This document shows, one piece after another, positions 1 to 64,000 of a DNA stretch of 64,000 bases (positions within the stretch are counted from its first letter, which is position 1; each line of letters begins with the position of its first letter). The translations under genes and the position numbers were made by a program. The notes below the pieces were generated by a model. The model searched no databases. It saw only the letters and a list, made by a program, of their open reading frames with translations, and was not told the DNA's origin. Origin of the DNA: Williamsia serinedens (GTDB taxonomy: Bacteria > Actinomycetota > Actinomycetes > Mycobacteriales > Mycobacteriaceae). The DNA is taken from NCBI RefSeq assembly GCF_024171725.1, contig NZ_JAMTCG010000005.1:62001-126000 (forward strand), given 5' to 3'.

Positions 1-1
1 G

Positions 2-1693
2 CCGGCGAAGAACCAGGCCGTCACCAACGTCGACCGGACCATCCGCTCGGTCAAGCGCCACATGGGCGAGAGCGACTGGACGACGTCGATCGACGACAAG
101 AAGTACACCCCGCAGGAGATCAGCGCCCGCACGCTGATGAAGCTGAAGCGCGACGCCGAGGCGTACCTGGGCGACGAGGTGACCGAGGCGGTCATCACGG
201 TCCCCGCGTACTTCAACGACTCACAGCGGCAGGCCACCAAGGAGGCCGGCCAGATCGCGGGCCTCGACGTCCTGCGCATCGTCAACGAGCCGACTGCGGC
301 CGCGCTGGCCTACGGGCTCGACAAGGGCGAGAAGGAACAGACCATCCTCGTCTTCGACCTCGGTGGCGGCACGTTCGACGTCTCGCTGCTGGAGATCGGC
401 GACGGTGTCGTCGAGGTCCGCGCGACCTCGGGTGACAACAACCTCGGTGGTGACGACTGGGACCAGCGCATCGTCGACTGGCTCGTCGACAAGTTCAAGG
501 CGCAGAACGGCATCGACCTGACCAAGGACAAGATGGCCCTGCAGCGCCTGCGCGAGGCCGCGGAGAAGGCGAAGATCGAGCTGTCCAGCGGACAGAGCAC
601 CTCGATCAACCTGCCGTACATCACGGTCGACGCCGAGAAGAACCCGCTCTTCCTCGACGAGCAGCTGTCGCGCAGCGAGTTCCAGAAGATCACCTCGGAT
701 CTGCTCGAGCGCACCCGCGCCCCGTTCCAGGCGGTCATCAAGGACGCGGGCATCTCCGTCGGCGACATCGACCACGTCGTGCTCGTCGGTGGCTCGACCC
801 GTATGCCGGCCGTCTCCGACCTGGTGAAGGAGCTGACCGGTGGTCGCGAGCCCAACAAGGGCGTGAACCCGGACGAGGTCGTCGCCGTCGGCGCGGCCCT
901 GCAGGCCGGTGTCCTGCGCGGTGAGGTCAAGGACGTGCTCCTGCTCGACGTGACCCCGCTGAGCCTGGGCATCGAGACCAAGGGCGGCGTGATGCACAAG
1001 CTGATCGAGCGCAACACCACGATCCCGACCAAGCGCAGCGAGACCTACACGACGGCCGAGGACAACCAGCCGTCGGTGCAGATCCAGGTGTATCAGGGTG
1101 AGCGCGAGATCGCCTCGCACAACAAGCTGCTCGGCTCGTTCGAGCTGGCCGGCATCGCCCCTGCGCCGCAGGGTGTCCCGCAGATCGAGGTGACCTTCGA
1201 CATCGACGCAAACGGCATCGTGCACGTCACCGCGAAGGACAAGGGCACCGGCAAGGAGAACACGATCCGCATCCAGGACGGCTCGGGCCTGAGCAAGGAC
1301 GAGATCGACCGGATGATCAAGGACGCCGAGGCCCACGCAGACGAGGACCGCAAGCGCCGCGAGGAGGCCGAGACCCGCAACCAGGCGGAGTCGCTGGTCA
1401 ACCAGACGGAGAAGTTCCTCAAGGAGAACGAGGACAAGGTCCCGGCCGAGGCGAAGCAGAAGGTGGAGTCCGCCATCTCCGAGGCGAACGAGGCGCTCAA
1501 GGGCACCGACCTCGCCGCGATCAAGACCGCGGTGGAGAAGCTGTCGACCGAGTCGCAGGCCCTCGGGCAGGCGATCTACGCCAACGCCTCGGCGGATGCC
1601 GGTGCGGCCCAGGGCGGTCCGTCCGCGGGTGGCGCCGACGACGTCGTCGACGCGGAGGTCGTGGACGAGTCCGACGACGGTGAGAAGAAGTGA
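2..1693 (+). CDS. dnaK: Chaperone DnaK (Hsp70), 5'-truncated by window edge
   Basis: Cytosolic Hsp70 chaperone that folds client proteins in an ATP cycle driven by DnaJ and GrpE. The visible 563 residues begin inside the ATPase domain; about 60 N-terminal residues lie before the window (the M. tuberculosis protein has about 625). The frame is open from base 2, so the first internal ATG at 62 is not the start. The phosphate-2 motif [12 protein letters not shown] and adenosine motif [13 protein letters not shown] are intact, followed by the substrate-binding domain, helical lid and an acidic tail ending [12 protein letters not shown]. The stop TGA overlaps the GTG start of grpE, showing translational coupling. 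Its promoter, and any HspR operator there, lie outside the window. The identification is certain. Confidence 0.98.
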
Positions 1694-2337
1694 CCGGACA
1701 GGGACCGGGCACGCCCGAGGAGCCGGTGACCGTGACCGATCGGCGCCGCATCGACCCCGAGACGGGGGAGGTGCGGGCCGACGCGGCCGCCGACGTCCCC
1801 ACGGACGTGGACCCGGGTCGGACCCCGGACACCGCGGACGGTGACGTGACCGTCGACCCAGACGGAGCCGACGAGGCCGTCGGGGCGGACGCCGCGGCGA
1901 CCGAGGCGGATCCCGCTGCCGTGCAGTCGGAGAAGGAGGCCGAGTTGTTGGCCGACCTGCAGCGTCTGCAAGCCGAGTACGCCAACTACCGGCGCCGCGC
2001 CGACCGTGAACGGCAGGGTGCCGTCGAGACGGGGAAGGCCACGCTCATCAGCGCGCTGCTCCCGGTGCTCGACGACCTCGACCGGGCCCGCGCGCACGGT
2101 GACCTCGAGTCGGGGCCGCTGAAGGGTGTGGCCGACAAGATCGCCGACACCCTGAAGAGCCAGGGCCTCACCGCCTTCGGTTCCGAGGGCGACGCGTTCG
2201 ATCCCGCTCTGCACGAGGCCGTCCAGCACGACGGCGACGGTGCCGAGCCGGTGATCGGCCAGGTGTACCGCCAGGGTTACCGCCTCGGCGAGCGCCTGCT
2301 GCGGACCGCGATGGTGACCGTCACCGACGCGTCCTGA
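1690..2337 (+). CDS. grpE: Nucleotide exchange factor GrpE
   Basis: GrpE releases ADP from DnaK and resets the chaperone cycle. The protein has 215 residues. An acidic, low-complexity N-terminal segment of about 75 residues precedes the long coiled-coil helix ([20 protein letters not shown] region, about residues 78-100) and the C-terminal beta domain with [18 protein letters not shown]. The GTG start shares a GTGA overlap with the dnaK stop. The acidic N-terminus is longer than in E. coli but usual in actinobacteria. It is the second gene of the dnaK-grpE-dnaJ-hspR operon, and a structured 152-bp spacer separates it from dnaJ. Confidence 0.96.
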
Positions 2338-2348
2338 CACGACACGAC

Positions 2349-2430
2349 GCCGACCCCGTGACGACCGTCTGCCTGCGACAATGGCGGAGGTCGGCACGGG
2401 GTCGGCGCGATCGGTGCCGACCCGGCACCG
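2349..2430 (+). repeat. Two hairpins in the grpE-dnaJ spacer
   Basis: A perfect 12-bp inverted repeat has arms GCCGACCCCGTG at 2349-2360 and CACGGGGTCGGC at 2395-2406. Directly after it is a 7-bp stem, CGGTGCC/GGCACCG, at 2412-2430 with a 5-nt loop. Neither is followed by a T run, so they look like RNA structures (processing, attenuation or mRNA stabilisation) rather than a classical terminator. The role is inferred. Confidence 0.55.
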
Positions 2431-2441
2431 ACACCCACGAT

Positions 2442-2473
2442 TTCGATCCACACAGACTTCGATCCACACAGAC
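2442..2473 (+). repeat. 16-bp perfect tandem repeat before dnaJ
   Basis: The unit TTCGATCCACACAGAC occurs twice head to tail (2442-2457 and 2458-2473), immediately before the dnaJ Shine-Dalgarno AAGGAGGTGA. It could be a recent slippage duplication or a paired binding site for a regulator of dnaJ. Confidence 0.7.
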
Positions 2474-2489
2474 AAGGAGGTGACGCCCG

Positions 2490-3671
2490 ATGGCTCCCCA
2501 ACGGGAATGGTTGGAACAGGACTTCTACAAGGACCTGGGCGTCGCTTCGGACGCCTCGGCCGACGAGATCAAGAAGGCCTACCGCAAACTCGCGCGTGAG
2601 CTCCACCCCGACGCCAATCCGGGTGACGCGGCCGCCGAGGCACGGTTCAAGCGCGTCTCGGAGGCGCACAGCGTCCTGGGCGACCCCGCCAAGCGCAGGG
2701 AGTACGACGAGACCCGGCGCATGTTCGCCGGCGGGGCCTTCCGCGGCAACGGCGGCGCGAACGGCTTCCCGGGCGGATACACCCGCACCACCGACTTCGG
2801 TGGCGGCGGTTTCGACGTCAGCGACCTCTTCGGGGGCGGCGGTGCCGGTGGCGGCGCCGACATCGGCGACCTGTTCGGCGGCCTCTTCAACCGCGCGCCG
2901 CGCACGTCGACGCGCCCCAAGCGCGGCAACGACCTCGAAGCCGAGACGACGCTCGCCTTCCGGGACGCGGCCCGCGGCACGACGGTGTCGCTGTCGCTGA
3001 CGTCCCCGTCGCCCTGCACCACCTGCCACGGCAGCGGCGCCAAGCCGGGCACCAGCCCACGGGTCTGTCCGACCTGCAACGGCGCCGGCGTCGTCAGCCG
3101 CAACCAGGGTCACTTCGGTTTCAGCGAACCCTGCCAGGACTGCCAGGGCACCGGGTCGAAGATCGACGAGCCGTGCCCGGACTGCGCCGGCAACGGCGTC
3201 ACCGTGCGGACCCGCACGATCAACGTGCGGATCCCGGTCGGCGTCGAGGACGGCCAGCGCATCCGCCTGGCCGGACAGGGTGAGGCCGGTCTGCGCGGTG
3301 CACCGTCCGGCGATCTCTACGTCACCGTGCACGTCAGCCCGGACCCGGTGTTCACCCGGTCGGGCAACGACCTCAAGGTCGAGCTGCCGGTCAGCTTCGG
3401 CGAGATCATGTTGGGCGCGACGGTGTCCGTGCCGACACTCGACGGCACCGTGGGTCTGAAGATCCCGCCGAACACCGCCGACGGCCGGACCCTGCGCGTG
3501 CGCGGTCGCGGCGTGCCGAAGCGGTCGGGCGGGGCCGGGGACCTGTTCGTGACCGTGAAGGTCGCCGTGCCGAGCTCCCTCGGACCCGAGGCGCTGGCGA
3601 AACTGCGGGAGTACGCCGACGCCGAACGCGCCGACGGGTTCCGCCCACGGGAGGGATGGGGTGATCAGTGA
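2490..3671 (+). CDS. dnaJ: Chaperone DnaJ (Hsp40, type I)
   Basis: Co-chaperone that delivers unfolded clients to DnaK and stimulates its ATPase. The protein has 393 residues. The order is J domain (about 10-72, with the HPD triad in LHPDANPG), a Gly/Phe-rich linker (about 82-135), four zinc-binding motifs ([36 protein letters not shown]) and C-terminal substrate-binding beta domains. The ATG start is fixed by an ideal Shine-Dalgarno, AAGGAGGTGA, at 2474-2483. The J domain follows the start after about ten residues, as in DnaJ1 of mycobacteria. Its stop overlaps the hspR start by one base. Confidence 0.97.
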
Positions 3672-4087
3672 TGCCGGGCAAGAACCGTGACGAACGGCCC
3701 ACGGACGGTGCCACGTTCATGATCTCGGTGGCGGCCGAACTCGCGGGCATGCACGCGCAGACCCTGCGCACCTACGACCGCCTCGGCCTCGTGCGTCCCC
3801 AGCGCGCGGCCGGTGGCGGACGCCGCTACTCGCAGCGCGACGTCGACCTGCTCCGTGAGGTGCAACGACTCTCGCAGGACGAGGGCGTCAACCTCGAGGG
3901 CATCAAACGCATCATCGACCTGACCAACCACGTCGACGCGCTGTCGGCGCGGGTCCGCGAACTCGAGGCCGAGCTCGCCGCCGCGCGGTCCGACACGCGT
4001 CGTCGCCACGGTGGGGAACTGGTGCCCGTGCCCCGGACGAGCGCGCTCGTCGTCTGGCAGCCGCGCCGGAGACGCACGGACAGCTAG
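3671..4087 (+). CDS. hspR: Heat shock repressor HspR (MerR family)
   Basis: Autoregulatory repressor of the dnaK operon and usually clpB. It binds HAIR operators (CTTGAGT-N7-ACTCAAG) with DnaK as co-repressor. The protein has 138 residues. A MerR-type winged helix begins at FMISVAAELAGMHAQTLRTY, followed by a dimerisation helix and a basic tail ending LVVWQPRRRRTDS, typical of actinobacterial HspR. ATG 3671 overlaps the dnaJ stop by one base; GTG 3668 is an alternative adding one residue. A HAIR-like site lies before clpB at 36378-36398. The TAG stop is shared with the convergent EAL gene through the palindrome CTAG. Confidence 0.95.
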   Translation: MPGKNRDERPTDGATFMISVAAELAGMHAQTLRTYDRLGLVRPQRAAGGGRRYSQRDVDLLREVQRLSQDEGVNLEGIKRIIDLTNHVDALSARVRELEAELAAARSDTRRRHGGELVPVPRTSALVVWQPRRRRTDS

Positions 4088-4899
4088 ATCTTCGCGAACT
4101 CGTCGGGCAGAGGGCCCGGGCGTCCCAAGAGAAACCCCTGTGCCAGTTCGCCGCCACACTCGACGATGCCTGCGAGTTCTGCCTCGGTCTCCACCCCCTC
4201 GAACGAACACAGCGTGCCAGTCTCCCGCGCGAAGCCGACCATCGCGCGCGCGATCGCCTGTCGGACGGGGTCGGCTTCGATACCGCGCGCGAACGTCGCG
4301 TCGAGCTTGATGAGATCGGGCTGCACCGTGAGGATCTGCCGGAGTCCGGCGTGGCCGGTCCCCACGTCGTCGAGAGCAACGCGCAGCGATGCGCTCCTCA
4401 GTTCGATCAGCGCCATGTGCACCGCATCACCGACCTCCACGGCCGTTCCCTCCGTGATCTCGACGATGACCGATCGGCCCGGGTTGTTCGCGAAGCATTC
4501 GCGGACCTCCGGGGCGAGAAGTGACCCCGGGGACACGTTGACGCACACGAACACCTCCGCCGGGAGTCCCGCGGTCTCGGCCAGCGCCCGGCCGATGGCC
4601 GCGGCCTCGAGGGTCGGGGAGAGGCCGAGCTCGGCAGCGGCTCGGAACCAGGCGTCGGGCGGGCCACCGTGATCGAATCGCGAGAGGGCCTCGTACCCGA
4701 CGACGACCTCGTCGGAACATCGGCGGATCGGCTGGTAGGCGATGGCCGGTCCGCCGTTGTCGATGACGTCGCGTACTGCCCGCGCGTCGATCTCGTCGGT
4801 GTGTAGCGGCCGCGGTGAAGTGTCCACGGGAATGTCCTGGGTGATGTGCGCGGGCCGTCTGACCGCATCAGGACGGCGCGGCTCCGGAGGGGGTGACAA
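4084..4899 (-). CDS. EAL-domain cyclic-di-GMP phosphodiesterase
   Basis: Stand-alone EAL domain of up to 271 residues, predicted to hydrolyse cyclic di-GMP. The signature residues all appear: YEALSRF (the E of EAL), the Asn of CVNVSP, the Glu of VIVEITE, the DD of DDVGTGHAG, the Lys of LIKLD, the Glu of EGVETEAE and the Gln of QGFLLG, so it should be catalytically active. No GGDEF, sensor or membrane segment is seen. The assigned TTG start is uncertain; a GTG about 25 codons later would also leave the EAL domain whole. It converges on hspR with an overlapping stop. It is not part of the chaperone operon. Confidence 0.85.
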   Translation of the reverse strand: MSPPPEPRRPDAVRRPAHITQDIPVDTSPRPLHTDEIDARAVRDVIDNGGPAIAYQPIRRCSDEVVVGYEALSRFDHGGPPDAWFRAAAELGLSPTLEAAAIGRALAETAGLPAEVFVCVNVSPGSLLAPEVRECFANNPGRSVIVEITEGTAVEVGDAVHMALIELRSASLRVALDDVGTGHAGLRQILTVQPDLIKLDATFARGIEADPVRQAIARAMVGFARETGTLCSFEGVETEAELAGIVECGGELAQGFLLGRPGPLPDEFAKI

Positions 4900-5052
4900 C
4901 CGGTCCGGCCTCTGCGCGCGAAGGCGCTGTCGTGGACAAGCTGAGGGCGCCCGGAGCTTGCATCAGGAACGCCGCGTGGAAGGGATTCCCCGCAGGTTTG
5001 CGGCTAGAAATCCGACCTTACAGAATGCTTGCCGAGTGTTCCAGATCGTGGA

Positions 5053-7533
5053 TCAGTCCGACGCAGAGCCGTAGCCGGCCGCGCGCAACATGGACAGCAG
5101 CTCCGATCGCGACTGCGCGCCCAGACGTCGCCGGATGCGGGCGACGTGGTGCTCGACCGTCTTCGCCGAGATGAACAGGGCCGCACCGATCTCACGGTAG
5201 GTCTCGCCGAGGACGAGTCGCTCGGCGACCTCGGCTTCACGCTCGGACAGTGCGGAGCCACCCTGACCACCGTCGGCGGCCGGTCCGGCGGTCCCGATGG
5301 TGCGGGCGGTCTGCAGCAGCGCCGTCGCCGCGCGGGTGTCCCCGATGCGCAGCGCGCCCTCCGCGGCCAGTCGGGCCCCGTCGAAGGCGTGTCCCCACAC
5401 CTGCAGCTCCGTCGCGGCGGTGTGGATCTGGTTCTCCGACAGGGGTGGGGCGTCCGGGACGTCGTCGCCCTGCAGGACGCGCAGCCACACACGGCCCGCG
5501 CGGGCGAGCACGGCGGCGTAGGGAGTGCTCTCCGCGGCGACACCGAGGGCGCGCGCATGCGGGACGAGCGCGTCGGGTCGGTCGCCGAGGATGGCCGCCT
5601 GCACCCCGAACCAGTGCCATGCGGTCGCCCAGACGGGCGGGTCGTCGAGCGCGCCGAGCAGGCGGCCGACCTCGTCGACGAGATGGCTCATGCGACCGGC
5701 GTCGCCGACACGTACTGCGGCGAGCCACAACTCGCCCAGGGGGAGCAGGGCGAACAGGTCGACCTCGGCCTCGGCGACCGTCGTCTGCGCTGCCCGCCAC
5801 GCGGCGCCGAGCGTCCCGGTGTCGCCGCGTCGGCGCGCGACGCCGACCGCGAGAGCGTGGGCCAGCAGGAGATCGCGGTGATGGACCGGCGTGACGGCAC
5901 CGACGATGTCCGCGGCGTCGGCCAGGTCGCCGCCGGCCATGGCGATCCACGCCTCGAGCAGTCGGGACCGGACGGACGGGGTCGGGCGATCGAGACCCGC
6001 GCGGTCCACGACGGACCGTGCTCCGCGGAGGTCGCCGCTGTGGATGTGCAGGAGCACCGCGACGTCGGCGGCGTCCTCCACGGTGATGCCCGCGTCCGAG
6101 CGCAGCGACATCGATCGCAGCACCGATCCGACGGCGGTCGCGGCGGTCGCCTCGAGCGATGCGACGACGCCCTCGGCCAGGAGCGAGTCCGCGGCGTTGT
6201 CGGTGGTCGGCGGGGCCGAGCGGGCCGCGGCGGCGAACTCCGCCGCGGCGGTGCGGTCCCCCGCAGCGAGCAACGCGACCACCCCGACCGCGGCCTGCGA
6301 CCCGGCGCGGTCGGCACCCAGCCATCGGAACAGTTGCGCGGCACGCGAGTACGTCCCGCGTCGGGCGGCGACCGCCGCACCGATCCGCACCCCCAGCGCG
6401 ACGACGCCGTCGTCGGTGGAGGCGAGCGACTCGTCGGCGACACGGGTGGCGACGGTCAGGTCGTCGGTCTCCAGGGCGGCACGGGCGAGTTCGGGATCCA
6501 CGACCGCGTGGGGCGCGCCGGCCGCGCGTGCGGCCGACCACACCGCCATGCGCCGATGTCCGGTCGCGTCGCGGGCGGCGTCGACGAGCAGGGCCGCCAG
6601 CTCGGGATGGCTGATACCCGACTGCGCGGCGGCGATCGCCCCGTCGACGGTGAGGGTGTCGTGCGCCAACCGGATCCGCACGACCGCCTCACGGACCGCG
6701 GTGATCTGATGTGCGCCGACGACGGCGGCCAGAGGGGACACCGCGGCGGCGAGGAAGCCGTCGGAGTCGCCGAGGAACCCCGACGCGCGTGCGGCGTCGA
6801 TCAGCGATCGCGCCGTGTCGTCGTCGACCTCGCAGATCGCCGCGACGGTGTCCGGGTCGAGCGTGGCGCCTGCCCCCGCGATAGCGAGGGTGCGCAACAC
6901 CTGGCGGTCGAGGCGTCGCAGGGTCTGGTGGTGGCGTGCCCCGATCGCGGCGGTGGCGAGGTCGGCGAGGACGCGCTGGTCGGTCTCGTCCGGATGTGCC
7001 GCGACCGCCGCGAGGCCCGCGTCGACGGCGGCGCGGTTCCCGCCCGATGCGCGGACGACCGCCGCGGCGGCACCGGTGAGCAGGCGACGACGGGATCGTT
7101 CCACGACGCCGGGCGTCGTCAACGGCGCGAGGAAGACGACGCGGCCGCGAGCCGCGATCGCGCCGAGGAGTTCGTGCAGCGGGCGCCGGTGGTCGAGGGC
7201 CCGACCGCCGACCACCACCGTGATGTCGCTGCGCGACACCAGGTTCGCGAGACGGAGCAGGGACGCGTCGTCCAGCGTGTGGACGTCGTCGACGACGGCG
7301 ACGCTGCCCGCATCGGGATCCGCGGGCAGGCCCCGGACCAGTCGCGACGGGTCGTCGCCGGCGGCGGCCGTCGCGACCGCGGTGATCACCGCGGAGGTGC
7401 CCGAGCCGGCCACACCGAAGACGCCGTAGGCGCAGGGATGTCCCGCCGACGCGGTCGCGTCGACGACGAGCGACCGTGCGTCGGGCATGCCGGCGAGGTC
7501 CGGCGCCGGTGGACGCAGACCGGCCGTCGTCAC
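5053..7533 (-). CDS. Large ATPase-LuxR transcriptional regulator, IniR-type
   Basis: Regulator of 826 residues with the plan of LAL/IniR proteins: an N-terminal ATPase-like domain, a long helical-repeat middle, and a C-terminal LuxR helix-turn-helix (about 765-820) with LSEREAEVAERLVLGE and ISAKTVEHHVARIRRRL. The Walker A region reads GVAGSGTS at about residues 40-47, so the usual Lys is Thr. A Walker B-like VAVVDDVHTL is present. The GTG start forms a GTGA overlap with the stop of the upstream Hsp70-like gene. In mycobacteria, IniR (Rv0339c) lies beside iniBAC and is needed for its induction. Size and position suggest this is the functional counterpart, though orthology should be tested. Confidence 0.85.
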   Translation of the reverse strand: MTTAGLRPPAPDLAGMPDARSLVVDATASAGHPCAYGVFGVAGSGTSAVITAVATAAAGDDPSRLVRGLPADPDAGSVAVVDDVHTLDDASLLRLANLVSRSDITVVVGGRALDHRRPLHELLGAIAARGRVVFLAPLTTPGVVERSRRRLLTGAAAAVVRASGGNRAAVDAGLAAVAAHPDETDQRVLADLATAAIGARHHQTLRRLDRQVLRTLAIAGAGATLDPDTVAAICEVDDDTARSLIDAARASGFLGDSDGFLAAAVSPLAAVVGAHQITAVREAVVRIRLAHDTLTVDGAIAAAQSGISHPELAALLVDAARDATGHRRMAVWSAARAAGAPHAVVDPELARAALETDDLTVATRVADESLASTDDGVVALGVRIGAAVAARRGTYSRAAQLFRWLGADRAGSQAAVGVVALLAAGDRTAAAEFAAAARSAPPTTDNAADSLLAEGVVASLEATAATAVGSVLRSMSLRSDAGITVEDAADVAVLLHIHSGDLRGARSVVDRAGLDRPTPSVRSRLLEAWIAMAGGDLADAADIVGAVTPVHHRDLLLAHALAVGVARRRGDTGTLGAAWRAAQTTVAEAEVDLFALLPLGELWLAAVRVGDAGRMSHLVDEVGRLLGALDDPPVWATAWHWFGVQAAILGDRPDALVPHARALGVAAESTPYAAVLARAGRVWLRVLQGDDVPDAPPLSENQIHTAATELQVWGHAFDGARLAAEGALRIGDTRAATALLQTARTIGTAGPAADGGQGGSALSEREAEVAERLVLGETYREIGAALFISAKTVEHHVARIRRRLGAQSRSELLSMLRAAGYGSASD

Positions 7534-9380
7534 TGGCCGAGCAACCCGCCGACCGCGCTCCCGACCCCGCCGACCGTGTCGCGGGCGCCCCCGACGATGG
7601 CGCCGGGCACGTTGGTGACGCCGCCGAGGTTCGGCGGTGTGTAGGTGTAGGTCGGGACGGTCGGGAGCTTCACGCCACCACCGGTCTCCGGCGGGGTGTA
7701 GCTGCCACCGGTGCCACCGCCGGAGGATGTCCCACCGCCGGAGGCGGTCCCGCCACCGCTGCTGGTGCCGCCACCCGACGAGGTCCCGCCGGACGACGTG
7801 CCACCGCCGGTGGAGGTGCCACCACCGGTCGATCCCGACCCGGCCTGCGAACCGCCACCGCCGGACTGGGCGCCGCCGCCGGTCGCGGCGCCACCGGAAC
7901 CGGTCGAGCCGGATCCGGAGCTCTGCTGCGGAGCCTGTCGGCCCGCGGTCGAACCGCTTTGCCCGGCCGCGCCGGTGGGGTTCGCGGCCGAGGGCGCACC
8001 GGACGCGGCGGGTGCGCCCGTCGAGGCCGAGGGCGCGGTGGACGGGGTCGACGGTGTGGTCGTCGAACTCGCGGGCTCCTGGGTCAGGGCGGTGCCCAAC
8101 GACAGGCCCCCTGCGGTCAGCGCCGCGATGGCGACGGCCGCGCCACCGATGATGGCGAGCCGCTTGGTGCGACCCATGGTGGTCTTCTCGACGACGGTGG
8201 TCCGCGGTGCGGGTGCGACGCGGGCCGAGCGCGCGGCCGCGAGCTCGGAGGTGGCCGCCGCGGCGTTCGCGGGCATCGCGTCGAGCGCGGCAGAGGCGGA
8301 CGCGATCTCGGACGCCAGCACCGCCGCCCCGAACGCCGACGTGGTCGTCGGGTCCGCGTCGGCGACGACGGGCACACGCAACGCACCCGACAGGACCTCG
8401 CTGATGAGCGGGATGGCTGCGCCGCCGCCGGTCAACACGACCGCCGACAGGTCGCGCAGCGTGTGGCCGCCGGCCGCGACGGTCTCGCGGAGCAGCGTCA
8501 GCGACGCCAGGATCGGCTCGCGCAGCAGGTCCTCGACCTCGTCGCGGACCAGACGGATGTCGGTGTGGACCCCCGGGAGGTCGACGCTGACGACGGTGTC
8601 GGTCTCCGAGGACAGTGCCTCCTTCGCCCGGGCGCACCGCTCACGCAGCTGCTCGAGAGCGGCGATCGTCGCGGGATCGAACGGGTCCGTGGAGTCGGCC
8701 GCGTCGACGGAGTCCATGACGTGCGCGAGCAGGAGCTGGTCGAACGCGGCACCGCTGATGTCGTCGGAGTGCTGCGGCCGACCCAACACCTGCGACGCCT
8801 CACCGGTGCGGACGAGCGTGATGTCGAGCGACGACCCGCCGAGGTCGTAGACGGCCACGAGACCGGAACCCGACGGCGACTCGTCGGCCGACGGCGCCGA
8901 GTGGGCGCCGTGCGAGGCAGCGGGGGCGGTGAACACCTCCCCGCGCATGGCCTCGGCGGCGGCGACCGCGGCGATCGCCTCGGGCACGACGGTCAGGTCG
9001 GGGAGTCCGTGGGCGTCGGCGGCGGCGCGCAGGGCGTCGACCGTGTAGGCCTGCCACCCGTTGGGGCACGCGACGACGACGGCGTCCGGGTCGACACCCG
9101 TCTCGGCGACGATCCCGGCGAGAGCGATGGCGTAAAGGTCCTCGCCGCTGAACTGGCGGCCGTCGTCGGCGACCAGCGCGACGGGATCGCCGACGCGGGC
9201 CGTGAAGCCGTCCAGCGTGGATGCGGTGCCGGCGGAGCCCGCCGTGGCCAGCGCCGGCTCCCGGCCGGGGGCGACCTCGAGCGCGGTCCGGCGGACCAGG
9301 GCGTCGTAGGTGCCCGACGGGGTGGTGCTGACGGCGACCGACGTTGTGGTCCCGACGGTGATCCCGAGTGCGGTGGGCAT
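7530..9380 (-). CDS. Membrane-anchored Hsp70-like (actin-fold ATPase) protein
   Basis: Protein of 616 residues. The first 390 or so form an Hsp70-like ATPase: phosphate-1 LGITVGTTTSVAVS (Thr where DnaK has Asp), phosphate-2 VYDLGGSSLDITLV and adenosine motif VVLTGGGAAIPLI. There is no Hsp70 substrate domain. A basic stretch and one transmembrane helix (about 404-428, RLAIIGGAAVAIAALTAGG) are followed by about 190 residues of Ser/Gly/Thr/Pro-rich tail, probably outside the membrane. ATG 9380 was chosen over an upstream ATG at 9425 because GAGGAG lies 9 nt before it. It is co-transcribed and translationally coupled with the IniR-type regulator and divergent from iniB, so it may relay envelope stress (inference). 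Confidence 0.85.
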   Translation of the reverse strand: MPTALGITVGTTTSVAVSTTPSGTYDALVRRTALEVAPGREPALATAGSAGTASTLDGFTARVGDPVALVADDGRQFSGEDLYAIALAGIVAETGVDPDAVVVACPNGWQAYTVDALRAAADAHGLPDLTVVPEAIAAVAAAEAMRGEVFTAPAASHGAHSAPSADESPSGSGLVAVYDLGGSSLDITLVRTGEASQVLGRPQHSDDISGAAFDQLLLAHVMDSVDAADSTDPFDPATIAALEQLRERCARAKEALSSETDTVVSVDLPGVHTDIRLVRDEVEDLLREPILASLTLLRETVAAGGHTLRDLSAVVLTGGGAAIPLISEVLSGALRVPVVADADPTTTSAFGAAVLASEIASASAALDAMPANAAAATSELAAARSARVAPAPRTTVVEKTTMGRTKRLAIIGGAAVAIAALTAGGLSLGTALTQEPASSTTTPSTPSTAPSASTGAPAASGAPSAANPTGAAGQSGSTAGRQAPQQSSGSGSTGSGGAATGGGAQSGGGGSQAGSGSTGGGTSTGGGTSSGGTSSGGGTSSGGGTASGGGTSSGGGTGGSYTPPETGGGVKLPTVPTYTYTPPNLGGVTNVPGAIVGGARDTVGGVGSAVGGLLGQ

Positions 9381-9694
9381 GGGCGCTGCTCCTCTTGCGG
9401 TTGGCGTCGCAGGCGTTGTCGTCATCAAACACCCGTTCGTTACCCCACGTCATCGCTGTGACGGGGAAAGTCGGGTCGATCCCCCATCCCCCTAACGGCC
9501 CCCGGGGATCCCCTAACGCCCCCCACCCCCGACGAAGGGGGATCGTCCCCGTTCCCCGGTGACCCCCGGCGGACCTAGCGTCATCTCTCGACACCGGTGG
9601 TCCATCCCCCCGGTACGCCGGAGTCACACCCCACGGAGCCCACTCCCCACCTCCCCCCCTCGGGGAGCGGGCCCCAACATCTTGAGGAGTCCCG
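9381..9694. promoter_or_regulatory. Divergent control region of the Hsp70-like/iniR and iniB transcripts
   Basis: This 314-bp non-coding region is very C-rich on the + strand. It holds two direct copies of CCCCTAACG, at 9489-9497 and 9510-9518, whose centres lie 21 bp (two helical turns) apart, and two copies of CCATCCCCC (9484-9492, 9602-9610). The spacing suggests a regulator binding side by side on one DNA face, plausibly the IniR-type protein. No confident -35/-10 pair was identified. The iniB Shine-Dalgarno is GAGGAG at 9684-9689. Confidence 0.5.
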
Positions 9695-12600
9695 ATGCCC
9701 ACGAACGCAGTTCTCGACTTCATCCTGAACCTGCTGCGCGATGACAAGGCGGCCGCCGCATACATGGCGGACCCCCAGTGCGCGCTGAACAACGCCGGCC
9801 TGAGCAACCTGTGCCATGCCGACATCGCCGCAGCCGCGCCGCTCGTGGCCGACTCGGGTCTGTTCCCGGGTGGCTCCCGACTGCCCCAGATCGTCAACGC
9901 CGGGGCGATCCCCGCGGCGGGCGGGATCGGCGGCGGCCTGGGCGGCATCGGTGGCGGCATCGGCGGGATCGGTGGCGGTGTCGCCGTCGGCGGGATCGGC
10001 CTGGGCGGCATCTCGCTCGGCGGGTTCAGCCTCGGTGGCATCAACCTCGGCGGACTCGGTGGCATCAACATCGGCGGTCTCGGGGGCATCAACCTGGGCG
10101 GGCTCGGGGGCATCAACCTCAGCGGCATCGCCTTCCCGTCGCTCACCCTGGGCGACATCGGACTCGGCATCGGCGGGCTCACTCTCGGCGGGATCAACCT
10201 CGGCAACCTCGTCGACCTCAACCTCTCCAACCTGATCGGCCTCGGCCTGGGCAACGTCGGGGTCGGCCTGGGTGACCTGGCCCTGGGCGCGCAGCTCTCG
10301 GCGGTCCTGGCCGCCGCGCTCGCCGGCGCCGTGCAGCTGGGCGGCGACATCGCGCTCGGCCTGGGTGCGGCCTTCGGCGCGTTCGTCGACGCGGTCCTGG
10401 CCCTCGGCGGGGACATCGCCGCGGTCCTCGGCATCGACGGACTCCTCGATCTCGGCGCGACCGTCGCCGGGGTCTTCACCGGTGGCCTCGGTCTCGCCGC
10501 CGGACTCGGCGCGCAGCTCGCCGGGACCATCAACGCCGCCGTCGACGCCGCCGGCGGCATCGGTGCGGTCATCGCCGGCAGCGGCGCCGCGACGGTCGGA
10601 GCCGCGCTCGGTGGCGCCCTCGGTGTCGGTGGTGCGCTCGCGGCGAACGCGGGCGCAGCTCTCGGCGTCGCCCTCGGTGGCGTCCTCGGTGCCGGTGGCG
10701 CCCTGACCGCCGACCTCGCGGCCGCGCTGGCCGGAGGCCTCGGCCTCGGTGGCTCGCTGGCCGCCGTGCTCGGCGGCGCACTCGGTGTCGGTGCCGACCT
10801 GGGAGCGGGCGTCGTCGCCGGACTCTCCGGCGCGCTCGGTGCGGCTCTCGGTGTCACCGGCGGGCTCGCGGGGACCCTGGCCGGGTTGCTCGACGCCTCG
10901 GTGATCGCCGGTCTCGCCGGTGACCTCACCGCCACCCTCCAGACCGCTCTCGGCGGGGTCCTCGCCGCCGGCGGTGCCCTGGCGGGCGACCTCGGGCTCG
11001 CTCTCGGTGCCACCCTCGGCGCGGTCGCCGGACTCGGCGGAGCCCTGGACCTCGCGGGCGTCCTCGGTGCCGGCGGCGCCCTGTCGGCCGCCCTCACCGG
11101 CGCGCTGGGCCTCGGTGGCGGCGTCACCGCCGCCCTCGCCGGTGCCCTCGACGCCGCGCTCTCGGCCGCCGGCGGACTCGATCTGGCGGCGATCCTCGCC
11201 GGGGGTGGCGATCTCGGCCTCGCACTCGGCACGGCGCTGTCGGGTGTCCTCGCGGCCGGCGGCGGTGTCGCCGGCAACCTCGGACTCGCGCTCGGCAGCG
11301 TCCTCGGCGTCGCCCTCGGTGGCGGCGCAGCCCTGACCGGCGCCCTCGGCGCCCAGCTCGCCGGCCTCCTCGCCGGCGGCGTGGGCCTGGGCGCCGCGCT
11401 CGGGACCGTGCTCGGTGGTGCCCTGGACCTGGGTGCGGGCGCCGCGCTGCTCGGCACCGTGACCGGCGACCTCTCCGCACTGCTGGGCGGCTCGCTCGCC
11501 GCGGTGCTCTCCGCCGGCGGCGTCCTGCCGGCAACCCTGTCCGCCGTGCTCGACTCCACGCTGTCCACGCAGCTCGCCACCGCCCTCGGCGGTGTCCTCG
11601 CCGCCGGTGGCGTCATCGGTGCCGACCTCGGCGCCGCGCTGGGCGGCACGCTGACGGCACTCGTCGGCGCGGGTGGCGCGCTGACCGCGGGTCTCGGCGG
11701 TGCGCTGGGCCTCGGTGGCCAGCTCGCGGCCGCGCTCGGCGGCGCGCTCGGACTGGACGGCGCGATCGTCACCCAGCTGGGTGCCGCGCTGACCACCGCC
11801 CTCGGAGGCGGACTCGACCTCGCGGGTGTGCTCGCCGGGACGACGAACCTCGGCGCGATCCTCGCCGGTGCCCTGGGCGCCGGCGGAACCGTGGCCGCGG
11901 GTCTCGGTGCGTCGCTCGGGACGGCATTGGGGGCCGCCCTGACCGGTGGTCTCGGTGCCCAGCTGGCGGGTCTGCTCGCCGGCGGCGTCGGACTGCAGGG
12001 TGCGCTCGCGACCGTCTTCGACGGCGTCCTCGGCCTCGGTGCCGCGACCGGTCTCGCGGCCGACCTGAGCGGAGCGTTGAGCGCCGCCCTGGGCGCCGGT
12101 GGCGTCCTCGGCGCCGACCTGGGTGCGCTGCTGAACGGTGGCCTGGCCGGCCAGCTGTCGACGGCTCTCGGCGCTGCGCTCGCCGGCGGCGGGTCGGTGG
12201 CCGCGGGCCTCGGCGCCGCGCTGGCCCCGGTCCTCGGTGTGGCCGCCGGACTCGGCGGCGTCGTCGTGGTCGACCCGACCGTCGCCGCGAACCTCGGTGG
12301 CACCCTCGCCGCCGGCCTCGGCGCCGCGCTCGGCGTCGACGGCACCGTGATCGGCGCCCTCGGCGCCTCCTTGAACTCGCTGCTCGCCGGCAGTCTGGAC
12401 CCCACGACCCTGCTGTCGGCGAGCAGCGATCTCACCGCGATCCTGTCCGGGGCGCTCGCCGCGGGCGGACCGCTCGCGGCCGGCCTGGGCGCGTCGCTCG
12501 GCGCCGTCCTCGGTGCCGGACTGTCGGGTGCGCTCGGCGCCCAGCTGGCGGGCTTGCTCGCCGGCGGCGCGGACCTCTCGACCGCCCTGACCACGGTGCT

Positions 12601-15349
12601 GGGCGCGGCGACCGGCCTCGGTGCCGGACTGGGGCTCGGTGGGGCCCTCGGCCTCCCCGACCTCGGCGCGGCTCTGACCGCTGCGCTCGCGGGTGGCGGA
12701 CTGGGCGCCGCCGACCTCACCGCCGCGCTCGGCGGTGTCCTCGACGCCGGAGCCGGACTGCAGTCCACGCTGTCGGCGGCCCTCGGGTCGTCGCTCACTG
12801 CGGGCGGCGCCGTCGCCGGCCAGCTCGGCGCGACTCTCGGTGGCGCGCTCACGGCACTGGTCGCGGCCGGTGGCGGCCTGGGCGGTGCGCTCGGTGCCGG
12901 TGGCGCCCTCGCCGCTGCCCTGGGTGGGGCGCTCGGATTGGACGGCGCGATCGTCACCCAGCTCGGTGCCGCGCTCGACGGTGCCCTCGGTGGCGGACTC
13001 GACCTCGCGGGTGTGCTCGCGGGCTCGACCGACCTCGGCGCGATCCTCGCCGGGACCCTGGGTGCCGGCGGGACCGTCGCCGGTGACCTCGGTGCGTCGC
13101 TCGGCACCGCCCTGGGGGCCGCCCTGAACGGCGCCCTCGGTGCTCAGCTGGCGGGCCTGCTCGCCGGCGGAGTCGGACTGCAGGGTGCACTGGCCACCGT
13201 TCTCGGCGGTGCGTTGGGCCTCGACGGTGGTCTGGGCCTCGGCGCGGTGACCGGACTCGCGGCCGACCTGGGTGGCGCGTTGACCGCGGCGTTGGGCGCG
13301 GGTGGCGTGTTCGACACGAATCTCGCTGCGCTGTTGAACGGCGGCCTGAGCGGGCAGCTGTCCGGAGCGCTCGGGACGGCCCTCGCAGGTGGCGGATCGC
13401 TCGCCGCGGGCCTCGGTGCCGCTCTCGCGCCGGTCCTCGGTGTGGCCGCCGGACTCGGCAGCACCGTCGTGATCGACCCGACCATCGTCGCGAACCTCGG
13501 TGGCACCCTCGCCACCGGCCTCGGAGCCGCCCTCGGCATCGACGGCACCGCGATCGGCGCCCTCGGCGCCTCCTTGAACTCGCTGCTCGCCGGCAGTCTG
13601 GACCCCACGACCCTGCTGTCGGCGAGCAGCGACCTCACCACCGTCCTCTCGGGCGCACTGGCTGCGGGCGGACCGCTCGCGGCCGGCCTGGGCGCGTCGC
13701 TCGGCGCCGTCCTCGGTTCCGGGCTGTCGGGTGCGCTCGGCGCTCAGCTGGCGGGCCTGCTCGCCGGCGGTGCCGACCTGTCCGGCGCCCTGACCACCGT
13801 CCTCGGTGCCGCGACCGGCCTCGGCGCCGGGGTGGGCCTCGGTGGCGGACTGGCGGGCGGTCTCGGCGGGGCCCTCGGGCTCGCCGGTGGACTGGGAATC
13901 CCGGACATCGGCGCCGCGCTGACCGGTGCTCTCGCGGCGGGCGGCCTCGGCGCCGCCGACCTCGGTGCAGCGCTCGGCGGTGTCCTCGGAGCCGGTGCCG
14001 GACTGCAGACCACGCTGTCGGCGGCCCTCGGGTCGTCGCTGGCGGCGGGCGGAGACGTCGCCGGCCAGCTCGGTGCGGCTCTGGGCGGCCTGGCGGCCGG
14101 CGGACTCGACCTCGGCGGCGCGCTCGGTGTCGGCGGTGCGATCGACCCCGTCGCGCTGGGCGGTCAGATCGCCTCCGGCCTGACCGGCGCCCTGGACGTC
14201 GACCCGGCCCTGACCGGTCAGCTCGGCGCAGCCCTCGGTGGCGCGCTCGCCCTCGATCCCGGATCGCTCGGCGGTGCCGCGGGCATCGGTGGCGCGCTCT
14301 CGGCGGCACTGTCGGCCGGCGGACCCATCGCGGGTGCGGTCGGTGCCGGCCTGGGCGCGGTCCTCGGCGGCGCGATCGTCGCCGACGGTGGGTCGCAGCT
14401 CATCGCGCAGCTCGGCGCGGGTGCCGGACTCGGTGCGGCGCTCGCCGGCACCGTGACCAACGCCCTCGCGGTCGACGGCCAGCTCGGCGCGCAGCTGGGT
14501 GCGGCACTGTCCGGTGCCATCTCCGGCGCGCCGGTGCTCGGTCTGCCGGATCTGGGCGGCGCGCTGCCGAACCTGGGTCTGCCCGATCTGGGTGGGCTGC
14601 CCGGCCTGCCCGGTCTCGGTCTGCCCGACCTGCCGGCACCGACCATCCCGACGCCGGGTGTCCCCGACCTCGGTGGTGCCCTCGGCGGCCTCATCGGCGG
14701 ACTGACCCCGGAGCTGCCGTCCGGCGGCGACATCGTCGGCCCGATCGTGAACGGCCCGGACATCATCGGCCCGGTGCTCAGCGGCCCCGACATCATCGGC
14801 CCGGTGTTCAGCGGCCCCGACATCGTCGGCCCGGTGTTCAACGGCCCGAACGTGATCGGACCGGTCTTCACCGGCCCCAACATCGTGGGTCCCGAGTTCC
14901 ACGGTCCGAACATCATCGGCCCGTCGGGTTCCGGCCCGGACATCATCGGGCCCTCGGGCTCCGGACCGAACATCATCGGACCGTCGGGATCGGGACCCCA
15001 CCTCGTCGGACCCTCGGGCTCCGGTCCGGACTTCAGCGTCCTGCCGGGCACCGGTGCCGGCACCAACGCGGTCGCGCCGTCGGCGACGTCGGGTGACCCC
15101 GCTGCCACCACCCAGCACAGCAACCCGTTCCCGGACACCTCGACCTCGTCGCACAGCGGCTGGTCGGGCCTGAACCCCGACAGCACGTTCGGCGGGACCT
15201 CGGGCGGGTCGGACCTCTCCAGCGGGCTGCACAACGGCCTGACGAGCGGTCTGCAGGGCGGTCTCGGCGACGTGACCGGCGGCCTGACCGGCGGCGGCCA
15301 CGTCGACCCGTCGGCCGGCACCCACCACACGGACATCGGCCACGGCTGA
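9695..15349 (+). CDS. Giant IniB-like Gly/Ala-rich protein
   Basis: Protein of 1884 residues. The N-terminus (MPTNAVLDFILNLLRDDKAA, to about residue 60) matches the IniB N-terminal domain. Then come a GG-[IL]-G region rich in GGI/GGL units (about 70-190), about 1400 residues of degenerate Ala/Gly/Leu helical repeats including a large tandem duplication, ten decapeptide repeats near residues 1677-1776, and a Ser/Thr/Gly tail. No signal peptide or hydrophobic anchor is evident. Mycobacterial IniB has about 480 residues, so this form is about four times larger. ATG 9695 has a good GAGGAG upstream. Long open frames on the other strand are by-products of its composition. Molecular function is unknown; the context is the cell-wall-stress ini operon. 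Confidence 0.85.
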   Translation: MPTNAVLDFILNLLRDDKAAAAYMADPQCALNNAGLSNLCHADIAAAAPLVADSGLFPGGSRLPQIVNAGAIPAAGGIGGGLGGIGGGIGGIGGGVAVGGIGLGGISLGGFSLGGINLGGLGGINIGGLGGINLGGLGGINLSGIAFPSLTLGDIGLGIGGLTLGGINLGNLVDLNLSNLIGLGLGNVGVGLGDLALGAQLSAVLAAALAGAVQLGGDIALGLGAAFGAFVDAVLALGGDIAAVLGIDGLLDLGATVAGVFTGGLGLAAGLGAQLAGTINAAVDAAGGIGAVIAGSGAATVGAALGGALGVGGALAANAGAALGVALGGVLGAGGALTADLAAALAGGLGLGGSLAAVLGGALGVGADLGAGVVAGLSGALGAALGVTGGLAGTLAGLLDASVIAGLAGDLTATLQTALGGVLAAGGALAGDLGLALGATLGAVAGLGGALDLAGVLGAGGALSAALTGALGLGGGVTAALAGALDAALSAAGGLDLAAILAGGGDLGLALGTALSGVLAAGGGVAGNLGLALGSVLGVALGGGAALTGALGAQLAGLLAGGVGLGAALGTVLGGALDLGAGAALLGTVTGDLSALLGGSLAAVLSAGGVLPATLSAVLDSTLSTQLATALGGVLAAGGVIGADLGAALGGTLTALVGAGGALTAGLGGALGLGGQLAAALGGALGLDGAIVTQLGAALTTALGGGLDLAGVLAGTTNLGAILAGALGAGGTVAAGLGASLGTALGAALTGGLGAQLAGLLAGGVGLQGALATVFDGVLGLGAATGLAADLSGALSAALGAGGVLGADLGALLNGGLAGQLSTALGAALAGGGSVAAGLGAALAPVLGVAAGLGGVVVVDPTVAANLGGTLAAGLGAALGVDGTVIGALGASLNSLLAGSLDPTTLLSASSDLTAILSGALAAGGPLAAGLGASLGAVLGAGLSGALGAQLAGLLAGGADLSTALTTVLGAATGLGAGLGLGGALGLPDLGAALTAALAGGGLGAADLTAALGGVLDAGAGLQSTLSAALGSSLTAGGAVAGQLGATLGGALTALVAAGGGLGGALGAGGALAAALGGALGLDGAIVTQLGAALDGALGGGLDLAGVLAGSTDLGAILAGTLGAGGTVAGDLGASLGTALGAALNGALGAQLAGLLAGGVGLQGALATVLGGALGLDGGLGLGAVTGLAADLGGALTAALGAGGVFDTNLAALLNGGLSGQLSGALGTALAGGGSLAAGLGAALAPVLGVAAGLGSTVVIDPTIVANLGGTLATGLGAALGIDGTAIGALGASLNSLLAGSLDPTTLLSASSDLTTVLSGALAAGGPLAAGLGASLGAVLGSGLSGALGAQLAGLLAGGADLSGALTTVLGAATGLGAGVGLGGGLAGGLGGALGLAGGLGIPDIGAALTGALAAGGLGAADLGAALGGVLGAGAGLQTTLSAALGSSLAAGGDVAGQLGAALGGLAAGGLDLGGALGVGGAIDPVALGGQIASGLTGALDVDPALTGQLGAALGGALALDPGSLGGAAGIGGALSAALSAGGPIAGAVGAGLGAVLGGAIVADGGSQLIAQLGAGAGLGAALAGTVTNALAVDGQLGAQLGAALSGAISGAPVLGLPDLGGALPNLGLPDLGGLPGLPGLGLPDLPAPTIPTPGVPDLGGALGGLIGGLTPELPSGGDIVGPIVNGPDIIGPVLSGPDIIGPVFSGPDIVGPVFNGPNVIGPVFTGPNIVGPEFHGPNIIGPSGSGPDIIGPSGSGPNIIGPSGSGPHLVGPSGSGPDFSVLPGTGAGTNAVAPSATSGDPAATTQHSNPFPDTSTSSHSGWSGLNPDSTFGGTSGGSDLSSGLHNGLTSGLQGGLGDVTGGLTGGGHVDPSAGTHHTDIGHG
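11742..14110 (+). repeat. Tandem ~400-residue duplication inside the iniB-like gene
   Basis: Two long units follow each other, approximately 11742-12926 and 12927-14110. The marker GLDGAIVTQLGAAL recurs at a distance of 1185 bp, and the marker GASLNSLLAGSLDPTTLL recurs 1203 bp apart (12364 and 13567 region) with near-identical bases. An 18-bp indel separates the halves. Unit ends are approximate because of low complexity. Confidence 0.85.
14723..15022 (+). repeat. Ten decapeptide repeats in the IniB-like C-terminus
   Basis: A 30-bp period encodes ten units of the form GP[DN][IV][IV]GPxxS. The first unit is GGDIVGPIVN, the middle ones resemble GPDIIGPVFS, and the last four end in GPSGS. The regular Gly-Pro spacing suggests an extended, possibly wall- or partner-binding rod. 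Confidence 0.9.
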
Positions 15350-15357
15350 TCCCCTCC

Positions 15358-15387
15358 GGCCGGACGCGACGCCCGTCGGGTCCGGCC
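15358..15387 (+). terminator. Terminator-like hairpin after iniB
   Basis: Starting 9 bp after the iniB stop, GGCCGGAC (15358-15365) pairs with GTCCGGCC (15380-15387). Inner arms CGACG/CGTCG give a nearly continuous 14-bp stem with a 2-nt loop and one G-G mismatch. No T run follows. It may partly end transcription, or protect the iniB mRNA end while letting some read-through reach iniA. Confidence 0.6.
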
Positions 15388-15545
15388 CCACAGAGCCGGT
15401 CACGGCCGCGACGACGGTTGCCCCGAACTGCCGTCTCGAGGCCCTGTGACGGCATCGGCCCCGTACGCTGAGCGTGCGGGGCCGGTGTGGTCTCCGACCC
15501 CGGTGACGCCCGTGACGACACAGACAGGACCCCGCCACCCCCACC

Positions 15546-17570
15546 ATGCAGCCGACGCCCCCGCCCCACGCTCCGCTCCCCGCCGCCACGGGTCCCGCGA
15601 CCCCGCCGCAGCAGTTCCCCGGACCGCAGGGTCCGGCCGGGGCCGACCAGTCGGCGAGCAGGCAGCTGGACGAGTTGCTGCGGCAGATGGCCGACGTCGC
15701 CGCCGGTCTCGAGCGGGAGGACCTCGTCGCCCGCCTCGACGGCGCGCGGACCCGGATCATCGACCCGCGCCTGCGGATCGTCGTCGTCGGACAGCTCAAA
15801 CAGGGCAAGAGCCAGTTCGTGAACTCCCTGCTCGACATCGAGGTCTGCTCCGTCGGCGACGACGAGACCACGGCCGTGCCGACGCTGGTGCAGCACGCGC
15901 AGACCGCGTCGGCGCACCTCGTCCTCGACGACCCCGGCAGCAACGAGCCGGTGCAGGTGGACATCCCGATCGACGCGATCCGCGGCATCACCCCTGACAC
16001 CCCGTACGCGGAGGGCCGGTCGGTCGTCCGGCTCGAGGTGTCCGTGCCCAACCCGCTGCTCGCCGACGGGCTCGTCCTCGTCGACACGCCGGGCGTCGGC
16101 GGCCACGGGAACCCGCACGCCGCGTCCACGCTGGGACTGATCCCGTCGGCGGACGCCGTGCTGGTCGTGTCCGACGCCAGCCAGGAGTTCACCGAGCCGG
16201 AGATTCAGTTTCTCAAGCAGGTGACCGCCCTCTGCCCGACGGTCGCGTGCCTGGTCTCGAAGACCGATCTGTACCCGCACTGGCGACGCATCGTCGAGGC
16301 CGACCGCGCGCACCTGCAGCGCGAGGGCATCGACGTCCCACTGTTGCCGATCAGCTCGGTGCTGCGGACACATGCGATCCGGCGCAACGACGCCGGTCTG
16401 ATGGCCGAGTCGGGTTTCACCGACCTGTACGGCTTCCTGCGGGACCGCGTCGTCGCGCACGCCGAGCAGACCACCCGTGCGTCGGTCGCGCTCGACCTGC
16501 GGTCGGTGTCGGAACACCTCGCGCTGACCCTCGGCAGCGAACTCGCCGCGCTCCGCGACCCCGAGACGGCCGCGGCCGCACTCGAGGGTCTCCGACGTGC
16601 GCAGACCGCGGCCGAGGAGATGCAGCAGAAGTCGTCGCGCTGGCAGCAGACCCTCGCCGACGGCATCGCCGACCTCGCCGGCGACGTCGAACACGACCTG
16701 CGTGACCGGCTTCGCGCCGTCACCCGCGAGGCCGAGAAGGCCGTCGACGAGGGCGATCCGGGCAAGGACTGGGCGCAGCTCTCGGAGTGGTTGGCCGACC
16801 AGATCGCCACCGCGGTCGGCGACAACTTCGTGTGGGCGCACGAGCAGTCGGTGTGGCTGGCGGACCGCGTCGCCGAACACTTCGCGGAGACGGCGAAGAC
16901 CGCGCTGCCCGACCTCGACATCGCCGACATCGACGGCGTCTTCGAGCCGGTCACCGAACTCGCCGACCTCGAGTCGGGCCGCCTCGGCATCGGGCAGAAA
17001 GCACTCATCGGACTGCGCGGGTCGTACGGCGGCGTGCTCATGTTCGGTCTCATCACGACGCTGATGGGTCTCGCCCTGATCAACCCGATCTCGGTCGGTG
17101 CGGGTGTGCTGCTCGGCTCGAAGGCCTACCGCGACGACAAGGGCGCCCGGGTCGACCAGCGCCGCATCAAGGCCAAACAGGCCATCCACGCGTTCACCGA
17201 CGACGTCAGCTTCCAGGTCGGCAAGGAGTCCCGGGATCGCCTGCGGCACGTCCAGCGTGCGCTGCGCGACCACTTCGTCGACGTCGCCGACCAGGCCGCG
17301 CGCTCGGTGAGCGAGTCGCTGCGTGCGGCGCAGGAGGCCGCGCAGTCGGAGCACTCGCTGCGTGCCTCGCGCACCGCCGAGCTCGAGCAACAGCTCCGCG
17401 CGGTCGCGGCCCTGCGTACTGTCTCCGACCGCCTCGAGGTCGCCGCGGGACCCGTGCGCCCGGCCGTCGCCCCGGCGTCGACCCCGCCGCCCGCCCCGCC
17501 GGCCGTGGCGACGCCCCCGACCACCCCGACGGGTCGACACAGCGCCGATCCGACACGATGGCAGGCGTGA
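15546..17570 (+). CDS. iniA: Dynamin-like GTPase, IniA-type
   Basis: Bacterial dynamin-family GTPase of 674 residues. IniA of mycobacteria remodels membranes and helps cells tolerate cell-wall inhibitors. Visible motifs are G1 VGQLKQGKS (residues 81-89), G2 Thr in DETTAVPT, G3 VDTPGVGG and G4 SKTDLYP. A long helical region follows, with a hydrophobic membrane paddle (GVLMFGLITTLMGLALI, about residue 500), then more helices and a Pro-rich tail. The Pro-rich N-terminus (about 1-35) has no strong Shine-Dalgarno, so the start is approximate. The iniC start lies inside its 3' end, indicating coupled translation of the GTPase pair. Confidence 0.9.
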   Translation: MQPTPPPHAPLPAATGPATPPQQFPGPQGPAGADQSASRQLDELLRQMADVAAGLEREDLVARLDGARTRIIDPRLRIVVVGQLKQGKSQFVNSLLDIEVCSVGDDETTAVPTLVQHAQTASAHLVLDDPGSNEPVQVDIPIDAIRGITPDTPYAEGRSVVRLEVSVPNPLLADGLVLVDTPGVGGHGNPHAASTLGLIPSADAVLVVSDASQEFTEPEIQFLKQVTALCPTVACLVSKTDLYPHWRRIVEADRAHLQREGIDVPLLPISSVLRTHAIRRNDAGLMAESGFTDLYGFLRDRVVAHAEQTTRASVALDLRSVSEHLALTLGSELAALRDPETAAAALEGLRRAQTAAEEMQQKSSRWQQTLADGIADLAGDVEHDLRDRLRAVTREAEKAVDEGDPGKDWAQLSEWLADQIATAVGDNFVWAHEQSVWLADRVAEHFAETAKTALPDLDIADIDGVFEPVTELADLESGRLGIGQKALIGLRGSYGGVLMFGLITTLMGLALINPISVGAGVLLGSKAYRDDKGARVDQRRIKAKQAIHAFTDDVSFQVGKESRDRLRHVQRALRDHFVDVADQAARSVSESLRAAQEAAQSEHSLRASRTAELEQQLRAVAALRTVSDRLEVAAGPVRPAVAPASTPPPAPPAVATPPTTPTGRHSADPTRWQA

Positions 17571-19030
17571 GGACGCTCGACCGAGCGCGCGCCCTGATCG
17601 ACGCGGCACTGCAGGCGCACGCGCATGACCCGGACTGCTACGGGCGGCTCCTCGAGTGCTCGCGCCGCCTCGACGAGCCGCTGCGTGTCGCGCTCGCCGG
17701 CTCGCTCAAGGCGGGGAAGTCCACGCTGCTCAACGCGCTCGTGGGGCAGGACATCGCGCCCACCGACGCGACCGAATGCACGCGCGTGGTCACCTGGTAC
17801 CGCCAGGGCGCGACGCCGACGGTGACAGCGACCTACGACGAGAACCGCACGACGTCGATCCCGGTGCTGCGCCCCGGCGGGCGCCTGACGTTCGACTTCG
17901 GCACCCTCACCTCCGACCGGGTGTCCCGCCTCGACGTCACCTGGCCGGCGTCGGCGCTGCGGACCACCACGATCATCGACACGCCGGGCACGGCGTCGCT
18001 GTCGCGGGAGGTGTCGGCGCAGACCGTCGACATGCTCACCCCCGACGACGCCGAGTCGGGTGCGGACGCCGTCGTCTACCTGCTGCGCACGCTGTCGGCG
18101 GCGGACACGACGATGCTGGCCCGGATCAACGAGTCGATCGGTCGGGAGTCCGGGCCGCTCGGTGTCGTCGGAGTGGTCTCACGAGCCGACGAGATCGGCG
18201 CCGGGCGCATGGACGCGATGATGTCTGCCCGCGATGTCGCCGCCCGGTTCGCGGGGGAGCTGGAACGCACCGGCCTGTGTCAGGCCGTGGTGCCCGTCGC
18301 AGGGCTGGTCGCACTGGCGGCCCGCACGATGCGCGAGGTGGAGTACCGCGCGCTGGTCGCGCTCGCCGGGGTCGCGCCCGACGACCTCGACCTGGCGATG
18401 CTGTCGGTGGACCGGTTCGCCTCGGCCGCAACGCAGTTGCCGGTCCCACCGGAGGTGCGCGCCGGCCTGTTGGACCGGTTCGGGATGTTCGGGATCCGGT
18501 TGTCCGTCACCCTGATCCGGCTCGGCACACCCGACTCGCCCACGCTGGCCGCGGAACTCGTCGAGCGCAGCGGACTGGACGAACTGCGGTCGGTGATCGA
18601 CGTGCAGTTCGGTCAGCGCGCCGAGCAGCTGAAGAGCCACTCGGCCCTCGTCGCCGTCGGGCGGATCCTCGCCGACAGCCGGGTGGCCGGGGCGCAGGAC
18701 CTGCGTCACGACGCCGCGCGCATGCTCGCCGACGTGCACGGCTTCGCCGAGCTGCGACTGCTCGGTCGGCTGCGGTCGGGGCGGATCCATCTCCCCGAGG
18801 AGCATCTCGCCGACCTGGCGCGCATCGTCGGCGGGATGGGCATCGACCCGGCCATCCGCCTCGGCCTCCCCGGTGACAGCGACGACGACGCGATCCGCGC
18901 CGCGGCGCTCGAGGCCGTCCGGATGTGGCGCGCCCGCGCCCGCCACCCCCTCCTCGACCGGCCCACCGCCCTCGCCTGCGACGCCGCGGCGCGCAGCGCC
19001 GAAGGCGTCCTCGCCGAACTCCCCCGCTAG
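17558..19030 (+). CDS. iniC: Dynamin-like GTPase, IniC-type
   Basis: Second dynamin-like GTPase of the locus, 490 residues, close to the length of mycobacterial IniC (about 493). It has G1 LAGSLKAGKSTLLN (around residues 46-59), G2 TECTRVVT, G3 IDTPGTASL and a G4-like VSRADEIG. The long hydrophobic paddle seen in the IniA-type protein is absent, so it probably acts with IniA as a heteromeric partner (inference from family and overlap). ATG 17558 lies 13 bp before the iniA stop; GTG 17567, forming a GTGA overlap, is an equally reasonable start. A repeat-rich non-coding stretch follows. Confidence 0.88.
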   Translation: MAGVRTLDRARALIDAALQAHAHDPDCYGRLLECSRRLDEPLRVALAGSLKAGKSTLLNALVGQDIAPTDATECTRVVTWYRQGATPTVTATYDENRTTSIPVLRPGGRLTFDFGTLTSDRVSRLDVTWPASALRTTTIIDTPGTASLSREVSAQTVDMLTPDDAESGADAVVYLLRTLSAADTTMLARINESIGRESGPLGVVGVVSRADEIGAGRMDAMMSARDVAARFAGELERTGLCQAVVPVAGLVALAARTMREVEYRALVALAGVAPDDLDLAMLSVDRFASAATQLPVPPEVRAGLLDRFGMFGIRLSVTLIRLGTPDSPTLAAELVERSGLDELRSVIDVQFGQRAEQLKSHSALVAVGRILADSRVAGAQDLRHDAARMLADVHGFAELRLLGRLRSGRIHLPEEHLADLARIVGGMGIDPAIRLGLPGDSDDDAIRAAALEAVRMWRARARHPLLDRPTALACDAAARSAEGVLAELPR

Positions 19031-19416
19031 TTCGTCACCTCGCCACCGCGCGTCGGGCTCGCCCGCGAGATCCCGGTGGCGAACCCGGCTCGGGGTGCGA
19101 GGACACGAGACCGCGGGCGAATCGGGCCGCCCTCGCACGCTCGCCAGTCGTTCGCACCGCCTCGCGTCGTTCGCACGCCGCATGCAGCGTGCGAACGGCT
19201 CGAGAGCGCGCGAGGGATCGACAAAACTCTGCAGTCACAGAGTCAGCGTGAACGTATGGACCGCGCCTACCCGCTCCGTGCAGAGTTTCGTCACCGTGGA
19301 TGCGGGTTCGCCACCGCGCCGCGGGTTCGCCCGCGAACTCCGGGTGGCGAATCTCGGTTCGGGTGGCGAAGCCGTCACATCGCGGGCGAATCGACGATCC
19401 CGCGGGCGAAACGGAC
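19031..19416. repeat. Repeat-dense non-coding region downstream of iniC
   Basis: No credible gene in 386 bp. A 42-bp element with outer arms CGCCACC/GGTGGCG occurs twice in direct orientation (19041-19082 and 19309-19350). Between the copies lie GTCGTTCGCAC twice (19147-19157, 19166-19176), a 10-bp-stem hairpin GTTCGCACGC/GCGTGCGAAC (19169-19196) and a 14-bp inverted repeat (19220-19233 with 19279-19292, 13 of 14 pairs) around 45 bp. GCGGGCGAA recurs near 19116, 19381 and 19401. A 17-mer from the first copy recurs exactly at 32482-32498. It may be a cluster of REP-like elements, a small MITE remnant or a structured RNA. Confidence 0.65.
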
Positions 19417-19965
19417 TCAGATCTTCGGCGCCGCGGCCAACCAGCGAGAGACCGGTGGCAGGAAGATCAGCACCGTCGCGACGACCGCGAGGGCGGCGAC
19501 GGCGAAGGGCAGGACGTTCAGGGCGGGGCTGACGTCGTCGCGGGCGGGGGAGAGGACGGTCCAGAAGCCGATCGACCCGGCGGCGGTGAGGACGCCCATC
19601 GTCGTGAGGGTCGTCCGTGAGCCGGCCAACCGCTCGCGGATGCGTACCGATCCGTAGATCACCAGCAGCAGGACGATGACGACGATCGCGCCGGCACCGA
19701 TCATCGTGATGTCGACAGCGGCACGGATGTCACCCTGCGAGGTCGTCGGGTGGCTGTCGGTGAGGGATCGCCGCAGGGTGGCCCGCACGGTGTCCTGCTT
19801 CAATGCCACCAACACGGCGGACACGACGAGACCGACGAGGGTCACCGCCCACAGCCCGATCGCGGCGTCGACCTGGCGGGGACGGGTCGGATCGACCGGC
19901 TCGCGCATCGGCGCGACGGACACCGGCGGCCGGGACGGGCGGGCAGGCGGGCGATCGTCGGTCAC
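19417..19965 (-). CDS. Hypothetical four-helix membrane protein
   Basis: Unrecognised protein of 182 residues. A Pro/Arg-rich cytoplasmic N-terminus is followed by four predicted membrane helices: AIGLWAVTLVGLVVSAVLVAL, MIGAGAIVVIVLLLVIYGSV, LTTMGVLTAAGSIGFW and VLPFAVAALAVVATVLIFL. The GTG start at 19965 is a choice; an internal ATG about 22 codons later would also keep all helices. It is divergent from the actin-fold membrane protein at 20090, with 124 bp between them. No catalytic motif was seen. Confidence 0.65.
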   Translation of the reverse strand: MTDDRPPARPSRPPVSVAPMREPVDPTRPRQVDAAIGLWAVTLVGLVVSAVLVALKQDTVRATLRRSLTDSHPTTSQGDIRAAVDITMIGAGAIVVIVLLLVIYGSVRIRERLAGSRTTLTTMGVLTAAGSIGFWTVLSPARDDVSPALNVLPFAVAALAVVATVLIFLPPVSRWLAAAPKI

Positions 19966-20089
19966 AGGGCCCGAGCGTAGACGCGACACCCCCTCGGAGT
20001 GGTGGACACCGGCGAGCCGGATTCCCCTGGCCGGCGCGCGGGCCGATAGTGTCGGTCCCGATTCGTGATCGGCAAGGAGGTGAGTCGCG

Positions 20090-21199
20090 GTGAGTCAGGT
20101 GCTGGGCGTCTCCGTGACCGACCTGCAGGTCGCCTCGGTGATCATGGAGGCCGAGACCGGCAACGTGCTCGCCCGCAACACCGCCGACCTCGTCGACGCC
20201 ACCCCCGACTCCGTCCTCGACGCCGTCACGCAGCTCGTCGAGACCGTCCCGTTCGAGGTCGAGGTCATCACGGTCGCCTGCGCCCAGCGGAGCATCCAGG
20301 TCGCCCTCCACAACACGGTCACCGCGGGGAAGTCCGGCGACCCCGAGTGGTACCGACGGACCATCGTCACCGACACCCCCTTCGCGTTCGCGAACGTCGC
20401 TGCCGCACAGTCGGATCAGCGCGGGCAGGTCGTCGTCATCGACCTCGCCGACGAGGCGATCCCGTTCAACGAGTTGTCGATCGCGGCGGTGGACACCGAG
20501 ACCGCGACCGTCGTCGGTGCCGTCCAGCTGCCCGGCGGCGGGCAACGGGAGCCGGTGACCGAGCCGTCGGGTGCCGCGACCGTCGCCGAGGCGTTCCGGC
20601 TCCTCCCGGTCAGCGAGGCCGGACGGACCGGCGTGTTCGTGGTCGGGCCGGGCGCGTCGGTGCCCGGCGTCGCCGCGGCCCTCGAGTACGAGATGCAGCT
20701 GCCGGTGCAGATCGCCGAGGCGCCGACCTACGCGGCCGCGCACGGTGCGGCCCTGCACGGACGGACCCGACTGCGGTCGGGCTCGGCACGGACGCGGTGG
20801 ATCATCCTCGCCGGTGCCGCGCTCGCGGCGTTGGTGCTGGCCATCGTCGTCGCCGTGGTGGTCCTGGTCGCCGACGCGGAGGACTCCCCGACACCGGCGA
20901 ACAGCACGGTCTCGTCCAGCGCGACGCCGTCGACGACCTCGACGCCGAGCACCCCGAGGTCGACGCCGCGCAGCACGACGACCACCACGACACAGGCCGA
21001 GGACACCGACACCCCGACCGAGGCGCCGGCGCCGCAGCAGACGGTCACGGTCACCCCGCCGCCGCGCACGGTGACGCGTACGACGACACCGCCGCCGGTC
21101 ACGACGACGACCCCGGACACCACGACGACGACCTCGGTTCCTCCGGCCAGCGGCGCCTCGCCGGCGGCGTCGGCGGTCAAGCCCTCGGCGAACGGCTGA
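20090..21199 (+). CDS. Membrane-anchored protein with degenerate actin/Hsp70-like domain
   Basis: Protein of 369 residues. The N-terminal 225 or so look like a worn-down Hsp70/actin fold: LGVSVTDLQVASVIM at the place of phosphate-1 and VFVVGPGASVPGVAAAL resembling the adenosine motif. Clear catalytic DxG motifs are missing, so ATPase activity is doubtful. One transmembrane helix (about 237-260, WIILAGAALAALVLAIVVAV) leads to a Thr/Pro/Ser-rich tail (261-369) rich in TTTT and PPP runs, probably outside the cell. GTG 20090 has AAGGAGG 9 nt upstream. The layout mirrors the Hsp70-like protein at 7530-9380, suggesting related sensor or scaffold roles. Confidence 0.75.
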   Translation: MSQVLGVSVTDLQVASVIMEAETGNVLARNTADLVDATPDSVLDAVTQLVETVPFEVEVITVACAQRSIQVALHNTVTAGKSGDPEWYRRTIVTDTPFAFANVAAAQSDQRGQVVVIDLADEAIPFNELSIAAVDTETATVVGAVQLPGGGQREPVTEPSGAATVAEAFRLLPVSEAGRTGVFVVGPGASVPGVAAALEYEMQLPVQIAEAPTYAAAHGAALHGRTRLRSGSARTRWIILAGAALAALVLAIVVAVVVLVADAEDSPTPANSTVSSSATPSTTSTPSTPRSTPRSTTTTTTQAEDTDTPTEAPAPQQTVTVTPPPRTVTRTTTPPPVTTTTPDTTTTTSVPPASGASPAASAVKPSANG

Positions 21200-21209
21200 C
21201 GCGCGACGG

Positions 21210-22370
21210 TCAGACCGGGTCGTGGTCGATGAGCCGACCGGGCACGCCCGCGACGATGAGCGCACGGCGGGTCGTCTCGATCATCGACGACGAGCCCGCG
21301 AGCAGCACCTGTCGTTGCGACCAGTCGTCGGCGGGAGCGACGACGTCGGCGAGTCGACCGATGCGGTGGTCCGCCCGCAAGGTGGCCAGGTCGACGGCGT
21401 CGCCCAGCCACCAGGGATCCGACTCCGTCTCCGACACGAGCGTCACCGAAAGCCACGGGTTGACCGCGGCGAGGTGCAGCAGGCGTCGGGCGTCGTACAG
21501 CTCGCCGGGGTAGCGCGTCCCCCAGAACAGGTGGGTCGGTGCGACGTCGACGCGTCGGGCGAGGTCGTGCAGGATCGCGCGCAGCGGCGCGATGCCGGTG
21601 CCGCCGGCGACCATCAGCGTCGGTCGCCCCGGGTCGACTCTCAGCGTCCCGTGGCTCTGCGCGAGGGTCCACGTGTCGCCCACCGCGGTCTCGGCGACGA
21701 TCGACGTGCTGACGCTGCCGCCGGGCACCGACCGCACGTGAAACTCGATCTCCCCGTGCGGGTTCGGCGGGATCGCGGGTGAGAGGTGCCGCCACACCCG
21801 CGGCCACTGCGGGATGGACACCTCGAGGTACTGGCCGACGTCGAACGCCTCGGCGACGTGCTCGGGGTCGTCGGCGACCAGACGCACCACCGCCAGATCA
21901 CGCGTGAGCCGGTACTTCTCGACCACTTTCGCCGACCACGACGGCGGACCGGGTGCCGTCATCGCCGCCCCGCGCATCACGCCGGTCACCAGGGACGTCG
22001 TCTGCACGGTGGCGACGCCGCCCTCCTCGTCGGGGTCGAGGTCGGCCACGGCGAGCAGTTGGGCGGCGAGCGCGCGCCCGAACAGGTCGTAGTGACTGTC
22101 GACCACCCCGAACTTGCGATGGTCCCGCCCGAGCTGGGCCAGCGTCTCGACGAGCTGGGGATGAGTGGTGGTGTCGGGCAGCGACTCCAGTACGTGGTCG
22201 AGCACTCCGAAGAGCGCCGCACGCTGGTGGGCCATCGTCACCGGGAACAGGTCGCGCAGGTCGGGGTCGGCGGCGAAGAGCCGCGTGTAGAAGTCGTCGA
22301 CGAAGCGGTCGGGGTCGGCGCGGATCGCGTCACGCACCGTCAGCAACCCGTGACGTGCGTGAGTTCCCAT
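21210..22370 (-). CDS. Globin-FAD/NAD(P) reductase (flavohaemoprotein-like)
   Basis: Protein of 386 residues. A globin domain (about 1-140) contains DHRKFGV, whose His is the likely proximal haem ligand. It is followed by a ferredoxin-reductase-type FAD domain (RHLSPAIPP in place of RxYS) and an NAD(P) domain (MVAGGTGIAPLRAI). Relatives oxidise nitric oxide to nitrate or act as oxygen-binding reductases; which applies here cannot be read from the sequence. ATG 22370 is supported by GAGAGGAGG upstream and by the globin beginning at once. It is divergent from an LLM flavin monooxygenase, with 114 bp between them. Confidence 0.87.
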   Translation of the reverse strand: MGTHARHGLLTVRDAIRADPDRFVDDFYTRLFAADPDLRDLFPVTMAHQRAALFGVLDHVLESLPDTTTHPQLVETLAQLGRDHRKFGVVDSHYDLFGRALAAQLLAVADLDPDEEGGVATVQTTSLVTGVMRGAAMTAPGPPSWSAKVVEKYRLTRDLAVVRLVADDPEHVAEAFDVGQYLEVSIPQWPRVWRHLSPAIPPNPHGEIEFHVRSVPGGSVSTSIVAETAVGDTWTLAQSHGTLRVDPGRPTLMVAGGTGIAPLRAILHDLARRVDVAPTHLFWGTRYPGELYDARRLLHLAAVNPWLSVTLVSETESDPWWLGDAVDLATLRADHRIGRLADVVAPADDWSQRQVLLAGSSSMIETTRRALIVAGVPGRLIDHDPV

Positions 22371-22484
22371 GGGCGGCGCGACCTCCTCTCCGACGACGCC
22401 CACCGTACCGATGCCGCCCCACCACTTCGCCTCACCGTGGGTGCAATCGTCGCGGGCGGTGGGCGTCTCGGGTTCGCTGGCAGG

Positions 22485-23903
22485 ATGAGCCGTCCCATCC
22501 GCTTCAACGCCTTCGACATGAACTGTGTGGCCCATCAGTCCCCCGGACTGTGGCGCCACCCGCAGGACCGGTCGTGGGACTACACCACCATCGACTACTG
22601 GGTCGAGCTGGCGCGACTGCTCGAGACCGGCGGGTTCGACGGACTGTTCATCGCCGACGTCCTCGGCACCTACGACGTGTACGCCGGCACCGACGAGGCC
22701 GCCATCCGGCAGGGTGCGCAGACGCCCGTGAACGACCCGCTGCTGCTGGTCTCGGCCATGGCCCACGCGACCGAGAACCTCGGGTTCGGCATCACCACCG
22801 GCACCGGGTTCGAGCACCCCGTGCCGTTCGCGCGCCGCATGTCGACCCTCGACCACCTGACGAGGGGACGGATCGGCTGGAACGTCGTCACCGGATACCT
22901 GCCGTCGGCCGCGCGGAACATGGGCGAGACCGACCAGCTCGCGCACGACGCCCGCTACGACCACGCCGACGAGTACCTGGAGGTGCTCTACAAGCTGTGG
23001 GAGGGATCGTGGGAGGACGACGCCGTCCGCCGCGACCGCGAGGCGGGGGTGTTCGCCGACCCGGCGAAGGTCCACCACATCGGCCACCGCGGTGAGCACT
23101 ACTCGGTTCCCGGGATCCATGTGTCGGAGCCGTCGCCGCAGCGGTCGCCGGTCATCTACCAGGCCGGCGCCTCGCCGCGCGGCATGGCGTTCGCCGCGGG
23201 CAACGCCGAGGCGATCTTCGTCGCGGCGCCCACCAAGGAGATCCTGAGGTCGGTCGTCGGGAAGATCCGTGCCGAGCTCGTCGCCGCCGGTCGGGGTGCC
23301 CACGACGCCCGGATCTACACGCTGCTGACGATCATCACCGACGCCACCGAGGGGGCCGCGCAGGCGAAGGCGGCCGAGTACCGCTCGTACGCCAGCGACG
23401 AGGGTGCGCTCGTGTTCATGTCCGGCTGGATGGGCATCGACCTGTCCGCCTACGACCTCGACGAGCCGATCGGCAACGTCGAGTCCAACGCGATCCAGTC
23501 CGCGGTGGCGGCGTTCTCGCAAGCCGATCCCGACGGCAAGGAGTGGACCGTCCGCGACATCGCCGCCTGGGGCGGGATCGGTGGGATGGGACCGGTCCTC
23601 GTCGGGTCGGGCGCCTCGATCGCGCAGCAGCTGGAGGAGTGGGTCGCCGAGACCGACGTCGACGGCTTCAACCTCGCCTACGCGGTCACGCCGGGGACCT
23701 TCGCCGACGTCGTCGAGCACGTCGTCCCCGAACTGGAGAAGCGCGGCAGCTACGAGCGCGGGTACGCGCCGGGCACGTTGCGCAACAAGCTGTTCGGTCG
23801 GGGAGACCGCCTCCCCGACAACCACCGCGGTGCCACCTACCGCGTCGGCGGGATCAACTCGACCATCGACGACTCGGTGCGGTCGGGCGTCACCGCGTCG
23901 TGA
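22485..23903 (+). CDS. LLM-class flavin monooxygenase, NtaA/DszA family
   Basis: FMNH2-dependent monooxygenase of 472 residues, similar in plan to nitrilotriacetate monooxygenase A and dibenzothiophene-sulfone monooxygenase. Family traits are the N-terminal strand (IRFNAFDMNCVAHQSPGLW), the FDGLFIADVLGTYDVY block, STLDHLTRGRIGWNVVTGYL and the later GGDxxP-like loops. Such enzymes need reduced FMN from a separate reductase; none of the usual small type is adjacent, though a globin-reductase is divergent. ATG 22485 fits the family N-terminus; only a weak AGG precedes it. The 3' end overlaps the convergent TetR gene by 14 bp. The substrate is unknown. Confidence 0.9.
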   Translation: MSRPIRFNAFDMNCVAHQSPGLWRHPQDRSWDYTTIDYWVELARLLETGGFDGLFIADVLGTYDVYAGTDEAAIRQGAQTPVNDPLLLVSAMAHATENLGFGITTGTGFEHPVPFARRMSTLDHLTRGRIGWNVVTGYLPSAARNMGETDQLAHDARYDHADEYLEVLYKLWEGSWEDDAVRRDREAGVFADPAKVHHIGHRGEHYSVPGIHVSEPSPQRSPVIYQAGASPRGMAFAAGNAEAIFVAAPTKEILRSVVGKIRAELVAAGRGAHDARIYTLLTIITDATEGAAQAKAAEYRSYASDEGALVFMSGWMGIDLSAYDLDEPIGNVESNAIQSAVAAFSQADPDGKEWTVRDIAAWGGIGGMGPVLVGSGASIAQQLEEWVAETDVDGFNLAYAVTPGTFADVVEHVVPELEKRGSYERGYAPGTLRNKLFGRGDRLPDNHRGATYRVGGINSTIDDSVRSGVTAS

Positions 23904-24474
23904 GGAACGGCGCGGCGGCCAGGGTCAGCGCCTCGTCGTAGCGGGCGTCGGCGGGGCCGTCGTCGTGGAAGGCCCTGCCGGACAGCTCGAGTCCGACCAT
24001 CCCGTGGGCGACGACCCACAGGTGCGACGCGATCCGGTCGACGTCGCCGGTGAGCAGCCCGGCGTCGACCGCGTCGGCCACGCGGTCGACGAGGGGCCGG
24101 AACGTGGTGTCCGCTGCCGCGCGGTCGTCGTCGGTGAGGACGAGTCCGGCGGGCGGCGGACCGAACATGAGCGCGTACAGGTGTGGTGAGGCGAGCGCGG
24201 CGTCGCGATAGGCGCGCCCGGTGGTGAGCAACGCCTCCATCGGTTCACCGGGGCCGACCGCACCGAGCCTCGCCCCGAGCCGACGAAAGCCTTCGCGGTA
24301 GAGCGCCGAGAGCAGGGTGTCCTTGCCCCCGAAGTGGGTGTAGACGGCCATCGTCGACGTCCCGGCGGCGGTCGCGATCTTGCGGACGGACAGCGCGGCG
24401 GGGCCGGACTCGGCGAGGATGCGGGCGGCTTCGTCGACCAGCCGGCCGGGGAGGTCATCGTTGACGGAGGGCAC
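23890..24474 (-). CDS. TetR/AcrR-family repressor
   Basis: Regulator of 194 residues. The N-terminal helix-turn-helix (ALSVRKIATAAGTSTMAVYTHFGGKDTLL, about residues 26-55) is typical TetR. The C-terminal ligand domain resembles TetR_C_33/WHG types (TGRAYRDAALASPHLYALMF). The GTG start lies 10 bp from a perfect 15-bp palindrome (24485-24499), the probable operator for autoregulation and for control of the divergent DUF2306 gene. It converges on the LLM monooxygenase, which may or may not be a target. Confidence 0.9.
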   Translation of the reverse strand: MPSVNDDLPGRLVDEAARILAESGPAALSVRKIATAAGTSTMAVYTHFGGKDTLLSALYREGFRRLGARLGAVGPGEPMEALLTTGRAYRDAALASPHLYALMFGPPPAGLVLTDDDRAAADTTFRPLVDRVADAVDAGLLTGDVDRIASHLWVVAHGMVGLELSGRAFHDDGPADARYDEALTLAAAPFLTTR

Positions 24475-25003
24475 GAGACCAGCCTATAACAGTGTTATAA
24501 GTCCTGTCGTCGCGGTCCACGCGGTGTGTGCGTCCCTGGCCCTCCTGCTCGGCCCGGTGGTCCTGCTCCGCCGACCGCGCGGTGACACCGCCCATCGATG
24601 GCTCGGCCGCATCTGGGTCGGGGCGATGTACGTAGCGTTGGGGACGTCGATGGGGATCGAGCAGCTGCGGCCGGGTCATCTCAGCCTCTTCCACGCCCTG
24701 ACCGCGTTCACGACCATCACCGTCTCGGTCGGCCTGTGGGCGGCCGTCCGCGGGCGCGTCGCGATGCACCGTCGGTTCATGCGCAACTCGTGGTTCGGCG
24801 TGGTGGGGGCGTTCGTCGGGGCCGTCGCGGTCCCGAGTCGCGACGTCCCACGCCTCGCGGCGCATGATCCGGCGCTGTTCACGGTCGCGGTCGTCGCGCT
24901 CGTCGTCGGGTGCGGGGCAGTCGTCGTCGCCGTCGAGGTGGTCGCGCGTCGCCGGTGGTCGGCGCGGCCGTCGCCGGCCCTGGCGTCCGTAGGGTCGGGG
25001 TGA
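24461..25003 (+). CDS. DUF2306-like membrane protein
   Basis: Polytopic membrane protein of about 180 residues with four hydrophobic helices. The family hallmarks VAVHAVCASLALLLGPVVLL, DTAHRWLGRIWVGAMY and VAMHRRFMRNSWFG are visible. The start is uncertain. TTG 24461 has GGGGAGGT 5 nt upstream and keeps the first helix whole, but overlaps the divergent tetR by 14 bp and places the palindromic operator inside the coding region. GTG 24524 would cut the first helix. The gene is probably repressed by the neighbouring TetR protein. Biochemical function is unknown. Confidence 0.72.
   Translation: MTEGTRPAYNSVISPVVAVHAVCASLALLLGPVVLLRRPRGDTAHRWLGRIWVGAMYVALGTSMGIEQLRPGHLSLFHALTAFTTITVSVGLWAAVRGRVAMHRRFMRNSWFGVVGAFVGAVAVPSRDVPRLAAHDPALFTVAVVALVVGCGAVVVAVEVVARRRWSARPSPALASVGSG
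24485..24499. promoter_or_regulatory. Probable TetR operator, perfect palindrome
   Basis: TATAACA-G-TGTTATA is a perfect 7-1-7 inverted repeat and unusually AT-rich for this genome. It sits 10 bp upstream of the tetR start and within the 5' region of the divergent DUF2306 gene. Position and symmetry suggest it is the binding site of the adjacent TetR protein. Confidence 0.75.
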
Positions 25004-25025
25004 TCGCCGAGCGGGAGGAGCGGGC

Positions 25026-27224
25026 ATGACCGACGAGGGTTCGATCGACGACCGCACCCGTCTGACCCGCGGCGCCGACTTCTGGTCGACCGAGGCGGTG
25101 GGGGAGGTGCCGTCGTTGGTCCTCACCGACGGTCCGCACGGCGTCCGACGTCAGCGTGGCGACGCCGACCATCTCGGGATCGCCGACTCCGAACCGGCGA
25201 CATGTTTCCCGCCGGCCGTCGGACTCGCGCAGAGCTGGGACCGCGACCTCGTCGAACGGGTCGGTGCGGCGCTCGGACGAGAGGCGCGGGCACTCGGGGT
25301 CGACGTTCTCCTCGGACCCGGGGTGAACATCAAGCGGGACCCCCGGGGTGGTCGCAACTTCGAGTACTTCTCGGAGGACCCGGTGGTCGCCGGGACGCTC
25401 GGCGCGGCGTGGGTGACCGGCGTCCAGGGCGCCGGCGTCGCCGCGTCGCTCAAGCATTTCGCGCTGAACCAGGCCGAGACCGATCGGATGCGCTCGAGCT
25501 CTGACGTCGATCCGCGCACCGTGCGGGAGATCTATCTGCGCGCGTTCGAACACATCGTGCGCACCGCCCGGCCGTGGACGGTGATGTGTTCCTACAACCG
25601 GATCAACGGGGTGTACGCCGCGGAGAACCGGTGGCTGCTCACCGATGTCCTGCGCGGCGAGTGGGGGTTCGACGGCCTCGTCGTCAGCGACTGGGGCGCG
25701 GTCCGCGATCGGGTCGCCGCGCTGCGCGCCGGGCTCGACCTGACGATGCCCGGTGACGGTGGGGCCGGTGACGCCGCGGTGGCGGCGGCGGTCGGGTCCG
25801 GTGACCTCGACCCGGCCGACCTCGACCGCGCGACCACGGCGGTGGCCACGCTCGCCCGGCGTACGGCAGCCGGCCGAGACCAGCGCGACGACGTCGACCA
25901 CGATGCGCACCATCGCCTCGCCCGCGAGGCCGCCGCACGCTGCGTCGTGCTGCTGAAGAACGACGACGACGTCCTGCCGCTGCGCGCAGGTGCCCGCATC
26001 GCGGTGATCGGTGAGTTCGCACAGTTGCCCCGATACCAGGGCGGCGGGAGTTCGCACGTGACCGCCACCCGGGTCGACATCCCGGTGGACGAGATCCGTT
26101 CCCGTGCCGGCGACGAGATGGTCACCGCCGTCGCCGGTGTCACGACCGACGGCTCCGGGGACGCGGTCGGTCTCCGTGCCACAGCCGCCGGTGCCGCGGC
26201 CGACGCCGACGTCGCGGTGGTGTTCCTGGGGCTGGGGGAGAAGCAGGAGTCGGAGGGCTTCGACCGCACCGACATCGAACTCCCCTCCGACCAGCTCGAA
26301 CTCGTCGCCGCGGTGATCGCGGCCCAGCCGCGCACCGTGGTGGTGCTGTCGCACGGTGGCGTGGTCCGGGTGGCGCCGTTCGTCGACGACGTCCCGGCGA
26401 TCCTCGACGGCGGACTGCTCGGCCAGGCCGGCGGGGGAGCGCTCGCCGACGTCCTGTTCGGCGCGGTGAACCCGTCGGGCCGACTGGCCGAGACCCTGCC
26501 GGTGCGCCTCGCCGACTGCCCGTCGTATCTCGACTTCCCCGGCGGGCACTCGCATCTGCGCTACGGCGAGGGCATTTTCGTCGGGTACCGCGGATTCGAC
26601 GCCCGCGGTCTCGACGTCGCCTTCCCGTTCGGACACGGCCTGTCCTACACGCGGTTCGCGTACACCGATCTCGACGTGACCGTCGACGACGAGGTGCTGA
26701 GCATCGGTGTGACCGTCACGAACACCGGCCCGGTCGTCGGGCGGGAGGTCGTCCAGGCCTACGTCGGACGCACGGAGTCGTCGGTGACCCGTCCCCCGCG
26801 GGAGCTGAAGTCTTTCGCGGTCACGCCGGATCTCGAACCGTCTGCGTCGCACCGCCTCTCGATGACCATCGACCGGGACGCGCTGGCGCACTGGGATGTC
26901 CGTGTCGACCGGTGGGTCGTCGAGGGTGGTGCCTGGGACGTCGAGATCGGCGCGTCGAGCCGTGACATCCGGCTCGAGGCGTCGGTGACGGTCGCCGGCG
27001 ACGACGTCGACCTGCCGATCACGTGGCAGTCCACCCTCGCCGAGGCGCTGGCCGACCCGGCCGTCGCCGAGGCGCTGTCCTCGTCGATGCCCGACGGCGC
27101 GGGCGAGATGGCCGGATCGGACCTCCTCACCCTCGTCGGGTCGATGCCGCTGGACCGACTGCGGAACTTCGGTCTCACCTCACCCGCACTCATCGACCTC
27201 CTCGGTGATCCCGACGCCGGGTAG
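25026..27224 (+). CDS. Glycoside hydrolase family 3 (beta-glucosidase-like)
   Basis: Glycosidase of 732 residues in the order GH3 N-domain (TIM barrel), GH3 C-domain and fibronectin-III-like domain (GREVVQAYVGRTES). The catalytic nucleophile is the Asp of LVVSDWGAV (about residue 222). Substrate-pocket motifs DGPHGVRR, GRNFEYFSEDP and KHFALNQAETDRM are present. There is no signal peptide, so it probably acts in the cytoplasm on imported oligosaccharides or glycosides. ATG 25026 is preceded by GGGAGGAG. The sugar specificity (glucoside or xyloside) cannot be read here. It is followed 21 bp later by a thioesterase gene on the same strand. Confidence 0.92.
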   Translation: MTDEGSIDDRTRLTRGADFWSTEAVGEVPSLVLTDGPHGVRRQRGDADHLGIADSEPATCFPPAVGLAQSWDRDLVERVGAALGREARALGVDVLLGPGVNIKRDPRGGRNFEYFSEDPVVAGTLGAAWVTGVQGAGVAASLKHFALNQAETDRMRSSSDVDPRTVREIYLRAFEHIVRTARPWTVMCSYNRINGVYAAENRWLLTDVLRGEWGFDGLVVSDWGAVRDRVAALRAGLDLTMPGDGGAGDAAVAAAVGSGDLDPADLDRATTAVATLARRTAAGRDQRDDVDHDAHHRLAREAAARCVVLLKNDDDVLPLRAGARIAVIGEFAQLPRYQGGGSSHVTATRVDIPVDEIRSRAGDEMVTAVAGVTTDGSGDAVGLRATAAGAAADADVAVVFLGLGEKQESEGFDRTDIELPSDQLELVAAVIAAQPRTVVVLSHGGVVRVAPFVDDVPAILDGGLLGQAGGGALADVLFGAVNPSGRLAETLPVRLADCPSYLDFPGGHSHLRYGEGIFVGYRGFDARGLDVAFPFGHGLSYTRFAYTDLDVTVDDEVLSIGVTVTNTGPVVGREVVQAYVGRTESSVTRPPRELKSFAVTPDLEPSASHRLSMTIDRDALAHWDVRVDRWVVEGGAWDVEIGASSRDIRLEASVTVAGDDVDLPITWQSTLAEALADPAVAEALSSSMPDGAGEMAGSDLLTLVGSMPLDRLRNFGLTSPALIDLLGDPDAG

Positions 27225-27245
27225 CGGCCTCGATACGATCCCCCG

Positions 27246-28070
27246 ATGACCACCGTCCCCACCTGGGTGAGCATCGCCGAGCAGTTCGTCGACCCCGCGG
27301 AGACGCGCTTCGAGATCCGGCCGGTCGCGGACTCCGACTCCGACGAGGTCGTGATGGAGATGCCCGCCGGCCGATGGACGAACCCGTCGACGACCTCGAT
27401 GAGCGCGGGACTCCTCGCGATGCTCGTCGACTCCGCCGGGGGCACGGCGAACTTCGTGTCCTACGGAGCGCAGCAGTGGACGGTCAGCAGTGAGCTGTCC
27501 GTGGACCTCGTTGCCCCACTCCCTGCCGCCGCGACCACCGCTCGCGCGGCGGGTCGCACCACCGCGCTCGACGACTCGACGGCGCTGTCGCTGAGCACGG
27601 TCACCGTCGACGGCCGGGCCGTCGGCGTGGGGACGGTGCGCACCCATCCGATCCCCAGCGGCGACGCGCTGCCGGGCCTGCCCGACGACGAGCTCACCGG
27701 CGCCGACAGGGACGACATCACCCGGATGTTGGGGCTCGGGTCGCCGGTGGGCGACGACGTCGACTCCGCGGCGGCGCTGGCCGACCCGTCCCTGCAGAAC
27801 GGCATCGGGATCGTGCACGGCGGCGTCATCGTCGCCGCCGCCGAGACGGTGGCGTCGGCCACGATGAACCGCGACCGGACGACGCCCCTGGCCACCGGCG
27901 CCGTCCGCGCCAACTACCTGCGTCCGATGTTCACCGGCGGGCAGGCCCGCTACGAGGCGCGCATCGTCCGCGCCGGGCGCAGCACCGCGTTGGTCGACGT
28001 CGCGGCGATCGGGGCCGACGGCAGGACCGCCGCCGTCGTCCGGGTGACGGGATACGCCGTCGGCTCCTGA
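27246..28070 (+). CDS. PaaI-type thioesterase with two hotdog domains
   Basis: Protein of 274 residues built of two hotdog folds in tandem. The second is clearest, with NGIGIVHGGVIVAAAETVASATM (about 180-205) followed by RANYLRPMFTGGQARYEARIVRAGRSTALVDV. The first half (SMSAGLLAMLVDSAGGTANF) is a diverged copy. It probably hydrolyses acyl-CoA or an aromatic acyl-CoA. It may share a transcript with the GH3 gene (21-bp gap), though no metabolic link is obvious. Confidence 0.82.
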   Translation: MTTVPTWVSIAEQFVDPAETRFEIRPVADSDSDEVVMEMPAGRWTNPSTTSMSAGLLAMLVDSAGGTANFVSYGAQQWTVSSELSVDLVAPLPAAATTARAAGRTTALDDSTALSLSTVTVDGRAVGVGTVRTHPIPSGDALPGLPDDELTGADRDDITRMLGLGSPVGDDVDSAAALADPSLQNGIGIVHGGVIVAAAETVASATMNRDRTTPLATGAVRANYLRPMFTGGQARYEARIVRAGRSTALVDVAAIGADGRTAAVVRVTGYAVGS

Positions 28071-28073
28071 CGA

Positions 28074-28829
28074 TCACCCGCGGTGCTCCCAGGCCTGTCC
28101 GACGAAGGCCATCTGTTCCTTGGTCGGGCCGGCGAACATCGGCGTCGCCGACTCGTCGGCCTGCAGGTCGGCGTTGTCGTGGGCGACCGCGTACAGCGAC
28201 TCCTTCAGCCCGGGGTCGTTGCCGTGGAACTCCTCCAGCAGTCCCATCCACTCGACCGCGAGCGCGACGGCCCGCGGCGACGCGGGATCGACGCCCTCGG
28301 CCATCGCCGCGTCGACCTCGGCCATCAGGCTCGGCCATCGGTTCTCCACCTCCGCGATGCGCTCGTCGCCGACGGTCTCCCGCCGGCGAGCCAGCTCACC
28401 CATCTGATCGGCGTCGAAGTACTTCGCCATCGTCTCGTCCATGCTCGTCACCTCTCGGATCACGTCGAGGAGATCCGACGACGGCGTCGACCGCGCCCGC
28501 ACGGTCGCCAGGCTCACGCCGATCCGCGCCCGGATCGACTGCAGTGCCGCGATCTGCTCGGCCAGCAGCCGGTCATGGGTGCACAGCGTCGACTCCAACG
28601 ACGCCGCGTCGTCGAGCACCTCGGCGATGCGCTCGAGCGGCAACCCGAGCTGTCGCAGCGCGATCACCCGGTAGAGACGCTCGACGTCGGTGTCGTCGTA
28701 GAGCCGGTAGCCGGCCGCGGTGCGTCGAGACGGACGGACCAGCCCGAGCTCGTCGTAGTGGTGCAGCGTGCGCACCGTCAGACCCGTGAGCTCGGCGAGC
28801 CGACCGACCCGCAGCATCCCGTCCGTCAT
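28074..28829 (-). CDS. MerR-family regulator with TipAS-like ligand domain
   Basis: Regulator of 251 residues. The N-terminal MerR winged helix (MLRVGRLAELTGLTVRTLHHYDELGLV) is followed by a dimerisation coiled coil and a C-terminal TipAS-type domain (about 140-251, with EVENRWPSLMAEVDAAMAEG and FAGPTKEQMAFVGQAWEHRG). TipA proteins activate their own promoter and multidrug genes when they bind thiopeptide antibiotics. The start codon has GGAG upstream; ATG at residue 5 is an alternative. No obvious drug-efflux target is adjacent. Confidence 0.88.
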   Translation of the reverse strand: MTDGMLRVGRLAELTGLTVRTLHHYDELGLVRPSRRTAAGYRLYDDTDVERLYRVIALRQLGLPLERIAEVLDDAASLESTLCTHDRLLAEQIAALQSIRARIGVSLATVRARSTPSSDLLDVIREVTSMDETMAKYFDADQMGELARRRETVGDERIAEVENRWPSLMAEVDAAMAEGVDPASPRAVALAVEWMGLLEEFHGNDPGLKESLYAVAHDNADLQADESATPMFAGPTKEQMAFVGQAWEHRG

Positions 28830-28906
28830 CGGAACTCCTCACCCGACGCACCGTGCGCCGGTGACGACCATGCTCGGGCCGCACGTCGCGTGAGGGTCAA
28901 GCGCGA

Positions 28907-29329
28907 TCAGTAGATGAGCTTGCCGACCTCGGTGGGGCAGTAGGCGGTCACCGCGGCGCGGACGAAGCCCTTGGCCTTCGAGTCGTCCCCGTTGTACTTG
29001 TCCTTCACGTCGTTGCCGGCGTCGGCGGCGCTCTTGCCCTCGTTCAGGCTGCTGCACACGTCGCGCGCCTCCGAGGTCATGTCGGAGTCGCTGCCGAACT
29101 TCAGGTTGCCGACGCCGAGGGCGCCGATGAACGCGCTGTCGCGGGCGGCCGACGCGGCGTCGCCGACGGCGTTGGCGGCGCTCGACGCGGCGCTGCCGAA
29201 CTCGTCCGCCGACCGCGAGGCCGACTCCGCACCGCCGCCGGAGGCGTTCGGGGTGTTCGAGTCGGAGTCGGAACAGCCGGCCAGGACCAGTGCCCCCGCC
29301 GCGATCGCCGCAAAAACGAGCTTCTTCAT
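28907..29329 (-). CDS. DUF732 secreted lipoprotein
   Basis: Lipoprotein precursor of 140 residues. MKKLVFAAIAAGALVLAGC is a clean lipoprotein signal with lipobox LAGC (Cys19), so it should be anchored on the outer face of the membrane. After a Ser/Asp linker comes a DUF732-type domain with two Cys (DVCSSLNEGKS and VTAYCPTEVG) that may form a disulphide. ATG 29329 has AAGAGGG upstream. It lies 77 bp upstream of the merR gene, same strand. Function is unknown; such proteins are common in mycolata envelopes. Confidence 0.85.
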   Translation of the reverse strand: MKKLVFAAIAAGALVLAGCSDSDSNTPNASGGGAESASRSADEFGSAASSAANAVGDAASAARDSAFIGALGVGNLKFGSDSDMTSEARDVCSSLNEGKSAADAGNDVKDKYNGDDSKAKGFVRAAVTAYCPTEVGKLIY

Positions 29330-29540
29330 GCCGCCCTCTTCCTCCTCCGTCGACGTCGGTCGCCGAACCTGTCCAGTATGGCCGGTTGGTGGCCCGCCTC
29401 GGACCGACATCGCACATCGCTCATCGGGGTGAAGAATCGCCGGGAACAACTGTCGCGACCGATGTCGAGAACCGTGCGACGGTGACGTCCCAGGGGTACG
29501 AGCGATGCACCGGCGTCGCGACGAACGCGAGGAGAGAACC

Positions 29541-29948
29541 GTGAAGTACCTGATGCTCAAGCACTACCGTGGCGGCCCCACCCCCGGATTCCGCGGTGAC
29601 CCCATGGACCGGTGGACCCCGGACGAGGTCGACGCCCACATGCAGTTCATGCGGGACTTCGCCGACAAGCTCAAGGCGACCGGTGAGTTCGTCGACGCGC
29701 AGGCACTCTCCCCGGAGGGGACCTTCGTCCGGTACGACGGGCCGGGCAGGCCGCCGGTCACCGACGGCCCGTTCGCCGAGACCAAGGACCTGATCGCCGG
29801 ATGGATGGCGATCGACGTCGACTCCCACGACCGTGCACTCGAACTCGCGGGTGAACTGTCCGCGGCGCCGGGTGCGGGTGGTGAACCCATCTACGAGTGG
29901 CTGGAACTCCGCCCGTTCCTCGAGATGCCCCCGGTCATGACCGACTGA
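29541..29948 (+). CDS. YCII/DGPF-domain protein, partner of ECF42 sigma factor
   Basis: Small protein of 135 residues in the YCII-like fold with the family signature TDGPFAETKDLIAGWM. GTG 29541 is preceded by GAGGAG. It ends 7 bp before an ECF sigma factor of the group whose genes nearly always neighbour DGPF genes (ECF42), so the pair forms one regulatory module. The role of DGPF proteins is not established; they may be regulon members or sensors. Confidence 0.88.
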   Translation: MKYLMLKHYRGGPTPGFRGDPMDRWTPDEVDAHMQFMRDFADKLKATGEFVDAQALSPEGTFVRYDGPGRPPVTDGPFAETKDLIAGWMAIDVDSHDRALELAGELSAAPGAGGEPIYEWLELRPFLEMPPVMTD

Positions 29949-29955
29949 GACGACG

Positions 29956-31107
29956 ATGCTCGACGAGCAGGAACTGCGGGCGCTGGTCCCCGCGGTGATC
30001 GGCGTCCTCGTCCGGCGCGGCGCGGACTTCGCGTCGGCCGAGGACGCCGTCCAGGACGCGCTCGTCAGCGCGCTCGCGTCCTGGCCCGACGACCCGCCGC
30101 GCGACCCGCGGGGATGGCTGACGACGGTCGCGTGGCGGTCGTTCCTCGACGCGGTCCGCTCGGCGTCCGCGCGGCGCCGGCGGGAGGACTCCGTGTCGCG
30201 GGAACCCGAGCCGGGACCCGTCGCAGCCCGCGACGACTCCCTCGACCTCTACCTGCTGTGCGCGCATCCGGACCTGTCGCCGTCCTCGGCCGTCGCCCTC
30301 ACCCTGCGGGCCGTCGGCGGGCTGACCACGCGGCAGATCGCCGAGGCGTACATGGTCCCGGAGGCGACCATGGCGCAGCGCATCAGCCGTGCGAAGAAGA
30401 CCGTCGCGGGGCTGCGGCTGGGCGGGGCGAGCGACCTGTCGACCGTCCTGCGCGTCCTCTACCTCGTGTTCAACGAGGGCTACGGCGGCGACGTCGACCT
30501 GGAGGCGGAGGCCATCCGGCTCGCTCGGATGCTGGCGACGCTGACAGACGAACCCGAGGTCGCGGGCCTGCTCGCGCTGATGCTCCTGCACCATGCGCGT
30601 CGCGCCTCACGCACCGGGGCGGGCGGTCAGCTGATCCCGTTGCACGGGCAGGACCGCAGCCGGTGGGACACCGCGCTGATCGCCGAGGGCGTCGACATCC
30701 TGCAGACCGCGCTCGCCCGCGATCGGCTGGGGGAGTACCAGGCCCAGGCGGCCATCGCCGCACTGCACGCCGACGCGCCCTCGGCAGCCGAGACCGACTG
30801 GGTGCAGATCGTCGAGTGGTACGACGAACTCGTCGCGCTGACCGACAGCCCCGTCGCGCGGCTCAACCGAGCGGTCGCCGTCGGTCAGGCCGACGGTGCC
30901 CCGGCCGGGTTCGCGGCGCTCGACGGGCTCGACCCGAGCCTGCCCCGTCACACCGCCGTGCGCGCCCACCTCACCGAGATGGCCGGCGACCTCGACGGCG
31001 CGGCAGACCTCTACGTGGCGGCGGCCACGGCGGCGTCATCGGCCGCCGAGCGGGACCACCTCGTCCGGGAGGCCGCCCGGGTGCGGTCGCTCAGTTCAGG
31101 ATGTTGA
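29956..31107 (+). CDS. ECF42-type RNA polymerase sigma factor with TPR-like C-terminus
   Basis: Sigma factor of 383 residues, about twice the length of a simple ECF sigma. Region 2 includes FASAEDAVQDALVSALASWP and DPRGWLTTVAWRSFLDAVR; region 4 includes SAVALTLRAVGGLTTRQIAEAY and PEATMAQRISRAKKTV. The C-terminal half (LYLVFNEGYGG onward) is the helical, TPR-like extension known for ECF42, which controls activity without a separate anti-sigma factor. It is downstream of and co-directional with the DGPF gene. Its 3' end overlaps the convergent membrane-protein gene by 17 bp. The inducing signal is unknown. Confidence 0.9.
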   Translation: MLDEQELRALVPAVIGVLVRRGADFASAEDAVQDALVSALASWPDDPPRDPRGWLTTVAWRSFLDAVRSASARRRREDSVSREPEPGPVAARDDSLDLYLLCAHPDLSPSSAVALTLRAVGGLTTRQIAEAYMVPEATMAQRISRAKKTVAGLRLGGASDLSTVLRVLYLVFNEGYGGDVDLEAEAIRLARMLATLTDEPEVAGLLALMLLHHARRASRTGAGGQLIPLHGQDRSRWDTALIAEGVDILQTALARDRLGEYQAQAAIAALHADAPSAAETDWVQIVEWYDELVALTDSPVARLNRAVAVGQADGAPAGFAALDGLDPSLPRHTAVRAHLTEMAGDLDGAADLYVAAATAASSAAERDHLVREAARVRSLSSGC

Positions 31108-31792
31108 TCGCCCGCGCCAGCACCATCGCCACCGTGGCCAGGGCGATCACCGACTGCACCATCATCGCGAGCTTGGCCCAGCGGGTCATCGGCATCGTGT
31201 CGGTCGGACTGAACGCCGTCGCATTGGTGAAGGAGACGTAGAGGTAGTCGGCGAACCGGGGCTCCCAGTCGGGTGGCGACATCTCCGGCGTGGCCATCTG
31301 CGGGAAGAGGAAATCGGGGTGCTCGCGGACTCCTGCCGCCCGCGCGGCGGGCCCGCCGCGGTCGAGATCCCAGTACCAGAGCCCGAACACGATGATGTTC
31401 GTCAGATAGATCGCGCCGCCCGTCGCGAGCAGTTCGGGTGCCTTGGCGTGATGCGACGACGAGACGATGTCCACGACGAGACGCACCGCCGAGTACGCGT
31501 TCGCGAGACTCGCGACCGCGATGAGTCCGAGGCTGACCGCGCGGATCGGCCGGGTGCCCTTCTCGATGCGCAGCGGGTTGAACGCCACCAGGACGACGAA
31601 CAGGGCCGCCTCGATGGCGGGCAACAGCCACCGCGACGACAGGTTGAGCCGCTCCGGCAGCGAGAGCTGTAGCGCGATGACCACGACGATGGCCAGGGCT
31701 GCGGCCCACCGGGGCTCGCCGGCGGTGATCCGCCGCCACGCGGGCAGCGCGTCGTGCTCGACGCGGCGGAATGAGCTGTCGGATGAGGACAT
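31091..31792 (-). CDS. DUF1345-like integral membrane protein
   Basis: Membrane protein of 233 residues with about five helices (WAAALAIVVVIALQL, LLPAIEAALFVVLVAFN, AVSLGLIAVASLANAY, TNIIVFGLWYWDLDRGG, LAMMVQSVIALATVAMVLAR). The re-entrant-looking segment DYLYVSFTNATAFSPTDTMP resembles the conserved DUF1345 region and, loosely, ion-channel pore loops. No biochemical role is known. It overlaps the sigma factor gene tail-to-tail and is divergent from the DinB-like gene. Confidence 0.7.
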   Translation of the reverse strand: MSSSDSSFRRVEHDALPAWRRITAGEPRWAAALAIVVVIALQLSLPERLNLSSRWLLPAIEAALFVVLVAFNPLRIEKGTRPIRAVSLGLIAVASLANAYSAVRLVVDIVSSSHHAKAPELLATGGAIYLTNIIVFGLWYWDLDRGGPAARAAGVREHPDFLFPQMATPEMSPPDWEPRFADYLYVSFTNATAFSPTDTMPMTRWAKLAMMVQSVIALATVAMVLARAINILN

Positions 31793-31820
31793 GCCGCGAT
31801 TGTGCCGGGGAATACCGCGT

Positions 31821-31850
31821 GAACTGTCCTATCGAGGACCGGAACTGTCC
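31821..31850. promoter_or_regulatory. Direct repeat in the divergent promoter region
   Basis: GAACTGTCC occurs at 31821-31829 and 31842-31850, 21 bp apart (two helical turns), in the 111-bp gap between the DUF1345-like gene and the DinB-like gene. It could be a paired operator. No regulator is adjacent to link it to. Confidence 0.35.
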
Positions 31851-31903
31851 GGTATGCGAACCATGATCGAGATGTCCCCGACAGCACAGCTCAGGAGCAC
31901 CAC

Positions 31904-32473
31904 ATGACCGAGACCACCAGCACCGTCGACGACGGCCGCGCCGATCTGCTCGCCGAACTCGCGCTCGCCCGCGAGATCATCATCGGCACCACCGAGGGGC
32001 TCACCGACGAGCAGTTGGGTGAGCGCCCGACGGCCAGCTCGTTGTGCCTCGGTGGCTTGATCAAACACGTCGCGTCGACCGAGGCCGCGTGGGGTCGGTT
32101 CGTCGTCGAGGGCACGTCCGCGATGGCGACCGACCTGCCCGAGGGCGTCACCTGGGAGGACATCTTCACAGGTACCGCGACGACCTGGCCGCAGTGGGCG
32201 ATCGACCGCCAGAACGACTTCCAGATGCTCGACGGTGACACCCGCGAGTCGGTGATCGAGCACTACCGCGACGTCGCCGTCCGGACCGAGGAGATCATCG
32301 CCGGCGTCACCGACCTGTCGCGGACGACGCCACTTCCCGAGGCGCCGTGGAACGAACCGGGTGCGTCGCACAGCGTCCGGCGCGTGCTGATCCACCTCGT
32401 CGCCGAGACCTCCCAGCACGCCGGCCACGCCGAGATCATCCGCGAGAGCATCGACGGCCGCACGACGATGTGA
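31904..32473 (+). CDS. DinB/mycothiol-dependent family protein
   Basis: Four-helix DinB-superfamily protein of 189 residues (DUF664/MDMPI type). Conserved metal-ligand positions are His in IKHVASTE and the two His of SQHAGHAEIIRE. In actinobacteria, members are thiol transferases or isomerases using mycothiol; the exact substrate is not visible. ATG 31904 is preceded by CAGGAG. It stands alone and is followed by a palindromic, terminator-like sequence. Confidence 0.85.
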   Translation: MTETTSTVDDGRADLLAELALAREIIIGTTEGLTDEQLGERPTASSLCLGGLIKHVASTEAAWGRFVVEGTSAMATDLPEGVTWEDIFTGTATTWPQWAIDRQNDFQMLDGDTRESVIEHYRDVAVRTEEIIAGVTDLSRTTPLPEAPWNEPGASHSVRRVLIHLVAETSQHAGHAEIIRESIDGRTTM

Positions 32474-32481
32474 GGGCTGCC

Positions 32482-32520
32482 GGCTCGCCCGCGAGATCGC
32501 AGGCGAGTCGGGATCCCGAC
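32482..32520. repeat. Palindromic element, partial copy of the 19-kb repeat
   Basis: The 17-mer at 32482-32498 is identical to 19056-19072 downstream of iniC. CTCGCC/GGCGAG then forms a small stem, and GTCGGGATCCCGAC (32507-32520) is a perfect 14-bp palindrome. It lies between the DinB-like and MFS genes and may also act as a transcript end. A third example would confirm a dispersed family. Confidence 0.55.
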
Positions 32521-32577
32521 TGGACGAACTGGTCACTTAGGGGAAGCCCGGAACGGACATCGGTGTTGCAACCCCGC

Positions 32578-34050
32578 ATGGCCACCCAGACCCCATCCGC
32601 CGCGACGGAGGAGTACCAGCCCGACCCGAAGCGGTGGACCGCGTTGGCGGTGTGTCTCGTCGTCGGGTTCATGACTCTGCTCGACGTGTCGATCGTCAAC
32701 GTCGCGCTCCCGTCGATCGAGAAGGGCATCGGGGCGTCGTCGGCCGATCTGTCGTGGGTCGTGTCCGGCTATGCGCTGGCGTTCGGTCTGTTCCTCGTCC
32801 CGGCCGGGCGCATCGGTGACGCGCGGGGCCGCAAGGTGACGTTCATCGTCGGGTTGGTGCTGTTCGTCGCCGCGTCGGCGGCCTGTGGTCTCGCTTCGGG
32901 TCCGCTGACGCTGGTCATCGCGCGGCTCATCCAGGGCATCGCGGGCGGCATCCTCAGCCCCCAGGTCTCCGGCCTCATCCAGCAGCTGTTCCGCGGCGCC
33001 GAGCGCGCCAAGGCATTTGGCCTGTTCGCCGCCACCATCGGCATCTCGACAGCCGTCGGACCGCTGCTCGGCGGTGTGCTGATCCAGCTGGGCGGCGAGC
33101 AGCACGGATGGCGCTACGTCTTCATGGTCAACGTGCCGATCGGTGTCATCGCTTTCGTCGCGGCACTGAAACTGCTCCCGTCGGAGCCGGCCGCGGAGCG
33201 TCAGCCGCTGCGGTGGTCGTCGTTCGACCCGCTCGGTGTGGTGCTGCTCGGGCTGGGCGTGGTGGCGGTCATGCTGCCGCTGGTGCAGGAGCAGCAGTGG
33301 AAGGGCTCGGCCAAGTGGTTGCTGCTCATCGTCGCCGCGGTGTTCCTGGCTGCGTTCTACTTCTGGGAGCGACGCCAGGGTCGACGCGAGCAGCAGCAGC
33401 TCGTCGACCTCTCGCTGTTCCGTCTCCGGTCGTACTCGCTCGGCTGCATCATCGGCCTGGTCTACTTCGCCGGTTTCACGACGATCTTCTTCATCTACAC
33501 GCTGTACGTGCAGCAGGGGCTGGGCTATTCGGCGCTCGCCGCCGGTCTCGCGGTGACGCCGTTCGCGGTCGGGTCCGCGGTGTCGGCGCGGATCGGCGGT
33601 GCGCTCGTCGGACGCTTCGGGCGCAGCCTGGTCGCCGCGGGTCTGCTGATGGTCGTCGTCGGCATGCTCGGCGCAGTGGTCGCCTCGCTGATCGTCCCCG
33701 GACACGGGGTGGGCTGGGCAGCCGCGTTCCCGCTCCTGATCGCCGGCCTCGGCTCGGGTTTCGTGATCTCGCCGAACATCACCCTGACGCTCGACGAGGT
33801 CCCGGTGAAGCGCGCGGGGATCGCGGGTGGCGTGCTGCAGACCGGTCAGCGCATCGGGTCGGCCGCAGGCATCGCCCTCGTCGGCGCCGTGTTCTTCGCC
33901 CGCGTCGCCGACAACCCACGCGACTGGGCTTCGGCGTTCCAGGTCGGTCTCTCCGTCGCCGCGGCGCTCGTCACCGTCGGTCTGATCATCGCGATCGTCG
34001 ACGCCGTGACCGCGCGGTCGAAGGAATCCCGCGAGTCCGTCCCCGCGTGA
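32578..34050 (+). CDS. MFS transporter, DHA2 (14-helix) drug exporter type
   Basis: Proton-coupled exporter of 490 residues with about 14 hydrophobic helices. Motif A-like GRIGDARGRKVTF, the LDVSIVNVALPSI segment typical of DHA2 transporters and motif C-like GPLLGGVLIQLGG are visible. The family exports drugs, dyes and antibiotics. ATG 32578 was chosen because the first helix (WTALAVCLVVGFMTLLDVSI) starts about 20 residues later; the upstream in-frame region is not protein-like. No adjacent regulator; a strong hairpin follows the stop. Confidence 0.92.
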   Translation: MATQTPSAATEEYQPDPKRWTALAVCLVVGFMTLLDVSIVNVALPSIEKGIGASSADLSWVVSGYALAFGLFLVPAGRIGDARGRKVTFIVGLVLFVAASAACGLASGPLTLVIARLIQGIAGGILSPQVSGLIQQLFRGAERAKAFGLFAATIGISTAVGPLLGGVLIQLGGEQHGWRYVFMVNVPIGVIAFVAALKLLPSEPAAERQPLRWSSFDPLGVVLLGLGVVAVMLPLVQEQQWKGSAKWLLLIVAAVFLAAFYFWERRQGRREQQQLVDLSLFRLRSYSLGCIIGLVYFAGFTTIFFIYTLYVQQGLGYSALAAGLAVTPFAVGSAVSARIGGALVGRFGRSLVAAGLLMVVVGMLGAVVASLIVPGHGVGWAAAFPLLIAGLGSGFVISPNITLTLDEVPVKRAGIAGGVLQTGQRIGSAAGIALVGAVFFARVADNPRDWASAFQVGLSVAAALVTVGLIIAIVDAVTARSKESRESVPA

Positions 34051-34097
34051 TCGGTAGCAGTTCGTGTCGCGTGGCGACCCGAACTGCTACCGGATCA
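34048..34097. terminator. Bidirectional terminator-like hairpin
   Basis: CGGTAGCAGTTCG (34052-34064) pairs perfectly with CGAACTGCTACCG (34080-34092). Flanks TGATC and GGATCA extend the symmetry across the stops of the two convergent genes. The 13-bp stem lies exactly between the MFS stop and the lipoprotein stop, so it probably ends both transcripts, despite lacking long T runs. Confidence 0.65.
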
Positions 34098-34682
34098 GGC
34101 GCCGCACTCCGGTGACGGGCCGCCGGTCCCGCACCAGATCTGGTCGCCGATCTGCGGACCGATGGGTCCCGTCTGCAAGACACGGCTGCCTGTCTCGCCG
34201 GTCGTGAAGCGTGCCGTGAACTGTTGCCCCGGTTCCAGCCCTGCCTCCAGCCCGCGGCCGTACAGCGCGGTTCGACGATCCAACGTGATCGCGACTCCAG
34301 GGGCGGACGCTTGCCACGTCACCGCCCACGTCTCGACATCGACGGCGCTGGCGCCCATCAGCAACTTCCCGGTCCCGGCGGAGGCCAGATCGAGCGTCGA
34401 CTCGTGGCGCTGGAAGTGCCCGACATAGTCCGCGCCAACCGCCGTGGACGTGCTGTCGTCGGCGGTCGCCGGCGCGGGCTGCAGCGTCGACGTGGTGTCG
34501 TCGGTGGTGTCCGGTTCCGTCGACGGCAGGGGCGTCGTCGTCGGCGCCCGGGTGATCGTGACCATCGTCGTGACCGCTGTCTGCGGTGACGATGTCGCGG
34601 TGTCCGACGGCGACGAGCCGCAGGCGGTGAGCGACCCCAGCGCGACGGCCGCGACGACGACGGTGGCGAGACGGACCTTCAT
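34095..34682 (-). CDS. Putative lipoprotein with Thr/Ser-rich linker
   Basis: Protein of 195 residues. The signal MKVRLATVVVAAVALGSLTAC has a lipobox (LTAC). About 70 residues of Thr/Ser/Pro linker follow, then a soluble domain (GADYVGHFQRHESTLDL, then AVTWQASAPGVAITLDRR) ending in a Cys pair (IWCGTGG, SPECGA). ATG 34682 is backed by GAGGAG 6 nt upstream; longer in-frame starts lack a signal peptide. No family is recognised. It is probably exported and anchored to the membrane's outer face. Confidence 0.75.
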   Translation of the reverse strand: MKVRLATVVVAAVALGSLTACGSSPSDTATSSPQTAVTTMVTITRAPTTTPLPSTEPDTTDDTTSTLQPAPATADDSTSTAVGADYVGHFQRHESTLDLASAGTGKLLMGASAVDVETWAVTWQASAPGVAITLDRRTALYGRGLEAGLEPGQQFTARFTTGETGSRVLQTGPIGPQIGDQIWCGTGGPSPECGA

Positions 34683-34800
34683 GACGACTCCTCGGTGACT
34701 GAGCATCTGTACGGATGAACTGTCGGACAGATCCGGCAAGTCGTTACCGAATGACACGAAAAGATGGCCGGGTTCGCGCGATCGCACGACACTGGACGGC

Positions 34801-35796
34801 ATGCGGATCGTGGGACTCGAAGAGCACTACGTCACCGACGACGTCGCGTCGGCCTGGGAACGACTCGGAGCGCGATCGGACGACCCGATGGCCGCGTTCT
34901 CCGGCGACACGACGACCGACATCGGCCGACGACTGCGGAGTCTCGACGACGAGCGGCTGACTCTCATGGATGCGGCCGGTGTCGACCAGCATGTGCTGTC
35001 GCTGACGACACCGGGACTGTTCGAGCTCGACGAGGCCGATGCCGTCGCACTCCAGTCCACGACGAACGACGAGGTGGCCGACGCGGTGCGTCGCACCCCC
35101 GACCGCCTGCAGGGCTTCGCCACATTGGCGCCGCAGCGTCCGGAGGCGGCCGCCGCCGAGCTGGACCGCGCGGTCCGCGAGCTGGGCTTCCACGGCGCGA
35201 TGATCTTCTCCCGGGTGCGCGGTGAGCCGATCGACAGCCCGCGCTTCTGGCCCATCTTCGAGGCCGCGGAGGCGCTGCGGGCGCCGTTGTACCTCCACCC
35301 TCAGATCGCTCCGAGCGCCGTTCGGCAGGCCTACTACCGCGGCTTCGGCGACGAGGTCGAGGTCGCGCTCGCGACGCACGCGATCGGCTGGCACTACGAC
35401 GCGGGCGTCGAGTTCCTCCGGCTCGTGCTGGCGGGTGTGTTCGACCGCTTCCCCGACCTTCAGGTCGTCCTCGGTCACTGGGGCGAGGTGCTCGCGTTCT
35501 ACGTCGACCGCGTCGACAGGATCGGTCCGACAGCGGGGCTCGACCGGCCCGTGTCCGACTACCTGACACACAACGCCTATCTGACGCCCGGCGGCATCCT
35601 GAACCATCGCTACCTCGGGTGGGCGCGGGACGTGATGCCGACGGAACGGTTGATGTTCGCCACCGACCACCCCTACGTGCCGTTCGAGGACGGCGCCGCA
35701 CGCACCTTCCTCGACGGGAGCGACCTGTCGGAGACGGACCGGGCGGCGATCGCCTCGGGGAACTGGGAACGACTGATCGCGGCCATCCGCCGCTGA
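34801..35796 (+). CDS. Amidohydrolase-2 family (ACMSD/resorcylate decarboxylase-like)
   Basis: TIM-barrel metalloenzyme of 331 residues. Likely metal and catalytic residues lie in EEHYV near the N-terminus (Glu and His), YLHPQ, LGHWGE and FATDHPY. This pattern fits the non-oxidative decarboxylase branch (gamma-resorcylate decarboxylase and relatives) better than hydrolytic amidohydrolases. It has no signal peptide and no operon partner. The substrate is probably an aromatic or cyclic acid (inference from family). Confidence 0.85.
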   Translation: MRIVGLEEHYVTDDVASAWERLGARSDDPMAAFSGDTTTDIGRRLRSLDDERLTLMDAAGVDQHVLSLTTPGLFELDEADAVALQSTTNDEVADAVRRTPDRLQGFATLAPQRPEAAAAELDRAVRELGFHGAMIFSRVRGEPIDSPRFWPIFEAAEALRAPLYLHPQIAPSAVRQAYYRGFGDEVEVALATHAIGWHYDAGVEFLRLVLAGVFDRFPDLQVVLGHWGEVLAFYVDRVDRIGPTAGLDRPVSDYLTHNAYLTPGGILNHRYLGWARDVMPTERLMFATDHPYVPFEDGAARTFLDGSDLSETDRAAIASGNWERLIAAIRR

Positions 35797-35841
35797 CCGC
35801 GGTCATCCACAGATCGGCCCGCCGGGGAGATCGTCGAGCGG

Positions 35842-35850
35842 TTGTCCACA
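35842..35850 (+). other. Isolated DnaA-box-like 9-mer
   Basis: TTGTCCACA matches the high-GC actinobacterial DnaA box exactly. A weaker TCATCCACA lies about 38 bp upstream. Both are in the 107-bp gap before the DUF1877-like gene. Two sites are too few for an origin; they may titrate DnaA or be chance. Confidence 0.3.
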
Positions 35851-35903
35851 GCGTCAGGTCATGGTTCGTCCGACGTGACGGTCCCGGCGTCGACCCTGCG
35901 TGC

Positions 35904-36347
35904 ATGGGAATCCGCTACTACGCCTATCCGGTGCCGCCCGAGCTCGTCGAGCAGGCGCACGACGACCCACGACTGTTCCTCTCGCACGACCCCCTGATGG
36001 ACGCGTGGGGCCCCGAGGACGAACGGCCGGTGATGCTCTACCTCGACAAGGTGTGGGGGCCGCTGCAGCAACTGCTCGCGCGCCGTCGAGCGCTGGACCT
36101 CGTCGCCGGCCACGTGCGGTGGATCGGCTACGAGTACGAGCCGTATGTCGCCGTCCTCGACCCCGACGAGGTGGCGGCGATCGCCGACGACCTCGTGCTC
36201 GTCGACGACGTCGACGACGACATCGCCGCCCGGCTCGGTCCGCTCGACTGGTCCGCCGAGACGATCAACCGGTACCTGGCGGAGGCGCGTGCGTTCACCC
36301 GGTCGCTGGCGGACCGTGGCTGCGGCCTGGCGTACGCCATCGGGTGA
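35904..36347 (+). CDS. DUF1877-like protein
   Basis: Protein of 147 residues beginning MGIRYYAYPVPPEL, with acidic, Trp-containing segments (MLYLDKVWGPLQQLL, GPLDWSAETINRYLAEARAF) typical of the DUF1877/YfbM group. The fold is known in the family; the function is not. ATG 35904 fits the family N-terminus. It is the last gene before the clpB promoter region. Confidence 0.72.
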   Translation: MGIRYYAYPVPPELVEQAHDDPRLFLSHDPLMDAWGPEDERPVMLYLDKVWGPLQQLLARRRALDLVAGHVRWIGYEYEPYVAVLDPDEVAAIADDLVLVDDVDDDIAARLGPLDWSAETINRYLAEARAFTRSLADRGCGLAYAIG

Positions 36348-36377
36348 TGGTTGCGCCGGACCGGGCGAGCCGACATA

Positions 36378-36398
36378 CTTGAGCGGAACAGACTCAAC
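36378..36398. promoter_or_regulatory. HAIR operator for HspR upstream of clpB
   Basis: CTTGAGC-GGAACAG-ACTCAAC matches the HAIR consensus CTTGAGT-N7-ACTCAAG in 12 of 14 arm positions. Extra half-sites are TTGAGT at 36409-36414 and ACTCAAG at 36458-36464, the latter next to the clpB Shine-Dalgarno. HspR is encoded at 3671-4087. Binding here would couple clpB to the DnaK feedback loop. Confidence 0.85.
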
Positions 36399-36410
36399 TG
36401 ATCGAGCGTT
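36385..36410 (+). promoter_or_regulatory. SigH/SigE-type stress promoter of clpB
   Basis: GGAAC (36385-36389) is followed 17 bp later by CGTT (36407-36410), matching the actinobacterial SigH-family pattern. The -35 lies in the central spacer of the HAIR operator, so HspR bound there would block the polymerase directly. The transcript would carry a leader of about 60 nt. Confidence 0.7.
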
Positions 36411-36476
36411 GAGTCGTGTGACGGACCGCCCGGTCCGGCAAGACTTGCACACACCTCACTCAAGAAAGGTGAGCCC

Positions 36477-39041
36477 ATGACCCAACCGAACGGCGGCGGG
36501 TTCAACCCGACGACCAAGACGCAGGCGGCGTTGTCGGCTGCCGTCCAGTCGGCGACCGCGGCCGGCAACCCCGACGTGCGACCCGCGCACGTCCTCGTGG
36601 AGCTGCTCCAGCAGCCCGACGGCATCGCATCGCCGCTGCTCAAGGCGGTCGGTGTCGACCCTCAGTCGGTCCTGACGCAGGCACGGGCCCTGGTGCGGCG
36701 CATGCCGTCGGTCTCCGGTGGGAGCGCTGCCCCGCAGCTGACCCGCGAGACCATCGCGGCCATCACCGCCGCCCAGCAGCTCGCGGGCGAACTCGACGAC
36801 GAGTACGTCTCGACCGAGCACCTCATGGTCGGCCTGGCGACCGGTGACTCCGACGTCGCCAAGCTCCTGCACGACGTGGGCGCGACACCGCAGGCGTTGC
36901 GCGAGGCGTTCGTCGCCGTCCGCGGCAGCGCGCGCGTCACCTCGCCCGACCCCGAATCGACGTATCAGGCACTCGAGAAGTATTCGACCGACCTGACCGC
37001 GCAGGCCCGCGAGGGCAAGCTCGACCCGGTCATCGGTCGTGACACCGAGATCCGTCGGGTGGTCCAGGTGCTCAGCCGCCGCACCAAGAACAATCCCGTC
37101 CTCATCGGCGAGCCCGGTGTCGGCAAGACCGCCATCGTCGAGGGTCTGGCGCAGCGCATCATCGCGGGCGACGTCCCGGAGTCGTTGCGCGGAAAGACCG
37201 TCGTCAGCCTCGATCTGTCGTCGATGGTCGCCGGCGCGAAGTACCGGGGTGAGTTCGAGGAGCGGCTGAAGGCCGTCCTCGAGGACATCAAGGGTTCGGC
37301 CGGGCAGGTCATCACCTTCATCGACGAGCTGCACACGATCGTCGGTGCCGGCGCGACCGGTGATTCCGCGATGGACGCGGGCAACATGATCAAGCCGATG
37401 CTCGCCCGCGGTGAGCTGCGGCTGGTCGGCGCGACCACGCTCGAGGAGTACCGCCAGTACATCGAGAAGGACGCCGCGCTCGAGCGTCGTTTCCAGCAGG
37501 TCTACGTCGGGGAGCCGTCGGTCGAGGACACCGTCGGCATCCTCCGTGGACTGAAGGATCGGTACGAGGTGCACCACGGTGTCCGCATCACCGACTCGGC
37601 GCTGGTCGCCGCGGCGTCGCTGTCGGACCGGTACATCACCTCGCGGTTCCTGCCGGACAAGGCGATCGACCTCGTCGACGAGGCCGCGTCGCGTCTGCGC
37701 ATGGAGATCGACTCGCGTCCCGTCGAGATCGACGAGGTGGAGCGCATCGTCCGTCGGCTCGAGGTCGAGGAGGTCGCCCTGGAGAAGGAGACCGACGAGG
37801 CGTCGAAGCTGCGGTTGGAGAAGCTGCGCGGCGAACTCGCCGACCAGAAGGAGAAGCTCGCCGAGCTGACCGCCCGGTGGCAGGGCGAGAAGCAGGCCAT
37901 CGACTCCGTCCGCGACCTCAAGGAACAGCTCGAGTCGCTGCGCGGTGAGTCCGAGCGCGCCGAACGCGACGGTGATCTCGGCCGGGCCGCGGAACTGCGC
38001 TACGGCCAGATCCCGGCGCTGGAGAAGCAACTCGAGGCCGCCGCGGACAAGGGCGCCATCGTGAACGAGGACGTCATGCTCAAGGAGGAGGTCGGCCCCG
38101 ACGACGTCGCCGAGGTCGTCTCGTCGTGGACCGGTGTCCCCGCGGGCCGCATGCTCGAGGGCGAGACTGCGAAGCTGCTGCGCATGGAGGACGAGCTCGG
38201 CAAGCGCGTGATCGGCCAGAAGAAGGCCGTGGCCGCGGTGTCCGACGCCGTCCGCCGCGCGCGGGCCGGTGTCGCCGACCCGAACCGGCCGCTGGGGTCG
38301 TTCATGTTCCTCGGCCCGACCGGCGTGGGCAAGACCGAGTTGGCGAAGGCGTTGGCGGAGTTCCTCTTCGACGACGACCGCGCGATGGTGCGCATCGACA
38401 TGAGCGAGTACGGCGAGAAGCACAGCGTCGCACGGCTCGTCGGTGCGCCTCCCGGCTACGTCGGTTACGAGGCCGGTGGCCAGCTGACCGAGGCGGTGCG
38501 TCGACGCCCGTACACGGTGGTCCTGTTCGACGAGATCGAGAAGGCCCACCCGGACGTGTTCGACGTGCTGCTGCAGGTGCTCGACGAGGGCCGTCTCACC
38601 GACGGCCAGGGACGGACGGTGGACTTCCGCAACACCATCCTGATCCTGACGTCGAACCTGGGTGCCGGTGGCACGGAGGAGCAGGTGATGACGGCGGTGC
38701 GCTCGGCCTTCAAGCCCGAGTTCATCAACCGCCTCGACGACGTGCTCATCTTCGACGGGCTCAACCCTGAGGAGCTGACGCGCATCGTCGACATCCAGCT
38801 CGGTCAGCTGCAGGAGCGCCTCGCGCAGCGTCGCCTCGACCTCGAGGTCAGCGACAACGCCAAGAGGTGGCTCGCCGCACGGGGATTCGACCCGCTGTAC
38901 GGTGCACGTCCGCTGCGGCGGCTGGTCCAGCAGGCGATCGGTGACCAGCTCGCCAAGCAGCTGCTGGCCGGGACCGTCACCGACGGTGACGTCGTGCCGG
39001 TGAACGTCAGCGCCGACGGGGAGTCGCTCGTCCTCGGCTGA
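36477..39041 (+). CDS. clpB: Protein disaggregase ClpB
   Basis: Hexameric AAA+ disaggregase of 854 residues that extracts proteins from aggregates together with DnaK/DnaJ/GrpE. The order is N-domain (about 5-145), first ATPase with Walker A GEPGVGKT (211-218) and Walker [10 protein letters not shown], the coiled-coil middle domain (about 410-525), second ATPase with Walker A GPTGVGKT (613-620) and Walker [10 protein letters not shown], and a C-terminal small domain with [18 protein letters not shown]. Length is normal. ATG 36477 is preceded by AAAGG. Control is by HspR (HAIR site) and a SigH-type promoter. A palindromic repeat follows the stop. Confidence 0.98.
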
Positions 39042-39042
39042 C

Positions 39043-39120
39043 GCTCGTCACGAACGTCCGCCATACGTGCCAGGAGGGCAATGTTCCCTCCTGCGCCGTA
39101 TGGCGGACGTTTCCGACGGC
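39043..39120. repeat. Dispersed palindromic repeat, family A copy 1
   Basis: CGTCCGCCATACG (39055-39067) pairs perfectly with CGTATGGCGGACG (39097-39109). Inside, CAGGAGGG (39071-39078) pairs with CCCTCCTG (39086-39093), with a symmetric 3x3 internal loop. It is collinear with 46152-46228: blocks GTCCGCCATACG, GAGGGC, CCCTCC and GCGGACG lie at the same offsets (0, 18, 30, 47). It lies directly after clpB. Confidence 0.85.
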
Positions 39121-39153
39121 GGGCCGGACGGCCCAGTGCGAGAATCACCGACC

Positions 39154-39945
39154 ATGACCGCCAGGGTTCTCGTCGTCTGTGCCGCTGTTCTCGTCGCGCT
39201 GTCGCTGGCAGCGCCCACGGCCTCCGCGGCGCCGCCCGTGCCGAAGGCCCCGGCGGATTTCGTGGCCCTGAGCGACGTCGATCCGACGATCATCCAGGAG
39301 ATCCGGTACTTCACGCCGCACAACTTCACCGGCGACCCGGTCGACGGGTATCGCGCGCCGATGTGCATCCTCACCCGGCAGGCCGCGGAGGCGTTGCACC
39401 GCGCACAGATCGGCTTCCTGCTGCAGGGGCTCTCGCTCAAGGTGTACGACTGCTACCGCCCGCAGCGCGCGGTGAACGCGTTCGTGGCGTGGGCGAAGCG
39501 ACTCGACGACCAGCGGATGAAGGCCGAGTTCTACCGCGACGTCGACAAGGCGAACCTCTTCCGCGACGGCTACATCGCCGAGCAGTCCGGGCACAGTCGC
39601 GGCAGCACGATGGACCTCACGCTCGTCCGTCTACCCGCCCGAGCGACCAGGCCGTACGTCCGCGGGCAGGAGCTGGTCGACTGCATCGCACCGCAGGCGC
39701 AGCGATTCCCCGACAACTCGATCGACATGGGCACCGGCTTCGACTGCTTCTCGACCCTCTCGTGGCCGCTGGACCCGCGTATCCAGGGTGAGCAACTGCG
39801 CAACCGGGTCACGTTGCTGAACGGCATGGTGCAACAGGGATTCGTGCCGTATTCCTACGAGTGGTGGCACTTCACCTACAAGCCGGAACCGTTCCCGGAC
39901 ACCTACTTCGACTTCCCGGTGTCCCGGTCCTCGCTGCGGCGGTAG
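39154..39945 (+). CDS. Secreted D-Ala-D-Ala dipeptidase, VanX-like
   Basis: Exported peptidase M15D-type protein of 263 residues. MTARVLVVCAAVLVALSLAA then TASAA is a Sec signal peptide. The mature domain carries the zinc site SGHSRGSTMDLTL (SxHxxGxxxD), the catalytic Glu and last His in YEWWHF, and the Arg of YDCYRP. It cleaves D-alanyl-D-alanine, so in the wall space it would salvage or edit peptidoglycan precursors. No VanH/VanA ligase genes are near, so resistance is not implied. ATG 39154 begins the signal peptide directly. Confidence 0.92.
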   Translation: MTARVLVVCAAVLVALSLAAPTASAAPPVPKAPADFVALSDVDPTIIQEIRYFTPHNFTGDPVDGYRAPMCILTRQAAEALHRAQIGFLLQGLSLKVYDCYRPQRAVNAFVAWAKRLDDQRMKAEFYRDVDKANLFRDGYIAEQSGHSRGSTMDLTLVRLPARATRPYVRGQELVDCIAPQAQRFPDNSIDMGTGFDCFSTLSWPLDPRIQGEQLRNRVTLLNGMVQQGFVPYSYEWWHFTYKPEPFPDTYFDFPVSRSSLRR

Positions 39946-39948
39946 AGC

Positions 39949-40629
39949 TCAGCTGAACTCGCTGCTCGCGAGATCCTTGTCGTCGCCGAGCAGGGCCTCG
40001 ACGATGCGTTTGGCGACGGCGTCGGGATCAGCCCCCGACGGCATCTTCGGCGGGTCGCCGGCGATCGCGCGGTCGACGAGACCGGTCTCGGTGTGCGGGG
40101 GCCGGATGTCGACGACGCGGATCTTGCTCTTGCGCGCCTCTTTCGCGACGGCGGAGAACAACGCTGCTGCTGCGGCTTTCACCGCCGAGTAGGTGGCCAT
40201 GAACGCGACGGGCTGCTCGGCCAGCACCGCGCTGATGCTCGCGATCACACCGCCCTGCTCGACGACCGGCAACGCGGCGCGCGTGATCCGCAACGGCCCG
40301 AGGAAGTCGATGAGCACGAGATCGTCGACTGTGTCGTCGTCGATGTCGGCGAGCGGACCGAACGCGGCGACACCCGCTGCGATGACCACACCGTCGATGC
40401 GGCCGTGCTGGTCGCGCGCCGCGTCGATGATCTTCTGCCCCGCATCGGGCTGCCGGAGATCGGCTGCGACGGTGTGCGCGCCCTCGATGTCGAGCTTCCC
40501 GACCGATTCCTCCGACGAGCCCGTCAGCGTCAGGGCGGCACCCTTCTCGGCGAGTCCCTTCGCGATCCGGGAACCCAGCGCGCCGGTAGCGCCGACGACG
40601 ACGAACACCTTGTCCTGTGCATCAGCCAT
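39949..40629 (-). CDS. Short-chain dehydrogenase/reductase (atypical)
   Basis: SDR-fold protein of 226 residues. The nucleotide-binding turn reads GATGALGSRIA, the NAG-like motif is VIAAGVAAFG, and the active-site pair appears in ATYSAVKAAAAAL (YxxxK). The length is shorter than classical SDRs, with a reduced C-terminus. ATG 40629 starts directly before the first strand. It is divergent from a classical SDR at 40750, with 120 bp between, and converges on the VanX-like gene with a 3-bp gap. The substrate is unknown. Confidence 0.88.
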   Translation of the reverse strand: MADAQDKVFVVVGATGALGSRIAKGLAEKGAALTLTGSSEESVGKLDIEGAHTVAADLRQPDAGQKIIDAARDQHGRIDGVVIAAGVAAFGPLADIDDDTVDDLVLIDFLGPLRITRAALPVVEQGGVIASISAVLAEQPVAFMATYSAVKAAAAALFSAVAKEARKSKIRVVDIRPPHTETGLVDRAIAGDPPKMPSGADPDAVAKRIVEALLGDDKDLASSEFS

Positions 40630-40749
40630 GTCCCCATGGTGCCCGCTGAGAGATGGGCCGAACCGCCCCCGGCGAATCGAACGGCGATCGTGACCGGCCA
40701 CCAGCACCTGTGACCCCCTCGTTACCCCCGGCGCAGGCACTCTGGACGC

Positions 40750-41532
40750 ATGAACACCGTGAACACCTACGCAGTCGAGGACAAGGTCGTCGTGGTCACC
40801 GGCGCCGGATCGGGCATCGGACGCGCGATCGCACGCGCGTTCCTCCTGAACGGAGCGATTGTCGTCGTGACCGGGCGCCGTCGCCAACCCCTCGAGGAGA
40901 CCGTCGAGGGCGCTGCAGACGGGCGTGCTCTGGTCATCCCGGGTGACGTGTCCCGCCGAGACGATGTCGAAGCCCTGGTGTCGACCGTCCTCGACAAGCA
41001 CGGTCGCATCGACGTCGTGGTCAGCAACGCGGGAGTGCACGACGGTGGTGGTGACATCACCGAACTGACCGACGAGAACTGGGCCCTTCTCCGCGGGGTG
41101 AACATCGACGGCTTCCTCCACCTCGCCCAGGCGACGTTGCCGGAGCTGGTCCGCTCCGGCGGCAATTTCGTGGCCGTGTCGTCGGTGTCGGGGATCGCCG
41201 GCGACTGGGGGCAGGCGGCCTACAACGCGTCGAAGCACGCCATGACCGGATTCGTACGCTCGCTCGCGTTGGACTACGGAGGCCGCGGCGTCCGTGTGAA
41301 CGCCGTGCTCCCGGCATTCACGCTGACCGAGATGACCGCGGGGATGGCGAAGGACGAGGAGGCGTTGGCGCCGTTCGTCAATCGGATCGCGCTGGGTCGC
41401 CCCGGTGAACCCGACGACATCGCTCCCGCCGTGCTGTTCCTCGCCTCCGAGGACGCGCGGTACGTCACGGGCGCGCTCCTCGCCGTCGACGGCGGCACGA
41501 GTGCGTCGACGGGCCAACCTCACACCGACTGA
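40750..41532 (+). CDS. Classical short-chain dehydrogenase/reductase
   Basis: SDR of 260 residues with all classical motifs: TGAGSGIGRAIA, NAG in VVSNAGVHDG, catalytic Ser in SSVSGIAG, YNASK and the C-terminal GALLAVDGG. It resembles 3-oxoacyl-ACP reductase or glucose dehydrogenase relatives; the substrate cannot be told. Its 3' end overlaps the convergent DUF998 gene by 13 bp. Confidence 0.92.
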   Translation: MNTVNTYAVEDKVVVVTGAGSGIGRAIARAFLLNGAIVVVTGRRRQPLEETVEGAADGRALVIPGDVSRRDDVEALVSTVLDKHGRIDVVVSNAGVHDGGGDITELTDENWALLRGVNIDGFLHLAQATLPELVRSGGNFVAVSSVSGIAGDWGQAAYNASKHAMTGFVRSLALDYGGRGVRVNAVLPAFTLTEMTAGMAKDEEALAPFVNRIALGRPGEPDDIAPAVLFLASEDARYVTGALLAVDGGTSASTGQPHTD

Positions 41533-42134
41533 GGTGACCGCCCCCTGCCGAACAGCAGCACGAGTCCTGCCACGACATCCCACACGATGATCGTGTAGAC
41601 ACTGCCCCGTTCGACGGCCCCCTCGACACCGGTTCCCCGCCCGGCGATCGCGAGCAGGGCGATGAAGCTCGCGATCCCGGCCATCCCCAGGACCCGACTG
41701 CCGACGCAGAACCAGCGCGGCGCACCGAGACCGCGGAACAGACCGTCCGCGAGGATCATCGCCGCGTTGCCGCCGACGATCGCCAGCAGCGCGCCGAGCC
41801 CGTGCAGTGGCGATGCGCCGGCGTGGAACAGGCCGACGAGCACGTTGCCGACACCGTTCGCGACGGTCAGTGCAGCGAACACGGTCCACGCGCGACCGCG
41901 CTGTCCGACGGTACGCGCCAGCAGCAACCCTGCGGCGGCGAAGAGCAGCCCGTGCAGCACGAAGGCGCCGGCGTTCATCAGCGTCGCCGACGGTGAGTCG
42001 GCGGGGACCCCAAGTGCGCTGATGTAGTCGCGGGCGTAGTCGTACCCGGGATACTTCCGGGCAGAGACGGTTTCGCACAGGACGTAGGCGACGCCGGCGA
42101 GCAACCAGGCCGCGCCGGCGGCGCGTGCCGTCAC
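41520..42134 (-). CDS. DUF998 membrane protein
   Basis: Membrane protein of 204 residues with about six helices. The first segment VLCETVSARKYPGYDYARDYISALG is the usual DUF998 opening, followed by a Gly/Ala-rich helix bundle. The GTG start forms a GTGA overlap with the stop of the dihydroxyacetone kinase gene, so it is the last gene of the permease-kinase-DUF998 operon. Its function is unknown; its place suggests a membrane role linked to the kinase or its substrate. Confidence 0.82.
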   Translation of the reverse strand: MTARAAGAAWLLAGVAYVLCETVSARKYPGYDYARDYISALGVPADSPSATLMNAGAFVLHGLLFAAAGLLLARTVGQRGRAWTVFAALTVANGVGNVLVGLFHAGASPLHGLGALLAIVGGNAAMILADGLFRGLGAPRWFCVGSRVLGMAGIASFIALLAIAGRGTGVEGAVERGSVYTIIVWDVVAGLVLLFGRGRSPQSV

Positions 42135-43795
42135 GCGTCGCCGGCTGCGGCGGCGAAGAACCAGGCGACGACGAGAGCGCCGGGATCGACGACACCGCGC
42201 GCCCGGTCGCCGAGGTAACTCGCCCGACCACGCGACGCCACGAGGTCACGCGTCGACTCGGCGCCGTCGGCCGCGGCGGTCGCGACGTCCGACAGCGACC
42301 CGTCCGACCCGAGCGCGTCGGCAGCCGGGGAGAGCGCGTCGACCAGCGTGTCGTCCCCGACACGGGCGCCGCCGATCTCCTGGATCCGCCGCAGCGCCTC
42401 GACCGTCCCCGTACGCAACGCGTCGGCTCGGTCGTCGGTGTCGGCGAACGCCCGGGCGAGTTCCGAGAACAGCATCCCGAACAGAGCGCCCGACGTACCG
42501 CCCGCGCGGACGAGGAACGACGTGCTGACCGCCTCGAGGACAGCGGCGTCCGAACCACGCAGCGGCAGGGAGAAATGGCGCAGGGCCGCCGCCATGTTCG
42601 TGCCGAAGTCACCGTCGCCGGCCTGTCGGTCCAGGTCGGTGAGATCGTCGATCGACTCCTGCACGCGTTCGACGAACTCGCTCACCCAGCGGCATTCGTC
42701 GCCGTCGTCGCCGTCGTCGGCGGCGTCGTCGGGTTCGGCGAACGACACGTCCACCGGGGAGGCGCCACCGGTGGCGGTCACCGCCGGCCACCCCGGCGCG
42801 CCCGTCGGCGCGTCGAACAACTCGACGATCGCGTCGTCGCACCGCAGCACGGTGATCGAGAACCCGGCCATGTCGAGAGCGGTGACCAGGGTGGCGACGA
42901 GGCCCCGGCGGATCGTGAACCCCCGGTCGGTGAGCTGCCGGACGGCCTGGTCGAACGCGACGTGCAGTTCCAACGGATGCGTCGACCCGAGGCCATTGAC
43001 GAAGACGAGGAGATCGTCGTCGGTGGACGGCTCCAACGCGCCGAGGATGCGGTCGAGCATGCCGCCGACGAGCTCGTCGGCGGGTTGCAGCGGGATGCGG
43101 TCGACACCGGCCTCGCCGTGGATGCCGACGCCGAACTCCATCTCGCCCGGTGCGAGGTCGAAACCCGGCGTGCGGGCGCCGGGTGTGGTGCACGGGGCGG
43201 TCGCGACCGAGAAGCTGCGGGCGTTGGCCGCGACACGTCTGCCGAGGTCGGCCACCGACGTCAGGTCGTCACCCCGCGCCGCGGCCGCACCGCAGATCTT
43301 CTCGACGAGGACCGTCGCACCGGTGCCGCGTCTGCCGGGCCCACCGTCGTCGCCGGTCTCGGTGGCGACGTCGTCGTCGACGAGGACGTGGTCGGTGGCG
43401 ACCTCGTCACGCACCATGGTCCGCGCGATGCCGAAGTTCATGACGTCGCCGGTGTAGTTCTTCACGACGTGCAGCACGCCGGCGCCACGGTCGACCCGTC
43501 GGGTGGCCGCGGCGACCTGCAGCGCGTTCGGCGAGGTGAAGATCAGGCCCGGGCAGGCGGCGTCCAGCAAGCCCGAACCGATCAGCCCGGAGTGCATCGG
43601 CTCGTGGCCCGACCCGCCCCCGGACACCAGCGCGACGCCGTCGTCGGTGCGATCGGTGCGGAACAGGAAGCCGGGGTCGGGTTCCCAGGCGAGGTGGTCC
43701 TGGGCGGCGACGAGGCCGGCGATCGCGTCGGTGAGGAATCGATCGGTGTCGACGGCGATGTACGCGTGCGGCGGACGGTGCGCGCCGTCAGACAT
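42131..43795 (-). CDS. Fused dihydroxyacetone kinase (DhaK-DhaL)
   Basis: Kinase of 554 residues. The DhaK domain (about 1-330) has the glycine-rich GGGSGHEPMHSG and a His in GIHGEAG that covalently holds the ketone substrate. The DhaL domain (about 365-554) has the ATP/Mg motif DLDRQAGDGDFGTNMA. This is the ATP-dependent, one-chain form rather than the PTS-driven three-subunit form. It may phosphorylate dihydroxyacetone, glyceraldehyde or a related C3/C4 sugar. ATG 43795 overlaps the permease stop by 8 bp, and its stop overlaps the DUF998 start, giving a tightly coupled operon. Confidence 0.92.
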   Translation of the reverse strand: MSDGAHRPPHAYIAVDTDRFLTDAIAGLVAAQDHLAWEPDPGFLFRTDRTDDGVALVSGGGSGHEPMHSGLIGSGLLDAACPGLIFTSPNALQVAAATRRVDRGAGVLHVVKNYTGDVMNFGIARTMVRDEVATDHVLVDDDVATETGDDGGPGRRGTGATVLVEKICGAAAARGDDLTSVADLGRRVAANARSFSVATAPCTTPGARTPGFDLAPGEMEFGVGIHGEAGVDRIPLQPADELVGGMLDRILGALEPSTDDDLLVFVNGLGSTHPLELHVAFDQAVRQLTDRGFTIRRGLVATLVTALDMAGFSITVLRCDDAIVELFDAPTGAPGWPAVTATGGASPVDVSFAEPDDAADDGDDGDECRWVSEFVERVQESIDDLTDLDRQAGDGDFGTNMAAALRHFSLPLRGSDAAVLEAVSTSFLVRAGGTSGALFGMLFSELARAFADTDDRADALRTGTVEALRRIQEIGGARVGDDTLVDALSPAADALGSDGSLSDVATAAADGAESTRDLVASRGRASYLGDRARGVVDPGALVVAWFFAAAAGDA

Positions 43796-45176
43796 GCGAC
43801 TCCTTCTGTGCCGGTGCGGGTTCCGCGGTCCGTTGGCGCCACACACCGAGCGCGATGATCACGACGGCCGAGATGACCGAGAAGCCGATGGCCTGCTGCT
43901 GGCCCTTGTCGAACGCCATCAGCACCAGCACCGCGACGATGAACACGATGACCGCCGACGTCAGGTAGGGGAACAGCCACATCCGCACCGGCGGACGTTC
44001 ACCGGTGGCGCGCAGTGTTCGTCCCAGACGCAGCTGGCTGCACGCGATGGCGAGGTAGACGAACAGTGCGACGGCGCCGCTGGTCGCCAGGAGGTAGCCG
44101 AAGATCTTGTCGGGCAGGACGTAGTTGCCGACCACGGCGAGGAACCCGATCACCATCGACAGCAGCACCGCCACCCAGGGCACACCCTTGGATGTCAGCG
44201 ACCGCACCACACGGGGGGCGTCACCGCGATCGCCGAGGGAGAACAGCATCCGCGAGGCGGTGTACAGCGATGAGTTCAGGCACGACGCGACCGCGGTGAG
44301 GATGACGACGTCCATGATGCGGCCGGACTGCGGGATCCCGATCGCCTCGAGCACCGACTGATAGGAGCCGTCCTGCAACCGGTTGTACGGCAGCAGCGAG
44401 ACGACCACGAAGATCGACCCGATGTAGAAGATCGAGATCCGCCAGATCACCGAGTTCACGGCTTTCGTGATGCCCGCCTTCGGATTCGGCGACTCGGCGG
44501 CCGCGATCGTCACGATCTCGGTGCCCATGAACGAGAACATCGTCACCAGCAGGCCGGTGATGACCGCCCCGAAACCGTTGGGCATGAACCCGTCCGGCTG
44601 CCAGAGGTTCTTCACCCCGCTGACCTCGGAGCCCGGGAAGACCCCGACGATCGCGAGCACGCCGACGACGATGAACGCCACGATCGCGACCACCTTGATC
44701 AGCGCGAACCAGAACTCGAACTCGCCGTAGTTCCCCACGCTGACGAGGTTCGTCACCGTCAGCAGCAGGGTCACCGCGAGCGCCCACACCCATTGCGGCC
44801 CACCGACGAGGTTCGTCAGGATCGCCGCCGCGGCCGTCGCCTCGACGGGGATGACGAGGACCCAGAACCACCAGTACAGCCAGCCGACGGAGAAGCCGGC
44901 CCAACGCCCGAGCGCCCGCGTCGAGTACACCGAGAACGAGCCGGTGTCGGGGTTGGCCGTGGCCATCTCGCCGAGCATCCGCATCACGAGGATCACCAGC
45001 GTGCCGGCGAGCAGGTACGAGATGAGGACGGCCGGTCCGGCCTTCTCGATCGCGTTCGCCGACCCCACGAACAGTCCCGCGCCGATCACGCCGGCGATCG
45101 AGATCATCGTGATGTGCCGAGGCTTCAGGCCGGCGCCGAGATGCGTCGGGGCGTCTGTGACGGGCGTCGTGCTCAT
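43788..45176 (-). CDS. Amino acid permease, APC family (GabP-like)
   Basis: Transporter of 462 residues with 12 hydrophobic helices. The APC signature MISIAGVIGAGLFVGSANAI opens helix 1, and GEMATANPDTGSFSVY and the ESPNPKAGITKAVNSVIWRI stretch match the amino-acid transporter group that includes GabP. It imports an amino acid or GABA with protons. ATG 45176 gives the standard N-terminus (KPRHITMISIAG follows at once). It heads the operon with the dihydroxyacetone kinase and DUF998 genes, an unusual pairing whose logic is not clear. Confidence 0.92.
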   Translation of the reverse strand: MSTTPVTDAPTHLGAGLKPRHITMISIAGVIGAGLFVGSANAIEKAGPAVLISYLLAGTLVILVMRMLGEMATANPDTGSFSVYSTRALGRWAGFSVGWLYWWFWVLVIPVEATAAAAILTNLVGGPQWVWALAVTLLLTVTNLVSVGNYGEFEFWFALIKVVAIVAFIVVGVLAIVGVFPGSEVSGVKNLWQPDGFMPNGFGAVITGLLVTMFSFMGTEIVTIAAAESPNPKAGITKAVNSVIWRISIFYIGSIFVVVSLLPYNRLQDGSYQSVLEAIGIPQSGRIMDVVILTAVASCLNSSLYTASRMLFSLGDRGDAPRVVRSLTSKGVPWVAVLLSMVIGFLAVVGNYVLPDKIFGYLLATSGAVALFVYLAIACSQLRLGRTLRATGERPPVRMWLFPYLTSAVIVFIVAVLVLMAFDKGQQQAIGFSVISAVVIIALGVWRQRTAEPAPAQKESHV

Positions 45177-45255
45177 CGGTCGATCGTCGCGCATCCGTGG
45201 CCTCGGTGTGGTGCGAGCGACGGAAGACGTCGGCCGGGGTTCTAGGGTCGGGACC

Positions 45256-46149
45256 ATGACAGCACCGCGACACGACGAGGCGCAGCGGGCACGCGCGCGG
45301 ACCGCCTATCAGACGCTCGAGCCGCTCAACGTGCTCGCGTACTTTCATCCCGGCACCGCGCAGGCGCAGACCGACACCGGATTGGACCCCTACGCCTGGT
45401 ACGTCGGTGCCCGGGGCGCGCCGCTCGGCGACTGCGTCGGGTCGGTCGTGTCCGCGGCGTTCTTCAACTTCAACCCCGCGATGGTCGAGCCCGGCTGGGC
45501 GGCCGCGAGGAGGGTCGGCCTCGACGTCGTCCACGCCCGCCGCGAGCAGATGCTCGCCGAGGCCCTCGCCGAGATCTGGGGCGACGCGGCCGCGTCGGAC
45601 GACGTACGACAACTCGCCGACCGCCTCCTCGACGTGGCGGCGTCGGTGCCGATGGCCGGTCGCACCCTCGCATCGGCGTGGGCGGAGTGCACCCCGCCCG
45701 ACGACCCGGCCGTGCGGTTGTGGCACGCGGTGTCGGTGCTGCGCGAGTGGCGGGGTGACGGCCATGTCGCCGCTCTCACCGCCGCCGGGTTCGACCGCCT
45801 CGAGGCCGTCGTCTTCCACGAGGCAACCCATCCCGATCCGAGCCTGCGCAAGCGCGGCCTGGGCAAGCGGGTCTCCCAGCTCACCCGCGCGTGGTCGGAC
45901 GAGGACTGGGAGGCTGCGAAGTCCGCTCTGATCGCCCGCGGGGTGCTCCGCGAGACCGGCGCCGACGAGCCGGACGCGCTGTCCGACGAGGGAGGTCGCC
46001 TCTACGACGAGCTCGAGGTGATCACCGACGACGCCGCCGCGGCGGCCTGGGTCGGCGTCGACGACTTCGACGACCTCATCGGCCGGATCCGCCCCTACAT
46101 CAAGCAGATCCTCGACGCCGGCGTCCTCCCGGGCACGAAGAAGAAGTAG
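45256..46149 (+). CDS. SCO6745-family helix-turn-helix-like protein
   Basis: Protein of 297 residues, rich in helices, with the pattern of the actinobacterial SCO6745 family: N-terminal LEPLNVLAYFHPGTAQAQ, central NFNPAMVEPGWAAA, then a winged-helix-like C-terminus (WSDEDWEAAKSALIARGVLRE, LSDEGGRLYDELEVITD). It may bind DNA or a ligand; neither has been shown for the family to my knowledge. It is divergent from the permease operon (79-bp gap) and followed by two palindromic repeats. Confidence 0.78.
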   Translation: MTAPRHDEAQRARARTAYQTLEPLNVLAYFHPGTAQAQTDTGLDPYAWYVGARGAPLGDCVGSVVSAAFFNFNPAMVEPGWAAARRVGLDVVHARREQMLAEALAEIWGDAAASDDVRQLADRLLDVAASVPMAGRTLASAWAECTPPDDPAVRLWHAVSVLREWRGDGHVAALTAAGFDRLEAVVFHEATHPDPSLRKRGLGKRVSQLTRAWSDEDWEAAKSALIARGVLRETGADEPDALSDEGGRLYDELEVITDDAAAAAWVGVDDFDDLIGRIRPYIKQILDAGVLPGTKKK

Positions 46150-46151
46150 AC

Positions 46152-46228
46152 GCCGTCACAATCGTCCGCCATACGCGAGCAGAGGGCGATATGCCCTCCA
46201 CGCACGCCCAGCGGACGTTTGTGACGGC
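46152..46228. repeat. Dispersed palindromic repeat, family A copy 2
   Basis: Outer arms CCGTCACA (46153-46160) and TGTGACGG (46220-46227) pair perfectly. CGTCCGC (46163-46169) pairs with GCGGACG (46211-46217), and GAGGGC (46182-46187) with GCCCTC (46193-46198). All blocks align with copy 1 at 39043-39120 without gaps. It is followed 15 bp later by a family B repeat. Confidence 0.85.
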
Positions 46229-46243
46229 CGCCGGGTGCGATCG

Positions 46244-46320
46244 TGTCCGGATTCCGCGTCCAGAGTGCGTGCCGTGGTCATATCGTCCACGGTTGCCGCT
46301 GTGGGTGCGGATCTCGGTCA
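46244..46320. repeat. Dispersed palindromic repeat, family B copy 1
   Basis: Three blocks are shared with 50190-50266 at identical offsets: the 17-mer starting TGTCCG (16 of 17 identical), TATCGTCC-R-CGGT (offset 37) and TCTCGG (offset 68). The core CCGTGG/CCACGG forms a hairpin. Its right edge touches the stop codon of the leftward amidase gene. Confidence 0.8.
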
Positions 46321-47763
46321 GGCGTCCTGGATCCGGGCGAACGCGCGGTCGGCCTCGAGTTCGTAGGCGAGTTCCAGCAGAGTCGCCTCGTCGCCGTGGT
46401 CGGCGGAGAGCTGGATGCCCAGCGGCAGTCCCGCGGACGTCGAGGTCACCGGGAGCGAGATCGCCGGACCGCCGGTCGCGTTGTTCAGCGGGGTGAAGGC
46501 GACCCACCGCACCAGTCGGGGGAAGAGGACGTCGAAACCGAGTGCGGGCGAGAGGTGTCCGAGTTCGGGGGTCGTGTGGGCGACCGTCGGCGACAGCATC
46601 GCGTCGAGGCCCCGGTCGGCGAACGCGGCGCGGTACTTGGCCTCCGAGGCGCGCAGACGCCACAGCGCAGCGGGTGTGCGCCAGAAGTTCCGTTGGAACC
46701 GCCGCGACAACCCGGTCGTGAGCGACTCCAGCTCCGACGCCTCGAAGTCCGGACTCATGATCCGTCGGCCGAACTTGGTGAGGGCGAAGCCGAGCAGCGA
46801 CCAGTAGTGCACGAAGTCGTCCTTGAAGGCGACGAGGTCCTTCTCCGGCAGCGGCAGGCCGATCGGCACGACCTCGTGCCCGAGCGCCTCGAGTCGCTGA
46901 GCGGTGTCGAGGACCGCAGCACGGGTCTCGTCGTCGACAGGCAGTTCGCTGATCGACCGGTCTACCAGCCCGATCCGCATCCGACGCCCCGACGGGCCCT
47001 CGACGTGGCCGATCGGCCGCAGGCGCGGCGCGGGCCGGTACTTCTCCACCTGCGCGGCGAACGCCGCCGTGTCCCGGACGGTGCGGGTGAGCGCACCGTT
47101 GCTGACGAGGTTGACCGGCATCTGCTCGGCGTGGTCGTCCGGCAGCTCCCGACCGCGCGTGAACTTCAGCCCGACGAGACCGCACGCCGCGGCCGGGATG
47201 CGGATGGATCCACCACCGTCGTTCGCATGGGCGATCGGCACCACGCCGGCCGCGACGAGGGCCGCCGATCCGCCGGACGACGCACCCGCCGAGAACCGGG
47301 TGTCCCAGGGGTTCGGGGTGGCCGGATCGTGCTCGAACTCGGTGCTGGCGTTCAACCCGAACTCCGGCATCCGCGACTTCGCCAGGCTGATCACACCCGT
47401 CGAGAGGTACTGGTCGGTGACCGGGGAGTTGCGGCGGGCCGGCCGGGAGTGGACCGCCCGAGAGCCCTGGTCGGACGGCAGACCGGCCACGTCGGTGTTG
47501 TCCTTCACCACGGTCGGCACGCCCGCGAACACGCCCTTGCCGGGGCTGCGCGCGAAAGCCCGCGCGCGGTCGAAGTCGGGGTGGGCGACGGCGTGGAGCA
47601 CACCGACGCTCTCGAGGCGAGCAAGTGCCGCCTCGACCGCCTCGGACGCCGAGATCTCCCCGGACGCGATCCGCGCGGCGACCCCGGTCGCGTCGTCGGC
47701 CCCGAGGGCGTCGTCGGTGAAGGCGTGCACCCGGACGACGGTGTCCGGGGAGGTGTCCGTCAT
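46318..47763 (-). CDS. Amidase-signature family amidohydrolase
   Basis: Amidase of 481 residues with the Ser-cisSer-Lys triad: Lys87 in VPTVVKDN, the cis-Ser in SAGASSGGSAAL (about 162-163) and the nucleophile Ser186 in NDGGGSIRIPAA. It hydrolyses an amide to an acid and ammonia; specificity is unknown. It is divergent from the GntR regulator, and the shared gap contains the palindromic operator 62 bp upstream of this start, so it is a likely member of the same regulon. It ends inside the family B repeat. Confidence 0.9.
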   Translation of the reverse strand: MTDTSPDTVVRVHAFTDDALGADDATGVAARIASGEISASEAVEAALARLESVGVLHAVAHPDFDRARAFARSPGKGVFAGVPTVVKDNTDVAGLPSDQGSRAVHSRPARRNSPVTDQYLSTGVISLAKSRMPEFGLNASTEFEHDPATPNPWDTRFSAGASSGGSAALVAAGVVPIAHANDGGGSIRIPAAACGLVGLKFTRGRELPDDHAEQMPVNLVSNGALTRTVRDTAAFAAQVEKYRPAPRLRPIGHVEGPSGRRMRIGLVDRSISELPVDDETRAAVLDTAQRLEALGHEVVPIGLPLPEKDLVAFKDDFVHYWSLLGFALTKFGRRIMSPDFEASELESLTTGLSRRFQRNFWRTPAALWRLRASEAKYRAAFADRGLDAMLSPTVAHTTPELGHLSPALGFDVLFPRLVRWVAFTPLNNATGGPAISLPVTSTSAGLPLGIQLSADHGDEATLLELAYELEADRAFARIQDA

Positions 47764-47824
47764 CAGGCGACCCTATCGGCCGGACGAGAACACGTGTCCG
47801 GTCGTGGTCGCGCACGGGTGGTTG

Positions 47825-47838
47825 GATTGTTGACAATC
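47825..47838. promoter_or_regulatory. GntR/FCD regulator operator, site 1
   Basis: GATTGT-TG-ACAATC is a perfect inverted repeat in the gap between the amidase and gntR genes. Its 13-nt core ATTGTTGACAATC recurs exactly, on the other strand, at 60937-60950 before the aminotransferase operon. It contains TTGACA (47829-47834), with CACCAT 17 bp downstream, so a bound repressor would cover the -35 of the gntR promoter. Such a TTGT..ACAA core is usual for FCD-type regulators. Confidence 0.8.
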
Positions 47839-47928
47839 TACCGTCGGCACCGCACCATCGGATCACTGACCGAGACGAGTACGGGGAGATCGCCCTGACT
47901 GACGTGTGCGGGCACCCCGGGCGTGCCC

Positions 47929-48675
47929 ATGACTGACGCAGCAGCCTCCGGCATGCGGACCGACACCACCGCCGCACGCCGCCGTGTGTTGGCGCCGTTG
48001 GTGCAGGAGTCGACGCCGGCGATCATCGCCCGCCAGTTGCGTGCCGCCATCGCCGACGGTGAATTCCCGCCGGGCTCGCAGTTGACCGAGAGCGGCTTGG
48101 CGGCCGACCTGGGCGTGAGCCGAGGACCGCTGCGCGAGGCGATGCAACGTCTGACGCAAGAAGGGCTGCTGGTCAGCCACCGCAATCGCGGCCTCTTCGT
48201 CATCTCCATGGACGACGACGACATCAACGACATGTACGTCGCGCGGACCGCGATCGAACGCGCGGCGCTCGCGCAGGTCGTCGCGGGGCACGACGAGGAG
48301 GACCTCGCCGTGCTCCGGGCCGCTATCGATCACATGCAGCAGTTCGCCGACGACCCCAACGGTCGCGAGATCGCCGACGCGGACATGGGTTTCCATGCGC
48401 AGCTCGTCGAATGCGCTCGCAGCCCGCGGTTGTCACGGATGCACGAGACGATCCTCATCGAGACGCGAATGTGCCTGGGCGCCATGCGGGGCACCTACGC
48501 GTCGGCGCAGGCACGCATCGACGAGCACACCGATCTCCTGCGTGCGATCGAGGCGGGGGACGCGGAATCCGCCGACCGGCTGATGATCGCCCACATGCGT
48601 GACGGGTTGGCGCGGATCATGCCCCAGGAGTCGACGGTGACCGCCCGGACCGTGCCGCCCGCGCATCCGCGATGA
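47929..48675 (+). CDS. GntR-family regulator with FCD domain
   Basis: Regulator of 248 residues. The N-terminal winged helix (IIARQLRAAIADGEFPPGSQ, then LGVSRGPLREAMQRLTQEGL) is followed by an all-helical FCD ligand domain whose metal-site residues appear in DMGFHAQLVECA, DEHTDLLRAI and IAHMRDG. FCD proteins sense small organic acids, often pathway intermediates. ATG 47929 and GTG 47923 are both possible. A palindrome 91 bp upstream recurs before the aminotransferase operon at 60.9 kb, so it probably controls that operon, itself and the amidase. The transporter gene follows on the same strand. Confidence 0.9.
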   Translation: MTDAAASGMRTDTTAARRRVLAPLVQESTPAIIARQLRAAIADGEFPPGSQLTESGLAADLGVSRGPLREAMQRLTQEGLLVSHRNRGLFVISMDDDDINDMYVARTAIERAALAQVVAGHDEEDLAVLRAAIDHMQQFADDPNGREIADADMGFHAQLVECARSPRLSRMHETILIETRMCLGAMRGTYASAQARIDEHTDLLRAIEAGDAESADRLMIAHMRDGLARIMPQESTVTARTVPPAHPR

Positions 48676-48793
48676 CCTGCAAAGCCGTCCGAGAACGCCG
48701 CGCCGCCGAGACAGAAGGGCTAGGGTCGGACGGTCGGTCTGACGACCATGGGACACGACGCACGATGCGCGACGACATGTCGGAGGAATCACG

Positions 48794-50176
48794 ATGACCA
48801 CCAATCTGTCGAAGGACGACGGCGTCCCGGCGCTTCCGGACTCGGAGTCCGTCGAGGGACGCAAGTTGCTGCGCAAGGCGATCGGCGCCTCGGCGATGGG
48901 CAACGCGACCGAGTGGTACGACTACGGCGTCTACGCCGCGACGGCCACCTACCTCACCACCGCGTTCTTCCCCGGTGACCTGGGGACGATCGGCACGATG
49001 CTGGGCTTCGCGATCTCGTTCGCACTGCGCCCCCTGGGCGGGATGGTGTGGGGTCCGATCGGCGACCGCATCGGGCGCAAAGCCGTTCTGGCCATGACGA
49101 TCCTGCTGATCTCGATCGCGACCGCACTCATCGGTGTCCTGCCCACCCACGCGGTGGCCGGCATCTGGGCGCCGATCCTGCTGATCGTGTTGCGGGTCAT
49201 CCAGGGCTTCTCCACCGGCGGCGAATACGGCGGCGCCGCAACGTTCATGGCCGAGTACGCGCCGGATGCCAAGCGCGGCAGGTACGGATCGTTCCTCGAG
49301 TTCGGCACACTCGCCGGCTTCGTCATGGGTACCGCATTCGTGCTCGTTCTCGAGCTGAGCCTCACCGACGACCAGATGCAGACATGGGGATGGCGCATCC
49401 CGTTCTACTTCGCCCTGCCGCTCGGCCTCATCGGGCTCTACCTGCGGAGCCAGATGGAGGACACCCCCGTCTTCCGGGAGATCGAGCAGAAGGGCGAGAT
49501 CGAGGGCACGGCATGGTCGCGCTTCGTCGATCTGCTCCGTGACTACCGCCGTCCGATCATCATCATGTTCGGGATGGTGATCGCGCTCAACGTCGCGAAC
49601 TACACGCTGCTGGCGTACCTGCCGACCTACCTCAAGAACACGATCGGCCTCGAGGGCAACGACAGCACGGTCACCATGCTGATCGGGCAGCTGGTGATGA
49701 TGGCGCTGATCCCGTTCGTGGGCAGACTCTCCGACAGGACCGGTCGCAAGCCGATGTGGTGGGGGTCGTTGATCGGGTTGTTCGTGTTCGCCCTGCCCAT
49801 GTTCTGGTTGATGGGCAAGGGATTCGCCTGGGCCATCATCGGATTCGTGGTCCTGGGTGTGCTCTACATCCCTCAGCTGGCCACCATCTCCGCCACGTTC
49901 CCGGCGATGTTCCCGACGCAGGTGCGCTACGCCGGCTTCGCGATCTCCTACAACGTGGCCACAGCGGCGTTCGGTGGTACCGCCCCGCTCGTCAACGATG
50001 CGGTGGTCGAGAACAACTCGGGGTGGGACCTCTTCCCGGCCGGCTACATGATGATCGCGTGCGCCATCGGCATGGTGTCGATGGTCTTCCTCCGGGAGAC
50101 CGCGGGCTGCTCGATCCGCGGTACCGAGATCCCCGGCGAGGCGACGGACGCCGAGAAGGCCCTCGCCTCGGCCTGA
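48794..50176 (+). CDS. MFS metabolite:H+ symporter (ProP-like)
   Basis: Importer of 460 residues with 12 helices in the metabolite:H+ symporter family of ProP, ShiA and KgtP. Typical motifs are SAMGNATEWYDYGVYAATA before helix 1, GDRIGRKAVL in loop 2-3, and IQGFSTGGEYGGAATFMAEY in helix 4-5. ProP-type relatives import osmolytes such as ectoine, proline and betaine, which fits the ectoine-hydrolase-like operon nearby. The C-terminal coiled coil of E. coli ProP is missing, so it is probably not itself an osmosensor. ATG 48794 has GGAGG upstream. Confidence 0.9.
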   Translation: MTTNLSKDDGVPALPDSESVEGRKLLRKAIGASAMGNATEWYDYGVYAATATYLTTAFFPGDLGTIGTMLGFAISFALRPLGGMVWGPIGDRIGRKAVLAMTILLISIATALIGVLPTHAVAGIWAPILLIVLRVIQGFSTGGEYGGAATFMAEYAPDAKRGRYGSFLEFGTLAGFVMGTAFVLVLELSLTDDQMQTWGWRIPFYFALPLGLIGLYLRSQMEDTPVFREIEQKGEIEGTAWSRFVDLLRDYRRPIIIMFGMVIALNVANYTLLAYLPTYLKNTIGLEGNDSTVTMLIGQLVMMALIPFVGRLSDRTGRKPMWWGSLIGLFVFALPMFWLMGKGFAWAIIGFVVLGVLYIPQLATISATFPAMFPTQVRYAGFAISYNVATAAFGGTAPLVNDAVVENNSGWDLFPAGYMMIACAIGMVSMVFLRETAGCSIRGTEIPGEATDAEKALASA

Positions 50177-50189
50177 GAGAGGGGCGATC

Positions 50190-50266
50190 TGTCCGAATTC
50201 CGCGTCGTGGGTGGGCACCGTGGACGTATCGTCCGCGGTGCCCACCCACAGCGCGTTTCTCGGACA
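50190..50266. repeat. Dispersed palindromic repeat, family B copy 2
   Basis: Very stable: 20-nt arms 50207-50226 and 50230-50249 pair with a single T-G wobble around a 3-nt loop, flanked by outer arms CTGTCCGA (50189-50196) and TCGGACAG (50260-50267). It lies between convergent genes, with its right edge touching the stop of the gene at 50268. It is collinear with copy 1 at 46244-46320 and may act as a bidirectional terminator. Confidence 0.88.
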
Positions 50267-50267
50267 G

Positions 50268-50711
50268 TCAGCGAACACACCGGCGGAAGTCAGGCGTGCG
50301 CCGCAGCCTCGGTGGATAGCGGTCCACCATCGCCGACCATCCGGGGTTCACCTCGTGCTCGAAGCGAATGCCGGCCGCCGCCGCGAAGTTCTGCAGCGCA
50401 GGGTCGCTGAGCCCGGCGTTCGGCAGCACAGCCAATACCCGATCGTCGATCGAGATGGCGAGCAGCTGAACGGGGTTGTCGCGCCGAATGATCGCGCCCA
50501 CCGTGCCTCGGACGGGGTGGCGGTCACCGTGGGCGTCGACGACGGCGAGTCCTCGATCGTCGAGTACAAGGCCACCGTGAGCGAACCATCCGGGCGACGG
50601 GGTGGGACCGTCGGTCGCCGACCATAGCCAGAACCGTCGGACGGGACTCCGGGGTCGGCCGTCGAGATGTGCCTCGGACCGCACCGGGCGGACGAACGTG
50701 GCATCACTCAT
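50268..50711 (-). CDS. Hypothetical protein
   Basis: Unrecognised protein of 147 residues without signal peptide or membrane helix. Short hydrophobic strands (RRFWLWSATDG, GGLVLDDRGLAVVDAHGD, VQLLAISIDDRVLAVL) suggest a small beta-rich domain, perhaps PH- or plug-like, and it ends in a basic tail. The coding potential is supported by local codon bias. It lies 12 bp downstream of the flavin reductase gene on the same strand, so they may share a transcript. Confidence 0.6.
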   Translation of the reverse strand: MSDATFVRPVRSEAHLDGRPRSPVRRFWLWSATDGPTPSPGWFAHGGLVLDDRGLAVVDAHGDRHPVRGTVGAIIRRDNPVQLLAISIDDRVLAVLPNAGLSDPALQNFAAAAGIRFEHEVNPGWSAMVDRYPPRLRRTPDFRRCVR

Positions 50712-50723
50712 TCAGGAGATCCG

Positions 50724-51323
50724 TCAGTGCGGCCGCTCGAGGTCGACGGTCGAGCTGGGCAGTCCCCACTCCATCCGGCCGAGGCGGCTGACGGCGGCGA
50801 GCTTTGCGTAGTCGGGCATGCCGTCGTCGGCGAGGATCGCGGGGTCGATCGTCAGGGCGACGACCTCACCCATCACCACGACGCTGTTGCCCACCTCGAC
50901 GCTGCGGTGGAGCTTGCACTCGATGGCGACGGGGGAGTCCCGGACGCGCAGGCAGTCGACGACGGTGGCGGGCGCCGACGCGATGTCGGCCTCGACGAAC
51001 TCATCGATGTCGCGGTCGAACCCGGCGGAGCTCGCGTTGGCCTTCTCCATCAGCGCCTGCGTGGCGATGTTGATGACGAACTGCCCGGTCTCGATCGCGT
51101 TGCGCGCGCTGTCCTTCGCGCCGCCGACCGAGGTGAACTGCACGACCGGCGGGGCCGTCGACGACACCGAGAAGAAGCTGTACGGCGACAGGTTGTCGAC
51201 CCCGTCGGCGCTGCGGCTCGACACCCAGGCGATCGGCCGGGGAACGATGCTCGAGGTCAACAGCTGATAGAAGCGGCCAGGGTCGACGTCGGCGGGATCG
51301 TGCACGATGCGGTCGGAGGACAT
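50724..51323 (-). CDS. Flavin reductase-like, FMN-binding split barrel
   Basis: Protein of 199 residues in the flavin reductase domain family: SSIVPRPIAWVSSRSADG, NLSPYSFFSVSSTAPPVVQF and INIATQALMEKANASS are the classic conserved stretches. It binds FMN and either reduces free flavin for a monooxygenase or oxidises a substrate. ATG 51323 is preceded by a GGAG-like sequence. It lies 97 bp downstream of the six-gene catabolic operon and could be its seventh member, but the gap allows an independent promoter. Confidence 0.87.
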   Translation of the reverse strand: MSSDRIVHDPADVDPGRFYQLLTSSIVPRPIAWVSSRSADGVDNLSPYSFFSVSSTAPPVVQFTSVGGAKDSARNAIETGQFVINIATQALMEKANASSAGFDRDIDEFVEADIASAPATVVDCLRVRDSPVAIECKLHRSVEVGNSVVVMGEVVALTIDPAILADDGMPDYAKLAAVSRLGRMEWGLPSSTVDLERPH

Positions 51324-51420
51324 GTCACCAGTGTGCCCGTGGCCGGTTCCCGCGACCACAACTGCCTGGCGCGACCGTCGCAGCGGTCGCGGGAGGGAGA
51401 GACGGTCGCGGGAGCGCGCG

Positions 51421-52638
51421 TCAGCCGAGGAGGCGCAGGGCGAGGACGGCGTAGGCCCGCGCCGCGGTGACGAGGTCGTCGACGGCGACGGATTCGTCCG
51501 GTTGGTGGGCCTGGCCGGTGATGTCGCCGGGACCGAGGACGATGCAGTCGACGCCGAGGTCACGGCTGACGAACCCCCCGTCGCAGGCTGCGGTCCAGCC
51601 GCCGATGGACGTGTGCGCACCGACGGCGGTCACCGCGTCGACCGCCGCCCGGACGAACGGGTGGTCCGGCGCGGTGCGGAAGCCCGGCATCGACATGGTG
51701 ACCGCGATGTCGACCTCGATGCCGTCGGAGTCGATGCCGTGTCGGCGCACCTCGGCGCGGAGGTTCTCGGCGATCGCATCGGCGTCCTCGTCGGGCATGA
51801 GACGGCGGTCGATGCCGATGGAGCAGTTCGGCGCGACGGCCGAGATCCCCTGGCCGCCCGTGATGGTGCCGACGTTCCACGTGCCGGCACCGAGGAGCGG
51901 GTCGAGGTCGGCCTGCATGGCGTCGTGATCGGCCCGGATGATGTCGATGACCTTCGTCGCGGCGTCGATCGCGTTGCGCCCGTCGGCCGGGCGACCGGAA
52001 TGGGCTGCGCGCCCGCGGATCTCGATCTCGATGTAGGACGCACCGCGGCACGCGATGACGGTCTCCATCGCGGTGGGCTCGGCGACGACACATCCGGCGT
52101 ATCCGCCAGGGTGCAGGGGATAGGCATCGGGGCCGCCGACGAGGTCGCGCACGCCGATGCCGTGCTCCTCCTCGTCGACGGTGCACACCAACTGCACCGG
52201 GCCGGAGAGGTTCTCGCCCCGCAGGGCGTCCATCGCGGCGACGATCGCCGCCAGGCCGCCCTTCATGTCGGTGCTGCCTCGTCCGACGATGCGGCCGTCG
52301 GAGACGCGCGCCGCGAACGGGTCGTCGGTCCAGCCGGGGCCGGGAGGGACGACGTCGGAGTGGCCGAGGAACATCACCCCGGGACCGTCCCCGCCGGGCA
52401 GCGTGGCCACCAGGTTCGGGCGGCCGGGTGCGACCTCCCGCACCTCGACCGTGGCGCCGACCCGCTCGGCGGCGGCCCGCAGCACGGCCACGGCCTCGCC
52501 CTCGGTACCACCGGGGTTGACGCTCGGTGCCTCCACCAGCGCGGTGGTCACCGCGACGATCTGCGCGGCGTCCACCCGTTCGCACACCGCCCGCTCACGG
52601 TCGGTCCGCGCGACGGTCTCGGTCACGGCATCGGTCAC
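51421..52638 (-). CDS. M20 metallopeptidase/deacetylase (ArgE/DapE type)
   Basis: Zinc amidohydrolase of 405 residues. Metal ligands appear in FLGHSDVVPPG (His), GRGSTDMKGG (Asp), CTVDEEEHG (catalytic Glu pair), VVAEPTAME (Glu) and GQAHQPDES (His). The dimerisation lid holds GRAAHSGRP. ArgE/DapE enzymes remove N-acyl groups from amino acids. In this operon it is the best candidate for deacetylating N-acetyl-L-2,4-diaminobutyrate, a step done by the unrelated AstE-like DoeB in proteobacterial ectoine breakdown (inference). The GTG start forms a GTGA overlap with the aminotransferase stop. It is the last gene of the operon. Confidence 0.9.
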   Translation of the reverse strand: MTDAVTETVARTDRERAVCERVDAAQIVAVTTALVEAPSVNPGGTEGEAVAVLRAAAERVGATVEVREVAPGRPNLVATLPGGDGPGVMFLGHSDVVPPGPGWTDDPFAARVSDGRIVGRGSTDMKGGLAAIVAAMDALRGENLSGPVQLVCTVDEEEHGIGVRDLVGGPDAYPLHPGGYAGCVVAEPTAMETVIACRGASYIEIEIRGRAAHSGRPADGRNAIDAATKVIDIIRADHDAMQADLDPLLGAGTWNVGTITGGQGISAVAPNCSIGIDRRLMPDEDADAIAENLRAEVRRHGIDSDGIEVDIAVTMSMPGFRTAPDHPFVRAAVDAVTAVGAHTSIGGWTAACDGGFVSRDLGVDCIVLGPGDITGQAHQPDESVAVDDLVTAARAYAVLALRLLG

Positions 52639-53861
52639 GCGACCATCTTCTCAAGGCTGACCGTGAGTCGCCGGATGCCCTCCTCGATCCGCTCGGGGGT
52701 GCTGGAGGCGAAGCAGAGGCGCAGGGCGTTGCGGAAACGACCGCCCGGCGAGAGCGCCGGACCGGGGATGAACGCGACCCCGTCGGCCAGCGCGCGCTCG
52801 AACAGCTCGCGGGTGTCGATCTCACCGAACTCGCCCGCGAGCGTCAGCCACAAGAAGAACCCGCCCTCGGGGTTCGTGGTGGTCACCCGGTCCCCGAGAT
52901 GACGCGCGATGGAGTCGAGCATCGCGTCCTTGCGCTCGCGGTAGAGCGCGCGGATCTGGCTGAGGTGGTCCTCCAGGCCGCCGCGGGCGATGTACTCGGC
53001 GACGATGTGTTGGTTGGGGACGTTGGTGCAGGTGTCCATCGCCTGCTTGCCGTTGATGAGCAACTGCCGCAACGACGGGTCGGCGTCGACCCAGCCGACG
53101 CGCCACCCGGGGGCGAGGATCTTCGAGAACGTCCGCACCGAGAACAGCAGCGGGTCCTCGGGGCTCAGCGTCCGGAACGTCGGGATGTCGGTGCCGTGGA
53201 AGCGCAGCAGCCCGTACGGGTCGTCGTCGATGATCACCGACCCCCAGCGGTGGGCCAACTCCAGCAACGCCTTCCGGCGCTCCAGCGACAGCGTCACGCC
53301 CGACGGGTTCTGGAACGTCGGGATCGTGTAGATGGCCTTCGGCGGCCGATGGTGGTGCGCGACGAGATCCTCCATGAGGTCCACGCGCATGCCCTCGTCG
53401 TCGACCGGGACCTCCAACAGCTGTGCGCCGTAGGAGAGCGCCGTGGCACTGCCGTTGGTGTACGTGGGCGACTCGACGACGACGAGGTCACCGGGGTCGA
53501 CGAACAGCTTGCACGCCAGGTCGAGTCCCTGCATGCCGCCGGTGGTGATGACCAGACGGTCCTCACTCGACGGGTCCGGGGTCCCGGCGAGGTACTTCAC
53601 CAGCAGCTCGAGCAGACGGGGCTCGCCCTCCGTGGCGCCGTAGGTGAACGACGAGGGGTCGAGGACGGAGCCCGCGATCTCCCGGAACTCCTCCGACGGG
53701 ACCGCCTCGTCCGCGGGCGATCCCATGGCGAACCGCACGATGTCGTGCTTCTGCGCGGCCAGCAGCGACGTCGACGAGTCGATCATCGAGCCGACGAGGT
53801 CCTTGGCCCGGCCGGCCAGCGGCAGGGTCGGGCTGTGGTGCGCCAGTTCGGTGGCGGTCAT
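52635..53861 (-). CDS. Class I/II PLP aminotransferase (2-aminoadipate/LysN type)
   Basis: PLP enzyme of 408 residues. The Schiff-base Lys is in SVRTFSKILAPGWRVGW; TTGGMQGLDLA, TIPTFQNPSGVTLS and VIIDDDPYGLLRFHG are family blocks. It is like the aminotransferase half of MocR regulators but has no DNA-binding domain. It probably transfers the amino group of an alpha-amino acid, and could remove nitrogen from aspartate, diaminobutyrate or a hydroxylated relative. It is the fifth gene of the operon, 28 bp after the M24 gene, and translationally coupled to the M20 gene. Confidence 0.92.
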   Translation of the reverse strand: MTATELAHHSPTLPLAGRAKDLVGSMIDSSTSLLAAQKHDIVRFAMGSPADEAVPSEEFREIAGSVLDPSSFTYGATEGEPRLLELLVKYLAGTPDPSSEDRLVITTGGMQGLDLACKLFVDPGDLVVVESPTYTNGSATALSYGAQLLEVPVDDEGMRVDLMEDLVAHHHRPPKAIYTIPTFQNPSGVTLSLERRKALLELAHRWGSVIIDDDPYGLLRFHGTDIPTFRTLSPEDPLLFSVRTFSKILAPGWRVGWVDADPSLRQLLINGKQAMDTCTNVPNQHIVAEYIARGGLEDHLSQIRALYRERKDAMLDSIARHLGDRVTTTNPEGGFFLWLTLAGEFGEIDTRELFERALADGVAFIPGPALSPGGRFRNALRLCFASSTPERIEEGIRRLTVSLEKMVA

Positions 53862-53889
53862 GGGGTCGCTCCTTCGTGGTCGCGTCGGC

Positions 53890-55083
53890 TCACTTGCGGA
53901 TCAGTTCGCGGGGGACGGAGGTGAACGTCTCGACGCCGGACGCGGTGACCCGCACCGACTCCGACACCTCGAACCCGTACCCGTCCATCCACATCCCGCA
54001 GATGATGTGGAAGCACATGTTCTCCTCCAGGACGGCCTCGTCCTCGCTGCGGATGCTGATGGTGCGCTCACCCCAGTCGGGCGGGTAGGCGATCCCGATG
54101 GAATAGCCCAGACGCGAAGGCTTCTCGAGCCCGTACTTGGCCAGCGTCCAGTTCCACGTCGACGCCAGCTCGCGGGTCGCGACGCCGGGTCGGATGGTGT
54201 CGAGGACGTTGTTGAGGCCCTCGATCGCGGCGCCCGCGACGTAGTCGACGTCGGGGTTCGGTGTCCCGATCGCGACCGTCCGCGCCAGCGGGCAGTGGTA
54301 CCGGTTGTGGGCGCCGCTGAGCTCGACGACGACGGCCTCGTCCTTCTCGAAGGTGCCCTGGTTCCAGGTGAGGTGTGGGGTGTCGGCGGCGGCACCGGTC
54401 GGCATCATCGGGACGATGGCCGGGTAGTCACCACCGAACTGTTCGGTGCCGGTGATCTGCGCCTGCGAGATGACCGCCGCCGCATCGCACTGTCGCACAC
54501 CGGCGTCGATCACCTCGATCGCCGCACGCATGGCCTCCGAGCACACCATGCCGGCCTGCCGCATCAGCTGGATCTCGGCGTCGGACTTCACCGACCGCAC
54601 CCAGTTGACGAGCTCGAAGCAGTCGACGAGCTTCCACTCGGGGATCGCGTTGAACAGCGCGCGGTAGGCCTTGGGCGGGAAGAAGTGCGAGTCCATCTCC
54701 AGGCCGACGCTGCCCTGCTTCGACGCGGGCGCGATCTGATGCCGTTGGCGCAGCGACCAGGCCACCCAGTCGAAGGGGTGCACGTGCGGACGGTGGACGT
54801 AGCTCTCGGGGTATCCGACGATCTGGTCCTCCGGCAGCCACGTGGTGCGGTGTGCGCCGTTGGCGTCCATCTCCCGCAGGTAGAAGACCATCTCGCCCTC
54901 GATGGGGACGAAAAGCATCTGCGGCGTGTAGAAGGACCACGCGTTGTAGCCGATCAGGTAGAAGATGTTCGCCGGGTCGGTGACGATGACCGCCGAGAGC
55001 CCCTGGCGTTCCATGAGTTCCCGGACGCGCAGGAGCCGTGCGGCGTACTCCGCGTCGGTGAAGAGCTGGGATCCGAGGTACAC
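53890..55083 (-). CDS. M24-fold hydrolase, ectoine hydrolase (DoeA/EutD)-like
   Basis: Creatinase/prolidase-fold protein of 397 residues, the length of ectoine hydrolase. It shares with that family, from memory, VTDPANIFYLIGYNAWSFYT, REMDANGAHRTTWL, VGYPESYVHRP, GGDYPAIVPMMPTG, PHLTWNQG, GIAYPPDWGERT and the ESVRVTASGVETF end. Normal M24 metal ligands are not kept as a set. Glu254 in VVVELSG lies where EutD has its reactive Glu. DoeA opens the ectoine ring to N-acetyl-diaminobutyrate. Ectoine is therefore the likely substrate, supported by aminotransferase, dehydrogenase and deacetylase neighbours. A related M24 activity such as creatinase remains possible. The alignment was not computed. Confidence 0.78.
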   Translation of the reverse strand: MYLGSQLFTDAEYAARLLRVRELMERQGLSAVIVTDPANIFYLIGYNAWSFYTPQMLFVPIEGEMVFYLREMDANGAHRTTWLPEDQIVGYPESYVHRPHVHPFDWVAWSLRQRHQIAPASKQGSVGLEMDSHFFPPKAYRALFNAIPEWKLVDCFELVNWVRSVKSDAEIQLMRQAGMVCSEAMRAAIEVIDAGVRQCDAAAVISQAQITGTEQFGGDYPAIVPMMPTGAAADTPHLTWNQGTFEKDEAVVVELSGAHNRYHCPLARTVAIGTPNPDVDYVAGAAIEGLNNVLDTIRPGVATRELASTWNWTLAKYGLEKPSRLGYSIGIAYPPDWGERTISIRSEDEAVLEENMCFHIICGMWMDGYGFEVSESVRVTASGVETFTSVPRELIRK

Positions 55084-55092
55084 GACCGGCCC

Positions 55093-56562
55093 CTAGGTCC
55101 GCGGGATCGCGAGGTACTTGGTCTCGAGGAACTCCTCGATCCCGACCCGGCCACCCTCCCGGCCCAGACCGGACTCCTTGACCCCGCCGAACGGCGCCGC
55201 AGGGTTCGAGACCAGACCCGTGTTGAGGCCGACCATGCCGACCTCGAGCTTCGACGACAGCCGCAGCGCGCGGTCGATGTCCTGGGTGAAGAGGTACCCG
55301 ACGAGACCCCACGGTGTGGCGTTGGCGAGCCGGAGCACCTCGTCCTCGTCGTCGAACGGGATGAGTGCGGCGACGGGGCCGAAGATCTCGGTGGACATCA
55401 GGTCGGACTCGGCGCTGACGTCGGTCAGGACGGTCGGCGGATAGAAGTACCCGGGGCCGTCGGGCGCGGTGCCACCACACATGACGGTCGCACCGCGTGA
55501 GACGGCGTCGTCGACGAGTTCGCGCACCTTGGTCAGCGCCTTCTCCTCGACGAGCGGTCCGACCTGGGTGCCGTCGGCGGTGCCGTCGCCGACGCGGAGC
55601 GCGCTCATCTTCTCGGTCAACTTGCGGCCGAACTCCTCGGCGACGCTGCGGTGCACGAAGATCCGGTTGGCGGCCGTGCACGCCTCGCCCATGTTGCGCA
55701 TCTTGGCGACCATGGCGCCGTCGACGGCGCGGTCGATGTCGGCGTCGGCGCAGACGACGAACGGGGCGTTGCCGCCGAGCTCCATCGACGTCCGCATGAC
55801 GGTGCCGGCGGCCTGCTCCAGCAGCAGCTTCCCGACGGCGGTGGAGCCGGTGAAGCTGAGCTTGCGCGCCAGGCCGCTGGTCATCCACTCGGTCACGACG
55901 GGGCCGGGGTCGTTCGTGGTGACGATGTTGAGGACGCCGTTCGGCAGGCCGGCCTCGGTGAGGATCCCGGCCAGGGCGAGCGACGTCAGCGGCGTGAGCT
56001 CGGCGGGTTTGAACACCATGGTGCAGCCCGCGGCGATGGCGGGACCGATCTTGCGGGTCCCCATGGCCAGCGGGAAGTTCCACGGCGTGATGAGCACACA
56101 CGGGCCGACCGGCTCCTTGGTCACCACGATGCGGTTGGCGCCGTCGCCGGTGGTGGTGTGGTCGCCGCCGATGCGGACGGCCTCCTCGGCGAACCACCGG
56201 AAGAACTCGGCGCCATAGGCGACCTCACCCTTCGCCTCGGCGAACGGCTTGCCCATCTCGGTGGTCATGATCAGCGCGAGCTCGTCGGCGCGGTCCATGA
56301 TCAACCGGTGTGCGCGGTAGAGGATCTCGCTGCGCGATCGTGGTGAGGTCGACGCCCAGGACTCCTGGGTGGCGGCGGCGGTCTCGATGGCGCGACGGGC
56401 GTCCACGGCACCGCCGTCGGCGACGGTGGCGATCGCCTCGCCGGTGGCGGGGTTCACCACGGCGAACGTCGCACCGGACTCGGCCGGAACCCACTTGCCG
56501 TCGATGAACAGCCCGGTGTCCAGCGCCCGGATCGTCTCGGCTGCGGAACGGGTGTCGCTCAC
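55093..56562 (-). CDS. Aldehyde dehydrogenase (succinate-semialdehyde DH-like, DoeC candidate)
   Basis: NAD(P)-dependent aldehyde dehydrogenase of 489 residues. Motifs: ITPWNFPLAMGTRK, FTGSTAVGKLL (cofactor), MELGGNAPFV (general-base Glu), the catalytic Cys in MGEACTAANRIFV and EIFGPVAAL. It most resembles semialdehyde dehydrogenases. In an ectoine pathway it would oxidise aspartate semialdehyde to aspartate, the DoeC role (inference). The GTG start forms a GTGA overlap with the FAD/Fe-S oxidase stop, and it ends 9 bp before the M24 gene. Confidence 0.92.
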   Translation of the reverse strand: MSDTRSAAETIRALDTGLFIDGKWVPAESGATFAVVNPATGEAIATVADGGAVDARRAIETAAATQESWASTSPRSRSEILYRAHRLIMDRADELALIMTTEMGKPFAEAKGEVAYGAEFFRWFAEEAVRIGGDHTTTGDGANRIVVTKEPVGPCVLITPWNFPLAMGTRKIGPAIAAGCTMVFKPAELTPLTSLALAGILTEAGLPNGVLNIVTTNDPGPVVTEWMTSGLARKLSFTGSTAVGKLLLEQAAGTVMRTSMELGGNAPFVVCADADIDRAVDGAMVAKMRNMGEACTAANRIFVHRSVAEEFGRKLTEKMSALRVGDGTADGTQVGPLVEEKALTKVRELVDDAVSRGATVMCGGTAPDGPGYFYPPTVLTDVSAESDLMSTEIFGPVAALIPFDDEDEVLRLANATPWGLVGYLFTQDIDRALRLSSKLEVGMVGLNTGLVSNPAAPFGGVKESGLGREGGRVGIEEFLETKYLAIPRT

Positions 56563-59500
56563 GGTGTCTCCCTCGTCCTGGTCGGGGTGTCTGCGGTGGT
56601 GGGGGTCGGGCGGTCGGGATCGATCAGTTCGGCGAGGTGCACACCACCGACGGCGTCGATGGCGGCGTCCACGCCGGCGAGATGGTCGACGGCCATCGCG
56701 CAGCTGAAGCCGTCGGTCAGGACGGGTTCGTCGGGTCGACGCGCGCGCAGGGCGGGTGCGAGCGCCTGTTCGCCGACTGCCATGCCCACCTCGTAGTGTC
56801 CTCGCTCGAACCCGAAGTTGCCTGCGACGCCGCAGCATCCGTCGGCCGATCGCACGTCGGCGACACCGAGGCGCCGCAGCACCGACGCCTGGGTCGACGG
56901 CCCGAAGACGGCGTACTCGTGGCAATGGGTCTGCACGGTGACGGCCTGGGGCACCGGCGGCGGCGTCCACCCGTCGTCGAGCATGCTGCCGACGTGCGTG
57001 GCGAAACTTCGGACGCGGGCGGCGACCCGGCGCGCGGCGTCGGTGTGGACGAGTTCGGGCAGGTCCTTGCGGAGCGCGGCCGCACAGCTGGGTTCGGGGA
57101 CGACGATGGGTCTGTCGGTTCCGTCGTCGAGGGCGTCGGCGGTGCGGCTGAGCACCTTCCGGGCGCGGTCGAGCTGCCCGGTCGAGATCCACGTCAGACC
57201 GCAGCAGTTGTCCTTCTCGCAACTGATGCTGTCGGCGCCGCCGAGCACGCGCGACGCCGCCTGCGCCACCTGCGGCCGGAACGCGCGGGTGAACGAGTCG
57301 ACGAACAGCACGACGGGTGCGTCGTCGCGACGGACCAGCGAGCGCAGCGCGGCGCGGACCTGCTTGCGTCGGGCGAACCGCGGCATCGACCGCCGTGCGT
57401 CGAGACCCGCGACCCGCGCTGCGGGACCGGCCAGACGGGTGCCGAGGACGGCGTTGATCATCGGGGCGGTCGCCGTCGCCATGCGCAGCCACGCCGGCAT
57501 CCAGCCGAGCGAGTAGTGCGACATCGGACGCTTCCGACCCTTGTAGTGGTGGTGGAAGAACTCGGCCTTGTAGGTGGCCATGTCGACGCCGGTGGGGCAG
57601 TCGGTCGAACACGCCTTGCACGACAGGCACAGTTCGAGCGACTCGCGGACGTCCTCGGAACGCCACCCGGACTCGACGTCGGGTGCCGACCGCAGCATCT
57701 CCTGCAGCACCCGGGCGCGGGCGCGGGTGGAGTCCTTCTCGTCGCGGGTCGCGCGGTAGCTCGGGCACATCACGCCGCCGCTGTGCGAACGGCACCGGCC
57801 CACCCCGATGCACGCCTGCGTGGCGTGGACGAACGGGTCGAGGTCGGTGCCCTCGGGGACGTCGGTGTCGGGGGTGTGCGCGGACCCGGGGATCCCGAGG
57901 TCGAACGCGGTCTGCCACGTGCGGCGCGGGATCCCGGCGAGCGCGAGATCGTCGCCGATGGGTGCCGGGTCGACGATGCTGCCGGGGTTGAGGAGCCCCT
58001 GCGGGTCCCAGATGCCCTTGAACCGTTCGAAGAGTCGGATCATCTCCGGCGAGTACATGATCGGCAGCAGCTCCGAGCGAGCGCGGCCGTCCCCGTGCTC
58101 ACCGGACAGCGACCCGCCGTGGTCGACGACGAGCTGCGCGGCGTCGCGGACGAACGCGAGCATCGTCGCGCGTCCGGACTCGGTGCGCTGGTCGAATGTG
58201 ACGCGGACGTGCATGCAGCCGGCGCCGAAGTGGCCGTACATCACACCGGTCAGGCCGTGGTGGTCGAGCAGTCGACGGAAGCCCTCCAGGTACTCGGGCA
58301 GGCGTTCGGGCGCGACGGCGGAGTCCTCCCAGCCGGGCCAGGACTCGTATCCCGCACCGGCGTCAGGATCGTCGAGGTCCACCAGACGCGAGGACAGGCC
58401 TGCGCCGTCCTCGCGGACGCGCCACAGCATCGATCGCGTCGTCGGGTCGGTGACCGTGCGCGCGTCGACGACGCGGCCGTTCGCGCGGAGTTTGTCGGCG
58501 AGATCGGCGACGGCACCGGCGATGTCGTCCACGCGGCCGCCGACGCTGTGCTCGTCGAGTTCGATGTAGATCCAGGCGTTGCCGTCGGGCAGACCCTCCA
58601 CCGAGGCCCGGCCCCGACGTGCGCGCATGGTGGCGACGATGCGCTCGTCGATGCCCTCGATCGCCGACGGTGCGAAGTCGAGCATGGTGGGGACGTCGCG
58701 CGCGGCGTCGACGACGTCCCGGTAGCCGACGCACAGCAGTGTCGGGTGCTGGGACACGGGCACCAGCGACACCGTCGCCGCGACGACGAGAGCGCAGGTG
58801 CCCTCGCTGCCGACCAACGCACGCGCGACGTGGAAACCGTGCTCCGGCAACAGGTGTGCGAGATGATAGCCCGACACCTGACGCGGAATCCGCTCCAACT
58901 CGACGCGCAGCGGTGCGAGGTTCTCCGTCGCCAGTGCACGGAGCCCGTCCTCGACCTCGGCGGCACGTCGCACGGCGGCGGTGTCGGACGGGTCCGCGGC
59001 GCGCAGACCGGTCGCCGTGGCGACGAGAAGATGGCCTTCGGCGGTCACGACGGTCACGTCGACCACGTGGTCGGTGGTACGTCCGTACCGGACGGAGTGG
59101 TTGCCGCAGGCGTCGTTGCCGATCGCCCCACCGAGGCACGCGCGGGACTGGCTCGACGGGTCGGGGGCGAACGTCAGCGCCCCGTCGCTCGCCTCGCGGA
59201 CGTGCTTCTGCAGTGCGGTGAGGACCACGCCCGCCTCGGCCGACGCGGTGGCGCCGACGGTGTCGACGGCGTGGACGCGCGTCATGTGCCGTGAGAGGTC
59301 GATGACCACGCCGGCGCCGATGGCGTTGCCGCCCATGCCCGTCCCGCCACCACGGGGGATGACGGGCACGCCGTTGCGGTGGCACCAGGCCACCGCGGTG
59401 GCGACCTCGGCCGCGTCGCGCGGGAACACCACGCACACCGGCCGGAGCCGATAGTTGGAGGCGTCGTAGGAGTACTCGGCGCGGCGGCGCGACGAGTCGT

Positions 59501-59582
59501 CGGCGTGCAGCCCCAGCTCACGCAGGGCGGTGCCGGCCGCGGCGGCGTCGACCGCCGTCGGCCGGGATGAGGTGACGGTCAT
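56559..59582 (-). CDS. Fused FAD-linked oxidase/Fe-S oxidoreductase (GlcD-GlcF/YdiJ type)
   Basis: Single-chain oxidoreductase of 1007 residues. The N-terminal half is a VAO/PCMH flavoprotein (PRGGGTGMGGNAIGAGVVID binds FAD; LGGAIGNDACGNHSVRYG). The C-terminal half has two Fe-S motifs (CIGVGRCRSHSGG...CP and CLSCKACSTDCPTG) and two CCG domains (DNCCGLTW, DGCCGVAGN). Relatives oxidise D-lactate, glycolate or D-2-hydroxyglutarate and pass electrons to the quinone pool. Here the substrate is probably a 2-hydroxy acid made in the operon's pathway, perhaps from a hydroxylated ectoine (speculative). It is the second gene, 10 bp after the class III aminotransferase and overlapping the ALDH start. 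Confidence 0.93.
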   Translation of the reverse strand: MTVTSSRPTAVDAAAAGTALRELGLHADDSSRRRAEYSYDASNYRLRPVCVVFPRDAAEVATAVAWCHRNGVPVIPRGGGTGMGGNAIGAGVVIDLSRHMTRVHAVDTVGATASAEAGVVLTALQKHVREASDGALTFAPDPSSQSRACLGGAIGNDACGNHSVRYGRTTDHVVDVTVVTAEGHLLVATATGLRAADPSDTAAVRRAAEVEDGLRALATENLAPLRVELERIPRQVSGYHLAHLLPEHGFHVARALVGSEGTCALVVAATVSLVPVSQHPTLLCVGYRDVVDAARDVPTMLDFAPSAIEGIDERIVATMRARRGRASVEGLPDGNAWIYIELDEHSVGGRVDDIAGAVADLADKLRANGRVVDARTVTDPTTRSMLWRVREDGAGLSSRLVDLDDPDAGAGYESWPGWEDSAVAPERLPEYLEGFRRLLDHHGLTGVMYGHFGAGCMHVRVTFDQRTESGRATMLAFVRDAAQLVVDHGGSLSGEHGDGRARSELLPIMYSPEMIRLFERFKGIWDPQGLLNPGSIVDPAPIGDDLALAGIPRRTWQTAFDLGIPGSAHTPDTDVPEGTDLDPFVHATQACIGVGRCRSHSGGVMCPSYRATRDEKDSTRARARVLQEMLRSAPDVESGWRSEDVRESLELCLSCKACSTDCPTGVDMATYKAEFFHHHYKGRKRPMSHYSLGWMPAWLRMATATAPMINAVLGTRLAGPAARVAGLDARRSMPRFARRKQVRAALRSLVRRDDAPVVLFVDSFTRAFRPQVAQAASRVLGGADSISCEKDNCCGLTWISTGQLDRARKVLSRTADALDDGTDRPIVVPEPSCAAALRKDLPELVHTDAARRVAARVRSFATHVGSMLDDGWTPPPVPQAVTVQTHCHEYAVFGPSTQASVLRRLGVADVRSADGCCGVAGNFGFERGHYEVGMAVGEQALAPALRARRPDEPVLTDGFSCAMAVDHLAGVDAAIDAVGGVHLAELIDPDRPTPTTADTPTRTRETP

Positions 59583-59592
59583 GGGCGAGGCG

Positions 59593-60909
59593 TCAGGCCA
59601 GCGCGTCGTCGACGGCGTCGGAGAAGCGCTTTAGTCCGGCGGTGATCTCGTCCTCGGTCACCACGAGCGCGGGGATGAGGCGGACGACGTTGCCGAGCGG
59701 GCCGCAGGTCAGCGTGAGCAGCTCGTGTCCGATCGCTGCCTGCTGCACCGCGGCGGCCGCAGCGGCGTCGGCGACCGGGACGGCGCCGGATGCGGCGGGG
59801 TCGACGAACTCGATCCCCGCCATCAGGCCACGCCCGCGGACGTCGCCGATGCGCGGATTGCGCGCGGCGATCTCCTGTAGCCCGGCGAGGAGCTGATCCC
59901 CACGGACGCGGGCGTTCTCGACGAGGTTCTCGTCGCGGATGACGGCGAGGGTCTCGACACCCGCGGCGGCCGCGACGGCGTTGCCGCCGTAGGTGCCGCC
60001 CTGCGAGCCCGGCCACGCCTTGCTCATCAGCTCGGTGGACGCCGCGATCGCGGAGATCGGGAAGCCCGAGGCGATGCCCTTGGCGGTGATGAGGATGTCG
60101 GGGGTGACGCCCTCGGCGAACTGGTGGCCCCAGAACCGACCGGTGCGCCCGACGCCGGCCTGCACCTCGTCGACGATGAGGACGATGCCGTGGCGGTCGG
60201 CGCGCTCACGCAGGCCCTGCAGGAAGGCCGGCGGCGTCGGGAGGTACCCGCCGTCGCCGAGGACCGGCTCGATGAGCATGGCCGCGGTGTCGATCGGGGC
60301 GACGCGGGAGGCGAAGAGGTAGTCGAGCTCGCGCAGCGCGAACTCGACGGCCGAGGCCTCGTCCATGCCGTAGCGGTAGGCGTAGGGGAACGGCGCCATG
60401 TGGACGCCGCTCATCAGCGGCGAGAAGCCGGCCGAGAACTTGGTGCCCGCGGTGGTGAGGCTCGCGGCGGCGACGGTCCGGCCGTGGAACCCGCCCTGGA
60501 AGACGACGATGTTCGGGCGACCCGTGGCCATGCGGGCCAGGCGGATCGACGCCTCGACGGCCTCGGAGCCGGAGTTCGCGTAGAAGACGGAGTCGAGCCC
60601 GTCGGGCAGCACCTCGCCGAGGGCTTCGGTGAGTGCGAGCAGCGGCTGATGCATCACCGTCGTGTACTGCGCGTGGATGATCTTGCCGCACTGCTCCTGG
60701 GCGGCGGCGACCACGCGAGGGTGGCAGTGGCCGGTGCTGGTGACGCCGATCCCGGTGGTGAAGTCCAGGTAGTCGCGGCCGTCCGTGCCGTGGATCCACG
60801 AGCCCGTCGCGTGGTCGACGACGACGGGCGTGGCCTGTTTCAGCGCCGGACTCAGGGTGGCGCGGGGAGCGCGCGTCGAAACAGGTGCAGAGGCCAGCGT
60901 GGACGTCAT
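59593..60909 (-). CDS. Class III PLP aminotransferase (DoeD/GABA-transaminase-like)
   Basis: Omega-aminotransferase of 438 residues. Motifs: YLDFTTGIGVTSTGHCHP, YANSGSEAVEASIRLAR, FQGGFHGRTVAAASLT, the PLP Asp in IVDEVQAGVGRTG and the Schiff-base Lys in ITAKGIASGFP. In the predicted pathway it would turn L-2,4-diaminobutyrate into aspartate semialdehyde (DoeD role); GABA or another omega-amino acid is an alternative. ATG 60909 leads the six-gene leftward operon. The palindromic operator is 28 bp upstream and overlaps TTGACA; CACCCT 18 bp further would place transcription near the ATG, so the mRNA may be leaderless. Confidence 0.93.
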   Translation of the reverse strand: MTSTLASAPVSTRAPRATLSPALKQATPVVVDHATGSWIHGTDGRDYLDFTTGIGVTSTGHCHPRVVAAAQEQCGKIIHAQYTTVMHQPLLALTEALGEVLPDGLDSVFYANSGSEAVEASIRLARMATGRPNIVVFQGGFHGRTVAAASLTTAGTKFSAGFSPLMSGVHMAPFPYAYRYGMDEASAVEFALRELDYLFASRVAPIDTAAMLIEPVLGDGGYLPTPPAFLQGLRERADRHGIVLIVDEVQAGVGRTGRFWGHQFAEGVTPDILITAKGIASGFPISAIAASTELMSKAWPGSQGGTYGGNAVAAAAGVETLAVIRDENLVENARVRGDQLLAGLQEIAARNPRIGDVRGRGLMAGIEFVDPAASGAVPVADAAAAAAVQQAAIGHELLTLTCGPLGNVVRLIPALVVTEDEITAGLKRFSDAVDDALA

Positions 60910-60936
60910 GCGCACAGGGTGACGGGCCGATGGTCG

Positions 60937-60950
60937 GATTGTCAACAATT
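60937..60950. promoter_or_regulatory. GntR/FCD regulator operator, site 2
   Basis: GATTGT-CA-ACAATT. On the minus strand its core ATTGTTGACAATC is identical over 13 nt to site 1 at 47825-47838. It lies between the divergent aminotransferase operon and the 2-hydroxyacid dehydrogenase gene, so one site could control both. TTGACA on the minus strand within it is the likely -35 of the operon. Confidence 0.8.
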
Positions 60951-61012
60951 GGACCATCCGGTCGCGGCGGCGCCGGATCACCACCGCCGACCACCCGCTC
61001 TACGGTGGGCGC

Positions 61013-61984
61013 ATGAGTGCCCGACCGGTGCGCCTGACCGTGCTCACGCGCGACGATCTCGACCCGCCCCACAACCTCGACGCCATCGCCGACCTGGCCG
61101 ACATTCGGCTCGCGACGGCGACGTCGTTGGCCGACGACCTGCGCGGCAGCGACGTCCTGCTGCTGTGGGACTACTTCTCCTCGGCGCTGCGCGACGCGTG
61201 GTCGGGCGCCGACGCGCTGCGGTGGGTCCACGTCTGCGCGGCCGGGGTCGACGCGATGCTCTTCGACGAGCTGCGCACGTCCGACGTCACCGTCACCAAC
61301 GCCCGGGGTGTGTTCGACGGCCCGATCGCCGAGTTCGTGCTCGCCACGATCCTCGCCCGGGACAAGCAGCTCCACCTCAGTCGTGCACTGCAGCGTGACC
61401 ACGACTGGCGGTGGCGCGAGACGCGACGGACCGCCGGCTCCACGGCGCTGGTGGTCGGGACCGGCGGGATCGGTCGCGCCACGGCCCGACTGCTGCGCGC
61501 CGCGGGGCTGCAGGTGACCGGGGCCGGCCGCACCGCCCGCGACGGGGATCCCGACTTCGGGACCGTCATCTCGACCGACGACCTCGTCGACCACGTCGGC
61601 GCGTTCGACAACGTGGTCCTCATCGCGCCGCTCACCGAGCAGACCACCGGGCTGGTCGACACCAGGGTCCTCGCGGCCATGCGGCCGTCGGCGCACCTGG
61701 TCAACGTGGGCCGCGGCGCGCTCGTGGTGGAGCGTGATCTCGTCCACGCACTGCGCGACGGCGTGATCGGCGCCGCGTCGCTCGACGTCGTCGAGACCGA
61801 ACCGCTGCCCGACGACAGTCCGCTGTGGGACATGGAGAACGTCGCGATCTCCCCGCACATGAGCGGCGACGTCGTCGGCTGGCGCGACGAGCTCGCCGAC
61901 CAGTTCCTCACCCGACTGCAGGCCTGGGTCGCCGGTGAGGAGCTGACCGGCGCCGTCGACAAGCGGCGCGGATACGTGCACTGA
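61013..61984 (+). CDS. D-isomer-specific 2-hydroxyacid dehydrogenase
   Basis: NAD(P)-dependent dehydrogenase of 323 residues. The nucleotide-binding motif is LVVGTGGIGRATARLL. Catalytic Arg (VNVGRGALV), Glu (VETEPLPDD) and His (ISPHMSGDV) are in place. It interconverts a 2-keto acid and a D-2-hydroxy acid. Divergent from the catabolic operon over a 103-bp gap that holds the GntR-type operator, it is probably co-regulated. With the FAD/Fe-S oxidase it could form a keto/hydroxy-acid step (inference). Confidence 0.92.
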   Translation: MSARPVRLTVLTRDDLDPPHNLDAIADLADIRLATATSLADDLRGSDVLLLWDYFSSALRDAWSGADALRWVHVCAAGVDAMLFDELRTSDVTVTNARGVFDGPIAEFVLATILARDKQLHLSRALQRDHDWRWRETRRTAGSTALVVGTGGIGRATARLLRAAGLQVTGAGRTARDGDPDFGTVISTDDLVDHVGAFDNVVLIAPLTEQTTGLVDTRVLAAMRPSAHLVNVGRGALVVERDLVHALRDGVIGAASLDVVETEPLPDDSPLWDMENVAISPHMSGDVVGWRDELADQFLTRLQAWVAGEELTGAVDKRRGYVH

Positions 61985-62081
61985 CGGTGACACACGTGCG
62001 CCGAGTTCACAGACGCATCTCAGGCTCGGCTCCTAGCCTCGGTCGTCGAGGCAGGGGACCACGAGCGAGGAGGTCGATGAG

Positions 62082-62543
62082 ATGCGCACACGTCTGCGCC
62101 TGAAGACCTCGACCCTGCTCTGTCTGGCCGGGCTCGTCGTCGCCGGGATCGGTCTCGCCTACTGCGTGCACCTCGGCGCTCAGCGCGACGACTCCGAGGA
62201 CTCGGAGACGTCGGCGGCGGCGCTCGAGTATTTGACCGCGAGCTCCACGCCGAGCGCGGCCCCCGGGGCACCGGTCGTCTCGGCGCCGACCGAGGTGTCA
62301 CGGTCGAAGATGCTGCTCGGGACCGTCGACTCCGTCGCCTCGTCGCAGATCGTGCTGCAGATGAAGGACGGCCGGACCCACACCATCGGCCTGACCGACT
62401 CGACGCACTACGAGTCGCCCCACGCCGACAGCCCCGTGCCGGTCAAGGTGGGTGACCTCGTCGTCGTGCACGTGATGGTCGAGGGCGAGCGCATGACCGC
62501 CGACCTGGTCGTCGACGGCCGTGTCACCACGCCGACGCCCTGA
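62082..62543 (+). CDS. DUF5666-like membrane-anchored protein
   Basis: Protein of 153 residues. One N-terminal hydrophobic segment (TLLCLAGLVVAGIGLAYCVH) probably anchors it; the LAYC sequence is a poor lipobox. A Ser/Asp-rich linker leads to a small beta domain (LLGTVDSVASSQIVLQMKDG, then VKVGDLVVVHVMVEGERMTA), resembling DUF5666/OB-like modules in exported proteins. ATG 62082 has GAGGAGG upstream. Function is unknown. Confidence 0.75.
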   Translation: MRTRLRLKTSTLLCLAGLVVAGIGLAYCVHLGAQRDDSEDSETSAAALEYLTASSTPSAAPGAPVVSAPTEVSRSKMLLGTVDSVASSQIVLQMKDGRTHTIGLTDSTHYESPHADSPVPVKVGDLVVVHVMVEGERMTADLVVDGRVTTPTP

Positions 62544-62603
62544 GGATCGTGTCGGCGCGCTCACGAGCGCCCGGCCTGACGCGGGCGGATAGTCTGTAGC
62601 GCG

Positions 62604-63629
62604 ATGACTGCCGTCTACTTCGTGATCGCGGCCCTCGCCGCGATCGGCGCCGCCGCCCTGTTGTGGCTCGACCGACGCCGCATCGCGACGACGCGTCGTG
62701 AGCGCGCCGTCTGGGGCGACGGTCACGGCTTCCGGTACGTCGCGGCCGAGGGCCAGGGTGGCGAGAGCGAACCACCGGTCCGCGACCTGCTGCACCGCGC
62801 GACCATGGACGTCGCCGCCGACGCCGAGATCCGCGACCTCACCTTCGGGCGCCACTACGGCGAGATGGCCGTCGTGTTCGACATCGTCGACGTCGCGACC
62901 GTGGTCGCCGTGCGGCGCTCGTCGGAGTCGGCCGTGGTGATCGACCTCCGGCAGGAGAAGGTGCTCGCTCCCGCCGAGGAGGACGTCGAACTGCTCGGCG
63001 CCATGGGCCGCCGCGTCATGTTCTCCACCCACCTCGACATCGCCCGGCGCGTCTGCGACCGACGGATGGTCGCGCTCGCCACCAACGCCCCCGACTACAT
63101 CGAGGTGCTGTGGAACGAGGGCAGCTGGTCGGTGGCGTCGATGCCGCTCACCAACGACCCCGAACGCCTCGACAGCGCACTCGAGACCGTCCGTCGCTTC
63201 ACCGATCTCCTGCGCGTCCTGCCGCCGACCTCCGAGCTGGGCGCCCGGCCCGACCCGCGTGACCCGACGGCGCCCAGTGGCCGCGGCCGCCGCGGACTGC
63301 TGGAGCCGAAGACCGAGTCGATCACCCGCGACCAGCTGCAGTCCTCGCGCGGTGCCGCGCCCGCTCGCGACACCGCCGACGTCCCCCCGCCCCGCGCGAC
63401 GCGCCCGGCCGGTCCCGACAGCGGACCGCGCCCCGCTCCGCGCCCGGCCGGACCGGACAGCGGGCCGCGCCCGACCCCGCGTCCGGCCGGATCGGACAGC
63501 GGACCGCGTCCCGTCGACGACGGCGCCCCGCGTCGTGGTGTCCAGCCGATGCCTGTCCGTCGCCGCGTCGAGCGCCGCCCGGAGACCGATCGTCGTCCCG
63601 ACGACGTCGAGCGCTCGCGCGGTGAGTGA
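62604..63629 (+). CDS. Rv0383c-like membrane-anchored protein with Pro-rich tail
   Basis: Protein of 341 residues. One N-terminal membrane helix (TAVYFVIAALAAIGAAALLWL) precedes a conserved cytoplasmic domain of about 200 residues (WGDGHGFRYVAAEGQGG, FGRHYGEMAVVFDIVDVATVVAV, YIEVLWNEGSWSVASMPL). The low-complexity tail includes three 13-residue repeats. In M. tuberculosis the homologue Rv0383c lies between clpB and pyrE; here it also precedes pyrE while clpB is about 23 kb away, so the neighbourhood has been split by insertions. Function is unknown; it has been described as a possible envelope protein. Confidence 0.85.
   Translation: MTAVYFVIAALAAIGAAALLWLDRRRIATTRRERAVWGDGHGFRYVAAEGQGGESEPPVRDLLHRATMDVAADAEIRDLTFGRHYGEMAVVFDIVDVATVVAVRRSSESAVVIDLRQEKVLAPAEEDVELLGAMGRRVMFSTHLDIARRVCDRRMVALATNAPDYIEVLWNEGSWSVASMPLTNDPERLDSALETVRRFTDLLRVLPPTSELGARPDPRDPTAPSGRGRRGLLEPKTESITRDQLQSSRGAAPARDTADVPPPRATRPAGPDSGPRPAPRPAGPDSGPRPTPRPAGSDSGPRPVDDGAPRRGVQPMPVRRRVERRPETDRRPDDVERSRGE
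63402..63518 (+). repeat. Three 39-bp tandem repeats in the Rv0383c-like gene
   Basis: Units at 63402-63440, 63441-63479 and 63480-63518 each encode RPAG[PS]DSGPRPxxx. They form a Pro/Gly/Arg-rich basic tail. High base identity suggests recent expansion by slippage. Confidence 0.85.
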
Positions 63630-63654
63630 CACCCACCCCACCCGAGAGGACCGG

Positions 63655-64000
63655 ATGAGCCGAGAACGACTGGCCGAGTTGGTGACCGAGCTGGCTGTCG
63701 TCCACGGACGCGTCACCCTGTCGTCCGGCAAGGAGGCCGACTACTACGTCGACCTGCGCCGCGCGACCCTGCACCACGAGGCGTCCCGGCTCATCGGCAC
63801 CCTGATGCGTGAGCTCACCGCCGACTGGGAGTACGACGCGGTCGGTGGCCTCACCCTCGGTGCGGACCCCGTCGCGACCGCCATCATGCACGCCGACGGC
63901 CGACCGATCGACTCCTTCGTCGTCCGCAAGGCGGCGAAAACCCATGGCATGCAACGGCAGATCGAGGGCCCCGACATCGTGGGCAAGAAGGTGCTCGTCG
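63655..64000 (+). CDS. pyrE: Orotate phosphoribosyltransferase, 3'-truncated by window edge
   Basis: Pyrimidine biosynthesis enzyme that joins orotate to PRPP to make OMP. The first 115 residues are visible: MSRERLAELVTELAVVHGRV, then TLSSGKEADYYVDLRRATL (orotate site), YDAVGGLTLGADPVATAIM and VRKAAKTHGMQRQIEGP (PRPP-binding flexible loop). The PRPP motif itself lies beyond the window. ATG 63655 is preceded by GAGAGGA. It is 25 bp after the Rv0383c-like gene and probably co-transcribed, as in mycobacteria. Confidence 0.97.
   Translation, partial: MSRERLAELVTELAVVHGRVTLSSGKEADYYVDLRRATLHHEASRLIGTLMRELTADWEYDAVGGLTLGADPVATAIMHADGRPIDSFVVRKAAKTHGMQRQIEGPDIVGKKVLV

Follow-up and report, generated by a model that had tools for sequence, protein, structure and literature searches.

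The 12 bp sequence ATTGTYRACAAT occurs at exactly two places in the 4.64-Mb genome of Williamsia serinedens, namely at the two divergent promoters of one gene cluster (46318-61984 of the window, the 64,000-nucleotide stretch of DNA that was analysed); a search with the backward pattern as control gave 0 hits. Judged from sequence, the cluster very probably constitutes one substrate-induced catabolic regulon, and its substrate is rather likely to be ectoine and/or 5-hydroxyectoine. That the back end runs via D-malate rather than aspartate is a tentative proposal. Confidence is highest for the regulon, lower for the substrate and lowest for the back end. The gene set probably allows this soil actinobacterium to grow on the salt-stress protectant ectoine, using an operator and an enzyme chain unlike those described for other bacteria.

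Organization of the gene cluster

The central operon encodes a class III aminotransferase, a fused FAD/Fe-S oxidase, a semialdehyde dehydrogenase, a DoeA-like M24 protein, a class I aminotransferase and an ArgE-like M20 protein, and it is flanked by genes for a D-2-hydroxyacid dehydrogenase, an FCD regulator, a ProP-like importer and an amidase (Table 1). All genes named in the original prediction were found where it had placed them. Between the six genes that run from 59593-60909 to 51421-52638 the gaps are 10, -4, 9, 28 and -4 bases, which argues that they form one operon. The M24 gene (53890-55083) is read from the minus strand; the plus strand carries the genes for the FCD, MFS and D-2-hydroxyacid dehydrogenase proteins. 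Because the same gene set recurs in the same order in loci of Williamsia, Gordonia, Arthrobacter, Mobilicoccus and Arsenicicoccus, it is not a chance assembly. The M20 gene is present in 54, the class I aminotransferase in 53, the D-2-hydroxyacid dehydrogenase in 40 and the fused oxidase in 39 of the 57 related loci. The flavin reductase-like gene was seen in 5/57, every one of them from Williamsia.

Table 1. Genes and operator sites of the cluster (window coordinates)
Feature	Position	Strand	Remarks
Amidase	46318..47763	-	Amidase-signature family NF005899, 644 bits (above cut-off 418); operator 47826-47837 in promoter
Operator ATTGTTGACAAT	47826..47837		Between amidase and FCD regulator genes
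GntR/FCD transcription regulator	47923..48675	+	Pfam GntR 66 bits, FCD 84 bits
ProP-like MFS importer	48794..50176	+	Best NCBIfam match ProP, 380 bits (below cut-off 544)
Flavin reductase-like protein	50724..51323	-	Pfam PF01613
M20 ArgE/DapE-type deacylase	51421..52638	-	Proposed N-acetyl-diaminobutyrate deacetylase
Class I aminotransferase, 2-aminoadipate/kynurenine type	52635..53861	-	Profile matches
Putative M24 DoeA-like ring hydrolase	53890..55083	-	TIGR02993, 418 bits (below cut-off 613); PDB 6twk/6yo9; tree
Succinate-semialdehyde-dehydrogenase-type aldehyde dehydrogenase	55093..56562	-	TIGR01780, 571 bits (below cut-off 646)
Fused FAD/Fe-S D-2-hydroxyacid dehydrogenase	56559..59582	-	YdiJ model, 403 bits (below cut-off 1350)
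Class III aminotransferase, GABA-aminotransferase-like	59593..60909	-	ATG start at 60909
Operator ATTGTCAACAAT	60938..60949		Between aminotransferase operon and D-2-hydroxyacid dehydrogenase
D-isomer-specific 2-hydroxyacid dehydrogenase	61013..61984	+	Pfam PF02826, 155 bits; NF041369, 204 bits (below cut-off 400)

A shared operator site marks a probable regulon

One of the two operator places lies at the promoters of amidase/FCD(-MFS), the other at those of the six-gene operon/D-2-hydroxyacid dehydrogenase; the expectation for the 10-base core in the window is 0.02. What is new here is that this operator stands at two promoters and recurs at the matching promoters of 47/57 related loci, which indicates one regulon and supports the regulon postulated in the original prediction. 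The 57 loci contain 92 core sites in total; the flanking A and T were present on all of them, though the search did not require them, and at 43 sites the nearest downstream gene was the aminotransferase gene of the operon. Whole-genome searches of 18 further genomes found the operator at 57 places and the backward pattern at 6. In one Arthrobacter genome (G008/G608) the FCD, MFS, oxidase and dehydrogenase genes lie about 80 kb from the M24 gene, with operators at both places. Operator copies without an adjoining regulon gene were seen in L184 (Citricoccus), L186 (two sites), L213, L214, L217 and L223.

Of the 45 loci that span 19 kb or more, 34 had both the FCD gene and the operator, none had FCD without operator, five had the operator without FCD, and six had neither. 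Since FCD presence tracks operator presence, we propose the FCD protein as the operator binder. As had been predicted, neither an EnuR (MocR) nor a DoeX (AsnC) regulator is in the cluster, and an FCD-type GntR protein is present in their place.

The M24 protein

The M24 protein has the Pfam domains M24 and Creatinase_N and carries the features singled out in the original prediction (GGDYPAIVPM, GIAYPPDWGERT and Glu254). It scored 417.9 bits with TIGR02993 (DoeA), 195 under the cut-off of 613, and 212 bits with the DoeA_2 model (cut-off 575). Its best PDB match was DoeA with 359 bits, the next protein reaching 87. The AlphaFold model (pLDDT 88.1) superimposed on product-/substrate-bound DoeA with TM values of 0.94 (6yo9) and 0.93 (rmsd 1.8), and in a fold search the query-normalised TM after DoeA was at most 0.81 among the 50 matches listed. 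Glu254 aligns with residue 255 of the DoeA chain 6twk (position counted by eye) and is invariant in 20 rows of alignment A1; it is also the majority residue (>80%) in nine distant M24 rows and is thus not DoeA-specific. We take its catalytic role as nucleophile to be that of DoeA Glu 255.

In the motif columns, which were picked with the motifs already known, the M24 clade keeps 0.83 of the canonical-invariant residues, compared with 0.67-0.69 in three further M24 groups whose overall identity is similar, and outside these columns it keeps 0.58 versus 0.61-0.67. In a tree made with 91 of the 112 collected rows, the protein belongs to a clade of 40 rows (support 100/100) separate from the canonical DoeA branch (14 rows, 100/100), and the 40 DoeA-like rows from outside the clade group at only 83/83. 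The original assignment as ectoine-type is thus favoured by fold, by motif retention and by the co-regulated Ehu importers of Arthrobacter (see below), and weakened by profile score and tree position. Of the counter-evidence named in that prediction, half was seen: the profile score falls short of the DoeA cut-off, and the tree sets the protein apart from the canonical clade.

Putative ectoine importers and ectoine synthesis genes

The operator precedes ehuBCDA in five Arthrobacter/Pseudarthrobacter genomes (G604-G608), whose EhuB proteins score 263-268 bits, above the curated ectoine-binding cut-off of TIGR02995 (190.9); in A. rhombi (G612) ehuB also has an operator, and its EhuB, at 184 bits, is under the cut-off. 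The best solved relative of EhuB is 2q88 (218 bits, next 58), and the pocket-region motifs are retained. One M24-less regulon (L206) contains an EhuB of 216 bits, again above the cut-off. In W. muralis and Citricoccus, too, EhuB proteins exceed the cut-off, there with no operator. No EhuB was detected in the window genome at E 1e-20; the MFS importer of the window is 40% identical to the MFS protein of the Priestia eut cluster. In the window genome ectC adjoins ectA and ectB.

Other enzymes of the operon

The M20 deacetylase had been presented as a novelty, but NCBIfam already has an M20-type DoeB2 model (NF038260), so a deacetylase of this type is not new in itself. DoeB2 was not among the best 25 of 51 families in the NCBIfam search of the window M20 protein, and our literature search found no paper on DoeB2. 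No match to DoeB/EutE (TIGR02994, AstE type) was obtained in the window genome at E 0.001. An AstE-type gene near an aminotransferase-oxidase-dehydrogenase module of a Streptomyces-like genome was considered as a DoeB link and rejected (92.6 bits, cut-off 402.7; two IclR genes in between). No HTH domain was found with Pfam in the class I aminotransferase.

The class III aminotransferase is 28.5% identical (149 bits) to the canonical ectoine-cluster aminotransferase, and it scores 293 bits with the GABA aminotransferase 1sf2 and 175 bits with the genome's own EctB; by these comparisons it is not a DoeD orthologue. The aldehyde dehydrogenase is 45% identical (383 bits) to the canonical ectoine-cluster SSADH, other SSADHs scoring higher (up to 515 bits). 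The original claim of enzymes for each later step, to aspartate, goes further than these data: the aminotransferase is closer to GABA aminotransferase, and the aspartate route leaves the class I aminotransferase, the fused oxidase and the hydroxyacid dehydrogenase, all recurrent members, unneeded.

The fused oxidase contains the Pfam domains FAD_binding_4, FAD-oxidase_C, Fer4_8 and CCG. A comparison by eye with human D-2-hydroxyglutarate dehydrogenase, aimed at its distal-carboxylate residues, gave a mixed picture with regard to the substrate: the catalytic Arg, a pair of His, a Glu and a further His are retained, and Thr390, Lys401 and Asn443 are replaced by Ala, Trp and Arg, respectively. 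The nearest curated family is YdiJ; according to the accessible part of PMC9504171, YdiJ of E. coli and Pantoea is inactive on D-malate. The best non-actinobacterial plasmid match of the D-2-hydroxyacid dehydrogenase (42%, on a Mesorhizobium plasmid) lies 3.4 kb from doeA.

The regulon in genomes without the M24 gene

Of 121 family genomes, 69 carry the operator and 22 the M24 gene. Among the 99 M24-less genomes (E 1e-100) the operator was found in 49, and none of the 23 operator-bearing, M24-less genomes tested matched TIGR02993 at E 1e-30; these results speak against a simple ectoine reading and show that neither the operator nor the regulator is tied specifically to the M24 chemistry. In 15/20 regions examined from M24-less genomes the operator adjoins two or more other regulon genes, and in Rhodococcus jostii RHA1 operators adjoin a permease with 47% identity to the window's GABA-permease-like protein. 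In loci of Gordonia and Arthrobacter the operator accompanies EutA-like proteins; EutA was the best NCBIfam model for 5/6 Amdase-type proteins scanned, every one below its cut-off. For DUF3830 the literature search found no paper, and one weak plasmid match was seen.

It is conceivable, if rather improbable, that the FCD/ATTGTYRACAAT regulon serves Mycobacteriales and Micrococcales in general for the use of ectoine/5-hydroxyectoine. The basic, DoeA-free form of the regulon would comprise amidase-DUF3830, two EutA-like proteins, D-hydroxyacid dehydrogenase, GABA-type aminotransferase and SSADH, with the M24-M20 unit as a second entry. The two entries would both lead to a D-hydroxyacid intermediate, which would yield D-malate and oxaloacetate, not aspartate.

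Proposed pathway and alternatives

On balance we favour a catabolic regulon induced by its substrate, ectoine and/or 5-hydroxyectoine, in which an M24-M20 front end is joined to the wider FCD regulon. The FCD protein, a presumed repressor, would sit on the operator and leave when the substrate or an intermediate binds. Ectoine would be brought in by the MFS protein (plus EhuBCDA in Arthrobacter), its ring opened by the M24 enzyme with Glu254 as nucleophile to give N-acetyl-2,4-diaminobutyrate, and the acetate stripped off by the M20 enzyme. In an alpha-first route the class I aminotransferase would then form 4-amino-2-oxobutyrate, which the hydroxyacid dehydrogenase would reduce to the GABA analogue D-4-amino-2-hydroxybutyrate; this could be converted to D-malate by the GABA-type aminotransferase together with the SSADH-type dehydrogenase, and D-malate oxidised to oxaloacetate by the FAD/Fe-S enzyme. 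This route is favoured because every recurrent gene gets a use.

An ordinary route, with the class III aminotransferase as DoeD and the dehydrogenase as DoeC leading from diaminobutyrate to aspartate, and the other enzymes serving 5-hydroxyectoine or side reactions, is possible but not probable. The known route, as given in the available text of PMC5924519, uses the same two enzyme classes (acetylornithine-type aminotransferase and SSADH-type dehydrogenase), and the identity of the dehydrogenase to its canonical counterpart and the EutA-like proteins with operator agree with it; the aminotransferase scores point the other way, and the class I aminotransferase, hydroxyacid dehydrogenase and fused oxidase would be left without explanation. 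It is likewise doubtful that ectoine is not the substrate at all and that the M24-aminotransferase-M20 unit, acting on another cyclic amidine or N-acyl amino acid, is just one front end among several in a wider actinobacterial omega-amino-acid (GABA-like) catabolic system. The excess of operator- over M24-bearing genomes, the M24-less regions, the RHA1 permease and the position of the M24 protein outside the DoeA clade would all fit such a system, whereas the DoeA fold and motifs, the EhuB proteins above cut-off within the same regulon and the EutA matches, though below cut-off, argue against it. Very improbable is a peptide/amino-acid salvage operon with an ordinary creatinase or prolidase: the protein shares superfamily domains with these enzymes, but the best prolidase model, archaeal PepQ, gave 84.8 bits against 418 for DoeA, and as DoeA was best by profile, PDB match and fold, this assignment was rejected.

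In the accessible part of a 2026 survey (PMC13188858), experimental proof of ectoine consumption is confined to a few Proteobacteria, and putative Gram-positive clusters, already reported there, are provisional. With a defined operator, a candidate regulator and a list of genes, the actinobacterial case can be put to a direct test. The same elements might assign a function to DUF3830 and to those EutA-like proteins that lie outside the eut operon, and might uncover a second way in which the breakdown of a major osmolyte ends biochemically.

Comparison with known systems

The window M24 protein shares with DoeA/EutD (TIGR02993; 6twk, 6yo9) the fold, the catalytic Glu and the RYHxPxxRT and YPPDWGERT motifs, and differs in profile score and in its separate, fully supported clade. 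Proteobacterial eut/doe clusters, as far as described in the available portions of PMC5924519 and PMC5320631, have in common with the regulon a hydrolase, a deacylase, a class III aminotransferase and an SSADH-type dehydrogenase, and those with EhuABCD share the importer of the Arthrobacter loci. They are under MocR (EnuR)/AsnC control and use an AstE-type deacylase, whereas here there are an FCD regulator with its operator, an M20 ArgE-type enzyme, and an extra class I aminotransferase, D-hydroxyacid dehydrogenase and fused FAD/Fe-S enzyme. No eutB/eutC homologues were seen in the regions compared. The putative Bacillota eut clusters (Priestia plasmid; accessible text of PMC13188858) share a DoeA-like M24 protein, an M20 hydrolase, an ALDH and an MFS importer; the Priestia plasmid cluster differs by a PucR regulator, eutB, a cyclodeaminase, a homoserine dehydrogenase and an M20 protein of another subfamily. 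With respect to GABA catabolism (GabT/GabD/GabP), the aminotransferase and dehydrogenase of the window are, among solved structures, nearest to GABA-AT and SSADH, and the operon differs in that it also contains the hydrolases, a second aminotransferase and the fused oxidase.

Gene layout and operator

The six genes of the minus-strand run (see the table) are separated by 10, -4, 9, 28 and -4 bases, and a flavin reductase-like gene lies 97 bases past the M20 deacylase gene. The M24 protein shares 95% identity with its W. deligens counterpart and 96% with one from an uncultured Williamsia. A record titled Kitasatospora arboriphila (L018) and Williamsia muralis (L017) have identical M24 proteins in a similar gene order; the L018 record is possibly mislabelled or contaminated. 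The GABA-permease-like transporter scored 637 bits against a cut-off of 678, and in Rhodococcus jostii RHA1 (L224) a homologue (47%) has operators and an FCD gene as neighbours.

Genes of the putative ectoine catabolic cluster and its flank in the window
Gene	Position	Strand	Arrangement
GABA-permease-like APC transporter	43788-45257		downstream of cluster
Amidase	46318-47763	minus	divergent from FCD regulator gene
FCD regulator	starts 47923	plus	followed by ProP-like MFS gene
M20 deacylase	51421-52638	minus	sixth gene of run
Class I aminotransferase	52635-53861	minus	fifth gene
M24 protein	53890-55083	minus	fourth gene
SSADH-type dehydrogenase	55093-56562	minus	third gene
Fused FAD/Fe-S D-2-hydroxyacid dehydrogenase (fused oxidase)	56559-59582	minus	second gene
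Class III aminotransferase	59593-60909	minus	first gene of six-gene run
D-2-hydroxyacid dehydrogenase	starts 61013	plus	divergent from six-gene operon

The two divergent promoters of the cluster have the motif TTGTYRACAA in common, which was matched twice in the window against 0.02 matches expected, a number reached by none of 100 shuffles. The whole 4,636,441-base genome (33 contigs) has ATTGTYRACAAT at two places, both in this cluster, and its backward control had no match anywhere in that genome. Among the 57 loci retrieved by the M24 search (L002-L058, some of them truncated contigs), 47 carried core sites, 92 in all, whereas the backward control gave 3 matches across the same loci. The outer A and T, though absent from the scan pattern, were found at all 92 sites. 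Assigned by nearest gene, the sites preceded the class III aminotransferase (43), the hydroxyacid dehydrogenase (29), amidases (18 and 4), EutA-like proteins (16 and 5), the FCD regulator (9), DUF3830 (8), M24 (4), Rid (3), alanine dehydrogenase (2) and the MFS importer (1); one more MFS-assigned site sits inside an over-long predicted MFS frame, and about 18 more fell to unlabelled or distant genes. The site was absent from ten loci, four of them short contigs (L036, L038, L045 and L046) and the others L028, L030, L042, L050, L051 and L053.

Of the 45 loci that span 19 kb or more, 40 were concordant for the FCD gene and the site (34 with both, 6 with neither); five loci had the site without the gene, and none the gene without the site. 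In a whole-genome search of 18 genomes with an M24 locus, WTTGTYRACAAW matched at 57 places and the backward pattern at 6; two of the 18, both Brevibacterium, had no match to WTTGTYRACAAW. We infer that the operator is bound by the FCD protein. In one Arthrobacter genome (G008/G608) the regulon is split on one contig, with M24, aminotransferase and M20 at one place, the oxidase, dehydrogenase, MFS and FCD genes about 80 kb away, and operator sites at both.

The M24 protein compared with DoeA

The original prediction read the M24 protein as a candidate ectoine hydrolase. Its structural side held: the best solved relative is DoeA (359 bits; next protein 87 bits), and the AlphaFold model (pLDDT 88.1) superimposes on product-bound DoeA (6yo9) with a TM of 0.94 and an rmsd of 1.8, prolidases and creatinase reaching a query-normalised TM of at most 0.81 among the 50 matches listed. 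Membership of the canonical family did not hold, the protein scoring 418 bits with the DoeA profile (cut-off 613) and 212 bits with DoeA_2 (cut-off 575). In a tree of 91 of the 112 collected rows its actinobacterial clade (40 rows, support 100/100) forms the sister group of the remaining 40 DoeA-like rows (grouping support 83/83) and falls outside the canonical DoeA branch (14 rows, 100/100).

Motif retention was scored over 62 columns in five motif stretches, invariant in 13 canonical rows (three annotated plasmid doeA genes and ten Actinomycetota rows, four of these ten themselves below the DoeA cut-off at 556-608 bits). The window clade (60 rows) retained 0.83 and a Priestia eut-cluster protein 0.89, as against 0.69, 0.67 and 0.68 in three other M24 groups with similar DoeA identity; since the stretches were picked with the motifs already known, this is suggestive only. 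Over the remaining 86 invariant columns the window clade (0.58) was below the three groups (0.61-0.67). M24 groups about as distant from DoeA as the window clade is were seen in L060-L081: those of Mesorhizobium and SAR116 have an altered RYHxP motif (RYA.G, RYN.G), that of Bosea keeps RYHxP and has lost PAIVP, and all three probably have other substrates. In L040, L044 and L045 the M24 frame, at 497-498 aa, exceeds its length in the other loci by about 100 residues. DoeA above cut-off was found in 6 of 396 sampled genomes of the phylum, none of them in the window's class; L086-L095 are canonical or near-canonical DoeA (556-651 bits) in Actinomycetota genomes outside that class.

Regulon genes in genomes lacking M24

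M24 is patchy: four of the 246 genomes sampled from the class had it (E 1e-60), as did 22 of 121 genomes of the family (E 1e-100). The operator is commoner, with 69 of the 121 family genomes positive and 7 backward-control matches over the same set: 20 genomes had both M24 and site, 2 only M24, 49 only the site and 50 neither, a table whose Fisher value takes no account of kinship. Twenty site-centred regions were fetched from 19 of these 49 M24-less genomes. In 15 of them at least two regulon genes lay beside the site, drawn from the amidase, DUF3830, EutA-like proteins, FCD, hydroxyacid dehydrogenase, class III aminotransferase, dehydrogenase and fused oxidase. L216, counted among these, has hydroxyacid dehydrogenase, oxidase, class I aminotransferase and M20 genes but lacks M24. 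The dehydrogenase was the sole regulon gene beside the site in L218, and L213, L214, L217 and L223 had none. No TIGR02993 (ectoine hydrolase) match at E 1e-30 was obtained in 23 M24-less genomes with the operator. The regulator and back end can thus be parted from the M24 entry step and have a wider distribution.

A module with the same operator is made up of DUF3830, a PRK06169-type amidase and EutA-like Amdase proteins (L034:13620-16544, L219:4142-9386, L187, L185), and contigs that lack the M24 operon carry it too; a literature search on DUF3830 found no paper. In a large actinobacterial genome (G023, region L136) the class III aminotransferase, fused oxidase and SSADH stand together beside IclR genes, M24 being absent from the region.

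Links to ectoine transport and synthesis

The operator immediately precedes ehuBCDA in five genomes (G604-G608; four Arthrobacter and one Pseudarthrobacter MAG), with EhuB at 263-268 bits (cut-off 190.9). The nearest solved relative of this EhuB is 2q88 (218 bits; next 58), which agrees in sequence with the EhuB annotated in Sinorhizobium (L083), and the operator-linked protein keeps the motifs NEPPY, Y.SMIPG and GLFMK..RC. EhuA of L034 scored 373 bits (cut-off 345). ehuBCDA of A. rhombi (L165) is likewise preceded by the operator, its EhuB (184 bits) being below cut-off, and the M24-less regulon L206 has EhuB above cut-off (216 bits) and EhuA just below (335 vs 345). Among 21 genomes searched, nine had EhuB above cut-off, two of them proteobacterial, and the window genome had none; in W. 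muralis and Citricoccus the EhuB gene above cut-off stands without the operator. Of 14 control genomes, five showed weaker EhuB matches, all under the cut-off. The ehuBCDA-like genes of Citricoccus (L162) and Brevibacterium casei (L164) adjoin an FCD-type regulator but lack this operator.

Six Amdase proteins, operator-linked or co-localised, were scanned: five had EutA and one arylmalonate decarboxylase as best NCBIfam model, with EutA scores of 69-108 bits, below the cut-off of 318. The window genome has ectC, with adjoining ectA and ectB recognised by eye, so the organism should make ectoine; there (L139:8962-12291) ectA-ectB-ectC is followed by a D-2-hydroxyacid dehydrogenase-like gene 32% identical to that of the regulon. 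The best non-actinobacterial homologue of the regulon's hydroxyacid dehydrogenase in the plasmid collection (42%) is on a Mesorhizobium plasmid, 3.4 kb from an annotated doeA; ectB and ectoine synthase are also present.

Proposed route

The proposal that all later steps to aspartate are present was not supported: judged by sequence, the class III aminotransferase is no orthologue of DoeD (28.5% identity and 149 bits to the canonical ectoine-cluster aminotransferase), and among solved structures GABA aminotransferase comes closest to it (293 bits). The M24 loci, some on truncated contigs, share M20 (54 of 57), class I aminotransferase (53), dehydrogenase (44), class III aminotransferase (42), hydroxyacid dehydrogenase (40) and fused oxidase (39). 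Enzyme classes suggest an alpha-first route, in which diaminobutyrate would be converted to 4-amino-2-oxobutyrate, this to D-4-amino-2-hydroxybutyrate, then to malate semialdehyde, D-malate and finally oxaloacetate; such a route would employ all seven recurrent enzymes. In the fused oxidase the catalytic subsite typical of D-2-hydroxyacid dehydrogenases is conserved, but the distal-carboxylate positions are unlike those of human D2HGDH. Human and some Pseudomonas D2HGDH are described as active on D-malate, characterised YdiJ enzymes as having no action on it (PMC9504171; PMC10589216).

Comparison with known ectoine clusters

A literature search returned no actinobacterial FCD-controlled ectoine regulon among the matches listed. 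Using EutD and EutB queries, Boas Lichty et al. 2026 (PMC13188858) described provisional clusters from both Bacillota and Actinomycetota; its main text has no mention of Arthrobacter, Gordonia, Williamsia or Brevibacterium, and the present loci may overlap with its Actinomycetota panel. The Bacillota clusters of that paper differ in having PucR as regulator. The known ectoine route leads through DoeA, DoeB, DoeD and DoeC to aspartate (PMC5924519), four enzymes as against the seven, M24 included, that recur in the M24 loci.
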